From positions 77,691,891 through 77,755,890 of the forward strand of contig CM049317.1 of assembly GCA_026874595.1 (NCBI GenBank): a stretch of DNA of 64,000 nt, given 5' to 3'. Made by a program: the position numbers and the translations under genes. The notes below the pieces were generated by a model. That model was not told the DNA's origin. It saw only the letters and a list, made by a program, of their open reading frames with translations, and ran no database searches. The DNA comes from Sipunculus nudus. Lineage: Eukaryota > Annelida > Sipuncula > Golfingiida > Sipunculidae. Positions 1 through 64,000 of the stretch are shown here, piece by piece (the stretch's first letter is position 1; every line of letters begins with the position of its first letter).

Positions 1-1
1 A

Positions 2-516
2 AATTTTGCTGCTGTAGCCGAACCTTTGACTAATTTGTTAAAGAAGAAAAAAAAGTTTGTATGGAATGTTCAGTGTGAAAATGCATTTCAGAATTTGAAA
101 GCCATTCACCAGTTTTAGCAGCTCCAGACGTTTCTGTACCTTTTAAGTTAGCTGTAGATGCTAGTGATACTGCTGCTGGTGCTGTGTTGTTACAAGGAGG
201 CAATGATTGCATAGATCATCCAATTTGTTATTTCTCAAGAAAGTTTAATGCAAACCAGAAAAACTACTCCGCTATTGAAAAAGAATGTTTTGCTTTGATT
301 TTGGTGTTGCAACATTTTGAAGTTTATGATACTTGATCAGTCAGGCCTATCATTGCCTTCAGTAATCACAACCCCCTCACGTTCATGAACAAGTTGAAGT
401 GTAAAAATCAAAGATTTTTGAGATGGAGTTTGTTCTTACAGGATTACAATCTTGATATCATACACATTAAAGGGAAAGACAATGTACTTGCAAATTGCTT
501 ATCGAGATGTTTATGA
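2..516 (+). pseudogene. gypsy-type RNase H domain, frameshifted
   Basis: Typical retrotransposon RNase H words appear in order but not in one frame: a pre-RNase H stretch ending at a TAG near 116-118; then PVLAAPDVSVPFKLAVDAS and HPICYFSRKFN with the IEKECFALIL helix up to a TGA near 336; then NHNPLTFMNKL, RWSLFLQDYNLDI and HIKGKDNVLANCLSRC to a TGA at 514-516. At least two frameshifts or stops break it. The family role is degrading the RNA strand of the RNA/DNA hybrid during reverse transcription. The copy cannot be functional. Confidence 0.85.
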
Positions 517-650
517 AATGTTGTAAACAGGATGTTTTTGTAATGTTGTAGACAAGATGATTTGGAGATGTTGTAAAAATTTTAGTGATTGTGATCGCAA
601 AAGGAAAGTTTTCCGTGAACACTTTCTTTTTTTTCTTACAGGAGGGGGAG

Positions 651-1349
651 TGTTACAGGTGCTCTATTATGTGACACGGGCGTAACTCATGTTGTTGTTA
701 CATTTTATGTTTAATCCATGCTGGTTGAACTCTCGTTGTCATGTGGCCCTTGAGCTTTCACGCTTGGTCGTGGGTCACGTGATGAGTCTGGTATGTGTAG
801 ATACACAGCGATATATTTCTAGAGAATTCCTGAAACGCGTGTTTACTGTTGAGTAGGGTCCTTAAAGACTGTTCGAGAAGTGCAAAATTCCCGGCTTGGG
901 GTGTGAAGGTATATAAAGGGTTGTTTTTTAGAACCAGGGGGCAGACAGCAGAGCAGATTCCAGCGGACGCAGAAGCATGTGTCAGGACCTTATCCGACGA
1001 ATGCGGCAATTATAGATTTTTTTCAAGAACTTTCCTGGATTCTATACATTTAGACTTCAGTTTACTTTCTGTGTTGTTGCAAGATCTTTCCACTGGACTG
1101 TCATTCTCCGAGAGTTTACATTCAGAGGACTGATCTTGGTGACAGTGTTGGTATCAAGGTACTGTACCATTATCTTTCTGTGTGATTGTATTGACTTGTT
1201 GCTATAACGATGTGTTACTATATAAATTTATTGATTTAGTGTATTGTATTGTTAGGATTGTTTTAGGAATAAATTATAGTTACTTGTTAACAAAAGAACC
1301 ACTGACTTCTTTACATTCCCCTAGACATTTCCAGCTGCCTAGTGTTACA
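651..1349 (+). repeat. 3' LTR of the gypsy element
   Basis: It starts with TG directly after the purine tract (641-650) and ends with CA at 1349 in a second TGTTACA word. It holds a TATA-like box (tatataaa, 910-917) and a polyadenylation signal AATAAA (1268-1273), as expected for U3 and R regions. The right boundary is inferred from the terminal dinucleotide, because the 5' LTR lies outside the window. Confidence 0.65.
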
Positions 1350-1599
1350 GAATCTGATTTTTTTATCTCCATTACAAAATTTGTGTTTATCACGCATACG
1401 CGATCTGTTTATATTAGGTTCCGTAACAATGTCCTTGCACAGACAACTAAATAAGATATTGTGGGTGGCGTCATTTTCCATGCACATGCACAACAAATCT
1501 GATGACAAACCAACCGGCCTTTCATGAGGAATCTGGCAATTGTGTGTATTTTGCATTATTCCTAGGGTGCTCAAACATACCCCAAAACTCTGAGAATTG

Positions 1600-2820
1600 A
1601 GTTCACTGTGACCCAATTTCAGGTTTCCGGGAAGAACTTTTGAGGAACTCTTAGGATGTCAAGTTAGAAGATTCTGTGCCCAAAGGTTATGATTTGTGCC
1701 CTACTTAGGTATCAAACTTTAAATTATTCTGAGGGGTGCTTATTTTTATAAGCCCCATAGCTCAGAAAATATGGGTAACAGGGACCTAAATACACGTTTC
1801 CAAGGAGATTTTCATAGACCTCCCTGGATTTTAAGTTAGAAGATTCCAGGTCAAATGTTTATGATTTGTGCTCAGCTTTGGTATCGAATTTTTAAATATG
1901 AAGGGGGGTGCTTATAAGCCATATAGCTCAGAGAATATGGGTAACAGAGACCTAATTTTAAGTTTCCATGGAAATTTTTCATGTACCTCTCTGGATGTAA
2001 AGTGAAAAAATTCTAGGTCTAGTTGTTACGATTTGAGCCCTGTTAACAGATGACCGCATCTTTTAAGGTCTCAAAAATTGATAAAAAAATAGTGAAAAAT
2101 ACAGGTGGCACCACCAGTCTGCAGAAACTGATGGAAAAATCCATGATGAATATCCATGCAAAGAATCATGGTGATCAATGCCTTAGTTGTTCAGATACTT
2201 AAGCTTTTGTATCAAATTTTTCATTATTCTGGGGGGTACTTCGGAGCCCAATAGCTTGAAAAATATGGGTACCAGAGACCTAATTCCAGGTTTTCAAGGA
2301 TTATTTTTATGGGCCTCCTTGCATGTCGAGACAAAAAATTCTAAGTGAGAAGATTTTAGGTCCAGCGGTTACGATTTGTGCCCTGTTAACAGATGATCGC
2401 ATCTTTTAGGTCTAAAAAATAGAGACAAAAATCGTTAAGAAATGAAAAAAATATAGGTGGCACTACCAGTCTGCAGAAACTGATGAAACACTCCATGATG
2501 AATATCCATGCAAAGAATCATGGTGACCAATGCATTAGTTGTTCAGAAACTTGAGCTTTTGTATCAAATTTTTCATTTTTTTCTGGTTGGTACTTCGGAC
2601 CCCCATAGCTTATAGAATATGGGCAACAGAGACCTAATTCCAGATTTCCTAGGTGATTTTTTATGGATCTCTTTGGATGTTAAGTGAGAAGATCCCAGGT
2701 TCAACGGTTACGATTTGTGCCTTGTTAACGGACAGACGGCCGGATGGCCGGACGGCCGGACGGACGACGGCCAAAGAGTGATCGCTAAAGCTCAGATGAC
2801 TTACAGTCATCTGAGCTAAA
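1600..2820 (+). repeat. diverged repeat units ending in a GC-rich run and a perfect hairpin
   Basis: Three to four diverged copies of a 170-360 bp unit start near 1735, 1905, 2229 and 2590. Each carries the words gggtgcttat or ggtacttcgg, atagct(c/t)agaaaatatggg, aggttt(c/t)caagga and ggttacgatttg. The block ends in a GACGGCC-rich run (2730-2770) and a hairpin at 2791-2819 (arms agctcagatgact and agtcatctgagct, loop tac). A relative lies in inverse orientation at 44967-45150. It is a non-coding dispersed repeat of unknown class; similar hairpin-ended repeats are known to me as common in bivalve genomes. Confidence 0.55.
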
Positions 2821-2993
2821 AATGTTTGGCATGGATTCAACCGTTATTACGTTTATTATTTTGTTAAGGAACCGCTACACAAAGCGCATTAGAGTGATTA
2901 AACCTCAAGATTGCAGAATCTATAGATCTGAGATAATTTGACCTATTTGTCTTTCACCCATCTCCGCTAAGTCCAATGAGAACAAAACTTGAC

Positions 2994-3104
2994 AGATGTT
3001 ACAACATCACCACCCTGTCAACATTTAGGGCGTAAACATTCAGCAGGTAAACACTGGCTTTAACACGAGGTTGCATATTGATCAAACAATCATGAAAACC
3101 AGGA

Positions 3105-3159
<55 letters not shown>

Positions 3160-3402
3160 AAGGATACAGATAAAACCAAGCTTATAAATATTGTTACACT
3201 AATTATCACTTGTATGAATATATGACTAATTCATTAAAAAATCATAAGGTTGTATCATGAAATGACATATTCCAAAACTTGAATGACACTTAGATGTTAC
3301 AACATCAGCACCCTGTCAACATTTAGGGCGTAAACATTCAGCACGTAAACACTGGCTTTAACACGAGGTTGCATATTGATCAAACAATCATGAAAACCGG
3401 GA

Positions 3403-3452
<50 letters not shown>

Positions 3453-3600
3453 AATATATATGGCAAAGGATACAGATAAAACCAAGATTATAAATATTGT
3501 TACACTAATTATCACTTGTATGAACATATGAATAATTCATTAAAAAATCATAAGGTTGTATCATGAAATGACACATTCCAAAACTTGAGTGACACTTAGT
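2994..3600. repeat. tandem duplication, 2 x about 300 bp, each with an internal (TA)n
   Basis: Copy 1 (2994-3291) and copy 2 (3292-3600) both begin agatgttacaacatca and both contain ggcgtaaacattcagca, the (TA)n run and aaaaccaag. They differ by scattered substitutions and by the TA length. Open frames made of the TA run are artefacts. Confidence 0.85.
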
Positions 3601-5758
3601 AAAGTGCATACCTCCACCAAAGGAAAACAATTTGCTGAAATCTTCCTCTTATTCTGATGATTACCAGGCCGCCTACCACACTTATTATACATTATGTTTC
3701 TTGGCCCCCCCGTACATAGAGCTAAGTGATGTTTGTGCACGATATCTCAATCAACACAGACAAATGTCGTGCGTGTGGTCGGGAAAGGTCTGTCACATTA
3801 CGTTATAACTATATGTGTTTCTTTTCAGTATAGGTATAATTTTTTCGTTAGGGTTTAATTTATCTGCTTCTGTTCGATGTCCAATTAAACGAATATAAGA
3901 ACAAAGAAACCTATCTGTATAAACGCCTTATAGCTGCCTTTTATGTAATTTTTGGTTTACTCTATTGATATTGTAATGCACTGTAGGTAGTTCTGCTGAG
4001 AAAGGTTTCTAGAACCACTTTGTGACGGACGTGTGAGTTTTTGTATCTACAAGCTGTCAGTCAACATACGGCCATGCATGTTGAATAACAGAACAAAATA
4101 TGTAACTGTTGCATATAAGTTGAAAGATTGTTAGTTGAAAACCTCTGGTTCGTCTGACTTGCCATCAGATGTTCCTATTGAATGTGTTTGAATGATATGT
4201 CGGGTCCCCCACATCTTTAAAAAATCAGATGTTTTATAAAAGGTTGCAGGGATTATTTGTATTCAATAGACCAGTTATCATCTCATAACTTTGTTACACC
4301 TAAAGCACATCCCGATAATCACCCTTAAAAATACAAACTTGCCTTGTTAATGTTAGGGTTATACATTGCCTTCTTAGGGTTATAAATGCTGCGTGATTAA
4401 CAACCATTGGCCTGTTAGCCGGCAGTTAATTAAGCACATATTACCAGGGTATTTTGATGTTGATTCATCGTCCGGGTTTTAACATCAGTGTGGATGTGTT
4501 GGACGATGAGTACCCGTAAAGTTCATTATATACTTGTGCGTTTGTACACAATAGTAAAGTAACAATGCACAAATGCAACAGACACATATTGAAGCACACA
4601 GGAGTACACATTAATGTACGCATATATGTTGATATATGTGATTTTGCAGAGTTCAGAGGTCAGAAAGTTTTAAAAGTGTTTGGCTGATATTATAAATCAA
4701 ATTCATTGTCAATACACAAACATAGATATGACAAAAACGTAACTACCGCTAGGCAGAGAGATAAATATTATGACAAACTTTATATTATTTCGGTTGAATT
4801 TTAACGATTGTGTACTCGTTTCATCATGTCGTTTTCATCATGAGGTTGTCAGCTTTAATAAGTGGGACTTATATACATTAATCAAACAAACTACTGAATG
4901 CTTCCCTGAAAAATCCGGCGTAAGTTACCAATTAAAGGTATACTCTTCCTTAAAGTGTATTATTACATAGTTAGAAATTGCCTATCTACACATAGTCATT
5001 ATTTGGTTAAACATTGGAAGATATTAGCTTCAGATTCAAAAGATTGTCATGTATCCCGTTCTTCATATACCCCTAGACAGTTTTATGTTGGAAGCTCGAA
5101 AGCTGGTAATTCATGTGAATGTACCATTGTGGCTTCATATTTGTAATTCGAAGAAGTATCGCAGATATCTTGACTATTACAGAACAGCATAATACATAAG
5201 ATTATTTCTCCATTCCCAGGGTCACGTGATAACAGCATTTCATCTTGGGTCAAGAGGCCAGTCTGGGTGTCCTTCATCGTCATTCCATATATCGCCCTCT
5301 ACATGTTAAATACGACACTGTGCCTTTTGAAAGGTATCCACTAGATGGGCAGGTAAACATCAGACTCACCGATCTATTTTTAGCTACGAGAGAGATTACT
5401 AAAAGCTCCTAATCATGTTTATCAGTTCGTAAAGATCTTGCCACCTGCTCCGCTTACACAGACGATATGTTATTTGGTTTAGAAGATGGGTAGGTGATCT
5501 CATTACCACATTTCATTTGTGTGGGTGTGTTTTCAAAGTTTCTATACGGATTTTCCTTTGAAGCCCAGAGTGTTGGTCGAATGTGAATTGATTGGCCCAC
5601 TTTCTTATTAAGCTGATATTGATTTAAACAAAATTTAGTCAGACTTTTTACTTAAAACTACATAAAAACAAAGCAAATTACCAACGGTTAAACAATTAAT
5701 TCGCCTGTTAATTCTGTTATAAAAAAAGCGTTACGTACCGATCCTGGATAATGAACCT
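3601..5758. other. intergenic, nothing recognised
   Basis: AT-rich sequence without a convincing exon, transposon end or tandem repeat. The short open frames at 4.77-5.28 kb lack recognisable domains and splice context. Confidence 0.5.
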
Positions 5759-6335
5759 GTGTCGCAGACTGCACTCCGTTTTGCTATTCTCCTCTAATAC
5801 AGTTTAGCCTGTGTTACAGACTGCCGTCCTTTTTACCATGCTTCTCTCATAAAGTGTGGCCTGCGTTACAGGCTGTAGTCCTTCTTAGCATGCTTCTCTT
5901 ATAAAGTGTAGCCTGTGTTGCAGACTGCAGTCCTTAGCATGCTCCTCTAATACAGTGTGGCCTGCATTACAGGCTGTAGTCCTTCTTAGAATGCTCCTCT
6001 AATCAAGTGTAGCCTGTTTTACAGACTGCAGTCCTTTTTACCATGCTTCTCTCATAAAGTGTAGCCTGTGTTGCAGACTGCAGTCCTTTTTACCACGCTC
6101 CACTCAAAATGTATAGCCTGTGTTGCAGACTGCAGTTCTGTTCACCATGGTTCTCTCATAAACTGTAGCCTGTGTTACAGACTGCAGTCCTTTTTACCAT
6201 GCTTCTCTCATAAAGTATAGCCTGTGTTACAGACTGCAGTCCTTTATACCATGGTCCTCTCATAAAGTGTAGCCCGTGTTACAGAATGCAGTCCTTTTTA
6301 ACATGTTCCTCTAATAAAGTATAGCCTGTTAGATC
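5759..6335. repeat. minisatellite, about 52-bp unit, about 11 copies
   Basis: The word agcctgtgttacagactgca recurs with small changes near 5805, 5859, 5911, 5959, 6011, 6062, 6115, 6168, 6219, 6271 and 6323. Between these words are gtcctttttaccatg and cttctctcataaagtg blocks. Units are 49-53 bp and about 80-95 % alike by eye. Confidence 0.9.
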
Positions 6336-8057
6336 AGATGGTAGTATTTGTTCACAATAACCGGGGTCACAAAACCGTTAGCTTGCTCTGGCTGATTGTA
6401 GCAATTATGCCCGATAACCTTGAAACCCCAATGTGTATTCTTATGTATCTTTAGCATAATCTCCAACAAAATTGATAGTCAAATATTTTTTTAGTCTGTG
6501 GCCAATCAAATACATGTTGTCCAGAAGCTTGTCCGGGACCGATTTGATTTGGAAGGATACTTTTGGCCTCACTTTATTTGTGCCAGGATTGCAAGGAAAT
6601 GGGAAACACAAGGCCTGATTTTCTTGGCTGTGTCTGACTGCAGAAACAACAAATTCTTTATTAATAGTTGCATATCAGAATTTATTATAAGGCTGCTTAA
6701 AGAGGCCCACACATCAAGGATTTTGTATATGTTATATAGGAAAAACAAAATCAGCCACATATCCTATTAATGAAGGGTCATACAATTGTTCTAGCCGTAG
6801 TATGCAACAACACCTTGTAATGATTGCAGGTGAACGTATACGGTTTATAGATCTGGTAAAGAAATGAAAACTAAGCATAAGTGTATCTAATGGCAGAACA
6901 ACCTACTTTTATAACTATTTTAGCTACAAATACCATTAGAAAATGGATGCATTTGTCTGTCCACCTGGATAAGATAAGCCAACAATAATAATTGCAAGTC
7001 TATGGTATGCTGGTCCCCCTCAGCGAAACAACATTACCAAAATAGCTATGCGTTTCTCATAGTTAGAGTGTACCCTGTTTCTGTATTAATGTTAGTATAG
7101 TTATATAATTAATATTAAATTTTACGAATGGCTTTCAGAAAAAGATTAGTTTTTTCCTTTTTTTTTAATTTTACTTTTTTTTCTCTTAAAATTGTTTCCA
7201 AGTGGCGGTTCAGACGTCATACGAAGAGGATACGTAAGCATTACTACCACACGAACACACACAAATATACACATTAAACTAACCCGTTAAGCATGTAAAA
7301 ATACATAGAACTACTAGAGATATAATTTGAAGTTGTACTTGTAGGTTTACTTGGCGCGCAATATGCGATATGTGGATTGCGGTAAGAGAATGTGGTATAA
7401 AATCGCGTGAGGCTTAACTTGCGGTTAAACACTGCGGTATGGGACCTGGTGATGTCTTAACCTGCTGGATCACGCTGGATTCTTCAGGTCCCGTGCTTGT
7501 TTGACCGCGCGGTATTCGCGATCCATTTTACCTCATATCTCATACCGCATCTGCATACAGTGCGTTAAGTAAGAGAAAGATCAGGGCTGTTTAATATGTA
7601 TGGAAATTATTGATGAACTTAAAGACACCCGAATGAATAACTCTTTGCTAGGAAATCTAAGACACTGATGCAAAAGTACATAAAATATAAAAAAATATCT
7701 AAACCTTATGTGAAAGCTCGACTCTAAATGGTGGCAGAAAGTACATGTGAATGTTTCCTTGTGTATGAAACAGAACAATCAAAATTTTATAAATTTATAT
7801 TATTATAATAAATCATTTAATCTAATCGATCACATCAATGCTATAGTATCTAATTTGAAGTGCAAACATTTCAGTTTGCAGAAATACAGTTTCTTATCAA
7901 TTAGAGGTTATGGCTAATGTTAGCCCATTAGCTAAAAAATTATGGCAAACTCACCAGTGGCCCATTACAAAAATTGCAGGCATAGTATTAATATGTGTGT
8001 GATAAATGTATATAATAGGTTGCGCTTTCATTTATTAAACAAAGCAATTAAGGAGTA

Positions 8058-8110
<53 letters not shown>

Positions 8111-8160
8111 ATACATGTATATATGATCATTTTGCCTTAATTTCAGCTAATGCATTAACA
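6336..8160. other. intergenic with T-rich tract and (TA)n
   Basis: No gene seen. There is a T-rich tract near 7150-7190 and a (TA)n microsatellite at 8058-8107. The segment 7340-7560 is somewhat richer in GC but has no long frame. Confidence 0.5.
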
Positions 8161-8174
8161 TTGGTTATGACCTC

Positions 8175-8870
8175 TAGTTGACAAAAAAACGTATCTTTCT
8201 AATGCAGTGGGGTGTGCCACAGTTATCTGTTTGGGGCCCATTACTATTTTCAATCTATCTCCGTTGGGCCATATACTCAGAAAGCACAAATTTATAATTC
8301 ACAGATATGCTGATGATGTTCAGTTACATATTTTATTTTAATCAAATACATTTCCAGAATCATCGACTGTTGAAGCAATTCGAAACTGTGTTTTGGCATT
8401 TAATAAGCTCAAACTGAACAGCAACAAAACTGAATTTATTGTTCTTTGTAGAAAGCGTCACCTTGCTGATATAACATTAAATCACCAGACTGTTCGTACT
8501 TTACGTTTGGCTGACGCCTCCTTACCCTGGGTGCCTTCAAGTCGACTAGTCACATGTGGCGACCGTGCCTTCTCCATAGCTGCGCCAAAATTATGGAACA
8601 ATCTTCCTAAAAATTTCAGAAACTGTTCCAATCTCTCTACTATTAAAACCAAACGTTCCTTTGCAGAGAGAAAATGTCTACTCACAATGACTGCTTTTTT
8701 AAATTCTTATCTTATTTTAATTTTTAGTATAATTTTACATCTCGTGTACTTTTGTGAAATTATTTTACATGTCTTTAGGGTGTATCTTTTAATATGTTAT
8801 ATTCTATAGTGCGCATTTTACCAGTATTACACTGTAAAATGCGCAATATAAATGTACATCAATTATAATG
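8175..8870 (+). mobile_element. CR1/L2-like non-LTR retrotransposon, 3' fragment, degenerate
   Basis: Reverse transcriptase block 5 words lie at 8208-8260 (GVPQ and GPLLF separated by substitutions) and a YADD box at 8305-8316, with a TAA shortly after. From 8393 an open frame keeps the thumb and C-terminal words LNSNKTEFIV and then GDRAFSIAAPKLWNNLP, the usual end of CR1/L2/Rex1-type ORF2. The piece between them is deleted. The end at 8815-8870 (gcgcaatataaatgtacatc) resembles the short 3' tails of this group. The 138-residue open frame at 8393-8809 is a remnant, not a host gene. Confidence 0.75.
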
Positions 8871-8927
8871 ATATATCCCCATACATGTATATATGCACTT
8901 GGTTGTATGCAAAATTGGATCTTTTAA

Positions 8928-9245
8928 GAGACTGAATCCTTGAGTGACCCGTACTTCATCACCCCAGCTGAATACCCACCAGACTTCACATACACAGAGA
9001 TAACTGATGACGTCAACAGATCAAAGTTCCCACTGAAACGTGTGCTGTCACTGCCGGGGGTGCTTGGCAACGGTAATTGCCTAATGCCGTCACGACACGA
9101 ATATTACAATGAGAAACGAGCGCCACCTGGTGGGAGAGCCATGGAGGCACGAAGACCATTCAGGTGGAAAAAGCGACCGTGTTCATGCTTTGTAACCAGT
9201 GAACAGGTGGCGCTGCCTATCATCTTGTGTTTTGGATTTCAATGA
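8928..9245 (+). other. unidentified open frame, GC-richer than its surroundings
   Basis: About 105 codons are open from 8928 to the TGA at 9243-9245, with no ATG at the front (the first start-like codon is TTG). The translation includes SDPYFITPAEYPPDFTYTEI and then an arginine- and proline-rich part. I do not recognise a domain. The base composition suggests formerly coding DNA: an exon or a transposon fragment following the LINE tail. It could equally be chance. Confidence 0.25.
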
Positions 9246-9534
9246 TTTACCGTTGGATACATGCTCTTTATTAAAACCCAGTATCACTGTGGTTATGTGA
9301 GTTGGGTACTTTATACTCTAGATAAATAGAAAAGTATATTTTCTTTTTCCCAGACTCTAGTGACATTCGTCCTAGACTGTCCCATGGATGTGTGCATGAA
9401 CTTGATGAAGCTTCCCTCGAGGGGATTGGAAAATTCAATTTTTCCTTTTAAATTTTATATAATAATAAAATCATCTGTGTTATTTATTTCAGTGTGCTAT
9501 ATTTCCGGTGATGTATATGCCTTTGCATAAATAC

Positions 9535-10350
9535 ACTGTTCAAAAGACACATCAGCCTTACAAGTGGACTGGTAGAAGAAGAAGAATTTTATTGTAGAAA
9601 AAGACCTTGTCACCGATGTTACAAATATAAATAAATAAATGCAATTAAACATTTAACATATAACATGCTACTACACATATAATACATACATAGTTGTATT
9701 ACCTGCTCTCGTGTTGTTTCATAATCATAAAATATATGTCACATCGAGGTTTTCTTTACCTGAAATAAATATTTCGCCACATTCAAATGTACATTTCAAA
9801 GACTGGAATTTTAATAGCTAAATTAAACCATACGTATATTTTTGGAATTTTCTTTACAGATGCAAAAAAAAAATCTTTTCTTTAGTTTTCATTTCTAGAG
9901 CAAGAAAACAAAACATGGATCTCATCATCAACTTCATCTTGATTACACATTTTATAGACTCATTTTTTTACATTATTTCTCCTTCGAATTTCATTTTCAT
10001 AACATGTTAACAATGGTCACTTAATCTAAATTTTGATAAAGCCTGCCTGTATACAAATGCCATATTATACAAATATATTTCTGATTCTACTGCTGATTGA
10101 ATTTCACTATATATACTGAGCTTAGATTTACTTCTGATTTCTGTTAACATTTCAGAAAATGGACTGGTACTAAATACGTGGTCTCTCATAATTCTTCCTT
10201 CCTGTTACTATTCCTGTATCCCGCCACTATCCGTAATGGAGAGGACTGTCTGTAGACTTTTATATACATGTATTTCGCCTTAGACAAGCCAGGTTTGCTT
10301 GGATACCAAATGCAACAATCGACCATGCCTAATGAAACTGGACAAACAGT

Positions 10351-10418
<68 letters not shown>

Positions 10419-11310
10419 TAAGCTTTAATTGTATATGCGAGTAAATGTATATATACATATATGGGTGAAATATCGATCATATAATTTTGTAACCGTGGCG
10501 TTTATATAAGTCAATCAGCGTATATCTGTATGTGCGTTGATGCGTAAAAGTCGCCACGGATAGGGTCTTACGATCTGACGTCACTCAGCACTGTGAGTGT
10601 GTGTGTGTGTGTGGCAGAAATGCCAGATCCACTCCACCAATTTAAACTTTGCAGTTTCCGCCAGTTCACGCATATACTGATATTTCCGAATGCGAAAACA
10701 CAGCTTTATGCGAGTGATATTCTTTGAAATGCTGGCCAGAGAATAATCTCAAAACTTGGGCCACGATAATCAGGTATATAAACTTGGTGATAAGATTAAT
10801 GAATAAAAATGACGAAGCCACCCTTATGTCCTTACTAAGGTCTGGAAACGTTGGGATGGCAGTACAAGCTATTTGATAAGGATAATTCTAATTAAAGTAG
10901 ATGTACTCATCATTTCTTATCATTTTGTCACAGGTTGACTGCTGAAAACGATAATTATTAACGTATTTTTACATGTGACTCAGTTTTCTAACCCTGCCCT
11001 GTACTTTCCCCGGGGCAGTAGGGTCCTGTAACCTTAAATCCCTTATCAGTTTTCAAGTTTTGACTGAGTGCAGTGTACTATATCAGGCCCAGCTTTTCAG
11101 TGCCCTGTGTATTCATTGGTTTTAAATTGTTCTATTTTCTGCTTGTTAAGAATCCCCTTTCTCCCTGTCACACGTCCTGTCTTATGCCCTGGTAATCACA
11201 AAACACAAAGTGAGGCTTAATGTTTTTTTGGGTCTTGGTGCACGAGGAATTTCTAGTGAAGGCCAGAGTTGGTCTGTGAACTTGGAACCGAGAGGTTCAC
11301 CTATGAGCTG

Positions 11311-11346
<36 letters not shown>

Positions 11347-14300
11347 CATGAACATAGAAGTGAAGTCAGAGGACATTTTTGCCAAATGAACAATGGTAAA
11401 CCAACTCTCTACCAACTGTTCAGTTTCATGTGACTGAAATGTTTAATATTTGGCACTGCATGACTCTACCAAAGCAGCAAAAATGTTGGGAAACCAGACA
11501 CCGGATGTAACCTTGTGAGGGATGGTTTCTATGATAACCCAAGGCCACCACTACCAACCTGTGACAACAGACGTTCCTCAAACTCTTACGCAATATTGGT
11601 GAGCCTGTTACAATTTTTTCTTATTGCATTGTAAAGACACTGTGATGAAGCCTCGAAATAACGTAAGAACGTAACTGGTTATACATTTTCATTACTATCA
11701 GTTTTACTCCATTAACAGAGAGTAACATTTCTTCATTAATTAATATCAAATTGTCAAGGTTCATCGTGCATCTATCCCGTCGACGGTCATATGTTCATTG
11801 AAATATACATCATAATCAACGATATCATCCTTAACGCTCGCCATTCCATTATTGCCATGTTGTGGTATGTTGTCAAGGATTCCGACGCGGTCTCGCGGTG
11901 ATCGGTCAGATCGAAGGAGCAGTACCTCGTTTCTGACACAATCCCACGGTGGCGCTACTCAAGTCCCTCGGCGGTGAGCCCCGGAAATGCCCTGGCGCCA
12001 GCAGCCACGCGAGTCGGGATTCTCACCTAGATGCGAGGTTCTTATCAGATTTCGCAAGTACAAAAATATTTTATATTTTGTACACAAAATACTAAATTGT
12101 ATGGTAAATTCTGATATATTCTTACAAAGTTAAGTTAAAACGAAGTTTAAACTAAACCATATCCAAATGAGTAAACAAATGATTGTAAAGCGTCAAGATG
12201 ATATTTATACCAAGGATAATGAAAATTGAAAATAAAAATAAAATTGGGACATTTGCTATTATAAGAAGGTATTTTTGCCTACCCGTGCTGTTTGATTAAA
12301 GTTAACAGTAACAAAAGATACAATTTCCAACCTTGATGTACAAGGAAGGAAATTATGTGATATTCAACACGTGAGTTTGAATTTTCGCAGCCAAACGTCT
12401 TCGTTGTTACGACAGCAAAATGAATTTAACCATTTGTTTGACAAAACAGAAGAACTCTGTTTTATGTTATGATGACAAAAGAATAAGAAAAAACACATGA
12501 CATAAAATCTAAAGGAAATCTCAGCAGGGAAAGATGGTCTTTTGAATGCTGTGTATTTGCCTTCACGTTTAGCTCTCTTCTGCAGGATGACTCAGATCAC
12601 ACAAGACAGGCAAATTTAATTTTACTATGTAAAGGAACTTCCTCGTCTAAAAGATTGTTAATGGTCATATGCACATCTTTTTGAGCAACAAGTTATTATG
12701 ATGCTTTTAAAAACAGATATGATCCTAGTGCTGAGAACTATATTAAACAATGCAATATGTTTTAATTGTCCCACGTAATAACACATAAAAATGAGAGAGA
12801 ATGTTCCTGCGTCAGGGATATACTAACCAATAATATTACATAATTATCACCATTGATTATGTATATTACCTTAAGGTTTAACCCATCACACTTTAGATTC
12901 AATGTTTCCTCAGGTATTAGCACAGCTGCTCACATACGTATACTATACGTTGGGAATTGAATAAGTGGATGTAAATATAACAACAGGAAAAATTATAACA
13001 GACAAGTATGTAATTATATTTTGGGCTTCCTAAAGTAAGCTAGATTTAACACATACCCAAAGAAAACAATGCAATTTTATTTTATTGTAAATAATGTTTT
13101 CTTGTATAATAAAAATGTCCTTCACATTCCAGTTATCGTATTAATGCTCAAGCCATCAATATCTGATGCTGCGTTTTCTAAGTATTCGTAATCTAATTTT
13201 GTTTTTACTTCTGGAAACGCGTAAACTGTATACTAGCATTATGTTAACTTCTTGCATATGCTTCAAACAGCTATAGCACTCGAATAACATAAGATATATA
13301 ATAATTCGTTTATCTCAGGAGAAGGGTAACATAAAACAACTAGTTTCAACAAAACTTTGATGCAGTTCCCTAAAGTTCCTTTGTCCGGTTTCTTTGGTAC
13401 ATTTATTTAAGATTCTTAGGTATAATGTGACTTTTTTCAAAGAGGCAATCTACTATTTGTCAGAAGGAAATAACAATATAGTAATAGTGTTTGGGACCTT
13501 TGTGCAGAGCTTTGATTGTCACGGTTGTTTACTGAAGGTTGTTGCAATGCGTGTTGTTAGTGTGGACATAGACATAGACATGGGCATGCTTTATATTACA
13601 GTGCAAGAGTAATTATGAGAGAACTCGAGATTATGTTTGGAACACATATTATTTGCTATTCAAGCACTGCACATAAATTATGTATTAGAAATATCTTTAC
13701 AAATTCCAAGGTTTATAAACCTTTACCAAAAGTTTGTTTTTAAGTTATAACAGAAAACATACTTATGTTACTTAATGTTAGTTGAAATATATTAGAGCTA
13801 GAAAAATATATTATCTTTGAACCTATCATGTATATATCATTCGTGAAAAATTACTTTTTACATGAAGATATAATCTCACAATTTTGAACCTTCGTCACAG
13901 CGTCTTCCAACGAGGGTCTATCAATGTGGGTAGACAGAAGGTTCAGCGTAGAACATTTGTGTTTCCGACACATTTCTTTACTTCTGTGAAAGAAATAACG
14001 GGAAAGTCAAAAACATAGACTTAGAAAATGGAAAGACAAGTGGAAAGACAACTTCCTTTGTGACATATGCAGAATGTACTGCAGGGTTAAAGAAACAACA
14101 CGTGTCTTTTGAAACACCCCGACATGCACCTATACGAAATCCTACCTGGGAAGTGACATCTATGTATATGTTCAAAAAATCCCCAAGAATTCTTCCGAGG
14201 TGAAAGAACTGGAGATTTAAATAAGGGTCAAAATTGTGTATGAGTTAGGCTCTACAATGGTGTTCAGTGGTACAATATTAGAGAAAAATAACGTGCTTTA

Positions 14301-14396
14301 TTTTAAATTGTTTTGATTTTGCTTTATTTTATATCAGGTAATATAAACATACACACACACATATATATGAATACATATATATACAGTAAAACCTAC
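9535..14396. repeat. 4.86-kb tandem segmental duplication, copy A
   Basis: The sequence from the word caaaagacacatcagcctta (9541) to acagtaaaacct (14384-14395) recurs almost base for base from 14397. The two copies differ mainly in microsatellite length and isolated substitutions. Copy A also has about 155 bp (11645-11799) that are missing from B. It contains (TAA)n/(TA)n (10352-10411), (TG)n (10595-10613), (CA)n (11311-11342) and a GC-rich 150-bp island (11885-12040). No gene with recognisable domains was found inside. Confidence 0.93.
13001..13014. other. empty LINE target site in copy A
   Basis: The 14 bases gacaagtatgtaat occur once here, and twice in copy B where they flank the LINE. 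Copy A therefore preserves the pre-insertion state. Confidence 0.9.
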
Positions 14397-15247
14397 ACTG
14401 TCCAAAAGACACATCAGCCTTACAAGTGGACTGGTAGAAGAAGAAGAATTTTATTGTAGAAAAAGACCTTGTCACCGATGTTACAAATATAAATAAATAA
14501 ATGCAATTAAACATTTAACATATAACATGCTACTACACATATAATACATACATAGTTGTATTACCTGCTCTCGTGTTGTTTCATAATCATAAAATATATG
14601 TCACATCGAGGTTTTCTTTACCTGAAATAAATATTTCGTCACATTCAAATGTACATTTCAAAGACTGGAATTTTAATAGCTAAATTAAACCATACGTATA
14701 TTTTTGGAATTTTCTTTACAGATGCAAAAAAAAAATCTTTTCTTTAGTTTTCATTTCTAGAGCAAGAAAACAAAACATGGATCTCATCATCAACTTCATC
14801 TTGATTACACATTTTATAGACTCTCATTTTTTTACATTATTTCTCCTCGAATTTCATTTTCATAACATGTTAACGATGGTCACTTAATCTAAATTTTGAT
14901 AAAGCCTGCCTGTATACAAATGCCATATTACACAAATTTATTTCTGATTCTACTGCTGATTGAATTTCACTATATATACTGAGCTTAGATTTACTTCTGA
15001 TTTCTGATAACATTTCAGAAAATGGACTGGTACTAAATACGTGGTCTCTCATAATTCTTCCTTCCTGTTACTATTCCTGTATCCCGCCACTGTCCGTAAT
15101 GGAGAGGACTGTCTGTAGACTTTTATATACATGTATTTCGCCTTAGACAAGCCAGGTTTGCTTGGATACCTAATGCAACAATCGACCATGCCTAATGAAA
15201 CTGGACAAACAGTTTAATAATAATAATAATAATAATAATAATATATT

Positions 15248-15280
<33 letters not shown>

Positions 15281-16178
15281 ATTAAGCTTTAATTGTATAT
15301 GCGAGTAAATGTATATATACATATATGGGTGAAATATCGATCATATAATTTTGTAACCGTGGCGTTTATATAAGTCAATCAGCGTATATCTGTATGTGCG
15401 TTGATGCGTAAAAGTCGCCACGGATAGGGTCTTACGATCTGACGTCACTCAGCACTGTGAGTGTGTGTGTGTGTGTGTGTGGCAGAAATGCCAGATCCAC
15501 TCCACCAATTTAAACTTTGCAGTTTCCGCCAGTTCACGCATATACTGATATTTCCGAATGCGAAAACACAGCTTTATGCGAGTGATATTCTTTGAAATGC
15601 TGGCCAGAGAATAATCTCAAAACTTGGGCCACGATAATCAGGTATATAAACTTGGTGAAAAGATTAATGAATAAAAATGAAGAAGCCACCCTTATGTCCT
15701 TACTAAGGTCTGGAAACGTTGGGATGGCAGTACAAGCTATTTGATAAGGATAATTCTAATTAAAGTAGATGTACTCATCATTTCTTATCATTTTGTCACA
15801 GGTTGACTGCTGAAATCGATAATTATTAACGTATTTTTACATGTGACTCAGTTTTCTAACCCTGCCCTGTACTTTCCCCGGGGCAGTAGGGTCCTGTAAC
15901 CTTAAATCCCTTATCAGTTTTCAAGTTTTGACTGAGTGCAGTGTACTATATCAGGCCCAGCTTTTCAGTGCCCTGTGTATTCATTGGTTTTAAATTGTTC
16001 TATTTTCTGCTTGTTAAGAATCCCCTTTCTCCCTGTCACACGTCCTGTCTTATGCCCTGGTAATCACACAACACAAAGTGAGACTTAATGTTTTTTTGGG
16101 TCTTGGTGCACGAGGAATTTCTAGTGAAGGCCAGAGTTGGTCTGTGAACTTGGAACCGAGAGGTTCACCTATGAGCTG

Positions 16179-16212
<34 letters not shown>

Positions 16213-17708
16213 CATGAACATAGAAGTGAAGTCAGAGGACATTTTTGCCAAATGAACAATGGTAAACCAACTCTCTACCAACTGTTCAGTTTCATGTGAC
16301 TGAAATGTTTAATATTTGGCACTGCATAACTCTACCAAAGCAGCAAAAATGTTGGGAAACCAGACACCGGATGTAACCTTGTGAGGGATGGTTTCTATGA
16401 TAACCCAAGGCCACCACTACCAACCTGTGACAACAGACGTTCCTCAAACTCTTACGCAATATTGGTGAGCCTGTTACAATTTTTTCTTATTACATTGTAA
16501 AGACATTGAAATATACATCATAATCAACGATATCATCCTCAACGCTCGCCATTCCATTATTGCTATGTTGTGGTATGTTGTCAAGGATTCCGACGCGGTC
16601 TCGCGGTGATCGGTCAGATCGAAGGAGCAGTACCTCGTTTCTGACACAATCCCACGGTGGCGCTACTCAAGTCCCTCGGCGGTGAGCCCCGGAAATGCCC
16701 TGGCGCCAGCAGCCATGCGAGTCGGGATTCTCACCTAGATGCGAGGTTCTTATCAGATTTCGCAAGTACAAAAATATTTTATATTTTGTACACAAAATAC
16801 TAAATTGTATGGTAGTTTCTGATATATTCTTACAAAGTTAAGTTAAAACGAAGTTTAAACTAAACCATATCCAAATGAGTAAACAAATGATTGTAAAGCG
16901 TCAAGATGATATTTATACCAAGGATAATGAAAATTGAAAATAAAAATAAAATTGGGACATTTGCTATTATAAGAAGGTATTTTTGCCTACCCGTGCTGTT
17001 TGATTAAAGTTAACAGTAACAAAGGATACAATTTCCAACCTTGATGTACAAGGAAGGAAATTATGTGATATTCAACACGTGAGTTTGAATTTTCGCAGCC
17101 AAACGTCTTCGTTGTTACGACAGCAAAATGAATTTAACCATTTGTTTGACAAAACAGAAGAACTCTGTTTTATGTTATGATGACAGAAGAATAAGAAAAA
17201 ACACATGACATAAAATCTAAAGGAAATCTCAGCAGGGAAAGATGGTCTTTTGAATGCTGTGTATTTGCCTTCACGTTTAGCTCTCTTCTGCAGGATGACT
17301 CAGATCACACAAGACAGGCAAATTTAATTTCACTATGTAAAGGAAATTCCTCGTCTAAAAGATTGTTAATGGTCATATGCACATCTTTTTGAGCAACAAG
17401 TTATTATGATGCTTTTAAAAACAGATATGATCCTAGTGCTGAGAACTATATTAAACAATGCAATATGTTTTAATTGTCCTACGTAATAACACATAAAAAT
17501 GAGAGAGAATGTTCCTGCGTCAGGGATATACTAACCAATAATATTACATAATTATCACCATTGATTATGTATATTACCTTAAGGTTTAACCCATCACACT
17601 TTAGATTCAATGTTTCCTCAGGTATTAGCACAGCTGCTCACATACGTATACTATACGTTGGGAATTGAATAAGTGGATGTAAATATAACAACAGGAAAAA
17701 TTTTAACA

Positions 17709-17722
17709 GACAAGTATGTAAT
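17709..17722. repeat. left target-site duplication of the LINE
   Basis: gacaagtatgtaat, identical to 21316-21329 and to the empty site at 13001-13014. Confidence 0.92.
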
Positions 17723-20700
17723 CGTATATATCGTGAGTGAATATTTGCAAAACATGGTTACAGATCAAGAGACACAAATTATATGGGGTGGGGATTTCAA
17801 CATGTGCCTGTCAAGTCTCGACGCAGGAGAAAAAAATTATAGTCTAAAAATCAAATCCGTTAAATTCATGAATTTTTTAAAATCTAATTTTGATCTCATT
17901 GACCTGTGGAGAATTCGAAATCCGTCTACTCGTAACTATACATGGCGATCGTTCAATCCCTTCAAACAGCGTAGATTAGACCTCGTATTGGTTAGTTCTG
18001 AATTAAATACCATTGTAAAGGATGTGCAAATTATTCCAGCTATCTTGACTGATCATTCAGCTGTTATCGCAGATATATGTTCAATAAATAACCTTACACA
18101 CGGACCGTCCCACTGGAAATTTAATCTCTCCCTCCTACAAGATCAAAATTATATAAAAGGAATGAAAGAATATATCAAAGTAGTGAGAACCGAAGAGGAA
18201 AATAGACTTAACGCAAAACAATGGTGGGAATATATAAAGTTTAAGATAAAAGCATTTACTATGAGATACTGTAAGAATAAACAAAAAAATCAAAGAAGGA
18301 GATTACGTATCCTAGAACAACAACTTATGCAAGCGGAAAATGAATTATCAGCCAACCCATGTAACCATATAAAGTATAATCATATAAGAAAAGAAGTTGA
18401 AGAATATTATGAGAAACATACCCAAGGACTGATAGTCAGATCTAGAGTACAGTGGTTTGAGGAGGGCGAACGTAGCTCTAATTTTTTTTTTAATCTGCAG
18501 AAACATAATAAAAATAAAACAACGATAAGGAAACTTTTTATATCTAATAATGAAATCACAAACCCAGTTCGCATCATGGAAGAAATAAAATTTTTTTTTC
18601 AGAAAAAGTATGCTAGGGAAAGAGATATTGATGAAATAGATTGTTTAGATGTAATTTCTAATTTGAACATGCCCAAATTATCCGAAAATGAATCTAAATT
18701 ATGTGAAGGTATTGTTACCAAAACTGAAATAATAGAGGCCTTAAACGAGATGAAAAATAACAAGACGCCAGGAAACGACGGTCTGCCTAAAGAGTTTTAC
18801 CTAACCTTTTTCGATTGTTTAGGAGATGACCTTTTGGAATGTTTTAATGTATGTTTTGATGAGGGAGTATTGACGACAAGTCAAAGACAAGCTGTTATTA
18901 CGTTGATAGAGAAGCCTGGTAAAGACAATAGACACTTATCATCATGGAGACCCATTAGTTTAGTTAATGTTGATTCCAAAATTTTAAGTAAAATTCTAGT
19001 CAGACGAATTAAGAGAGTACTACCTAGTCTAATAGGCGAGGATCAAACAGCTTTTATTAAGGATCGAAAGATATCTGATACAACTCGTCTTATTAGCGAT
19101 ATAATAGACTATTGTTATATAGAAAATGAGATATCTGTCCTATTTGCCGTCGATTTTGCGGCAGCGTTCGACTCAATCGATTATGTATTTTTATTTACTG
19201 TATTACGTAAATTTGGATTTGGAAATACATTTATTGATTGGATTAAATTATTACATAACGGATTAGAAAGCTGCATAATAAACAACGGTTATACCACAGG
19301 GTATTTTAAATTAGAGCGAGGAACAAGACAAGGTGATCCGTTGGCGCCTTACTTATTTTTGTTGGTGATTGAAATATTGGCAATTATGGTCCGTCAATCC
19401 AACTTGGTCAAAGGTATCGTCATAAACGGCACTGAATTAAAACAATGTCTCTTTGCCGATGACAGTACATTCTTTTTAAAAGACCTGAAATCAATGGGGG
19501 CATTACTGCAAATTTTAAATGATTTTTCAATGATATCTTCAGTGAAAGTGAATTTCAATAAATGTGAAGCCGCTTGGATGGGAAGGAGAAAGAACACGCT
19601 AGAATATTCAAACAATATCAAATGGGTTGACCTTCATTCCGATGCTATAAAAATCCTAGGTATATGGTATACATACAGGGATGATTTGTCATACGAGTTG
19701 AATTTCGAAAAGGTTTATAATAATATTTTAAGAACGTTTAATATGTGGAAATCGAGAGGGCTGACAATATTTGGGCGAAACACGATAATTAAAACCTTCG
19801 GAATATCAAAACTAATGTACACTATAAACATTCTTGAACCCCCAAGGCGTTTTATCAAAAAGGTGAAAAACTGCATTGTTGATTTTATATGGTATGGCCG
19901 TAAGCCGAAAATTAAATATGATGTGCTGATAAGTGAATCAGAAAATGGAGGTATAAAAGTACCAGATGTTGAGTCTACTTTAGAATGTCAAAGAATATCT
20001 TGGCTGATCAGATTAAAACACTTGGCAAATTTAAAAAGCACAGTTGTACCTAATTTCTATCTACAGAGAGTGGGTGGTATAGAAAACATGGGGGTTAATT
20101 TTGATATAAGTTGTATCACACGAAAAATTTCTAAATTCTACAGTCATTGTTTCGCCGTCTGGGATAAGTATACATCTACTGACCCACAATCTGCGGAGGT
20201 AGTTATTCTGCAGCAAATTTGGAATAATCAATACATCAAAGTTGATAAATAATCTGTCTATTTTGGTTTTCTAGATAAAATAGGGATACGTTTTCTATAT
20301 CATCTATATAACGCCGATGGCTCTTTAAAATATCTATCAGAAATAGTTGACTGTTCCAGCAAAGAATACAAAAAAATGTATCTATACTGGATGTCCATTC
20401 AAAAGGCAATACCACAGCAATGGATTACAATCTTGAAAAATAACAATGATATTCAAGATTTTAATAGTTATGTCTCAAATCAGCTGAAAATACCAATCAG
20501 TGGTAAGATTGTTGAGTTGACAAAGTTGGGATTTAAGCACTTATACACCCATGTTCTACAAAATAAAAAAACTGAACCAGTAGTTATAAAGAAACTCCAA
20601 AATTTATTTAACGACAAATTAACTTTGAAAGATGCTGCACTTCATGTATACTATACAACTCGTGATATGTATCTGCGTGAATTTCAATTTAAAATACTGC

Positions 20701-21125
20701 ATAATATTCTAGCAACCAATGAATTGTTATTTACATGGAAAATATCTGAAACAAATAAATGCTCTTATTGTTTTACTGATATTGAATCATCGGTCCATCT
20801 TTTTTGTGAATGTCATGTTGCTGTTACATTCTATAATCAAATTCAGACGTGGGCCGGAAAATTTGGAATCATGTTACCCGCACTCTGTCCAAAGATTGTA
20901 TATGTTGGTTGTGATGTTGAAAATGAAAGGAAACCGCTTATTGATATCTTCATATTGATTTATATGTTTGTGTTATTCAAAAGCCGGGATAAAGAAACCC
21001 CGCCTCTGTCCTTTTTCTTAAAGAAAGTGTGTACCATCGAAAGTATGGAAAGATTGGTCGCGGAAAAAAATAATACAGTGAAAGCGCATTTACAAAAATG
21101 GAGAGCCATTAATCTGCCGATGTAA
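17723..21125 (+). pseudogene. LINE ORF2: endonuclease (partial), reverse transcriptase, C-terminal zinc motif; one nonsense codon
   Basis: ORF2 nicks target DNA and reverse-transcribes the element RNA. Seen in order: the C-terminal half of the apurinic-like endonuclease (GGDFN near 17790; RRLDLVLVSS near 17972; LTDHSAVIADI near 18045). Next is a linker, then the reverse transcriptase with PGNDGLPKEFY (18771), AVDFAAAFDSIDY (19147), RGTRQGDPLAPYLF (19318) and the catalytic FADDST (19451). A thumb region follows, then a C-x2-C-x8-H-x4-C zinc motif (CSYCFTDIESSVHLFCEC, 20761-20814). The frame continues past a TAA at 20250-20252 without any other stop to 21125, so one substitution separates it from an open frame. 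An upstream ATG at 17673 is in frame only by chance: its first 16 codons are host flank. FADD and sequence style point to the L1/Tx1 group. Confidence 0.92.
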
Positions 21126-21315
21126 TTAGTTTTCTTTAAAGGAAAATACCCTTATCTTAATGGACACTTTGTCGTTATTGCATGCATGTACATGTTTGTA
21201 TATCAAGTTTCGGGAGATGTCGATGATGAAAATGATAATAAAAGAAAATGGTATACAGTATTCTGAGACATCTTTCGAAAGGAGAGAAGAAGAAAAAAAA
21301 AGAAAAAAAAAAAAA
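17723..21315 (+). mobile_element. L1/Tx1-like LINE, 5'-truncated, young
   Basis: A 3593-bp insertion bounded by 14-bp target-site duplications, ending in an A-rich tail (21290-21315), the hallmark of target-primed reverse transcription. The 5' end starts inside the endonuclease domain. One long frame covers the rest and is interrupted by a single TAA (20250-20252). A roughly 160-bp 3' UTR follows the last stop at 21123-21125. The perfect duplications and near-intact frame suggest recent mobility of the family. Confidence 0.95.
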
Positions 21316-21329
21316 GACAAGTATGTAAT
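21316..21329. repeat. right target-site duplication of the LINE
   Basis: gacaagtatgtaat directly after the A-rich tail, identical to 17709-17722. Confidence 0.92.
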
Positions 21330-22695
21330 TATATTTTGGGCTTCCTAAAGTAAGCTAGATTTAACACATACCCAAAGAAAACAATGCAATTTTATTTTAT
21401 TGTAAATAGTGTTTTCTTGTTTAATAAAAATGTCCTTAATATTCCAGTTATCGTATTAATGCTCAAGCCATCAATATCTGATGCTGCGTTTTCTAAGTAT
21501 TCGTAATCTAATTTTGTTTTTACTTCTGGAAACGCGTAAACTGTATACTAGCATTATGTTAACTTCTTGCATATGCTTCAAACAGCTATAGCACTCGAAT
21601 AACATAAGATATATAATAATTCGTTTATCTCAGGAGAAGGGTAACATAAAACAACTAGTTTCAACAAAACTTTGATGCAGTTCCCTAAAGTTCCTTTGTC
21701 CGGTTTCTTTGGTACATTTATTTAAGATTCTTAGGTATAATGTGACTTTTTTCAAAGAGGCAATCTAGTATTTGTCAGAAGGAAATAACAATATAGTAAT
21801 AGTGTTTTGGGACCTTTGTGCAGAGCTTTGATTGTCACGGTTGTCTACTGAAGGTTGTTGCAATGCGTGTTGTTAGTGTGGACATAGACATAGACATGGG
21901 CATGCTTTATATTACAGTGCAAGAGTAATTATGAGAGAACTTGAGATTATGTTTGGAACACATATTATTTGCTATTCAAGCACTGCACATAAATTATGTA
22001 TTAGAATTATCTTTACAAATTCCAAGGTTTATAAACCTTTACCAAAAGTTTGTTTTTAAGTTATAACAGAAAACATACTTATGTTACTTAATGTTAGTTG
22101 AAATATATTAGAGCTAGAAAAATATATTATCTTTGAACCTATCATGTATATATCATTCGTGAAAAATTACTTTTTACATGAAGATATAATCTCACAATTT
22201 TGAACCTTCGTCACAGCGTCTTCCAACGAGGGTCTATCAATGTGGGTAGACAGAAGGTTCAGCGTAGAACATTTGTGTTTCCGACACATTTCTTTACTTT
22301 TGTGAAAGAAATAACGGGAAAGTCAAAAACATAGACTTAGAAAATGGAAAGACAAGTGGAAAGACAACTTCCTTTGTGACATATGCAGAATGTACTGCAG
22401 GGTTAAAGAAACAACACGTGTCTTTTGAAACACCCCGACATGCACCTATACGAAATCCTACCTGGGAAGTGACATCTATGTATATGTTCAAAAAATCCCC
22501 AAGAATTCTTCCGAGGTGAAAGAACTGGAGATTTAAATAAGGGTCAAAATTGTGTATGAGTTAGGCTCTACAATGGTGTTCAGTGGTACAATATTGGAGA
22601 AAAATAACGTGCTTTATTTTAAATTGTTTTGATTTTGCTTTATTTTATATCAGGTAATATAAACATACACACACACATATATATGTATACATATA

Positions 22696-22880
22696 TATAC
22701 AGTAAAACCTCGCCTTATGACCATATTGGTTTAGCGACCACCTCAGAACGACGACCATTTTTTTATGGGTGCGGATCCCTTTTCGCTCATAATAATATAA
22801 GACCTCGCATAGACGACCACCTCGCAAATGCGACCAATATATCGAGGTCCCGATGGTGGTCGTAATTTCGAAATATTACT

Positions 22881-22886
<6 letters not shown>
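22696..22886. mobile_element. MITE with pogo/Tigger-like ends
   Basis: The left end tacagtaaaacctcgcc is typical of pogo/Tigger-type termini with a TA target. The right part carries a related inverted version (tatcgaggtcccgatggtgg, then tattactgt before a TA run). Only about 190 bp and no coding capacity. The TIRs are imperfect, so the right boundary is approximate. Confidence 0.5.

Positions 22887-22921
<35 letters not shown>
22884..22921. repeat. (TA)n microsatellite
   Basis: Pure TA dinucleotide run following the MITE. Confidence 0.9.
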
Positions 22922-22923
<2 letters not shown>

Positions 22924-23119
22924 CTTAATATAAACCTAAAAAATGAAGTACTGAAGTATATGACACAGCGTTATACAACGCAATAGGAAAAGGCTATGCA
23001 TAGGGCACAGATATTTTTTTTTATGCAACAGGGTTAATGGTTTGGATATTAAAACATGGTATTATGACGTTTTCACATAAACATTCGATGGTTACTTTCC
23101 ATATAACACTTGTACTGAT

Positions 23120-26100
23120 TTACAGCATGCTCCTTGGCCTCCTGGATCCCACAGCCCTCGGTTGAGTTGGAGAACTCGGCTCTGTTCCAAGCAATATGTT
23201 AGCCACACGGAGTTCTTTGACCGGGATTTTTTTTAGCCCCCTGGCCATGTTCTCGTAGTCATCTTGCCACTTCAGACTGGTCACTGGAGAGTATTTATGT
23301 AACGCCATCATAGACAACTCTGGCGCACGTTTCGGCAGAACTGGCCGTGGTTTATCTGGTCGCTGTGGTTTTACAAGACGGCCACATCCACCACACCGCG
23401 TGACCTCTGACATAAGCATGTTGTCGTAGTGGAGGTTGTTGTCTTCATTGCTCTTAAATATATATATATATATATATTAAACGTCAAAGTTTTGTATGGC
23501 AGTGTTCGTAAAGGTTAGTTACGACTGCCAATATTGGTTAATATTCTGACCATTGGTAGTCCATTTGAAAAAAAGGAGGAAGAAGAAAATTAACTTCAAT
23601 GTAAAATTCTGTCAGTTTTCGAAAGATTATAAGAGAAATTGAATTTTTGTAATAGCAGGTAGTAATAACTTTCCATTGTCTTCAATATAAATTCCTCTCA
23701 CATGTCCGCACATGGAGCATACATTCTTCAGAGACTACAGGGAGTTCGAGGTACTATTCACAAAAGATGATCCGTAGAACGTGAAACTGCTGTGCAGAGC
23801 TTGGCGTGGAGTGGGGATGCTGTCGTTTCTTCTCCGAATCACGGGAAGGAGATGAACTCTGTGATTCATTGGAAAATCGTATAACGGGAGAAGTGTAAGA
23901 AGCTTGAGTAATCAATCAGATTATCAGTGGGAGCAAAAATCAACCAATAAGTGTTAATTATGCAACACGTACATTCACGATTACATACACCTATACGAAT
24001 CCGTTTGAGAATTTATCAGGAAAATTACATTTCATCATTTACAATGGTCGATGGTAAACCTTTTAATAACTTTAGCTTTCTCCGATAAAATGATAATTAC
24101 CCTTTTCGTTTACAGTGTCGGTAGAGATGTACACCGATTGATATAAATAAAGCAAGTGCGAGTGGGAGGCATAGACTTGCAGGTCCGATCAGCCACCTGT
24201 GCATTGTTACGTCAGTTGCTGGCGCCTTCACGGCTGTTGAAGCTGGTAAACCATTACAATATCAATCTGATTAACTAATAAAATGGGCCTCGCTGGGTAA
24301 AAAAGTGTTATAAACGGCAGAATCTGTTATAGTGCTATTTAAGCTATAAAAGGTTTTGTACATTTCAAACAGGAAAATGCTATTTTATGAAATAATTTTA
24401 TGAATTGAAAATTCAATTTCATAAATCTGTAAGCATATGTTTATCATTGAATAATATTTTTGTTTCAATCAATTCAGAAAAAGGCAGCCGTACTGATTGA
24501 AAGATTATATAAAGTCGATGCTTCGTTGAATTCAATAAATAAGGGTCCATTGTTTATTGACTTTTCTTTTGGAACCACGTCTATAATCTGGCTTGCTCTG
24601 GGAAGACATATGGCGTTCCTGACAGACATACAGTCTGTTACTTTCCGGTTTGCCTTCCCTTTGCCAGATACAACGGCACATTTATCTGATTGGTTCTCCT
24701 GTCCAGCCAGCCAGCCATGCTTGATCACTGTAGTTAAAATAACGCTTACTGTAAAATCACTTTATCGACCTATTCTTCTTAAGCTAGCATAACATAACAC
24801 GGAAGAAATTAGAATACGTCATTTAATTAAGTATGCCTAAGTATTACGTATGCCTTGATTTGCGTGTGTGAAATACAGCATTCACTCTTTTTCATTTTTG
24901 TAACCACAACACTACTCCAGCTATATTTGCTGTGCCCTTAAAATTACATGGACAGTATTATGTTAATTTAATCAACCTTCTTTGCTACCAGATGGTTGTG
25001 TTAAAAAGGACAAACTAGCTAAAATACAGTGAATACAGAATATTTTGCTGAACTGATCATATTATGGAAACTGATATCTTATAGAACGAACTCAGATAAG
25101 CCTGGAAAAAGGGACGTCAATAAGTTCTTGCGGCTAAGCAAACAACACTACTCAAATATTCTTTCATTGGTATAAAGCCAGGAGAAAAACCTTATTATAC
25201 AAGTTGCTTGTATCTACACATAGGTATGCACATACCTACAATTTGACCCACTACCGTAACATATTCGATTTTTACGCCCATTCGTATACTACTATATATG
25301 TACTTTCTGTACGTTAATACTCGTAAAGTGCAATTTGGAATACCACAGTAAACAATAAGTAGATCTACTCTTTAAATGATGTCAATAGTCTAGACTGCTG
25401 TTTGTGGTGCTTTATATGCTGCTTGAAGAAACATTATGACAAGAGGAGACCAATCTATTTGAATTACGCCATTATTACGTTAACCATAGTAATGCTGAGC
25501 ATTGTTTCAACAAAAATGTGACGTAACAGGTTGACTAAAACGTTTGGTTAGCTAATGTCCACATTCTTTGACTTAATTTCACTGATGAAAATGATATATA
25601 TTTTAATACATTGACACGTACAGTAGCTATCACCAGCTTTCCATCTTTCCTTAGTCAGACCAATCCAGAATTCACTGCAGTTTCCTTTTCCCTTAGTATT
25701 CTTTCCTGAGATTTCTGTTGCAATGCCCAAAAAATTGTTCTCACAGAATTCGGCGGCCGAGTACCAGTCAACTAATTTCTGTGCACAGAATGGCATGTAG
25801 CATCTACCATTCTGTGTGAAACAAGCCTCCTCCTCGGAGCAATTAGAACATTCTGTTGTATAGAAATAAATGCAATTATTTGTATGTGGGTAGTTCAACA
25901 TGGTATATCACTCCCTGTATTACGTACCGTATTTCCTTGATCAGACGCCTAAGCTTTTATTTTTTACAGACTCTACTTTGATCCGGCGTCTAAACAAACA
26001 AAGCTTCAATTTAAAGCCTTTTTTTCTAAGACATTGTTTAGCCGCGGCCACTAAAGGTAGGCGACTATTTAAGGCCCGGAGTTTAATCAAAGAAATATAG

Positions 26101-26989
26101 TATATGGTAAACAATTTACACTTACTTTTTTCACACATGAAACCATCAACCTTTGTTGAACAGGAATTTGCATAAACCCCTTTACTTCGCAATCGTACAA
26201 AGCCACATTTAAGTTTCCGATTATGGACTCGAAGGGGCTTAGCTGTTGATAAAAGCAGATTATTATCTATCTACACGGAAATAGTTTTATTCCATTCTTC
26301 AAATAAATCATTAACAGTTTCTACACTTTGGATATAATAGTCGTTTAATCATTATTGAGATAAATAAATAAAATTTCACATAACAAGGTTGAGCTCTAAC
26401 CAGAAAGCATAGGATTTGACGTTTATGTAGAGGTCATTCGCTTCCAGACCTAGCCTATACCTTTTAAACTTTTCAAAATAACTGGATAATTTCCAATGAA
26501 ATAATAAAGTTTGCACGCTTACATCTCACTTCCTCAGCTTTGACATCATCGGACCACGAAAAGTTTGTTTCGTGACGCTCAATTCCAAGCCAAACACTGC
26601 CAAGGTTCGTTCGGTTCAGCATTTCCAATATCATTGAATCTACTTCCATTGGAAGAGTTTTATTCAATCGTTCACAGCTGTTGACGGCCTTGTTCCAGGA
26701 CATATTTTTCAGGAAGGTTATACCTGAAAACTTGTTACATTTTACCTTTTATGTTATGATTCATGGTTTCTAAATGGTGTATGTTATTGAAATAATCTGG
26801 GTGTTTGAAATCACCCACCACGAATACAACCTTTCTCGAAATTATGCACTTGTGGGAGAATTACCATGGATTGATAACAAATGTATTTGTAAATGATTTA
26901 AAGTCCTCACCGTCACTAGTGTAGTCATAGCCTGTTGTGTCGGCAGAAAAAAATACAACAACCCTGATCAAATGCCAGAGCAGGAGCAT
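23120..26989 (-). CDS. gene E: two-CTLD transmembrane receptor, nonsense codon in tail
   Basis: Predicted type I membrane protein. Exons (minus): 26911-26989, 26523-26723, 26126-26242, 25622-25852, 24494-24727, 24101-24242, 23702-23858 and 23120-23452. They sum to 1494 bp (498 codons) with consistent phases. Signal peptide MLLLWHLIRVVVFFSADTTG. CTLD1 (exons 2-3) has VWLGI and Cys pairs. CTLD2 (exons 4-5) has FWIGL, DKC, TDC and AIC, with no EPN/QPD sugar motif. Then come a short stalk and one TM (SLCLPLALALFISIGVHLY). A TAG at 23735-23737 (codon 376) falls in exon 7, before the first CxxC. It would leave about 40 tail residues. The exon 8 frame is intact (YDNM, CGGC, YENM). The acceptor of exon 8 is a (TA)n run instead of a pyrimidine tract. 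So E may make a short-tailed receptor or be an early pseudogene. Confidence 0.75.
25920..26104. mobile_element. MITE in intron 3 of gene E
   Basis: The ends are imperfect inverted repeats: taccgtatttccttgatcag on the left; on the right, the complement reads tatactatatttctttgatt. It is about 180 bp, AT-rich inside with GGCGTCTAA/GGCCCGGAG words, and non-coding. It lies within the E intron between exons 3 and 4 just before the exon 3 donor. I infer a DNA-transposon-derived MITE inserted at TA. Confidence 0.5.
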
Positions 26990-27030
26990 TGCGAATTTTC
27001 ACTTGGAGACTTAAGTTTTATCTTCCAGTT

Positions 27031-27042
27031 CTGTTATATACT
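27031..27042 (-). promoter_or_regulatory. possible TATA box of gene E
   Basis: On the minus strand the sequence reads agtatataacag, about 45-50 bases before the ATG at 26989. That would place a start site about 20 bases upstream of the ATG. This rests on position and motif only. Confidence 0.3.
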
Positions 27043-27059
27043 TAAGGAGGTATTGGTAT

Positions 27060-27790
27060 TCCGGCCATTCTTTGGGTTTTAAACTACCGTTGACCCTGGG
27101 CTCGGACTTATTGAGCAAAACCAGGTAGTTATGAAAAAAATAATGATGATAAATACTCTAAACAGGATAGACATTAAATTGTTCAGTGTATAATATAGTA
27201 TATTATTTTATAGAATAATTACACACATAAATAGACAAGTACGGTTACTGAGTCATCAGTTGCTACCTGATATTATTATGGACTAGGACATAAGCTGAAG
27301 TTTAACGAGAAGGGAATGAGTAGGTAAATACCAAGCTGCATGTGTAAATTTTTGTTAGATCAATTATGGGGACGAATTCTACAAAATAAACTGCATAATT
27401 CGTAACATATATAACTTATTGTGTATTTGCGCCGAAAGCTCTGCCACTTGCAACTGTTATTAGTACAGCTGACCAAACATAAAGAGTTTACTCCCCTGCT
27501 AGGTGATAAAGGATGTAAATATAACATTATGACAATAGATTGGTAAAGAAAAAATATAATAAAAAAGTTTGCTTTTTCTGTCTTTAAAAGAGAAAAGCTG
27601 TAATACACAACCGTTGGTAAGATATGTTTAGAAAAATTGGTTGTTTGCCTCGCTTTACCAGCATGCATGTTTTCACCCTATGTGAAGATAACTTGCACAG
27701 AATACCATACAGACCAAACAAAGAGTTGTTTAATAATATAAATAAAAGAAACATCCTAGTGGTTATAAATCTGTCGTGTTTATGATCTGC
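27060..27790. other. intergenic between genes E and F, nothing recognised
   Basis: AT-rich DNA with no exon resembling the array genes and no clear repeat end. Confidence 0.4.
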
Positions 27791-27794
27791 TATT

Positions 27795-28095
27795 ACTGCC
27801 GATCAGTGTCATCCAACGTTACCCTTTGCCTTCCTGGTGTTAGGGGCGTGCTCATTCTTGTAGTTTTTCTAAACCCCCTGAACAGCATACGAAACAAGCA
27901 GCCACAACAGGCACTAGGAGGTTATCCATTCTACACTCTGCCTGTCCCAATGACCAGCACCTGTTCGCTCCCAGCTGGAGAGAGCGGACCATTCTGGTTA
28001 AGACTTAGAAGAGGAGTCTTAGCACGGAAGGTGGTCAGATAGAACCCTCAACCTTGCGGTGAAAAGTCCAGCGCCGAAACCAATTAGTACTTTTT
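27795..28095 (-). mobile_element. tRNA-derived SINE (tRNA-Glu-like head), minus orientation
   Basis: Read on the minus strand from about 28095, the start ggtttcggcgctgg, ttcaccgc and then gagggttctatct resembles the A box, anticodon arm and B box of tRNA-Glu. The anticodon region is altered, so it is not a tRNA gene. A GC-richer body of about 230 bp follows toward 27800. The 88-residue plus-strand frame here is a by-product. Confidence 0.45.
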
Positions 28096-30807
28096 TTGTC
28101 CTTTTGAATTAAACCCTAACTTAAGAGCTGTGACGTCTAATAGATGGACTACTAAATAAAAGCACTCGGTGTAAATTGGTATCCCTAAACCTTGATTAAA
28201 CGATATAAAACGAAACTATTAATCAATGGAAAGATGCAAGCTGCATGATGGCATTTGAATTCATGTAAATTGTTATAGAAACAGAATATCACATTAATAA
28301 CACTTAAATGTGATAATCCTCCTACTCAAACGCTCATTGTACATTCAAACATAAAAATCTACATAAAAATGTATTGGTCCTGACAAAACACAAAATGGTT
28401 TCCAGATGCCTATAAACCTTGGTTGAGTCAGAGAACTAGTCTGAGTGGCCAACAAGAGGTTAGCCACACGTAGCTCCTTGACCGGAATTCTTTTGAGCCC
28501 TCGAGCCATGTTCTCGTAGTAATTTTGCCACTTTAGACTGGTCACGGGGGAATGTTTCTGTAACGCCATCATATACGATTCTGGATCCCGATTCGGCAGC
28601 CCTGGCCTTGGTTTCCCAGGTCGCTGTGGTCTCACAAGGCGACCACATGCACCACATCGCGTGACCTCTGACGTTAGCATGTTCTCATAGTGGATGTTGT
28701 CACCTTCAATGCTCTTATAAGGAAAGCGGCGTGTTAATAGCTACATTTTGTAGGTTACACACGGTATTGTGTAGGTTTTATTTCTTATTTAATCTTTATG
28801 ATGCTTATAATATTAAAATGTACCGAGTTATGAGCAATGTTTAGAACTCTAATTACTTTTTCAAGTAATTATAATTGCAATCGATTAAATTTTCTAATCT
28901 TTGAAAATAATTACTGTTTAATTCCTCTTAGATACATTTGACTAATACATAATTACATCTAACTTTGAAAGTGATTGAAGCATATCTGCCTATTAACAAA
29001 TTGCTGACGATTGTTACATTGGAACATATCCCGTTTTTAACTCAACAATGTGTCCGAGGTGTTATCTCTCTGCCGCCGTTCGTTCATTTGTTTGCAATCT
29101 TACTTCAGAAGAGCGTTTTTGAGGTAATCTGAATGGCTTTATGATTTTGTTTAAAAGATCCTTTACCCTTTAGGACATGGAGCAACTACGAACACTCTCA
29201 GTCACTGGTATATGAGAAGACACGTTTCTGCTACAGTTCACACCAGTAATAATAAACGCCTGTGTTGCCTAATTCGGCCTTACTTGGTGACGCAACCAAA
29301 GTGTTGTAATTGTGACACCTATTTCTAAAGGCAATATATTTCAAACTCTTACGATCATAATTTGATCAAGATGTAGGTGATATTCTGACATAGTGTGATG
29401 AATGATGACGTGTATATATATTTAATCTCTGAGAGCTTTAAAGATAGTTTCATTTAATTTAAATTGATTTAGTTAATTAAAAAAACATAATTATTTAAAG
29501 AAAAAAGGAAAAACAAATTAAAAAAATTTAACAGTTTTTACCGAGCTGACAAAGTTGATGTTATTACCACACTGTAAAAGGCCTATAAGCACATGGGTAA
29601 ATGCAATTACTTTCAAAGGTAACTGTTATTGTAATCAATCACCTTTCTGGTTACCAAAACATATTTGTAATTGATCATTTTAGAAGTATTCAGACCCAAC
29701 CCTGAATGATACACCATGTTAAGACATTACATGTTAACAACCCATGCTCTATTTTTTAATATTCTTTATGAGTTTCTGAATGGAAGCTAATTAGATACAC
29801 ACATTCCTCATTACCCCTGCTCAGACCTACTGACAATTACACCAACACTTATATGTAGTATGAATATATTCTCCCATCAAACTACGGAACTTGTGAAAGA
29901 AAATAGACATATTATCACTTAGCACACTAAACGGAATATGCTAGGAAAACTCAAAACACTGAAATATTATAAAATTAGTAAAGGACTTCTCAAATAACAC
30001 AAGCTCTACTCAGAATGAGATGCATCAACCTAAATTACCATATGTCCCTTTGGCATCTATTGCAGAATAGGTTCTGTCAAAGTGGACATCCAATTAAGGA
30101 CGAATACCATTTCTTCCTGTAAAGTCTTTTATGATCAATCCATAGGGATAATGACTTACCATCAAACATACCTGTACAAACTCTGCTGTTGGTTGAAGCC
30201 AAAATGAGTGAATATACAATTATTATTTGCCTGTGCTTCCTGGAAACGGGCTAATCTAAGCCCTCAGGCTTTCGCCTAAATCCTTTTATTGATACACTGC
30301 TTGATACAGTCATAGCATTTTGAACACTGTATGCGTATTGCATTCTACTGTATCAATAAAATCTTCTTTCAAACCTATAAAGAATATCCAAGAACAGAGT
30401 ATATACTCATCCACTTGATTTCCTACAAAATAAATCTCACCTGTCCACACATGGAGCACACACTCGCCTGAGACTTCGTTGATCCAGAGGTACTGCTGGC
30501 AAAAGAGGAGCCGTAGAACGTGAAACTGCTCAGCTCGGCAGGACGTGGAGGACGAGGAATTGGGTTCACGCTGTTTCTTCTTCTAACGAAAGGCACAACG
30601 TAATCTCTCCAGAAAAATGTGTAAGAAAAGGATAAATGTAAGTAAAACAATTAGAAAATAAGAACACTTGAAAATAAAGAATACACTTACGAAAAATGGA
30701 ACACTTGCAAAAATGATCACAATTAAGACCATACTGATATTTACCCCCCAAAAAAGAGACAGAAAATAATAAAACAATCCGAACACTTGAGAAAAGGAAT
30801 ATGCGGA

Positions 30808-30810
<3 letters not shown>

Positions 30811-30876
<66 letters not shown>
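30811..30876. repeat. (TA)n microsatellite in intron 6 of gene F
   Basis: Pure AT alternation of about 65 bases, between exons 6 and 7. Confidence 0.9.
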
Positions 30877-30877
<1 letters not shown>

Positions 30878-32264
30878 CCTGTTTTTACATTATATCAGTA
30901 TTTAGAAAATGCTTTATAATTATTTATTATATATTTTACTATAAATAAAAATAATAAATTATAATGACAATTACACTTTTCGGTTACAGAATCTGTAGAG
31001 ATGTATACCGATTGACACAATTAAACAAAGTGCCAGTGGAATACACAGAATTGCAGGTCCAATAAGCCATTTGTATACGACCACGCCACTTGGTTGTATC
31101 TCGACTTCCGTTGAACCTTCATCATTTGTCGTGTAACAGAAAATTATAATCAAAAACATCTACTACCTAAGCTGGCCTATTATATTCAGTTTTAGGACAG
31201 TACATTATTTATAATTCTCTTCAATACTTTAAAAGTATTTGTTTATTTATTTGTAATTTGTTATAATGAAATATCGATATGTAATTTTACAATTTAGATC
31301 ATATGAAATTAGTATTATGAAACAAAGTATACATCCATTATTAACACATATTTCAAACAACCTATTGTCAACGTACTCATGGAAATATTGTAAGCAGTTG
31401 AGTCTGCGATGGAATCCGTGGGATTTGGGAAAATAGTGAGAGCTATTTCCTTCTCGACCATGCCCCCACTTTTCTTCTGAAGCAATTCTGTAGTTGGGTT
31501 TAAATTAGGCAGACATATTGCGTTGCTAAGAGACTTGCAGTCTGAAGCAATCCAATTAGCTTTCCTTCTACCTGACAGGACGACACAGTCATGAGATTTG
31601 TTCTTCTGTCTGGCCAGCCAGCCATGATGGACCACTGCGAAAATTTATACCCTGATTGCGTAATTTTTGTCATGCATTACAATCTATATTAAACCTAGAG
31701 TTTAGATTTATCTCAATATTTTGGAAAATAATCTTATTACAACCCAAGGTCCTAGTTTGATGTGGATAGAAATGTAATCGATACATTTTGGCAATGGCAT
31801 CCTGACATTTTATGAAAACGTGAATCAAAATATGCATTACAAATGTTATATAGCTAATGCCCACGCTTAATATCCACATCGCCTTAATAGGTTGCTCAGG
31901 TTAGAGAATTTGTGGACCAAAGAATACAAGCGTCCTGCACATTAAAAGACACGTACTGTCAGCATCGTCAGCCTTCCATCTTTCCTTAGTCAGACCAACC
32001 CAGTATTCATCGCATTTTCCTTTCATGGTATATCCTACTATCTTTACTGTCGCAAGACCCGAATAATTAGTTTCGCAGATATTTGCGGCCGAATACCAGT
32101 CAACCTCTTCGCGTCCACAGAATTTCTTGATACATCGGTGGTTTTGTTTGAAGATGACCGACTTATAACAAACAGATCTTTCTGCAATATCAAAATAGGT
32201 GTTTTTTATGTGACTTCGGGACGATGTGTGATAAACGTATACATTTAAGGTCCTGAACAGTCAA

Positions 32265-32450
32265 GGGATAAAACGCTAGGCGCTCTCCCCAGGTAACTGG
32301 AATCGATCCAAGGCGTAGCTAGGAGAGTGAGCTGCAGTTGCTCGTCGAAGGTCGGTGGATTTATTCGGACCCCTCCAGTTTCCAAAATCCCCCCGAAAAA
32401 AAAAAACTACCGACCGCCACCATCTGAGCCATAGAGAGTGCTTTGCATTA
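32265..32450 (-). repeat. GC-rich repeat remnant in intron 3 of gene F, possibly a SINE
   Basis: GC-rich insertion (aacgctaggcgctctcccca, cgtagctaggagagtgag) with an internal A run (32398-32407). It contrasts with the AT-rich intron and has no counterpart in the same intron of E or H. The class is uncertain. Confidence 0.3.
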
Positions 32451-33332
32451 GTAATTATATGTATAATCGACGTGTAAAAAATAAAGTTAATATTAGATGT
32501 ATAAATATTGTACTTACGTTTGTTGCACATGAATCCTTTAATCTTTCTGGTACATTGAGTAGCATATAGGTCACCCCTATGTGTCCGTAAAACGCCCCAC
32601 TTTAGGGGCTTTTCATGGTTTCTAAAAGGCTCAACTGTAAATATAAAAAAGGATGATTTCATTTATACTAATTGTACCATGTTTACCTTTCATAATGTTA
32701 CTTAGCTGCCTAACGGATGCGCAAGGTAAAATGAATCAACCTTTTTAAATAAATAAACTGATTCGGAAATACAGTTAACTTGTAATCAGAAATTTTTGTT
32801 TTAAAAGGTAGTCATGTGTTTCTGTCATTTTCAGTATTATTTTTCATTGGAACGATAACGATGAAAACCCATGATACTATATGCATCTGTATCTTACGTG
32901 TTACACCATGTGCTTTTGCATCATCCTACCAAGACCAGTTCATTTCACGACGCTGAATTCCTAGCCAAACACCATCTTGGTTATTTTGTTTTAGGATGCT
33001 TAATACCGTGGGATCTTCTTCCACCGGCAGGGCTTTTTTCATTCGTCGACACTCTTTGACCGCCTCATTCCACGACACATTTGTCAGTACTGAAATTTCT
33101 GGAAAAGTATAATAGTTTACCTGTGAATAATGGTTTTTGCAACATTTTGCAATACTTTGCAAATTCTATTATGAGATGGTGGAATTCCTTATCAAGCAAT
33201 ATTGTTGGACCCGCCAAGTTTAATATTTTCGAAGAAAATAAAGCTCTTATCCTTACCATTGTGGTAGTCTTTGCCTTCTTTGTAGTCAGGAAAATATACA
33301 GAAATGGTCATCAAATGCCAGAAGAAAAGCAT

Positions 33333-34790
33333 CACAAGTGTTTTCTTTTATGTAGAACTTTACAATATTCCTGGTGTTTTATCTGGTCACACCCGTGCTC
33401 TTCTTTAAGTTGTATTACAAAGGACCGTTTAAACACAGTTTATCAATGTTCAAGACATTTTAAAGACTGCATGTTGATGGCCGGAGGACCCGGATACTTA
33501 AACATAACCAAAAGGTTTCCTAAAAGATAAAGCGGATTAAGCCCTAAAATGACTTTACAGATAAATAGATCAAGTACAATGATTAACAACAGGCTACATT
33601 ATCTTACAAATTTTTTTTCCAAATAATAATGATTATAACAATAATAAAAAAATATAAACAGAAGTATCACTTCCTGCTACCTGATAAGTATCATAGACTA
33701 AAAATGAAGATTTATTACATATATTATGGAATTTTACCAACAATCCTGGTCGTCGCATCAACGGCTTGGCGAAAAGCAAATGGATATCAAGAATATTTGT
33801 TATTCGCAAAAGCTACAATGATATTAAATATATAATGGGGTCCAACCCAAAATAAGTTTTCCTGGCATATTTAAGCACGATGTCGTTTATTTTGGCTGCA
33901 AACTGTGCGATTAACAGCTGATCAAACATAACGGGTAAACTTTTGTGCTTTGTTATCAAGAAACAGTATGTGAGTATAACAAAATGGTAGGGGATTGTGA
34001 TTGAAAAGTAAATAAAGATCTGTTAACAAAAAGGGCCATTCTTCTTATTATCTAATCTAATCAGTAAATAGATTCTCCATTGAAAACATATTATGTAAAT
34101 CCGACAGGTTAAAGTAACAACCAATTATAAAATAATTTGTTGCAAAGCGAAAACACTTTCTTCCTCAAATATTTATAATGTTAATGAGAAATACCCTTAC
34201 ATAATTAGTTAACAGTAACTTAAATAGGCCACTTTTATTAATTTACCCATATTTCAGCAGAAACTATATTGTTTGCCTCCCTGTTACCAGAATGCGAGTA
34301 GATGCCCATGCATGCTTTATTAAGATAACTTCCTCATTCGATAACACAGACTACATGAAAATATTACAAATTGTTTCATTATGTGAAATGAAAGAAAAAT
34401 TTTAATTGTTATTACAATGTGCGTTGATTGTCTCTCCAAAAGTGATCCTGTGCCTTTTCTTGCCGGTTAGGTCTCTGACACCATCCTTTTCTTTCATGTT
34501 TTTGCATTTGCAGTCACTTTGAAATAAATTTTAATGAAGCTTGGTGTCTATGCAGCTAAACCATAACTCGATAAATCAATTTGATTTTTTATTCAAGGAA
34601 GACTTATCTTATATATTCACATGACTCAAATATAATTTAGGAAAAGTTTCTCAAATATTAAAGAATCGCAGTCTTTCAGAAATTATCAAATACAAAAATG
34701 ACCTATATTGCGACATGATTCACCCGTTTCTACAAAATTCTAATTGTAGAAAAAGCCTTTTCATGTAAAAAAAGTAAATAACCCATGCAG
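33333..34790. other. upstream region of gene F, nothing else recognised
   Basis: It should hold the F promoter. I see no unambiguous TATA box; gataaaac and acataaaag words occur within 70 bases before the ATG. The plus-strand open frames (33081-33530, 33629-33835) are shadows or chance. Confidence 0.4.
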
Positions 34791-34839
34791 GTTTTTAAAT
34801 ATTAAAATAAATATATATTGTTAACGGGAGATAAAAATA

Positions 34840-35929
34840 ATAGTAGACCCTATCATGCATATGCGGCAAATTTAAACCTGTTGGTTTCTTTAAATTATTC
34901 CTGTTATGTTCTACCCAAACCACTTCAAAATTGCTAAAATCTATAAGAGGGGCACCATGTCCTGAAACCAACCTTAGTCCCGTTGCACACTCGACAGTAA
35001 CGCTTCCTTTAAAAAAGCTGCTCCCTCCCAAGAATGGGTTCTGGATTCACCACAGAAAAGATTATGTTGAGAAAATGAGAGGAGAGGTGAACTATGATAT
35101 ACCTTGTTTCAAGGAAGCTCGACTCAATCTGATTCAATATCGTTAGGTCATATCATATATGAATCTGCTTATTTGGGGTAGTTTTGATGGCCCTTGCCCA
35201 TGTGCGTGAGTTTATTTGTGTGTGTGGGAAGGGGTGGGAAGATTCTAGTCGTGTGTGTATCTCCAACACACTACAAAAGTAAATTCCGCCCCGGTGTATA
35301 AGTTTGTTATTTTTTTTTCTGGCTGTATCTTTAACCAAAACTTATTAAAGGTATTCATCTTTATATTTCTAAAATAGTAAGAATTGTAGGTTAATATTTC
35401 ATCATAAGTGGATAAGCAAAACTTTCAGCTTTTAGAATTGCAGATTTTCGTTGTTGGAAACTTTACCTTTATATCCTTTCACCTCCTTTCATGTAGACTT
35501 CATAGGTGTAACGAATCTTTATTTAAAACCTGACTCAAAAAGGAACATTAATTTGAACATTTACTGTTATTTTAAGTTTAAGTGTCCGTCAAAGCTACAT
35601 TAACATAAACGTTGACATCAAGAAGGGTACGCAGTTGACGGCCTGCCAAAGGAAGGCCACAATCACCTCAAGGTTAACATCAACCCAAAAGTCTGATGTA
35701 TACGTATTAGGAACCACTGATCGTCCCCTCGATGGGACAAGAGAGTACACTGATGGAATAGGTCCTGTCCAGCTATTATAGAACTAAAATATATATTGTG
35801 AAATATATTGTCAACATAATTAATTTTTCTTCTTACCTGAACTACGCATTGGCAGCCTAATATTTGAAAACACAGTAAAATGTAATAGCGAAATATTTGC
35901 GAGAGCATCCTAATCATATCTCCAAGCAT
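34840..35929 (-). CDS. candidate small secreted-protein gene or remnant (signal peptide exon plus two exons)
   Basis: Not part of the CTLD family. Putative exon 1 (35837-35929) encodes a signal-peptide-like MLSQIFRYYILLCFQILGCQ and ends in a consensus donor CAG/GTAAGA in phase 0. A phase-0 acceptor (atatattttag) then opens an exon ending before 35790 with the words GPIPSVYSLVPSRGRSVVPN and TSDFWVDVNLE, open for about 60 codons. A third stretch (34.88-35.05 kb), after acceptor gtgaatccag in phase 0, reads KGSVTVECATGLRLVSG and FEVVWVEHN. This is reminiscent of Ig-like B and C strands. The end is not defined. No domain is firmly recognised; it could be a decayed gene. Confidence 0.3.
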
Positions 35930-36419
35930 CAACTAAAACAAAATATCACGCAAAGTAAATGATTACTTTTTTTTGTGGACAAATCTCTTTGCATTGAAGG
36001 GCTGCATAAAGCTTAACACATGGTGTACTGTAGAGTCAGGGCTTTTTAGAGTATTTGTAAACTTAGCATTAAATGCTTAAACGACCGTCAGATCATGACG
36101 GGAGCAATTATATAAATAGAGTATATTCTGAAATTTCATCACCATATATTCTCGGGTAAACTAGTAAACATCCATTAATATTATCTGACGAAATTATGGT
36201 GACAAAACCAGCAATAGACTGCTTATCAGAACATTTGGACGCCATAACACAACACGCTCGTTCAACCCATCATATGTGGCATTTGTAATACTTATAACAC
36301 ATATAAGCATACTTGTCATACATATGTGGACAGCTGACCGATTATAATGAGTATACTTTTGTTCTCGGTGATAAATAATTTGGATGTAAACGTTAGAATA
36401 GTTAGGTATGGAAGAACAA

Positions 36420-39400
36420 CATATTATATAAAAGTATAGAAATCAATTATAGAAGTCTGCCAAAGAAACGATTTCATAAGATTAACAAGTAATGTAACAT
36501 TTAATTGTAAACGAATTTTCTTATATCAAGCTCAATTTGTTGAGTGTCATTTCTGGTCACGGCTGCAGCTGATGCTTTTATTTGTTTTTATGTTTAGGCA
36601 ACAAGGTGTTACTACTATAGGGGTGAGTTTAAAATAACACCTTATCTATAAAAGACGAATAACAAAAATATGTAATCCAAGAATCTTCTGTCGGTTCTCA
36701 TCCTTATACCTCATACCATTATAACATAGATTTTTCAGTTAGCCTTCACATTTGTTAACTGCTAACCTTAATATGTCATAATATACCAATATCTATATAA
36801 CACTGGGATAAGCCGTACAATAAGCGGATAGTGGTATCTAAATGACAAAGAAAACGACATAAAATTTATCATGAATATTTGATAACTTTTATTACAAAAA
36901 ATAATGATATAATATCCGACACACGCGAAAAATGACGACTTTTCTAAATGTATGTAACATAATTCACAACACATAGCTTTGATCCGTTTCTTTATTGGTA
37001 AATATCACATTCAAATAGTATATATACATTTAATTAAAACTAAAATAATATATACACGCATTAAATACCCATAGCAATTTTTGAAAGAGTGTTTTAAGTT
37101 TCTTGCCAAGGGATGTTATTATTAATAGAAGTTGTCAGTATTAACAATGAGATAACATAGTTTTATACAAGTGGCATACATATGCCGTCGAATCATAAAA
37201 GACATCATTTGGGGGAAATTATATGCCTTTGAAGATATATACTTAACCGCTTTTTTCATAAACTCGTGCTGTTAAAATGAAGAATCAAACTTATTATCAA
37301 AATGATGCATAAAATGAAGCATTAACTTATTGGATTAACCATGAATACGAGCTTTTAATATATGTACATGCAAAATTCATTTTGGTGTCGAGGGCAGATA
37401 TACTTTGAGAGTTTGCTTATTAAAATAATGTATCCTTCAACACGTTTTACTGAAGACGACTTACATACCTCCTCGTCATCAACTACACGATACTGCTGGG
37501 TCTCATTTTGCCCATGACCCGTTGTTGAGTTGGAGAACCGGTCTAGGTGACCAGCAAGACTTAAGCCACAAGTAGGTCCCTGACTGGAATTGATTTGAGC
37601 CCTCGTGCCATGTTCTCATAGTCGTCTTGCCACTTTAGACTGGCCACTGGAGAGTATTCTTGTAAAGCCATCACAGACAACTTTGACGCACGTAACGGCA
37701 GACCTGGTTTGGGTTTCTCTGGTCACCGTGGTTCACGAGGCGACCACAAGCTCCATGTCGCGTACGTGACTTCTGATATAAGCATCTTCCCGAAATGGAT
37801 GTTGTTATCTTGGTTGCTTTTTAAAAGGTAAACAATGTGTTGAAGGGAACATTTTTATGATGCAAGATTATAATTGACTCTTTTTGCGATGGTCTGTTTT
37901 TTTAATATATCACGTAATATATAATATGCCTAAATTTTGTTAAATGGGCTAGACTTTTCCTTTAAAATTTATCAAATGACATCCACAAGAAAGGCGTCAC
38001 AAGGAAAATCATGTTCTCTCTGATAGCATTCCCTTTTTGGTCCTGTTAGTTAATATGCATATTACAGCACACGTCATTAAACACAGTTCCTACAAGGTAG
38101 TTATATTTCTAGATCATAATCCTTTTTGTGCATAGAAAAAAGAAAATCGCTCATAATAGATAACATATTTTATTTTCGATAGGTTTTTCTTTAACACAAA
38201 AGGATTAGTGTAGAACATATTTCCATAACGCAATTATTAACCACTCATGCAAATACCCTTGATATGGATTTTGCTTATTATCAGGGAAAAAAAATATAAA
38301 AGTGTTATATTCCTATGAACGCAAATAGTAATTAGCAAATCTGTGTTTGTTTCAATAACAAATCCTCTAACCTGTCTACATATGGAGTCCACAATTTGCT
38401 GCCACTCCAGGGAGTTCAAATTACCAGTGGCAAAAGACGATCCGTAGAAAGTGAGACTGCTGTGAAGAGCGGGGCGTGGAGGGCGGGGACTCAGGTTATT
38501 ACGCTTTCTTCTCCGAATTTCAAGAAGGAGGATCTTCCATAAATAAAGAAGTGGGCAGGCGTATAACCTGAGTTGTAATTAATGAAACAAAATGTGTTCG
38601 CCACTTGCAAAAGCAAAATAAAAAAAATGAAGTAAATTCTTGCTATTTTCTTCCATCAATGGTAATTCGCGATACCACAGAAAAGGCTTCTGTCCCGTAT
38701 CATTATCTTTTTATGATATAATGATATATAATTACCCTTTCTGTTTACATTTTTGGTAGGGATCTATTTTGATTGACACGAATGAGACCCAAATAATTGG
38801 GATGCACAGACTTGCGGGTCTAATAATTAAGGCACTGTATTTTAAGCCACCACTCGGTTGTACTTCGCATCTTATTGACGGTCCCTTGCTACCTGTAAAG
38901 CCTCGTTATTGATCAAGCATAGGAAAATCATTAACAAAATTTAGCTAACTAAAGTTGACTGTTACACCAACACAAGTTGTATTAATCTAATCCGCTCTGA
39001 TATATTTACTATGGTTTATAACTATTTGTTCGAAGTATATGAATATTACTTGTCTCATATACACCTTTTATAATTGCAAGCAAACATGTATGACAACAGC
39101 ACAGTTTAAAATAAGTGAATGTTTTTTCAATATATAGATAGGTCAAATATATTTTGTTTGAGAATTTGGATTCATATCCATGAAAACAAATATCTGTATA
39201 TTTCAACGTTGTCTTATATTGCAAATAAATTATACAAAAGTATATCTTATATTTGATTCATTCCCGAAATAAATGCCTTCGGGTATAATGTTGAGTTTTT
39301 CTTCTCTGCGTTCCCCATTTTGACTTGATCTGGGCAAACATATAGCGTTGGTAGGAGTCTTGCAATCGGTAACATTCCGGTTCGCTATAGTCATAAAAGA

Positions 39401-41300
39401 CATGACGACGCAGTAATATGATTGAACAACCAGTCCAGCTAGCCAGCCATGATGGACCACTTGTCACATTATATATCGTAGAACACAAAGTATTAGATAA
39501 GCTCAACTGATTCATCATTGCCATCTTGAAATCATATTATAACCACAGTATTACAGAAGAAAGCTTATTAATTCACTAGGCATAACTTTAAACCAATATG
39601 CTCTATGATTCATCATTGCCAACATGAAATTATATTATGACCTCAGTTTTACAGAATAAAGCTTATGAATTCATTAGGGATAACTTTAAATATATAAAAA
39701 TAAGATATCATAAAAGTTGCAACAGCGCTTTGAATATATCATGATATAAACTAATATAAACCATAAACTGAAATTACGTGTTGATGTAACGACGTTCCTT
39801 TGGAAGTGTTTTACAAGAAAAATATAGCTACTACTGTACATGGTTTTAGTATTTTCGTTTTCTAAAACTAATAAATTATCATTGACACTTACTGTAGCCA
39901 TCAGCAGTTCTCCATCTGTTTTTAGTGAGACCCATCCAGTATTCACTGCAATTCCAAGTTCCGTTTATTCTCTGTTTATTCTCAGTCTCATTCATGTTTT
40001 TTGCCAGGCCCGCAGTGTTTGGCGGCCGAGTAACATTCAACCTGTTTGTTTGGGCAGACTGTCACGTAACATCTTCCGAGTTGTTTGAAACAGGTCGAAA
40101 CCAAACAACCAGAACACTCTGTCATATTGATATTTATGCCAGACACCGGATACTTACGACAAAATTACCTTTCAATACTCACTTCGGTTACATATGAAAC
40201 CAACAATCTCTGCGGAACAAGAAGTAGCATATATATGTCCACTCTCAAAACTTTGCACTTCATTCCATTTACATTAGCACGCAAATGCCGAACTAATAAT
40301 AAAAAAAAGTATTAGAGCTTTTAACTCTTTTATCTTTTTTATATTACATTTATTTTAGCTGACTTTTGGGGATTGAAATGGTATATATTACGTATTATAT
40401 TTAACTTTAAATAGACACAATAAGACTCATTTACAAAAACCTTAATCGAAAGTGAACAAACATGATATAGCAAATATGATACAAAGCAGTCATATTTTCA
40501 TTGATCGCGAGAAATATCATTAATTATTCTTAAGACAACGGCAGAAGTCTTGCGACATAAATACGGATATTACGTCATACAGCATGTGCCAGCGCATCAG
40601 CTAACAATGATCAGTTGATTTAATGATGCTCAATTTCCAGCCAGATTCATTCTATGTCAGTTTAGTTCAGAATGTTCAGCAAAGTTGAATCTAGTTGGAT
40701 GTGTTCTTTTTTTATCTTGTACAGTTGCTGACTGCTTCATTCAAATACACATTCCCTAGAATGGATATTACTGAAAATTATCACATTTTACCTTCTAACT
40801 AGAGAGACGGCTTGTTGCGACACACATTATGTATTTGAATATAATTTACTCTATTACTGCATGTAAATCAACCTGAGAACAAAAATAGACTGGTACAACT
40901 GGAAAAGAAGGAGTAATCGTACAATAAAATACCACAAAAGTTATCTATTGAATAAAGTTTGATTAGCAGATTGCACAAATTAAATGTAACCAAATGTAAT
41001 CACCAAGAATTATGTTGTCATAACCTGCTGTGTCCTCAGATAAAAACACCTAAAAAATACAAAAAAACTCTAAGCATGTGCCAGAGGAAAGCCATCATGA
41101 GTCTTTACGCATCAGGAATAAAGTTTTCTAGAATTCAGCCTGCACAAGTCTTCTTGTTTTATTTCCTGCCATGTATAAAATATACGTAAGAACTTTACAA
41201 CTGAGCTGTACCTTTGTTTCGAACTTCCTTGGTGTTATAAGTATTAGTTATCGCTGGTCCTGCATCAAAAGCAGCTACCTTAGAAACACTTAAAATTATT
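36420..41300. repeat. segmental duplication containing gene G (partner 45200-50590)
   Basis: Not only the exons but also the flanks match the H region. Shared words include agaaacgatttcat (36470 and 45220), ttggtcacggct (36551 and 45307), tgcctttgaagatatatact (37222 and 46289), and the upstream region (aaaatggggtcgacgataaatgg near 41310; a close version near 50555). The copies are clearly diverged, older than the 9.5-22.7 kb duplication. Confidence 0.75.
37490..41098 (-). pseudogene. gene G: decayed two-CTLD receptor paralogue
   Basis: All eight exon positions can still be found by similarity to H: 41004-41098, 40574-40770, 40183-40292, 39893-40118, about 39245-39459, 38736-38892, about 38372-38548 and 37490-37828. 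Lesions: an insertion with frameshift in the signal peptide exon; lengths 197, 110 and 226 instead of 201, 117 and 231 in exons 2-4; many stops in exon 2; a 4-base insertion (tacg) in exon 8 after the SEVT word; and a TAA replacing the Lys after LLVA. The first tail CxxC reads DSIC, and HYENM became HFGKM. DYENMARGLK is still visible at 37590-37680 in its own frame. Confidence 0.85.
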
Positions 41301-41826
41301 AAACCCCAAAATGGGGTCGACGATAAATGGCCAGATTAAAATAATTCATAATATATGATGATATTATTTCTTTATGATATTATGGTATTAACACAATTTA
41401 CCCATATCATAAAACCAAGACAATCAGATAGAAACTTCCGTAATAATGATAATGTGTTGTGTTACCTACATCCCTTAACCCACCCATAAGCAACAGCCAT
41501 GTATTCTTTAATTGTATAATGTGTCAACTGTACTTAAACGTTCATAATTCAGGTTTAATTAATTCACAATGCAGTGTCATGATTAAAACCAAACGCGTTT
41601 TGCTTATATTTGATCACATTTACAATATATATCACCACAGCTGACCAAAAAAGGCACAATAGACTTAAGTGTCTGTGTTCTATTAACTTGATGCAAACAA
41701 TGGAAGATTTCAATGGATTAATATAAAATATAGAGGAAAGTCCTAAACTTATGGTTCGCCTTTCTTAAAAATATAAATAAAATAATGAGTAATATTAAAT
41801 TATATAATGCCTGTAAATTAACAATA
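41300..41826. other. intergenic, nothing recognised
   Basis: AT-rich upstream region of pseudogene G; no exon or repeat end identified before the Tigger-like element. Confidence 0.4.
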
Positions 41827-41827
41827 C

Positions 41828-43266
41828 AGAACGCCTGTATTACGGTCACCATCGGGACTTGATAAAAGTGACCTTAATACAGGAGTGGCCGTTATACAGG
41901 ACTTGACCAGGAAAAGGAGGTTAAAATGTAACACGAAACCAAGTTCAAATCTTTATTACAATCAACAAAATAAACGTATAGTGTATTAGTGTATTAGTGT
42001 AATTATTGTTATCGATAAAAAAAAATAAAATATTTACCATTAAATCAACCCTACTTATAACAATTACTAACAATATATACAAATACAGGACTTGACCAGG
42101 AAAAGGAGGTTAAAATGTAACACGAAACCAAGTTCAAATCTTTATTACAATCAACAAAATAAACGTATAGTGTATTAGTGTATTAGTGTAATTATTGTTA
42201 TTGATAAAAAAATAAAATATTTACCATCAATTCAACCTATTTATAACAATTACCAACAATATATACAAATACTGTATTTGTTATTATATTACAAACAAAT
42301 TGTATATCCATAATATTTGTACAAATTTGTTGAACCACTGCCACATGACACCGTTCAGTTTATCATTCCCTGTAGATACACACTGTCTTTATCTACTGGC
42401 AATTGCGTTTTCTTCATACTGTTCCATGATCTCTCGCTTCCTCTTAAGTATTTTTTTTTTAACTTGAGTTCGGACCACACTATATATTTCTGCTAGCTGT
42501 TGGCTGCTTTTCCCGGCACTCTTCCTGATCAGATCTACCTTTTCTTTGAGAGCAAGTTCATGCCTTTTCTTGGTCGCCATAATGGTCAAAGTGACTTGGA
42601 CAGAATTTAAGTACATTTTATACATGTAACAATGTTTAATTTTCTTTCATAATTATCCATGTATGAGTAAATTCTGCGATGTGTGCCGCACTGTTTTCGT
42701 TGGATGTACGTGTTCACAAGGACATTAAAGAAAGTTTAATCTACAGTTTACATAACTTTTTTTTATGACAAAATCATCGGGACCCGCTGGTTGTCATTCG
42801 ATAATTTAATGACAAACACTCTGTTTAAGATCCGGCTCGCACGACTGATTGAAAACATAAACGCAGGTGGGAACACATACCTTACTACTGTGCATACTAA
42901 TGAGGCTGTGTGGGTGTAGTACGACGCTGGTTACGTATCAAACTACTCAGTCACGGTCGAGTGGTTACCTTTATCCAGGCACTCATTAACAGACAAGTAT
43001 ATGTTAGAGCGGACAATTGTGTAATGATATTGAGGTCAGAAGTGGCCGCTCGATTTGTTGAGCCCATGTCACGGAGTCATTGCCCCGACCGTAATTGAGG
43101 CGTTTTCCGGCCTACGGGACCGAGAAACCTGGCCGTAATACAGAATAGAGGAGTGACCGTAATTGACAACAAAATGATTATGAAATATAACGGTCGAAAA
43201 TTCGGGACCGGAAAATCTGACGTATTGACCGTTATTGAGGCGTGGCCGTGAGCAGGCGTTCTACTG
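41828..43266 (-). mobile_element. Tigger/pogo-like DNA transposon, degenerate
   Basis: The ends are inverted: cagaacgcctgtattacgg on the left, and the complement of the right end reads cagtagaacgcctgctcacg. TA dinucleotides flank both sides (41826-41827 and 43267-43268). Inside are GC-containing subterminal words (gaccgtaattgaggcg), a direct tandem duplication of about 160 bp (41905-42060 and 42083-42240), and the start of a transposase on the minus strand. Confidence 0.8.
42300..42580 (-). pseudogene. Tigger/pogo transposase, N-terminal CENP-B-type HTH fragment
   Basis: From ATG 42580: MATKKRHELALKEKVDLIRK, then KSSQQLAEIYSVVRTQV, ILKRKREIMEQYEENA. This is the psq/CENP-B N-terminal helix-turn-helix that binds the transposon ends. 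A stop follows at 42389-42391, but the same frame goes on with TGNDKLNGVMWQWF, the usual next conserved block, and then is lost. The DDE catalytic domain is absent. An upstream ATG at 42625 adds unrelated residues. Confidence 0.85.
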
Positions 43267-43396
43267 TATTTTCACAGATTGATGTATAAAAGAGACATGT
43301 CCTTTAAAAGTGTGTATATTCATAACTTTTCAGAATGAAAATATTAATCTTAATTCGATGAAATAATTACACACTTTAGATCGTTTAGATTCAGCC

Positions 43397-43434
<38 letters not shown>
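43397..43434. repeat. (GA)n microsatellite
   Basis: Alternating AG run of about 34 bases followed by gaggaggagg. Confidence 0.9.
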
Positions 43435-43435
<1 letters not shown>

Positions 43436-43569
43436 GAGGAGGATACGTGCTGCTACGATCACCTTTCATGGTGACATACAGATGGATGAATGTGTGAACT
43501 GGCGTTGGTGATGTTGACTGGTTAAAGCTTAGACAGCAATACTGTACTCCATTGTCAGAGACAAGTTCA

Positions 43570-44190
43570 ACAGAATGGCGCACAGTTTCATGATGAAACC
43601 CCATAAAAAACAGAATGCTAGCGACTATTCGTCAGAATATATAATACGGTCCGGGCTAACGAGATGTTTAACGGGTGAAATACTGTTGGGGATGATCATG
43701 TATGCCGGGAGTTTTCTCAGTTTTTTAAACAAAGAAAATGCCCATAAACTGGGGCCTCCATATATATTCGCCCGATACATTTTCCGCTTTCCTTCCAGAT
43801 GTGTTTCGTCGAGCTTGACGATGTAACCAACGCCACCGAGGACAGGAGCCCCGAGAAGAAAGGAAGAGAATAAATCTCGTGCGAAATTTAGTCAATCAGC
43901 CTCTGTGTCTAGTCTGGAATTCAGGAAATATCTTTGAATGAGTCTGACGAGTTCGGAACCTTTTGCGGCCACTGGCTTATTAATGTAAATATACATCTCT
44001 GTGAAACCTTTGACCGTTCAAAGGAGGAAAATTTCCTAACGGTGTCTCTATGCACTTTGAACATCTTAACAACTGACCGTGATTTGTTGAATGACTTTGA
44101 CATCCCTGGTATGTTTACGCGCTCTAACAAGGTCGCCCAAAGATTTGCCTTGGACACTGTTTTAACATCCAGGTGGGGCAACATTCTCCG
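43570..44190 (-). pseudogene. Merlin/ISXO2-like DDE transposase remnant
   Basis: On the minus strand, across at least one frameshift, the order of words fits the ISXO2-like (IS1595/Merlin) transposase: SFERSKVSQRCIFTLISQW (about 44020), a DTEAD-x-LNFARDLF helix (about 43900) corresponding to the usual DWxNFCRD word, then GGVGYIVKLDETHLEGKRK (about 43820). The last holds the first catalytic Asp. After that the match fades. Stops occur within. The family call is by eye from motif order, so moderate. Confidence 0.5.
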
Positions 44191-44966
44191 CAGGATGTCA
44201 AGTGTAATTGGTAATTTGCTTTAAGGGTTCTCGCCTAGGTATCACATCTCTTTTAGCAAACTCTTTAGCCTAACGTTATTACTAATTGAATTAGCAAGTT
44301 TCGTTGCAGATGACATCATATTTGTGTATTGATTAACTGTGCCGTACTTCAATGTTCGTCCAAACATCACTGTATACCTACATATAACATCGGCTGTGGC
44401 TGGTAATGGCGAGTAACCCGTTGCCGTAAAGAAGGCATGAGAAGTGCGTTTTTGAGTCGCATACTTTTATGTCGAGGGAGCACAGGTTTGTAACAGGATG
44501 TGAAGCACTTTTACCCTCTAGCACCATGTCTAGGCCATCTGAAGCTTAATCATATAATATATTTACAGTATTAGACAACATTTTATGTAAACGTAAGTAA
44601 CCTGAAGGTTCGTGCAGCCTGGATGAATAGTAAACAGCGTGGAGCCTAAACTGCCGAATGCCATATGATTTTCGGAGAGATTTTGCGACTATGGCGTTTT
44701 TGCTTGAACCTTTGTTAATTATTGAAACTGATTTGACTTGTAGGGCTGCTACAGGCTAAACACACAATACTGTATTCGTAAACTGAACATTATAAACGTC
44801 AAACGCGCGGGTGTTTATTGAACTTGCGAAATGTAGCATTTAGTTCATATATTGAAACTTGCGTAGATTAGATCGACAAGCCTCCTAAGTTTTCTCGCCA
44901 GTCCACAGTTCAATAAGTACAACGTCGATTTAGTAATATTTTTTTCTGCCAAGCAAAATAATTTTT

Positions 44967-45150
44967 AGCTCCGCTGACTGAAAGTCATCTGAGCGATAGC
45001 GATCATTCTTTGCCTGTCGCCCATCTGTCTGTCTGTCTGACAGTGGATTACCTTGTAACCATTAGACATTTCTAACTTAACACCCAGGGGGTCAATAAAG
45101 AGTCTCCATGGACACTTGAAATTTGTGTTATATTCTGTAATCGCATCATA
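44967..45150 (-). repeat. hairpin-ended dispersed repeat, inverse copy
   Basis: On the minus strand it reads a GACAGACAGA run, then aaagaatgatcgctatcgct, then the hairpin cagatgactttcagtcagcg and gagctaaaaat. This is the arrangement seen at 2735-2823 on the plus strand. Upstream words ggtgttaagttagaa and ggttacaagg also correspond. The right hairpin arm has mutated. Confidence 0.65.
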
Positions 45151-45864
45151 ATATATTCCTATTCTATATTCAAAAGTTCTTGAATATAAAAGAATGGAAT
45201 GCAATTAAAGACGTCCCCTAAAGAAACGATTTCATGAGATTAAACAAAGTAATGTAGTTGTAACAGATTTTTCTCATATCAAGCTAAAATTCTTCACTGG
45301 CTATTATTGGTCACGGCTACAGCTTGTGCTTCTATTTGTTTCGATGTCTGGCCAACAAGGTGTCACTGATATTCTGGTAAGTTTTAAATATCAATGGGAG
45401 AACAATATCTGAAATATAGAATACAGCAATCTTCTCCTGTTTCCTATCCTTAACCCTCCTACCATTATAAAACGGATTTTTTAATAAGTGTCCACATTTG
45501 TTATAAATGTGATAACTTTTAATATATCATAACATGATTAACTATATTATATATTATACACTCGGACAAACCGTACAATAATTGATATGTCGTTTACTCG
45601 AAGTCGCGTGATGCAGCGAGGGGCAATTCCTCTCCAAATAGTACTGGCATTGTCTAACGCATTCATCTAAGATCCATCTAAGTCCAGTATTTATCCCAAG
45701 AAAAAGAATATAATGCAACAATGGTAAATTAAGTCATTCTGCCTAGTTTTGATTAGCTGCTTACTCAAAACGGTATGTACTGCCATGTCTATTTTAAGTG
45801 CCGAATGGAACATAGCAAGTGGCTGGCTCCTTCATGAGTCTGTGTCAAATTATGGCGTGAGAGT

Positions 45865-45894
45865 ATATATGAGAGGAGTTGGAATGATGAATGA

Positions 45895-45946
<52 letters not shown>

Positions 45947-45984
45947 GCTCATTCATCATTCCAACTCCTCTCATATATATCTGG

Positions 45985-46064
<80 letters not shown>

Positions 46065-46065
46065 T
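45865..46065. repeat. 34-bp perfect inverted repeat around (TA)n, followed by a second TA expansion
   Basis: Left arm 45865-45898 (starts atatatgagaggagtt) and right arm 45945-45978 are exact reverse complements, separated by about 46 bases of TA. A second TA/TAAA tract occupies 45989-46061. On one strand this would fold into a long hairpin. Confidence 0.9.
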
Positions 46066-46433
46066 TATATGGATAGTGGATACATTTGTTGGTATCTAGA
46101 TAAAAAAAAACATATCGACCTTAAAAGTCATATATATTAGATAACTTTATTACAATAATAGTAATACAATTTATGATACACGTGAAAATGAAGTCTTATC
46201 AATGCCATACCAATATTAACAATACCGTAACATCTATTTATACGACTGGCACACGAATAATAAAAGACATCAATTGGGAGACATATAATGCCTTTGAAGA
46301 TATATACTTAGCTGATACATGACAAAACCCTATGCTGTTAAAATTATGAATCAAGCTTATTTTGTGGGAAAATGAAACATTAACATTTTGCAAAAAATAT
46401 AAACAAAAGCGTCTGATATATGAACATGCAAAT

Positions 46434-46439
46434 TTTATT
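46434..46439 (-). terminator. possible polyadenylation signal of gene H
   Basis: AATAAA on the minus strand about 100 bases past the H stop codon at 46537-46539. Confidence 0.4.
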
Positions 46440-46536
46440 CTGGTGTTGAGGTCCGATATACTTGGAAAATTTGCTAATATAATGCATTCTTCAACACGTT
46501 CCATTGAAGAAATATTCCATACGTCCTTGTCTTTGT

Positions 46537-49500
46537 CTACACAATACTGTTGGGCCTTGTTTTGCCCAGGGCCCGTTGTTGAGTTGGAGAACGGGTCTGC
46601 GTGACCAGCAAGACTTTAGCCACAAGAAGGTCCCTGACTGAAATTGTTTTGAGCCCTCGTGCCATGTTCTCGTAATCATCTTTCCATTTTAGACTGGCCA
46701 CTGAAGAGTGCATCTGTAGAGCCAACACAGGCGTTTTTGACGCACGTACCGGCAAACCAGGACGTGGTTTCTTTGGTCGCTGTGGTTTTACGTAGCGGCC
46801 ACACGCATTGCATCGCGTGACTTCTGATGTCAGCATATTTTCGCCATCAATAATGTTATTTTCATTGCTCTTTAAAGGAAAACAATATGTTTAAGGGTCC
46901 GTTTTATATAATGCATGATTATATATGACTCTTTCTGAGATTGTCTTTACTTTTTTAGAATAAATTCCTGAGTTCACTTATTTGTGCAATGACGGACTTC
47001 TGATAAAAGTCAAATGCGTTAAACATTTTCTTTCAAATATACGAAGTGATATCCACACTTATGCAACATTTTCACTAATGAAAATAAATGTTCTCATCTA
47101 GCTTTGTTTTCCGGCAATTTTATTTTATCTGCATATCTAAGTTTTGAGACTTTTCTTTAAGTCAAGATAGTTATACTTTTAGATCATAATTCTTTCAGTG
47201 TATAGAAAAGTAAAAATCACTCATAATAAATACCCATATTCTTAACTTCAATAAATTTTCTTCTCATAACAAAAAGGGTTGTAAGATAACATATTTTCAT
47301 AACGCACTTAATAAAAACCCTGCGGATATCCTCGATATAGATTATTCTTATTTCAGGAAAAGATGTGTTAGATTTCTGTAAAGGAAAAGATGTGTTAGAT
47401 TTCTGTAAATGAAAGTACAAATTTAAAATGTTATGTTTGTTTGCATAATAAAGTCTTCCAACCTGTCCACACATGGAGCACACACTCTCTTGAGACTGCC
47501 GAGACTGCGGGGAGTTCGAAGTACTGGTGGCAATGGACGATCCGCATAAAGTGAGAGTGCTGTGCAGAGTTGGGAGTGGAGGGAGGGTACTAAGGGTGAA
47601 ACTGTTTCTTCTTTCAATCTCAGACACATGGTAGTTTCTACAAAATATATTGCGGGTAGGAATATAATTTGAGTTGTAGTAATAAAACAAAATATTTGCG
47701 CCACTTGCTAAAAAAAATGTATATACGTTCATCATAACCTGCACCTGCACGCAGCGTATCGGAATATTATAAAGAAAATAGCTCTTTGTTACACCAACAG
47801 TAAGTGATACAAATGTAAAGGGGTTGTCCCGTATTATTTTTTTAAATAATAAATACCCTCTCCGTCTACATGTTCGGTACAGTTGTAGTCCGATTGACAT
47901 GGATAAAGCCAAAGTGAGCGGGATGCACAAACTTGCGGGTCCAATAAGCCACCTGTATTTTACTGTGCAGTCTGCTGTTGAGGGTACCTCGCTTCCTCCT
48001 AAGCATCGTAATGGACCAAGAATAAGAAAATTATTTACAATATTTAAATAACTAAAGTTAAATGTTACACCTTTCTAATGGGTTTACAAGGCAAACATTT
48101 ACTAGTTCAATCCTTTCTGTAAAATTTGTGTATGCTTAATTGACTGAAGTATATAAATATAACTTTTCTGATATAAACTATATATAAATATTATTTGGCT
48201 CATATAAACCCTTACGTTAGGCTGAAATTAGCTGATTTTTTTCAATATAGAATATCAGGCCAATATATATATTTTTTGATAATTTTGATTCATGAAAACA
48301 AACATATTAAACATACAAGTTGTCTTATATTGCAAGTGACTTATACAAAAACAGTTTGATTCGTTCGTGAAATAAACGCCCTGTTAAGAGGCTTTCTCTT
48401 CTGAATGACTTCACCAATTTCACTTGATCTTGGCAGACATATAGCAAAGGTTGGAGACTTGCAGTCTGAAACATTCCAGTCGGCCTTCTTCGTAAAGGAA
48501 ATGATGACACACTGATGGGATTGTACGGCAAGTCCAGCCAGCCAGCCATGATGGACCACTTGTGTCACATTATATATTTTAAAACAGTTGTCAGACATTT
48601 GTTCTTTCTTTAGCCAAATGAGATTTCGATGTCAACTTGAATTTACAGCATGATCGCAGTATTATTGGATATAGCTTGCGAATTTATTAGATATAACTCA
48701 TTAAACATACAAAAAAGAAGACAAATCTAGACATTGGCCAACATAAACTCATTATACAATTGTGGGTTTATATCCACTCTCAAGAACGACGTGCCCTTGG
48801 TGGGGTTTTACATCAAAATGGTTTTAATATTTTCGTAATATAAAACACTTAGAGATTATCAAAGGTGCTTACAGAATCCATCATCAGTTTTCCACCTGTC
48901 ATTAGTCAGACCCAACCAGAATTCACTGCAATTCCCTGATCCTATATTTCTCCCTCCTGTAATCATGTTTGTGGCGAGGCCCCAAAAATACTTTTCGCAG
49001 TGTTTGGCCGCCGAGTACCAGTCAACCTCTTTCTTTGGACAGATTTTTACGTAACATCTTCCAAGCTGATTGAAACAGACCGACTCCGAGCAATCAGCAC
49101 ATTCTGTCACAATGAAATAAAATCCATATATTTTATTTTCTTACAGACTATCTTATAACTGTTTACACTCGGCAAAATAATCTTTAAATACAAAATATTT
49201 GACTCACTTTTGTTACATATGAAACCTTTAATCTCTGCGGAACAAGGAGTAGCATATATGTGTCCACTCTCTGTTCGCAAAACACCACACTTCTTTCCTT
49301 TTATATAAGTCCGCAAAGGCAGAGCTATCAATAAAAATAGCGACAGAGTTACACAAACTAATCCTATGTCTAAATTCCTATAGGTTTTAACATTGTTATC
49401 TGCATAACATTACATTTATAGGAGCTAATGTTAAGCGGAGTTGAATTGTTAATGTGGTCAAGGTAAAATAACATAGACTATTATAATTATATTAAATGTT

Positions 49501-50348
49501 TAAAAATTCCTTCTCAAAAGGAAACGGACATTTTATAGCAGATTATGCACAAGGTAGTCATATTTTTCTAAATTATGGGAAATATGATTAATCATTCTTA
49601 TGACGATGGTAGAACTCCTAGGATAATAAAAATCTTACGTAATACAGCATGTGCCCGTGCATCATCTGACCATGACCAGTCCGTTTCATGATTTTCAATT
49701 CCTAGCCAGACTCTATCTAATTCATAGAGGTTCAGAATATTCAGTAAAGTTGAATCTACGTCCACTGGAAGTGTTTTCTTTAATCTTGTACATTGGCTGG
49801 CTGCCTCATTCCAAGATATATTTCTTAGTATGGACAATTCTGAAATTTGTTACATTATACCCTCTATTAAAGGTGCCCATTAATCTACCTTTTGAAAAAT
49901 AATTTATGTGAATTTTGCTTCGTATGTGTATATATGATTGATGTCAGAGTAAATTTGTTTGCGAAAAATTGTCTGGTCTATTTTTTATGAAAGCTCCAAG
50001 GGATTACCTTTAGTTTTTAAAGGTCAGATGGGTGATTGGGCTCCTTAAAGAGTGACGGGTGGTTGCAACTCACATTATGTTTTGTATTTGATGGTACTTT
50101 AAAACATTCTAGTGCATAGGAAACATCCGATGAAGAAAACGTAGCCTTATTGAACAATTGCCTCAGTTTGCCCAGGAGAACTAGATTGAACTAAACATCA
50201 CAAATGTCACCTAGCGGGTGAAATATTGGAATATTACTGCAAATGACAGTATGTAAAATGTCTCACCAAGACTGCTGTTGTCATAGCCTGCTGTGTCCTC
50301 AGATAAAAATACAAAAACTTTAATCAAGTGCCAGAGGAAAACCATCAT
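46537..50348 (-). CDS. gene H: two-CTLD transmembrane receptor, best preserved array member
   Basis: Exons (minus): 50267-50348, 49639-49839, 49208-49324, 48873-49103, about 48347-48558, about 47857-47987 (or 47998), 47463-47637 and 46537-46869. About 493 residues. Signal peptide MMVFLWHLIKVFVFL. CTLD1: SQC, VWLGI, KKC, TPC, FIC. CTLD2: RCYVKIC, KHC, FWLGL, HQC, the near-WND word DWNVSDC and AIC; no EPN/QPD. TM: WLIGPASLCIPLTLALSMSI. Tail: LPPLP, VCSMCGQ, RCNACGR, KPRPGLP, DDYENMARGL. The membrane-proximal tyrosine of E and F is lost (DGENM). Exon 5 with donor GTATAAGT (phase 0) needs the acceptor ending GCGAG at 47988. The acceptor used in the paralogues (exon 47857-47998, 142 bp as in E and F) would be out of frame unless an earlier donor (GTGAAG, about 48416) is used. 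No stop in any exon. Confidence 0.8.
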
Positions 50349-53300
50349 GAGCTTTAACGTATCTGGAATATAGATGTCCTAGCTCTCCAACTTGTCAAAT
50401 CTTATTGTTTCTTTACCGTGTCATGTATACAATACACGTAACAAGCATAAAACGTACAGCATTGTTCAGTACTTCCTTCGTGTTATTAGTGTTAGTGATC
50501 GTTGTTCCTGTACAAATGCAGGTTCCTGAGAAGCATGGATGTGATAAAACTGGGGTCAACGATTAATGGGCCGACTACAATTATCATATTATGAAATTAT
50601 CTTATTATCTATAATCTTATTATCTTACATAATTAAGGAGCTTGGGTTCACATAGACAGTTAGCTAATTCCTTTATAATTATCATCATGAAGTGCGTCGG
50701 AAATAATTTAAAATACTTTACCTACAATTAAGTTTGTTGTCGTAACAGCACTGAGTAATATACATATGGATAACAAGCATATTTTTTTATGATAGTTTGT
50801 TTAAACTTTGCTAAAAGTTTATAATTTAGCTTTTATTAATTAAAAGGCCATTGTCCTTAGCCAACCAAGTACGTTTTACTTATATTCGCTCTCATTTGCA
50901 GTAAATATTACCAGAGTTGACCAAACAAAAGGCTAAATAGACCATTATATTCTGTTTACAATCTTGGTACCTGTAATTGTGTTCAGTGTATCTCCTTTTA
51001 CACAGAGAAGGTAGTTTATTGACCGTTGAAATAGATATATTCATTTAGATGTGGCTTTAAGTGGAGTAAAGATGCTCTTTTTGTTTTTTTCGGTATCACT
51101 AATAAAACATAATTGAGAAAAACAAGAATAGTTTATATTGTTATATGGAACGTTCTAAGCCTATAAATCAATATTAAGAAATAAATGAAAAAATAAGCAT
51201 ACTTCACAAGCATTCCTTAATGCAGTATTGAACAAAAAACCCTGGATCTCTCAAATAACACAGTGAACCATTCTTATGTCTTAAAGAGAGACACATAGGT
51301 TTAGGAAGTTCCATAAAACAATTAAATCTGACGACACAAAAAGGCTTAGCTGTGTTATTTCTTACCATTACATAATTTGGGTGTTTTGTCTAATACAACT
51401 TTTAGGTATAAAAGGTTCTGGAGTAATGTATTCTTAATTTAATATAAATGTTTAACGTAATAAAGGGTCAGATTAAGGAGAATTTATTAAAATTGTGGTA
51501 TATTGGGCCGCATAACAGTGCCTTCATAATGTTAAAAAAAACAAATATTCCAATACTTGGAAAGCGCATTTATAAACTGTATTCCCAACGGATATAATAT
51601 GAACAGCGGAATTAAACTCGGTTAACAATGCAGTACTTATAAAAATTAAACACATGAATCTACTAGCGAGTATACAGATATACATAATGTATGACAAAAT
51701 ACGTCTTCATACAGCACAGGCATTTATTTACTTCCGATCATTCGTTCGAGTTCGTGAGGCTGCAGACTTGAAAAAATATATGACGCTTCAGACTGAATAA
51801 AGCCGGAAGAATACGATAAATAACACATAAGGTTTATCCCAAGATGGAATTTGTAAATTTACACATATGTAAATTAGTACAAATTCTTAAGTATTCTTTT
51901 TATTCCCATGTAACGCTAAACTTCATTGATCTAATGAATGTCCGGATGTCCAAGTAGTTAACACAAGCTGATACGATTACGCCTTTATTATTAACATACA
52001 AGCTTATCACGCAAGTCGCACATAGGGTGAAAACAATAAATGCATAACGTGGTGAAACTAAAAAAGAATATATGGTAATACACAAAGTATGAAATAATAC
52101 ATATATCAGAATGCACATATCTTTATCCGTCAGATATATCTCTTCATACATCTGTGGTTACAGAAGATAAATCACAACTGTACGGATAAAACTCTTACGC
52201 ATGATTAACAGGAAATTTAATATACAAATAAATATCTATGAATTTAAAGTTAATATTATTAATATGGGAAACCCCATCAAATACAGCATTATGCAATCGA
52301 AAAGTAGTCAACCAATCAAGGCAAAGCATATATCCTGTTACAATGTAGCAAACATTTCACTCCTCAGTCCATAATTATATCAAAACATGCACTGTGTCAA
52401 TACAAAATACAATAATTGCGCAATTACCGACCCGGCTACCTCAATGCGGCGACTAATACCCTAAACTAAAACACTTTAGGCGAATCAAAGTCTCAGAAAA
52501 AAAAAACATACACGGCATTACATACAAACAAAACGGGGTCTGAACATATAGATAGTGCTGCGTTTTTCAGCCCCTTTGAAAGATGACGTCTCTTTTAGAC
52601 TTGTGCTTAAAACGTCTGCCTTAGAATAAATAAAAGTTATCCGTGTCAAAAGAAAAATTCTTTCTTTTTGTTTACCTTTTTTGCATGCAAAAAGCAACGA
52701 GTCTTTCTTATATAAAAATATCGTGTTATATACTGAAAATTCTAACCATGCTTAAGGAAGACTGAACAGTATTACATCTAAATAGAAGGTGCAGGTTGTT
52801 TAGAAACATTTACAGACGATACAATCACCGAAACCTGTTCACAAAATTAAAAGTACAACATTTCAGTGTAAATGTTCTGAATCACAAATCCATGCATAAT
52901 TTCACCTTGGACAAAAATACTTTGTCAAAACATACCCAGCCATCGAATGTTATGTTAGCAACATGAACGGAATCATTAAAAAAATGTTGACCTTAGTTAA
53001 ACTTTCAGAAATAAGACTTAACCAAAACCTTCCTTTACAGCCTTCCAGGGAATGGTGACGCTGATACACGCTTTACATTTGATAACAATAAACTTGTAAT
53101 AATCCAGCGCTTAAAACCTGAAAACTGACACCATAGTCACATATAAATATAATTTTGGAAATATGCAGGAATCCTACATCTATACATACAGTGACGAAGT
53201 ACCCATAATACATACCATTATTATAAAACACGCACGCATAGACATGGTAATACCATAAAAATAAAAACATGTAATTTATTGCCAATTAATCACGAAATAT

Positions 53301-53390
53301 TATAAGGAAATAACAGTTCTGCTAATGACAAGCTGATGAAGACATAAAAAACCGCGATTTATTCCTAGAGTTCTAAACAAGAGCTAAATT
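50349..53390. other. upstream of gene H and intergenic, nothing recognised beyond 50590
   Basis: 50349-50590 is shared with the region upstream of G and presumably includes the promoter. The remainder is AT-rich without recognised exons or transposon ends. Confidence 0.4.
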
Positions 53391-53397
53391 ATTCGTA

Positions 53398-53518
53398 TTC
53401 TAGTAGTTTGGGTGTTCAGACATCCACAACTGATTGAGCGTCGGTGCTTCCAATCTGCTGGCCCAAATCTCCTCTTGCCCTTGGTGAAGCAGGTCTGGAG
53501 CTGCGGTGGATTGTGCGT
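53398..53518 (-). other. possible terminal coding exon
   Basis: A GC-richer island in AT-rich DNA. After an acceptor-like acaactcag on the minus strand (phase 0) it reads DAQSTAAPDLLHQGQEEIWA, then APTLNQLWMSEHPNY, to a TAG at 53398-53400. A second frame is also open, so coding status is uncertain. It lies 1.4 kb downstream of gene I on the same strand. It could be an alternative last exon of I, or unrelated. Confidence 0.25.
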
Positions 53519-53529
53519 CCTGAGTTGTT

Positions 53530-54880
53530 TAATACTTGGATTAGAGTAGCACCCACTCAAGAAGCTAAGGCTTTCCTATCTCTATTATTTCCTAACTTTC
53601 TCTCTATAAATTGAACAAATTGTCTTCCTCTTCTTTAGATAACCGTAAAATTTACAAAAAGTGAAACGTATGATTTATTTTGTAGTGGAAGTTATGGATT
53701 ATTTATTTTATGACTACCTTTCTCTTTATGAAATTTGATCATGTTAATTTTTAGATCTTGTAACTTTAGTCCATTCACAGGAGATTAAACCGAGAGATAA
53801 AGAACATGAAGAGCTAAGAAAAGAAATATCAGGCACTCGTGTTTTACGACATTGCTTCAATTACAAACACATAATTTGATGCAGGAAAAAGCAGGACAAA
53901 TTCATAAACACGAATTCATTACCCAGCAAACATCATCACTTTGAATCACCCAATTATCATCTTACTCAAAACCTTGTTGGAAATGATTAATGACGATTCT
54001 GAACTAAAAAAAAAGTTAACCCTCATCGAAACACAGAGGATATTTACTCTAAAATAGTCAGTCCTCTTACATATGTGACATATATCTGTTTCATAATCAC
54101 ACGAGCCGTTTAACCGGACTAACGAATATTATTGTGGTTGAGATGACCCTGGAAAAACGTGGAAATACCGGATCTTTGGAAAATACCAACACAGAACGGG
54201 TTAGAGTTTCTCGTTTATTTTTACCTTTAGTTAAACGTATATTTATTTATATGCACATATGCATGTTCACGTCAGTCTTTTTTTATTTAAAACATCAACT
54301 TTCAGAAAAGCTCAATTCAGGTAGATTAAGCACATTTTATTAAATCATCGGAATACAATACACACCTGAAAATAATGGTATGACAAAATGATATTTGGGG
54401 TCACATTGATATTGATTTAGCCATTTTGTTTGGTGGAAGACTATTATTTGTTGAATATCAAAGGGATTTTTTTTTAATTTGATATATTTCTGTTTTTGTT
54501 AAATATCAGATTAAAGAAAAAATATACAACTTGTATAAAGAATAGGTATGGTGTCACCGATATTGATTCATAACAGTTTTCAATCATGCGTAGTCGAATT
54601 TATAATTATTTTCCTAGTTTTCATTCAAAACTGGTTCCCTTTCATCACTGACAAAAAGCATAAGTATATGTTGACTGCAGAAAGATTTCACCATTTGTGG
54701 TGACACTGATATCAGACATAGTTTGCAATGAAAGATATAATCATCGACAGTTAAACTAACATTTTCCTTTAAAAACATATTATAAAATCTCACTCTTTCA
54801 ATCTCTGATTCCCTGGTTCCTTTTGTTGACACATAAGGCTTTCTGTCAGAAACTTCTCTTCATGAACGCAGACTCTCAGT
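53530..54880. other. 3' flank of gene I, nothing recognised
   Basis: AT-rich. A minus-strand AATAAA at 54336-54341 could end the gene I transcript, about 540 bases beyond the stop. Confidence 0.35.
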
Positions 54881-54881
54881 A

Positions 54882-55421
54882 TCAGTATTTCATTGTATTG
54901 TACGGTGTTGAGTACAGAGCATTGTTCTCATTTATCCCAATGTCAGCGCAGGATTCATCAGGGGATATACACAATGCCGCTATCGGATGACAAGGGCCAC
55001 TGTTCATTAAAGACATCTGTGACATATTCAGTGTCATATTGCCAAGCTCGAACATTGAAGGTGCAGGAATATAAACTTGTTCATCTTGGATGTGTACTTC
55101 CGGAATCTCCGGGAGTGGTCGTGGTGGACGATATTCCAGGTTTTCGGAAATTTCCAAATACGTAAACGCTTGCTCCATCAGTTGTTTGCGATAAGTTGGG
55201 CTTCTTTTGCTGTATAATATCAATATATGATTAATCGACATTAAAACGCTTAATTGACAATTAAATTATGTCATCTTTGATACCTTTTAAGCCATTTCTA
55301 TAATATGAGAAAAATGTTCGATAAAGCTATGACCACTATTAAATATTTCATTTTTTACGAATGAAAATCAACATTTTTCCTTAACAAAGGTTCTTGGTAA
55401 CGCTCTAGGACAATTGTTACG

Positions 55422-55478
<57 letters not shown>

Positions 55479-58400
55479 TTTCAAACAAACATATACAATG
55501 TAAACTTTTTTGATTAAATGTGTTAAAAGAATGATTTTTTATATATTGTTATATTGATGTTTACATTTTTAAAACAAATGGAGTTATCTTTTACCTCTTG
55601 AGTCGTACCCACTGCATAAATATAATGAGCAGCATTCCAACCAGAATGATGACAAATATAACCACAATCGGAACAAAAGCGTAATTACCTTCAAATGTAA
55701 ATTTAAATAAAACACTGGATGTTATATTTAAGCTGTCTTGTTAATTTACAGAATAGTAATTAATTTCTGCATTATATTGTACATGATATTCATCATACAC
55801 GGTTTAGCAAGAAAAGATTTAATCTTAGGTGCCCGAAATATGCCTGTTGCCAGCTAGGGCTGTTTTCATTACGGCTTTAGCCCTGTGTTTAAGCCTTGCA
55901 GCTGTGATCTTATTTGCAAGGAGTTGCCTGTACACCCTAGTGAATTACTCCTGATGTCAAGCCCCTAGGGATAGAGAAGAACTAAGCGAAGAAACAACAC
56001 AGCGTATTACTTTGGTAGTACTTATGTTATAAATGTTTATTTAACAATGGTGATTGTTGCATTAAAATAAAATATCATTTTCATTTAGCGCAACCAACAT
56101 ATATGCTAAGTGGGTTGAGGATATTAAACTAGAATGATTAATCAAATTCATCACGATCTAGTATGTAATGGCAATGGATTCATTGTGGATCCCTTGTTTT
56201 CTCAGTAGAACAGCTGAACATCAGAAAGAATATTCTGAGAAGTGTTATTTCTGAGTCAAGGTATGATTCAAAACACTAAAAGTCTTACACGCAGGTGACG
56301 GAGCCTCTTCATTGGAGGTTACATTATCTGAAATATTAAATATATGTATTTCTCTGTTATACCAATATATTTACGTCGCTATATCATCTCTTTTTCTATG
56401 CTTAAAAAGAACGCACAGAGAATCATAAAAACAGCAGAGGTAGTGACGTTTGATGTGTGATTACTTTTTTATAGATGTGTTTTGTAATTCGTCCATTTGT
56501 ACATGGCAAATGCTGATTAATCAATTACATCAGAGTGAAAGTACACCAAGGAAAACGACAATATTTTACTTTTTTAGGAAGGTTGCATGTAAGGCGATAC
56601 GGAAATTCACCAACCTGCTGTTAGTCTGTGTTTCGTAACACAAACAATACCCGCCCGCTCTGAACAACTTTGAATCTCCCAGCTATATGGAGAGCCAGTC
56701 ATAAGAACAACGCAAGATTTACCAAAGGAGACATTCTCAGCCTTTCCTCTGAATCTCGGTATCAAAGGAAATTTCCTCTGACCTGGATTATCATTAAGCA
56801 AGATCTTTCACTTAAGTAAAAATTATCCAGAGACGAAAGAGAGAAAATAAACAGAATTTACTGGAAACGACTGCTGCAGAACAAAATTTCTCTTATATTA
56901 TTATTCACAATATTTTCTTTATTATATTGAAATTACGAATCAGATTAAACGTTTATTGAATGGTTAAATCTGGTCCTATTATTTCTTTCATCTGCTATTG
57001 ATTGATGACTTTAGCAGGTGAAACAAAAGTACTTTGCTCCTACAGCAAAGCGTTCATATTTATCGGAATATCTGAGTTAAATAAACAAATGCCTATCCCT
57101 TTCCTCTTATTTCTTTCTGATTTTAATTTACCTGATACCTCTTCCACCCAGTCCTCACCCCGCCATCCTATCCAGGCTTCTTGAAGCTGAGAACGCAAGG
57201 TAAGATTCTTCAACGCGTAAACTTCTCTTTCAAAATCATTATCAAGAACCCAGAGATGTCCCCCCGCCACGATACACTCAGCCCTGGCCTGAAACCAGGC
57301 CAATGACTGGTGACGAATCAACAAACACCCGTAATCAAGATGGCAGGACCAGGGAGGACATATAGGACAGTCTGTGTCAAGAATAAAATAGTAATATATG
57401 AACAATATTCCGAAGATTTAATGTGGATGTTTTAGTAAGCAATACTATTTACTGACTAAGATTTAATGTGGATGTTTTACTAAGCAATACTATTTAGTGA
57501 CTAAGATTTAATGTGGATGTTTTACTAAGCAATACTATTTAGTGACTAAGATTTAATGTGGATGTTTTAGTAAGCAATACAATTTACTGACTAAGATTTA
57601 ATGTGGATGTTTTACTAAGCAATACTATTTAGTGACTAAGATTTAATGTGGATGTTTTAGTAAGCAATACAATTTACTGACCTCACTACCTACCTGAAAC
57701 TAAGCACAGGAATCCCTGCACAGTTCTGGTAAAACAATTATGACTTCCTGTCCTGATGTTCCTGTTTCGTTCAAACTCCAGAGACATACATCTCCTAATA
57801 CCATGTGGTTTCTCATCTGGAATCCAGCTACCTGGATATAAAAATATATATTTTTTTTCATTATTTTCATGAAGACCCTGAATCAATGGATGTGAAAATC
57901 TAAATGACTGTTGATCCGACTGATATGGCTGTATTTTTATGAAGTAAACTTAATACGTTGTATCACAGTTTTTTATTGATTAAAATGATATCTGTATACT
58001 TTGATTATAAACCGGTATCCAGGTGTCGTCTTGTTGTTTTTTGAAGGAGAGCCAGACATTTTGATGGGTAGATCCTGCGGACTTGCTGACGTCACGAAGC
58101 TGATACACATCCATATCTCCAGGTAGCTTCATCCCGCGTCTACGGCAGAACTGGTCTGCATAGGACTGATTCGATGTTGGTAATGTTTTGTCAAAGTGGA
58201 CGGAATGACTGTCATCGATAGTCTCACTATTAGAATCTGAAAAAAAGGAATAAAAGTGGGGACTTTATTACATTACTTACTACCTGTTATTAATTTATCA
58301 TCGATTAAAGTGCTATGGGAGTACACTAAGGGTTTTATTGTAGTACATGTAACTAATCAAGGGTGTTACTCACACGAAATCCTAAACCAGAGTCATAAAT

Positions 58401-58781
58401 GTAACCCCTAGGTTAAAAATAAAATCTCAGATTTTTAACCAGTTAATTGTCAGGTGTTATTTTTGCTTTGATTATTAGTCAGCCTATCACTGTTACCGGT
58501 GTAATTTGTTCGAGAGGTTTATTAGTTATGGCTAAGGTATGTAACTTCATCTTTTGATTAGGATCAACTGCGGCTGAGTATTAAATGATGAAGGCCGGAC
58601 GGATGGGAGGCGAAGGCGATGACAAAAGCCTATCAGCCGATACAGGCTGAGAGCGTAACAATCTAAAAATCCATTGATTTAATTTAACAAATATCACCTC
58701 ACCTGAAGATAACATTTTGTCGCAGAACCCAGAAGGTATGATTGTCCACAGCCAAAGGTGAAATATAAAACCTCCAGTCAT
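54882..58781 (-). CDS. gene I: two-CTLD transmembrane receptor with tyrosine- and SH3-motif tail
   Basis: Exons (minus): 58703-58781, 58000-58236, 57694-57831, 57132-57371, 56615-56782, 56289-56327, 55595-55688 and 54882-55209. They sum to 1323 bp, 440 residues; the ectodomain introns are all phase 1. Signal peptide MTGGFIFHLWLWTIIPSGFC (start at 58781; an earlier in-frame ATG at 58874 would bury it). CTLD1 (27-151): QFC, VWLSF, RRC, HNC, FLC. CTLD2 (152-288): CPICPPWSC, AEC, WIGW, KSC, QSC, IVC. No EPN/QPD. A 13-residue stalk exon (DNVTSNEEAPSPA) precedes the TM FVPIVVIFVIILVGMLLIIF. Tail about 108 residues: TYLEI (Y349), RPLPEIP (362-368, class I SH3 ligand), QVYIPAP, PYNTMKY (Y435, YxxM). 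Same plan as E-H but an unrelated tail. Probably an innate immune or adhesion receptor; ligand unknown. Confidence 0.85.
55424..55477. repeat. (TA)n microsatellite in the last intron of gene I
   Basis: Uninterrupted AT alternation of about 53 bases. Confidence 0.9.
57415..57682. repeat. 45-bp minisatellite, about 6 copies, in intron 3 of gene I
   Basis: gatttaatgtggatgtttta recurs at 57415, 57460, 57505, 57550, 57595 and 57640, with tacta/tagta and actg/agtg alternations between units. It ends 12 bases before the exon 3 donor. Confidence 0.92.
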
Positions 58782-60116
58782 CTTAGATGATAGAGCCGCC
58801 GACACGGACAGTACAATACTTATACACTGAACGTTTATGCAGCTGTTTGGGACTGAGCAATAACCACATACCATTTATAACAATGTGCTTTTCTTTTGAC
58901 CAGGAAGTCAACCATTACCGTGTAGTTGTTATATAAGTAAACACAACACATGTAGATGCTTTGTCTTACAATAATTGATTTATATTAATCATGAATTATC
59001 TAAAATCTGCCTTACTCCCAATACAATTAGGTGCATGCAAAATTTGTTCTCACTCTTTCTGCTTTTAAGTGTCCCTGTGTTAAGATAACACTGCAGAACT
59101 TTAGTTTGAATCATACAGACACACAGATACACACTCCCTCCCTCTCTTTCCCATTAAAAATATATATATTGTTGTAATAGATAAACTTTTGTCAGTATGT
59201 ATATATTTCTTAACCTTCACACACAACAGGCGCAGTGTTAACGAAGATCATGTGCATTTTTGGTGTTTATTTATAACAACAGTACTAGAGAATGTAAAAC
59301 ATAAAAAAATAACTCTCCATTTTGGTGATTTTATTTGTACCTAAAGCATTTTGCACTGATTCTTTGATTAATAGTTCACGTCCAGTTGTTGTCTTTTACG
59401 CAATGAAGATCTCACAGCACACAATCGCATATCAGACATAACCACCATTAAACCATGATCAATTTATCAAAGGGAGAATGTTTTATTGAATAACTGGATA
59501 ATATATCAGTGCGATAAACTTGAGCAACACAGCGACCGAGACGCTAATAGCGAAATACAAGCGATACATGTTACTGTTTTAAATTCGGTAACAATTTAAT
59601 TATAGCGGGATTTGTTATCACAAAAACAAATTAATTCTATACCCGTTTAAGTTACGTGTATGGTTTTATAAGAGCAATATATAAAAATGGTGTCTGCCCA
59701 CCATGACTCATCCCGGTCCAAGTGGAAAGCAGTCCAGTGGGACGTATATACTGTTCAACTTGAAGTTGTCAATACATTTCGTATTGTATTCCTAACGACT
59801 CGGCGAGTGTGGAGTGTACTCAAATGACAAATACAGATAACCAGGGGTGTCGATACAGCGGGGTAGATAACCTCCATTTTTAAGCAAGGTCAATGCAATC
59901 ATCCACCCTGATATTCAGAGAATATTATTTATATATTGGAAAAGAAATAAATTGAATCTTTATAATTATAGACTTTGTCCTTTTCTGAGTTTCCTGTTAA
60001 ATTGTATACACCTAAAACTGGTTTAGAATTAACATACACTGAAAACATGATATGTTATTTTTTAAATCTTATAGTTACTGTAATAATTTTTGTATGTGTT
60101 TAACAGACAATAAAGG

Positions 60117-60162
<46 letters not shown>

Positions 60163-60589
60163 TATTCCCAAAGTTGATTACCCTCCCTCGCCTGCGATTC
60201 ATCCCTTCACCCCTGAAGATAAATTGTTTCCACTGCAGATAACCCTTGTATTATGTGTCATTTGTAAAAAAAAAATTCAGTTATCCCTGGAAGTTTAAGA
60301 AGGATCATTGGAATGAAATTAAAGGAAATCAGATCTGAAACTGTTGCAAAAAACTGACGTGTTCAAATGACTTAGCCTTAGCTACGAGCATGAATGAATA
60401 CATGATCGCGTGCGATGGAATGTTTTGAAAAAAAACACATTGGGTGTTGTCATCCTTTGTGTATTGTGTGTTTCTAAATGGGTTTAACACAATCAGATTT
60501 TTCCTACCCTGCTGTGGACAGAAAAAAAATAAAGAAATCACGTAAAGCAATACGGAAGCAGGTTACTTCGTTACAGTTCAGCTTTGTAC
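58782..60589. other. upstream of gene I, nothing recognised; (TA)n at 60120-60159
   Basis: Presumably includes the gene I promoter and 5' UTR. No exon, transposon end or RNA gene identified. Confidence 0.4.
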
Positions 60590-63500
60590 CTTAACTACTT
60601 CGTACCCCTACAAGACGCTACCTTTACTACTTCGTACCCCTACAAGACGCTACCTTTACTACTTCGTACCCCTACAAGACGCTACCTTTACTACTTCGTA
60701 CCCCTACAAGACGCTACCTTTACTACTTCGTACCCCTACAAGACGCTACCTTTACTACTTCGTACTCCTACAAGACGCTACCTTTACTACTTCGTACCCC
60801 TACAAGACGCTACCTTTACTACTTCGTACCCCTACAAGACGCTACCTTTACTATTTCGTACCCCTACAAGACGCTACCTTTACTATTTCGTACCCCTACA
60901 AGACGCTACCTTTACTACTTCGTACCCCTACAAGACGCTACCTTTACTACTTCGTACCCCTACAAGACGCTACCTTTACTACTTCGTACCCCTACAAGAC
61001 GCTACCTTTACTACTTCGTACCCCTACAAGACGCTACCTTTACTACTTCGTACCCCTACAAGACGCTACCTTTACTACTTCGTACCCCTACAAGACGCTA
61101 CCTTTACTACTTCGTACCCCTACAAGACGCTACCTTTACTACTTCGTACCCCTACAAGACGCTACCTATACTACTTCGTACCCCTACAAGACGCTACCTT
61201 TACTACTTCGTACCCCTACAAGACGCTACCTTTACTACTTCGTACCCCTACAAGACGCTACCTTTACTACTTCGTACCCCTACAAGACGCTACCTTTACT
61301 ACTTCGTACCCCTACAAGACGCTACCTTTACTACTTCGTACCCCTACAAGACGCTACCTTTACTACTTCGTACCCCTACAAGACGCTACCTTTACTACTT
61401 CGTACCCCTACAAGACGCTACCTTTACTACTTCGTACCCCTACAAGACGCTACCTTTACTACTTCGTACCCCTACAAGACGCTACCTTTACTACTTCGTA
61501 CCCCTACAAGACGCTACCTTTACTACTTCGTACCCCTACAAGACGCTACCTTTACTACTTCGTACCCCTACAAGACGCTACCTTTACTACTTCGTACCCC
61601 TACAAGACGCTACCTTTACTACTTCGTACCCCTACAAGACGCTACCTTTACTACTTCGTACCCCTACAAGACGCTACCTTTACTACTTCGTACCCCTACA
61701 AGACGCTACCTTTACTACTTCGTACCCCTACAAGCCGCTACCTTTACTACTTCGTACCCCTACAAGCCGCTACCTTTACTACTTCGTACCCCTACAAGAC
61801 GCTACCTTTACTACTTCGTACCCCTACAAGCCGCTACCTTTACTACTTCGTACCCCTACAAGCCGCTACCTTTACTACTTCGTACCCCTACAAGACGCTA
61901 CCTTTACTACTTCGTACCCCTACAAGACGCTACCTTTACTACTTCGTACCCCTACAAGCCGCTACCTTTACTACTTCGTACCCCTACAAGCCGCTACCTT
62001 TACTACTTCGTACCCCTACAAGCCGCTACCTTTACTACTTCGTACCCCTACAAGCCGCTACCTTTACTACTTCGTACCCCTACAAGCCGCTACCTTTACT
62101 ACTTCGTACCCCTACAAGCCGCTACCTTTACTACTTCGTACCCCTACAAGCCGCTACCTTTACTACTTCGTACCCCTACAAGACGCTACCTTTACTACTT
62201 CGTACCCCTACAAGACGCTACCTTTACTACTTCGTACCCCTACAAGACGCTACCTTTACTACTTCGTACCCCTACAAGACGCTACCTTTACTACTTCGTA
62301 CCCCTACAAGACGCTACCTTTACTACTTCGTACCCCTACAAGACGCTACCTTTACTACTTCGTACCCCTACAAGACGCTACCTTTACTACTTCGTACCCC
62401 TACAAGACGCTACCTTTACTACTTCGTACCCCTACAAGACGCTACCTTTACTACTTCGTACCCCTACAAGACGCTACCTTTACTACTTCGTACCCCTACA
62501 AGACGCTACCTTTACTACTTCGTACCCCTACAAGACGCTACCTTTACTACTTCGTACCCCTACAAGACGCTACCTTTACTACTTCGTACCCCTACAAGAC
62601 GCTACCTTTACTACTTCGTACCCCTACAAGACGCTACCTTTACTACTTCGTACCCCTACAAGACGCTACCTTTACTACTTCGTACCCCTACAAGACGCTA
62701 CCTTTACTACTTCGTACCCCTACAAGACGCTACCTTTACTACTTCGTACCCCTACAAGACGCTACCTTTACTACTTCGTACCCCTACAAGACGCTACCTT
62801 TACTACTTCGTACCCCTACAAGACGCTACCTTTACTACTTCGTACCCCTACAAGACGCTACCTTTACTACTTCGTACCCCTACAAGACGCTACCTTTACT
62901 ACTTCGTACCCCTACAAGACGCTACCTTTACTACTTCGTACCCCTACAAGACGCTACCTTTACTACTTCGTACCCCTACAAGACGCTACCTTTACTACTT
63001 CGTACCCCTACAAGACGCTACCTTTACTACTTCGTACCCCTACAAGACGCTACCTTTACTACTTCGTACCCCTACAAGCCGCTACCTTTACTACTTCGTA
63101 CCCCTACAAGCCGCTACCTTTACTACTTCGTACCCCTACAAGACGCTACCTTTACTACTTCGTACCCCTACAAGACGCTACCTTTACTACTTCGTACCCC
63201 TACAAGACGCTACCTTTACTACTTCGTACCCCTACAAGCCGCTACCTTTACTACTTCGTACCCCTACAAGCCGCTACCTTTACTACTTCGTACCCCTACA
63301 AGCCGCTACCTTTACTACTTCGTACCCCTACAAGCCGCTACCTTTACTACTTCGTACCCCTACAAGCCGCTACCTTTACTACTTCGTACCCCTACAAGAC
63401 GCTACCTTTACTACTTCGTACCCCTACAAGACGCTACCTTTACTACTTCGTACCCCTACAAGCCGCTACCTTTACTACTTCGTACCCCTACAAGCCGCTA

Positions 63501-64000
63501 CCTTTACTACTTCGTACCCCTACAAGCCGCTACCTTTACTACTTCGTACCCCTACAAGACGCTACCTTTACTACTTCGTACCCCTACAAGACGCTACCTT
63601 TACTACTTCGTACCCCTACAAGCCGCTACCTTTACTACTTCGTACCCCTACAAGCCGCTACCTTTACTACTTCGTACCCCTACAAGCCGCTACCTTTACT
63701 ACTTCGTACCCCTACAAGCCGCTACCTTTACTACTTCGTACCCCTACAAGCCGCTACCTTTACTACTTCGTACCCCTACAAGCCGCTACCTTTACTACTT
63801 CGTACCCCTACAAGCCGCTACCTTTACTACTTCGTACCCCTACAAGACGCTACCTTTACTACTTCGTACCCCTACAAGACGCTACCTTTACTACTTCGTA
63901 CCCCTACAAGACGCTACCTTTACTACTTCGTACCCCTACAAGACGCTACCTTTACTACTTCGTACCCCTACAAGACGCTACCTTTACTACTTCGTACCCC
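60590..64000. repeat. 32-bp satellite array, more than 100 units, open at the right edge
   Basis: The unit tacttcgtacccctacaaga plus cgctacctttac repeats with an exact 32-bp period (cgtacccc at 60601, 60633 and so on) to the end of the window, about 106 units. Variation is nearly binary: the linker is GACGC or GCCGC. Early units are all GACGC, then blocks alternate (mixed from about 61.73 kb, pure GACGC about 62.17-63.06 kb, mixed to about 63.84 kb). Rare ctatttcg and cctatac variants occur. It does not code, as 32 is not a multiple of three. Confidence 0.98.

Follow-up and report, generated by a model that had tools for sequence, protein, structure and literature searches.

Does the series of lectin-like genes on the minus strand of this 64,000-nucleotide stretch of DNA (the window) encode receptors that signal through a shared cytoplasmic tail? 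To our knowledge, inward signalling by membrane-bound lectins has rarely been worked out outside vertebrates. Between positions 50348 and 23120, the minus strand holds four copies (H, G, F and E) with a common 8-exon plan: a signal-peptide exon, four exons for two C-type-lectin-like domains (CTLDs), a transmembrane (TM) exon and two tail exons. The first-pass annotation had described four paralogues encoding such a receptor, and the shared plan was indeed found in all four, but only H is open. The copies, with the tail exons of H, are as follows.

46537-50348, minus strand: gene H, 8 exons, 474 aa, signal peptide, CTLD1, CTLD2, TM and tail, no internal stops
50348-50267, 49839-49639, 49324-49208, 49103-48873, 48558-48415, 47998-47857, 47637-47463 and 46869-46537, minus strand: exons of gene H, predicted splice model with consistent phases
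47463-47637, minus strand: first tail exon of H, with CSMCGQ up against the donor (CxxC pair 1, from 47480)
46537-46869, minus strand: second tail exon of H, with DGENM, CNACGR (from 46812), KPRPGLPVR (from 46770) and DYENM (from 46677)
37485-41098, minus strand: copy G, a pseudogene (for example, TAA at 40714 and TGA at 37725), with KPKPGLP at 37716
28345-33332, minus strand: copy F, one in-frame TAG; tail with HYENM, CGACGR, KPRPGLPNR and YYENM
33332-33257, 33098-32898, 32634-32518, 32181-31957, 31634-31377, 31116-30975, 30606-30441 and 28713-28345, minus strand: exons of copy F
23120-26989, minus strand: copy E, one in-frame TAG; second tail exon with HYDNM, CGGCGR, KPRPVLPKR and DYENM
26989-26911, 26723-26523, 26242-26126, 25852-25622, 24727-24494, 24242-24101, 23858-23702 and 23452-23120, minus strand: exons of copy E

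One of the four window copies, H, is thus intact, although the acceptor of its fifth exon in the predicted splice model (ACACAAG) looks weak. The TAG of F lies within CTLD1 (32928), and that of E lies in the first tail exon (23737), with all CxxC pairs, PxxP and YxNM motifs downstream. Stops or indels interrupt exons 1, 2, 3 and 7 of copy G, in which one Cys of CxxC pair 1 is lost by substitution and pair 2 is scrambled by indels. A suspected frameshift between exons 4 and 5 of E was discarded, because extending exon 4 accounts for it and the donors of E and F are then homologous. The copies are members of a family, but to call the window an array of receptors was too generous. The tail motifs described earlier were recovered, with KPRPVLP in E, KPRPGLP in F and H, KPKPGLP in G, a second YENM in all four copies and both CxxC pairs in E, F and H; the exceptions are the two damaged pairs of G and the first YxNM site of H, which lacks its Tyr (DGENM compared with HYDNM or HYENM). 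An intact copy of 481 aa, J, was found about 106 kb away, with both YxNM sites present and a TAG directly after. Signal peptides were called by eye; in a 19-residue hydropathy scan, the TM segment alone exceeded 1.5. H, E, F and J each have a single TM followed by basic residues.

With the Pfam model PF00059 (Lectin_C, cut-off 22.6 bits), CTLD1 was recognized in H (36.3 bits) and in the E ectodomain (44.5 bits). The second domain passed in F (36.1 bits), with H (21.9 bits) and E (17.9 bits) below the cut-off, and full-length H gave no match at E<=1. Classical C-type lectins with Ca2+-dependent sugar binding carry EPN/QPD-type and WND-type motifs; neither was found in the ectodomains of E, F, H and J. 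Members of the mannose-receptor family have eight or more CTLDs plus ricin and fibronectin II domains, unlike H and J, where two CTLDs directly precede the TM.

Exon 7 of H, used as query, had 26 matches in its own genome, 25 of them on chromosome C12 (including H, E, F and G). This one chromosome carries about two dozen gene copies or remnants with the tail in common. Nineteen of the 26 matches each have a separate CTLD2 exon 1.6-12.8 kb upstream in the same orientation, and exon phases agree in H and in J, both open throughout. The module also persists in divergent copies, some about 28 Mb away. Together, these results give good support to the earlier proposal that the tail exons are part of a lectin gene. 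For the copy at 49.068 Mb, homology to the copy at 48.788 Mb ends about 100 bp above exon 6, and a CTLD2 exon interrupted by a single TAG is located 12.8 kb upstream; for the copy at 49.516 Mb, no lectin exon was found within the 2.1 kb examined.

To define the conserved part of the tail, 13 chosen copies of the 26 were aligned over 95 columns (alignment A2). Twenty columns showed at most one departure: C6, C9, G10, Y20, N22, M23, R30, C31, C34, G35, R36, P40, R42, P43, P46, P48, P51, R53, Y79 and N81. Eleven of these are residues of the motifs noted earlier, and the remaining nine adjoin the motifs. Finding 11 of the 13 motif-mapped columns among these 20 gives a hypergeometric probability of 1.4e-7, a value that ignores the kinship and the choice of rows. 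The order is CxxCG-x20-CxxCG enclosing a YxN, followed by PxPxxPxR and a second YxN, and the spacer between the Cys pairs is 21 residues in 13/13 rows. Single-row exceptions are Ser at the fourth Cys and R at the second G. At site 1, Y is kept in 12/13 rows, N in 13/13 and M in 12/13, with L at +3 in one row. At site 2, the +3 residue varies (M, I, P, Q or S) or the frame has already ended; because N is found in 12/12 rows and M in only 6/11, the conserved signal there is YxN. Collectively, the alignment argues that the tail is a conserved module despite the damaged window copies. Variants were seen outside the alignment: one open frame (L009) has PGLQLC in place of PxxPxR, another (L011) has neither the first Cys of pair 2 nor the second Tyr, and L012 reads HCENM and contains stops. 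Ser replaces the fourth Cys in L022-L025. Neither YxxL nor YxxI of the ITAM/hemITAM type was found after the TM in E, F, H and J, and the sole YKWL listed, in F, sits at the start of the TM. Against a docking role, motifs for SH2 and SH3 domains are by nature short and degenerate.

With moderate confidence, we read these genes as a family of type I receptors with two extracellular CTLDs and a conserved intracellular docking tail, represented in the window by one intact and three damaged members. A ligand would cluster the lectin-like domains, and a Src-type kinase would then phosphorylate the YxN sites. Site 1 (HY[DE]NM) would be accepted both by Grb2-type SH2 domains (pYxN) and by PI3K p85 (pYxxM), site 2 (Y[EGK]N) mainly by Grb2-type SH2 domains, and an SH3 domain would dock on PxPx[LI]PxR, with a zinc-bound loop presenting the first tyrosine. 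The signalling role given to the tail in the first-pass annotation is still conjecture, but a sharper one, as site 2 keeps YxN and not YxxM, and PxxPxR is kept besides [KR]xxPxxP.

Such a receptor would work much like CD28, or like NKG2D joined to DAP10. NKG2D is a type II protein with one CTLD, and its YxNM sits on the partner chain DAP10. DAP10 binds p85 through YINM and Grb2 through pYxNx (PMC5852076, PMC7226588), so that C-type-lectin-like recognition is coupled to a p85/Grb2-recruiting YxNM, the recruitment being that of DAP10. Here, in contrast, a single type I chain carries the YxNM in cis with two CTLDs, and also has Cys4 and SH3 motifs. A cytoplasmic YxNM of the CD28/DAP10 type is kept at site 1 in most aligned rows, and H, without the Tyr there, has DYENM at site 2. 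CD28 has an immunoglobulin ectodomain and no Cys4 module. The likeness to CD28 lies in a short tail in which YMNM stands with proline-rich motifs; together these recruit SH2/SH3 proteins (PMC5852078).

Alternatively, these could be endocytic or phagocytic lectin receptors that serve uptake and not signalling, with Y[DE]NM as a YxxPhi clathrin-adaptor signal and the proline motifs for endocytic SH3 proteins. The +3 residue of site 1 fits YxxPhi in every row, but such a signal does not need N at +2, which no row lacks at either site, and YxxPhi is not kept at site 2 with its varied +3 residue. We consider this reading unlikely, if the strongest of the rivals.

The Cys pairs of the docking tail show the zinc ribbon/knuckle pattern CxxCG ... 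CxxCG at fixed spacing, and the four Cys (C-x2-C-G-x20-C-x2-C-G) would most likely coordinate a single zinc, forming a ribbon or knuckle. No zinc-ribbon Pfam model reached its cut-off (the best listed was DZR, 16.6 vs 27.3 bits), and the tail had no significant match in PDB (best E 0.2). AlphaFold gave a mean pLDDT of 52 on three sequences; in the poor model of E exon 7, two short strands flank CGGCG. Zinc-ribbon proteins such as archaeal Rpo12 likewise carry two CxxCG-like knuckles ahead of a basic stretch with proline, although these profile matches (E 0.63 and 6.1) are not significant; the spacer here is longer and holds YxNM. A GATA-type finger for CNACG was rejected as a chance match (phmmer E 0.86).

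The CxxC pairs might instead share zinc with a partner, either the N terminus of a kinase or another receptor chain, leaving the tyrosines secondary. Conservation of all four Cys fits such a clasp, and the chemistry is known for CD4/CD8 and Lck, where CxCP of the CD4/CD8alpha tail binds zinc jointly with Lck (PMC12198760). Here, however, two CxxCG knuckles lie in one chain, where their fixed spacing would suffice for an intrachain site, and neither is a CxCP, which makes the clasp improbable.

Exon 7 had dN/dS of 0.20-0.34 in six pairs, compared with 0.28-0.56 for the CTLDs, and none of 1000 bootstraps gave pN>=pS in any of the six. These ratios indicate that exon 7 is under purifying selection, mostly stronger per pair than that on the CTLDs. 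At 49.95-49.99 Mb, near-identical tail exons spaced about 10 kb apart suggest recent duplication. That the cluster is a decaying relic whose tail has no present function here fits the damage to E, F and G, the tyrosine missing from H, the dN/dS of 0.98 for the H TM segment against J (on 31 codons) and the internal stops in 6/26 tail matches, but is improbable in view of the open frames of H and J, the 20/26 stop-free matches, the constraint on exon 7 and the suggested duplication.

An apparent neighbouring gene carries a different tail.

54885-58874, minus strand: gene I, apparent two-CTLD and TM gene, ORFs read by eye

Its tail is of a second class, with TYLEI, RPPRPLPEIP and QVYIPAP and without the Cys4 module. 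Of its three candidate lectin ORFs, one scored 16.1 bits with Lectin_C (below 22.6) and the other two gave no match. The tail exon had 18 genome matches including itself, all on C12.

Relatives of the Cys4 tail outside its own genome were not found, at the thresholds used, among viral contigs, prokaryote genome contigs or PDB; Pfam likewise yielded no described family with this tail, and the first-pass annotation knew of no such C-type lectin family. The segment GLKxIPVKEL of exon 7 resembles a juxtamembrane segment of receptor tyrosine phosphatases, an identity set aside because PDB gave no such match and the five most divergent rows of A2 do not have the segment. Among the literature matches listed, there was no lectin with the same tail, and searches for YxxM of invertebrate C-type lectins in hemocytes and for a zinc ribbon with phosphotyrosine in a lectin cytoplasmic tail found no literature. 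The bivalve C-type lectins CgCLec-HTM and ScCTL-1, from expanded repertoires, have a C-terminal TM (PMC12842671, PMC10140915); they share membrane attachment with the present family, a likeness relevant only for a bivalve host. In the review among these sources, CgCLec-HTM is listed as single-domain, unlike the copies here, and the words "cytoplasmic", "ITAM", "tyrosine" and "SH3" are absent from its main text.

A more speculative extension, which we regard as doubtful, would place the YxNM docking site in a zinc-ribbon loop where metal or thiol redox gates phosphorylation or binding. The chromosome clusters would also form a receptor complex in which tails of two classes, Cys4/YxNM and PLPEIP/TYxEI, are interleaved and joined to lectin-like ectodomains that diversify; it would be an independently evolved equivalent of the NK receptor complexes of vertebrates. 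The family, which lies on one chromosome, has a conserved tail whose docking motifs are defined, and this makes for a short, testable peptide. If the docking reading is true, wiring like that of CD28/DAP10 would have arisen behind another kind of ectodomain, with a metal module in addition.

Four copies of one gene plan, H, G, F and E in that order, were found on the minus strand between 50348 and 23120. Spliced, H gives 474 residues without interruption (phases into exons 0-7 of 0,1,1,1,1,1,2,0), comprising a short signal peptide (exon 0), two C-type-lectin-like domains (CTLD1, exons 1-2; CTLD2, exons 3-4), one transmembrane (TM) segment followed by basic residues, and the two tail exons of the first-pass annotation, numbered 6 and 7 here. 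The signal peptide is a by-eye call, with hydropathy there below the 1.5 threshold, and the exon 4 acceptor is weak in appearance. A tblastn search of the window with the H exon peptides recovered the exon classes in the other three copies, and splice borders were seen from the exon-wise alignments. F and E each contain one stop:

32928, minus strand: TAG in CTLD1 of F, which otherwise has the plan of H
23737, minus strand: TAG in exon 6 of E, 36 bases short of the exon end, ahead of every tail motif

An apparent frameshift in E was gone once a longer exon 4, common to E and F, was recognised. The named copies are one intact gene (H), two with a single stop, real or a sequence error (E and F), and one pseudogene broken at many places (G). 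All four had been annotated as encoding protein; the gene plan held for each, but only H is open.

The K-x2-P-x2-P peptides listed for the four tails were exact. The Y-x-N-M motif held at the second site, which reads YENM in E, F, G and H, but at the first only in E (HYDNM) and F (HYENM). G has HFGKM here and H has DGENM, so the intact gene H lacks the first tyrosine. The two CxxC pairs form, with the first YxN between them, what we call the Cys4 module. The first pair is CSMC, at the exon 6 end, and the second, in exon 7, reads CGGC, CGAC or CNAC; neither pair is intact in G.

The window is part of contig C12, in an assembly of 1.43 Gb. Using exon 7 of H to search this genome (E<=1), we obtained 26 matches, 20 of them stop-free inside the match and 25 on C12, at 77.62-78.29 Mb and 45.67-49.99 Mb. 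The match on another chromosome, C17 (E 0.41), contains a stop and was taken as chance. A tail query from the distant group gave 20 matches at E<=0.1, every one of them on C12. When tails were paired by strand and order with a CTLD2 exon <15 kb upstream, 20/26 had a partner, giving 19 distinct pairs because one tail uses its neighbour's CTLD2 exon. The CTLD2 exon of H had at least 29 matches at E<=0.001, and 10 of the 29 listed were without such a tail. Among 15 stretches read upstream of tails, eight had exons of both CTLDs, one had the second of the CTLD1 exons with CTLD2, and six had fragments or tail exons alone. A second complete reading frame, J (77.632 Mb), encodes 481 residues, with phases as in H and both YxNM sites. 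At C12:49946129-49989659, five tail exons lie ~10 kb apart. Each has a CTLD2 exon, and four are near-identical, with Ser for the fourth Cys. Two related CTLD2 genes were seen without a Cys4-tail match, L062 (C12:45691500-45697300), with CASY at the place of the first CxxC, and L063 (C12:75725500-75730800), whose candidate tail ORFs carry other tyrosines.

An alignment of the exon 6 end together with exon 7 covers 13 of the 26 copies, picked after the motifs were known and leaving out G, the damaged or incomplete L009, L011, L012, L013 and L020, the near-duplicates L015, L016, L021 and L023-L025, and the C17 match. Identity to H is 25-32% in five aligned rows and 55-74% in the other seven. Twenty of the 95 columns (at least 11 letters each) vary in no more than one row: C6, C9, G10, Y20, N22, M23, R30, C31, C34, G35, R36, P40, R42, P43, P46, P48, P51, R53, Y79 and N81. 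These include 11 of the 13 columns mapped to the motifs of the first-pass annotation (hypergeometric 1.4e-7, a value that ignores relatedness and row choice). The two missing are the K of KxxPxxP (K in 9/13) and the M of site 2; since N is kept at site 2 in 12/12 rows versus M in 6/11, the conserved second signal is YxN. R53, after the last P, is kept in 12/13 rows, so PxxPxR describes the motif no less well than KxxPxxP. In 13/13 rows the CxxC pairs stand 21 residues apart, with the first YxN midway. Two left-out copies with open frames differ from this pattern: L009 has PGLQLC where PxxPxR is expected and keeps HYENM, pair 2 and YGN, and L011 is missing the second Tyr as well as the first of the pair 2 cysteines.

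A different tail was found in a neighbouring gene:

58874-54885, minus strand: gene I, by eye an apparent two-CTLD, one-TM gene

Pfam gave weak or no support for its lectin domains (16.1 bits on one ORF, nothing on two). Its tail exon, which lacks the Cys4 module, has 18 genome matches including itself, all on C12 and in both Cys4-tail regions, so that each region contains the two tail classes interleaved. In an alignment of gene I with nine of the 17 non-self matches, TYxEI was present in 9/10 rows, QVY in 8/10 and PLPEIP in 8/10, with PLPVIP and PLPEIQ in the remaining two. Beyond gene I, 60587-64000 is a satellite of 32-bp units (~107 copies, 99% matches, very strong GC skew) that extends past the window end. 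On the plus strand, 17673-21125 holds long open frames resembling by eye a LINE-type reverse transcriptase, and ORFs nearby are repeated at 10.7/15.5, 12.4/17.1 and 14.0/22.3 kb.

Judged from sequence, the CTLDs place the predicted ectodomain in the C-type-lectin-like superfamily; some score slightly below the Pfam cut-off, and full-length H had no Pfam match at E<=1. Bivalve C-type lectin repertoires are large (PMC10140915), and a 2025 review reports some with a C-terminal TM (PMC12842671); the tail terms looked for are absent from its main text. Within PDB, Pfam, and viral and prokaryote contigs, the tail fitted no described family, in line with the earlier statement that no described C-type lectin family is known to have it. 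EPN/QPD-type and WND-type motifs were found in none of the ectodomains of E, F, H and J, so the ligand would not need to be a sugar.

The YxNM and YxN sites of the tail would probably serve for docking, a known role of such motifs, as in DAP10 and CD28. The YINM of DAP10 is reported to bind p85, and Grb2 is also bound by DAP10 (PMC5852076, PMC7226588), while in CD28 YMNM is joined with proline-rich motifs (PMC5852078). We consider it unlikely that the protein is instead an uptake receptor with its tyrosine sites read as YxxPhi, as site 1 fits this pattern but site 2 does not. In the docking model, the two CxxCG knuckles at their fixed spacing would hold one zinc ion, which is suggested by the pattern rather than by family membership: no Pfam zinc-ribbon model matched the tail at its cut-off, and PDB profile matches to Rpo12 were not significant. 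AlphaFold predicted exon 7 of E poorly overall (mean pLDDT 52), and the best ten-residue block (71) contains a CxxC turn flanked by two short strands. A zinc clasp (PMC12198760) joining the tail to a kinase or a second chain seems quite improbable.

Selection was assessed in six pairs among E, F, H and J with 1000 codon bootstraps. The dN/dS ratios, rough because dS is high in several cells, were 0.20-0.34 for exon 7, 0.20-0.57 for exon 6, 0.28-0.52 for CTLD1 and 0.33-0.56 for CTLD2. For exon 7, pN>=pS was seen in 0/1000 bootstraps in every pair, and pN reached that of the CTLDs in 0 (EF), 19 (EH), 0 (EJ), 79 (FH), 0 (FJ) and 70 (HJ) per 1000, indicating that exon 7 is more constrained than the CTLDs in most pairs, not clearly all. 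The TM dN/dS of 0.98 for H versus J (31 codons), together with the absent tyrosine, hints at relaxation in H. That the cluster is merely decaying would suit E, F and G, but is at odds with J, with the tails that are open elsewhere and with the outcome of the selection test, and we give it little credence. Many linked genes share a type I architecture of two CTLDs, a single TM segment and a conserved tail; the putative receptor is lectin-like with a co-stimulatory-type tail, and the Cys4 module is the added part.
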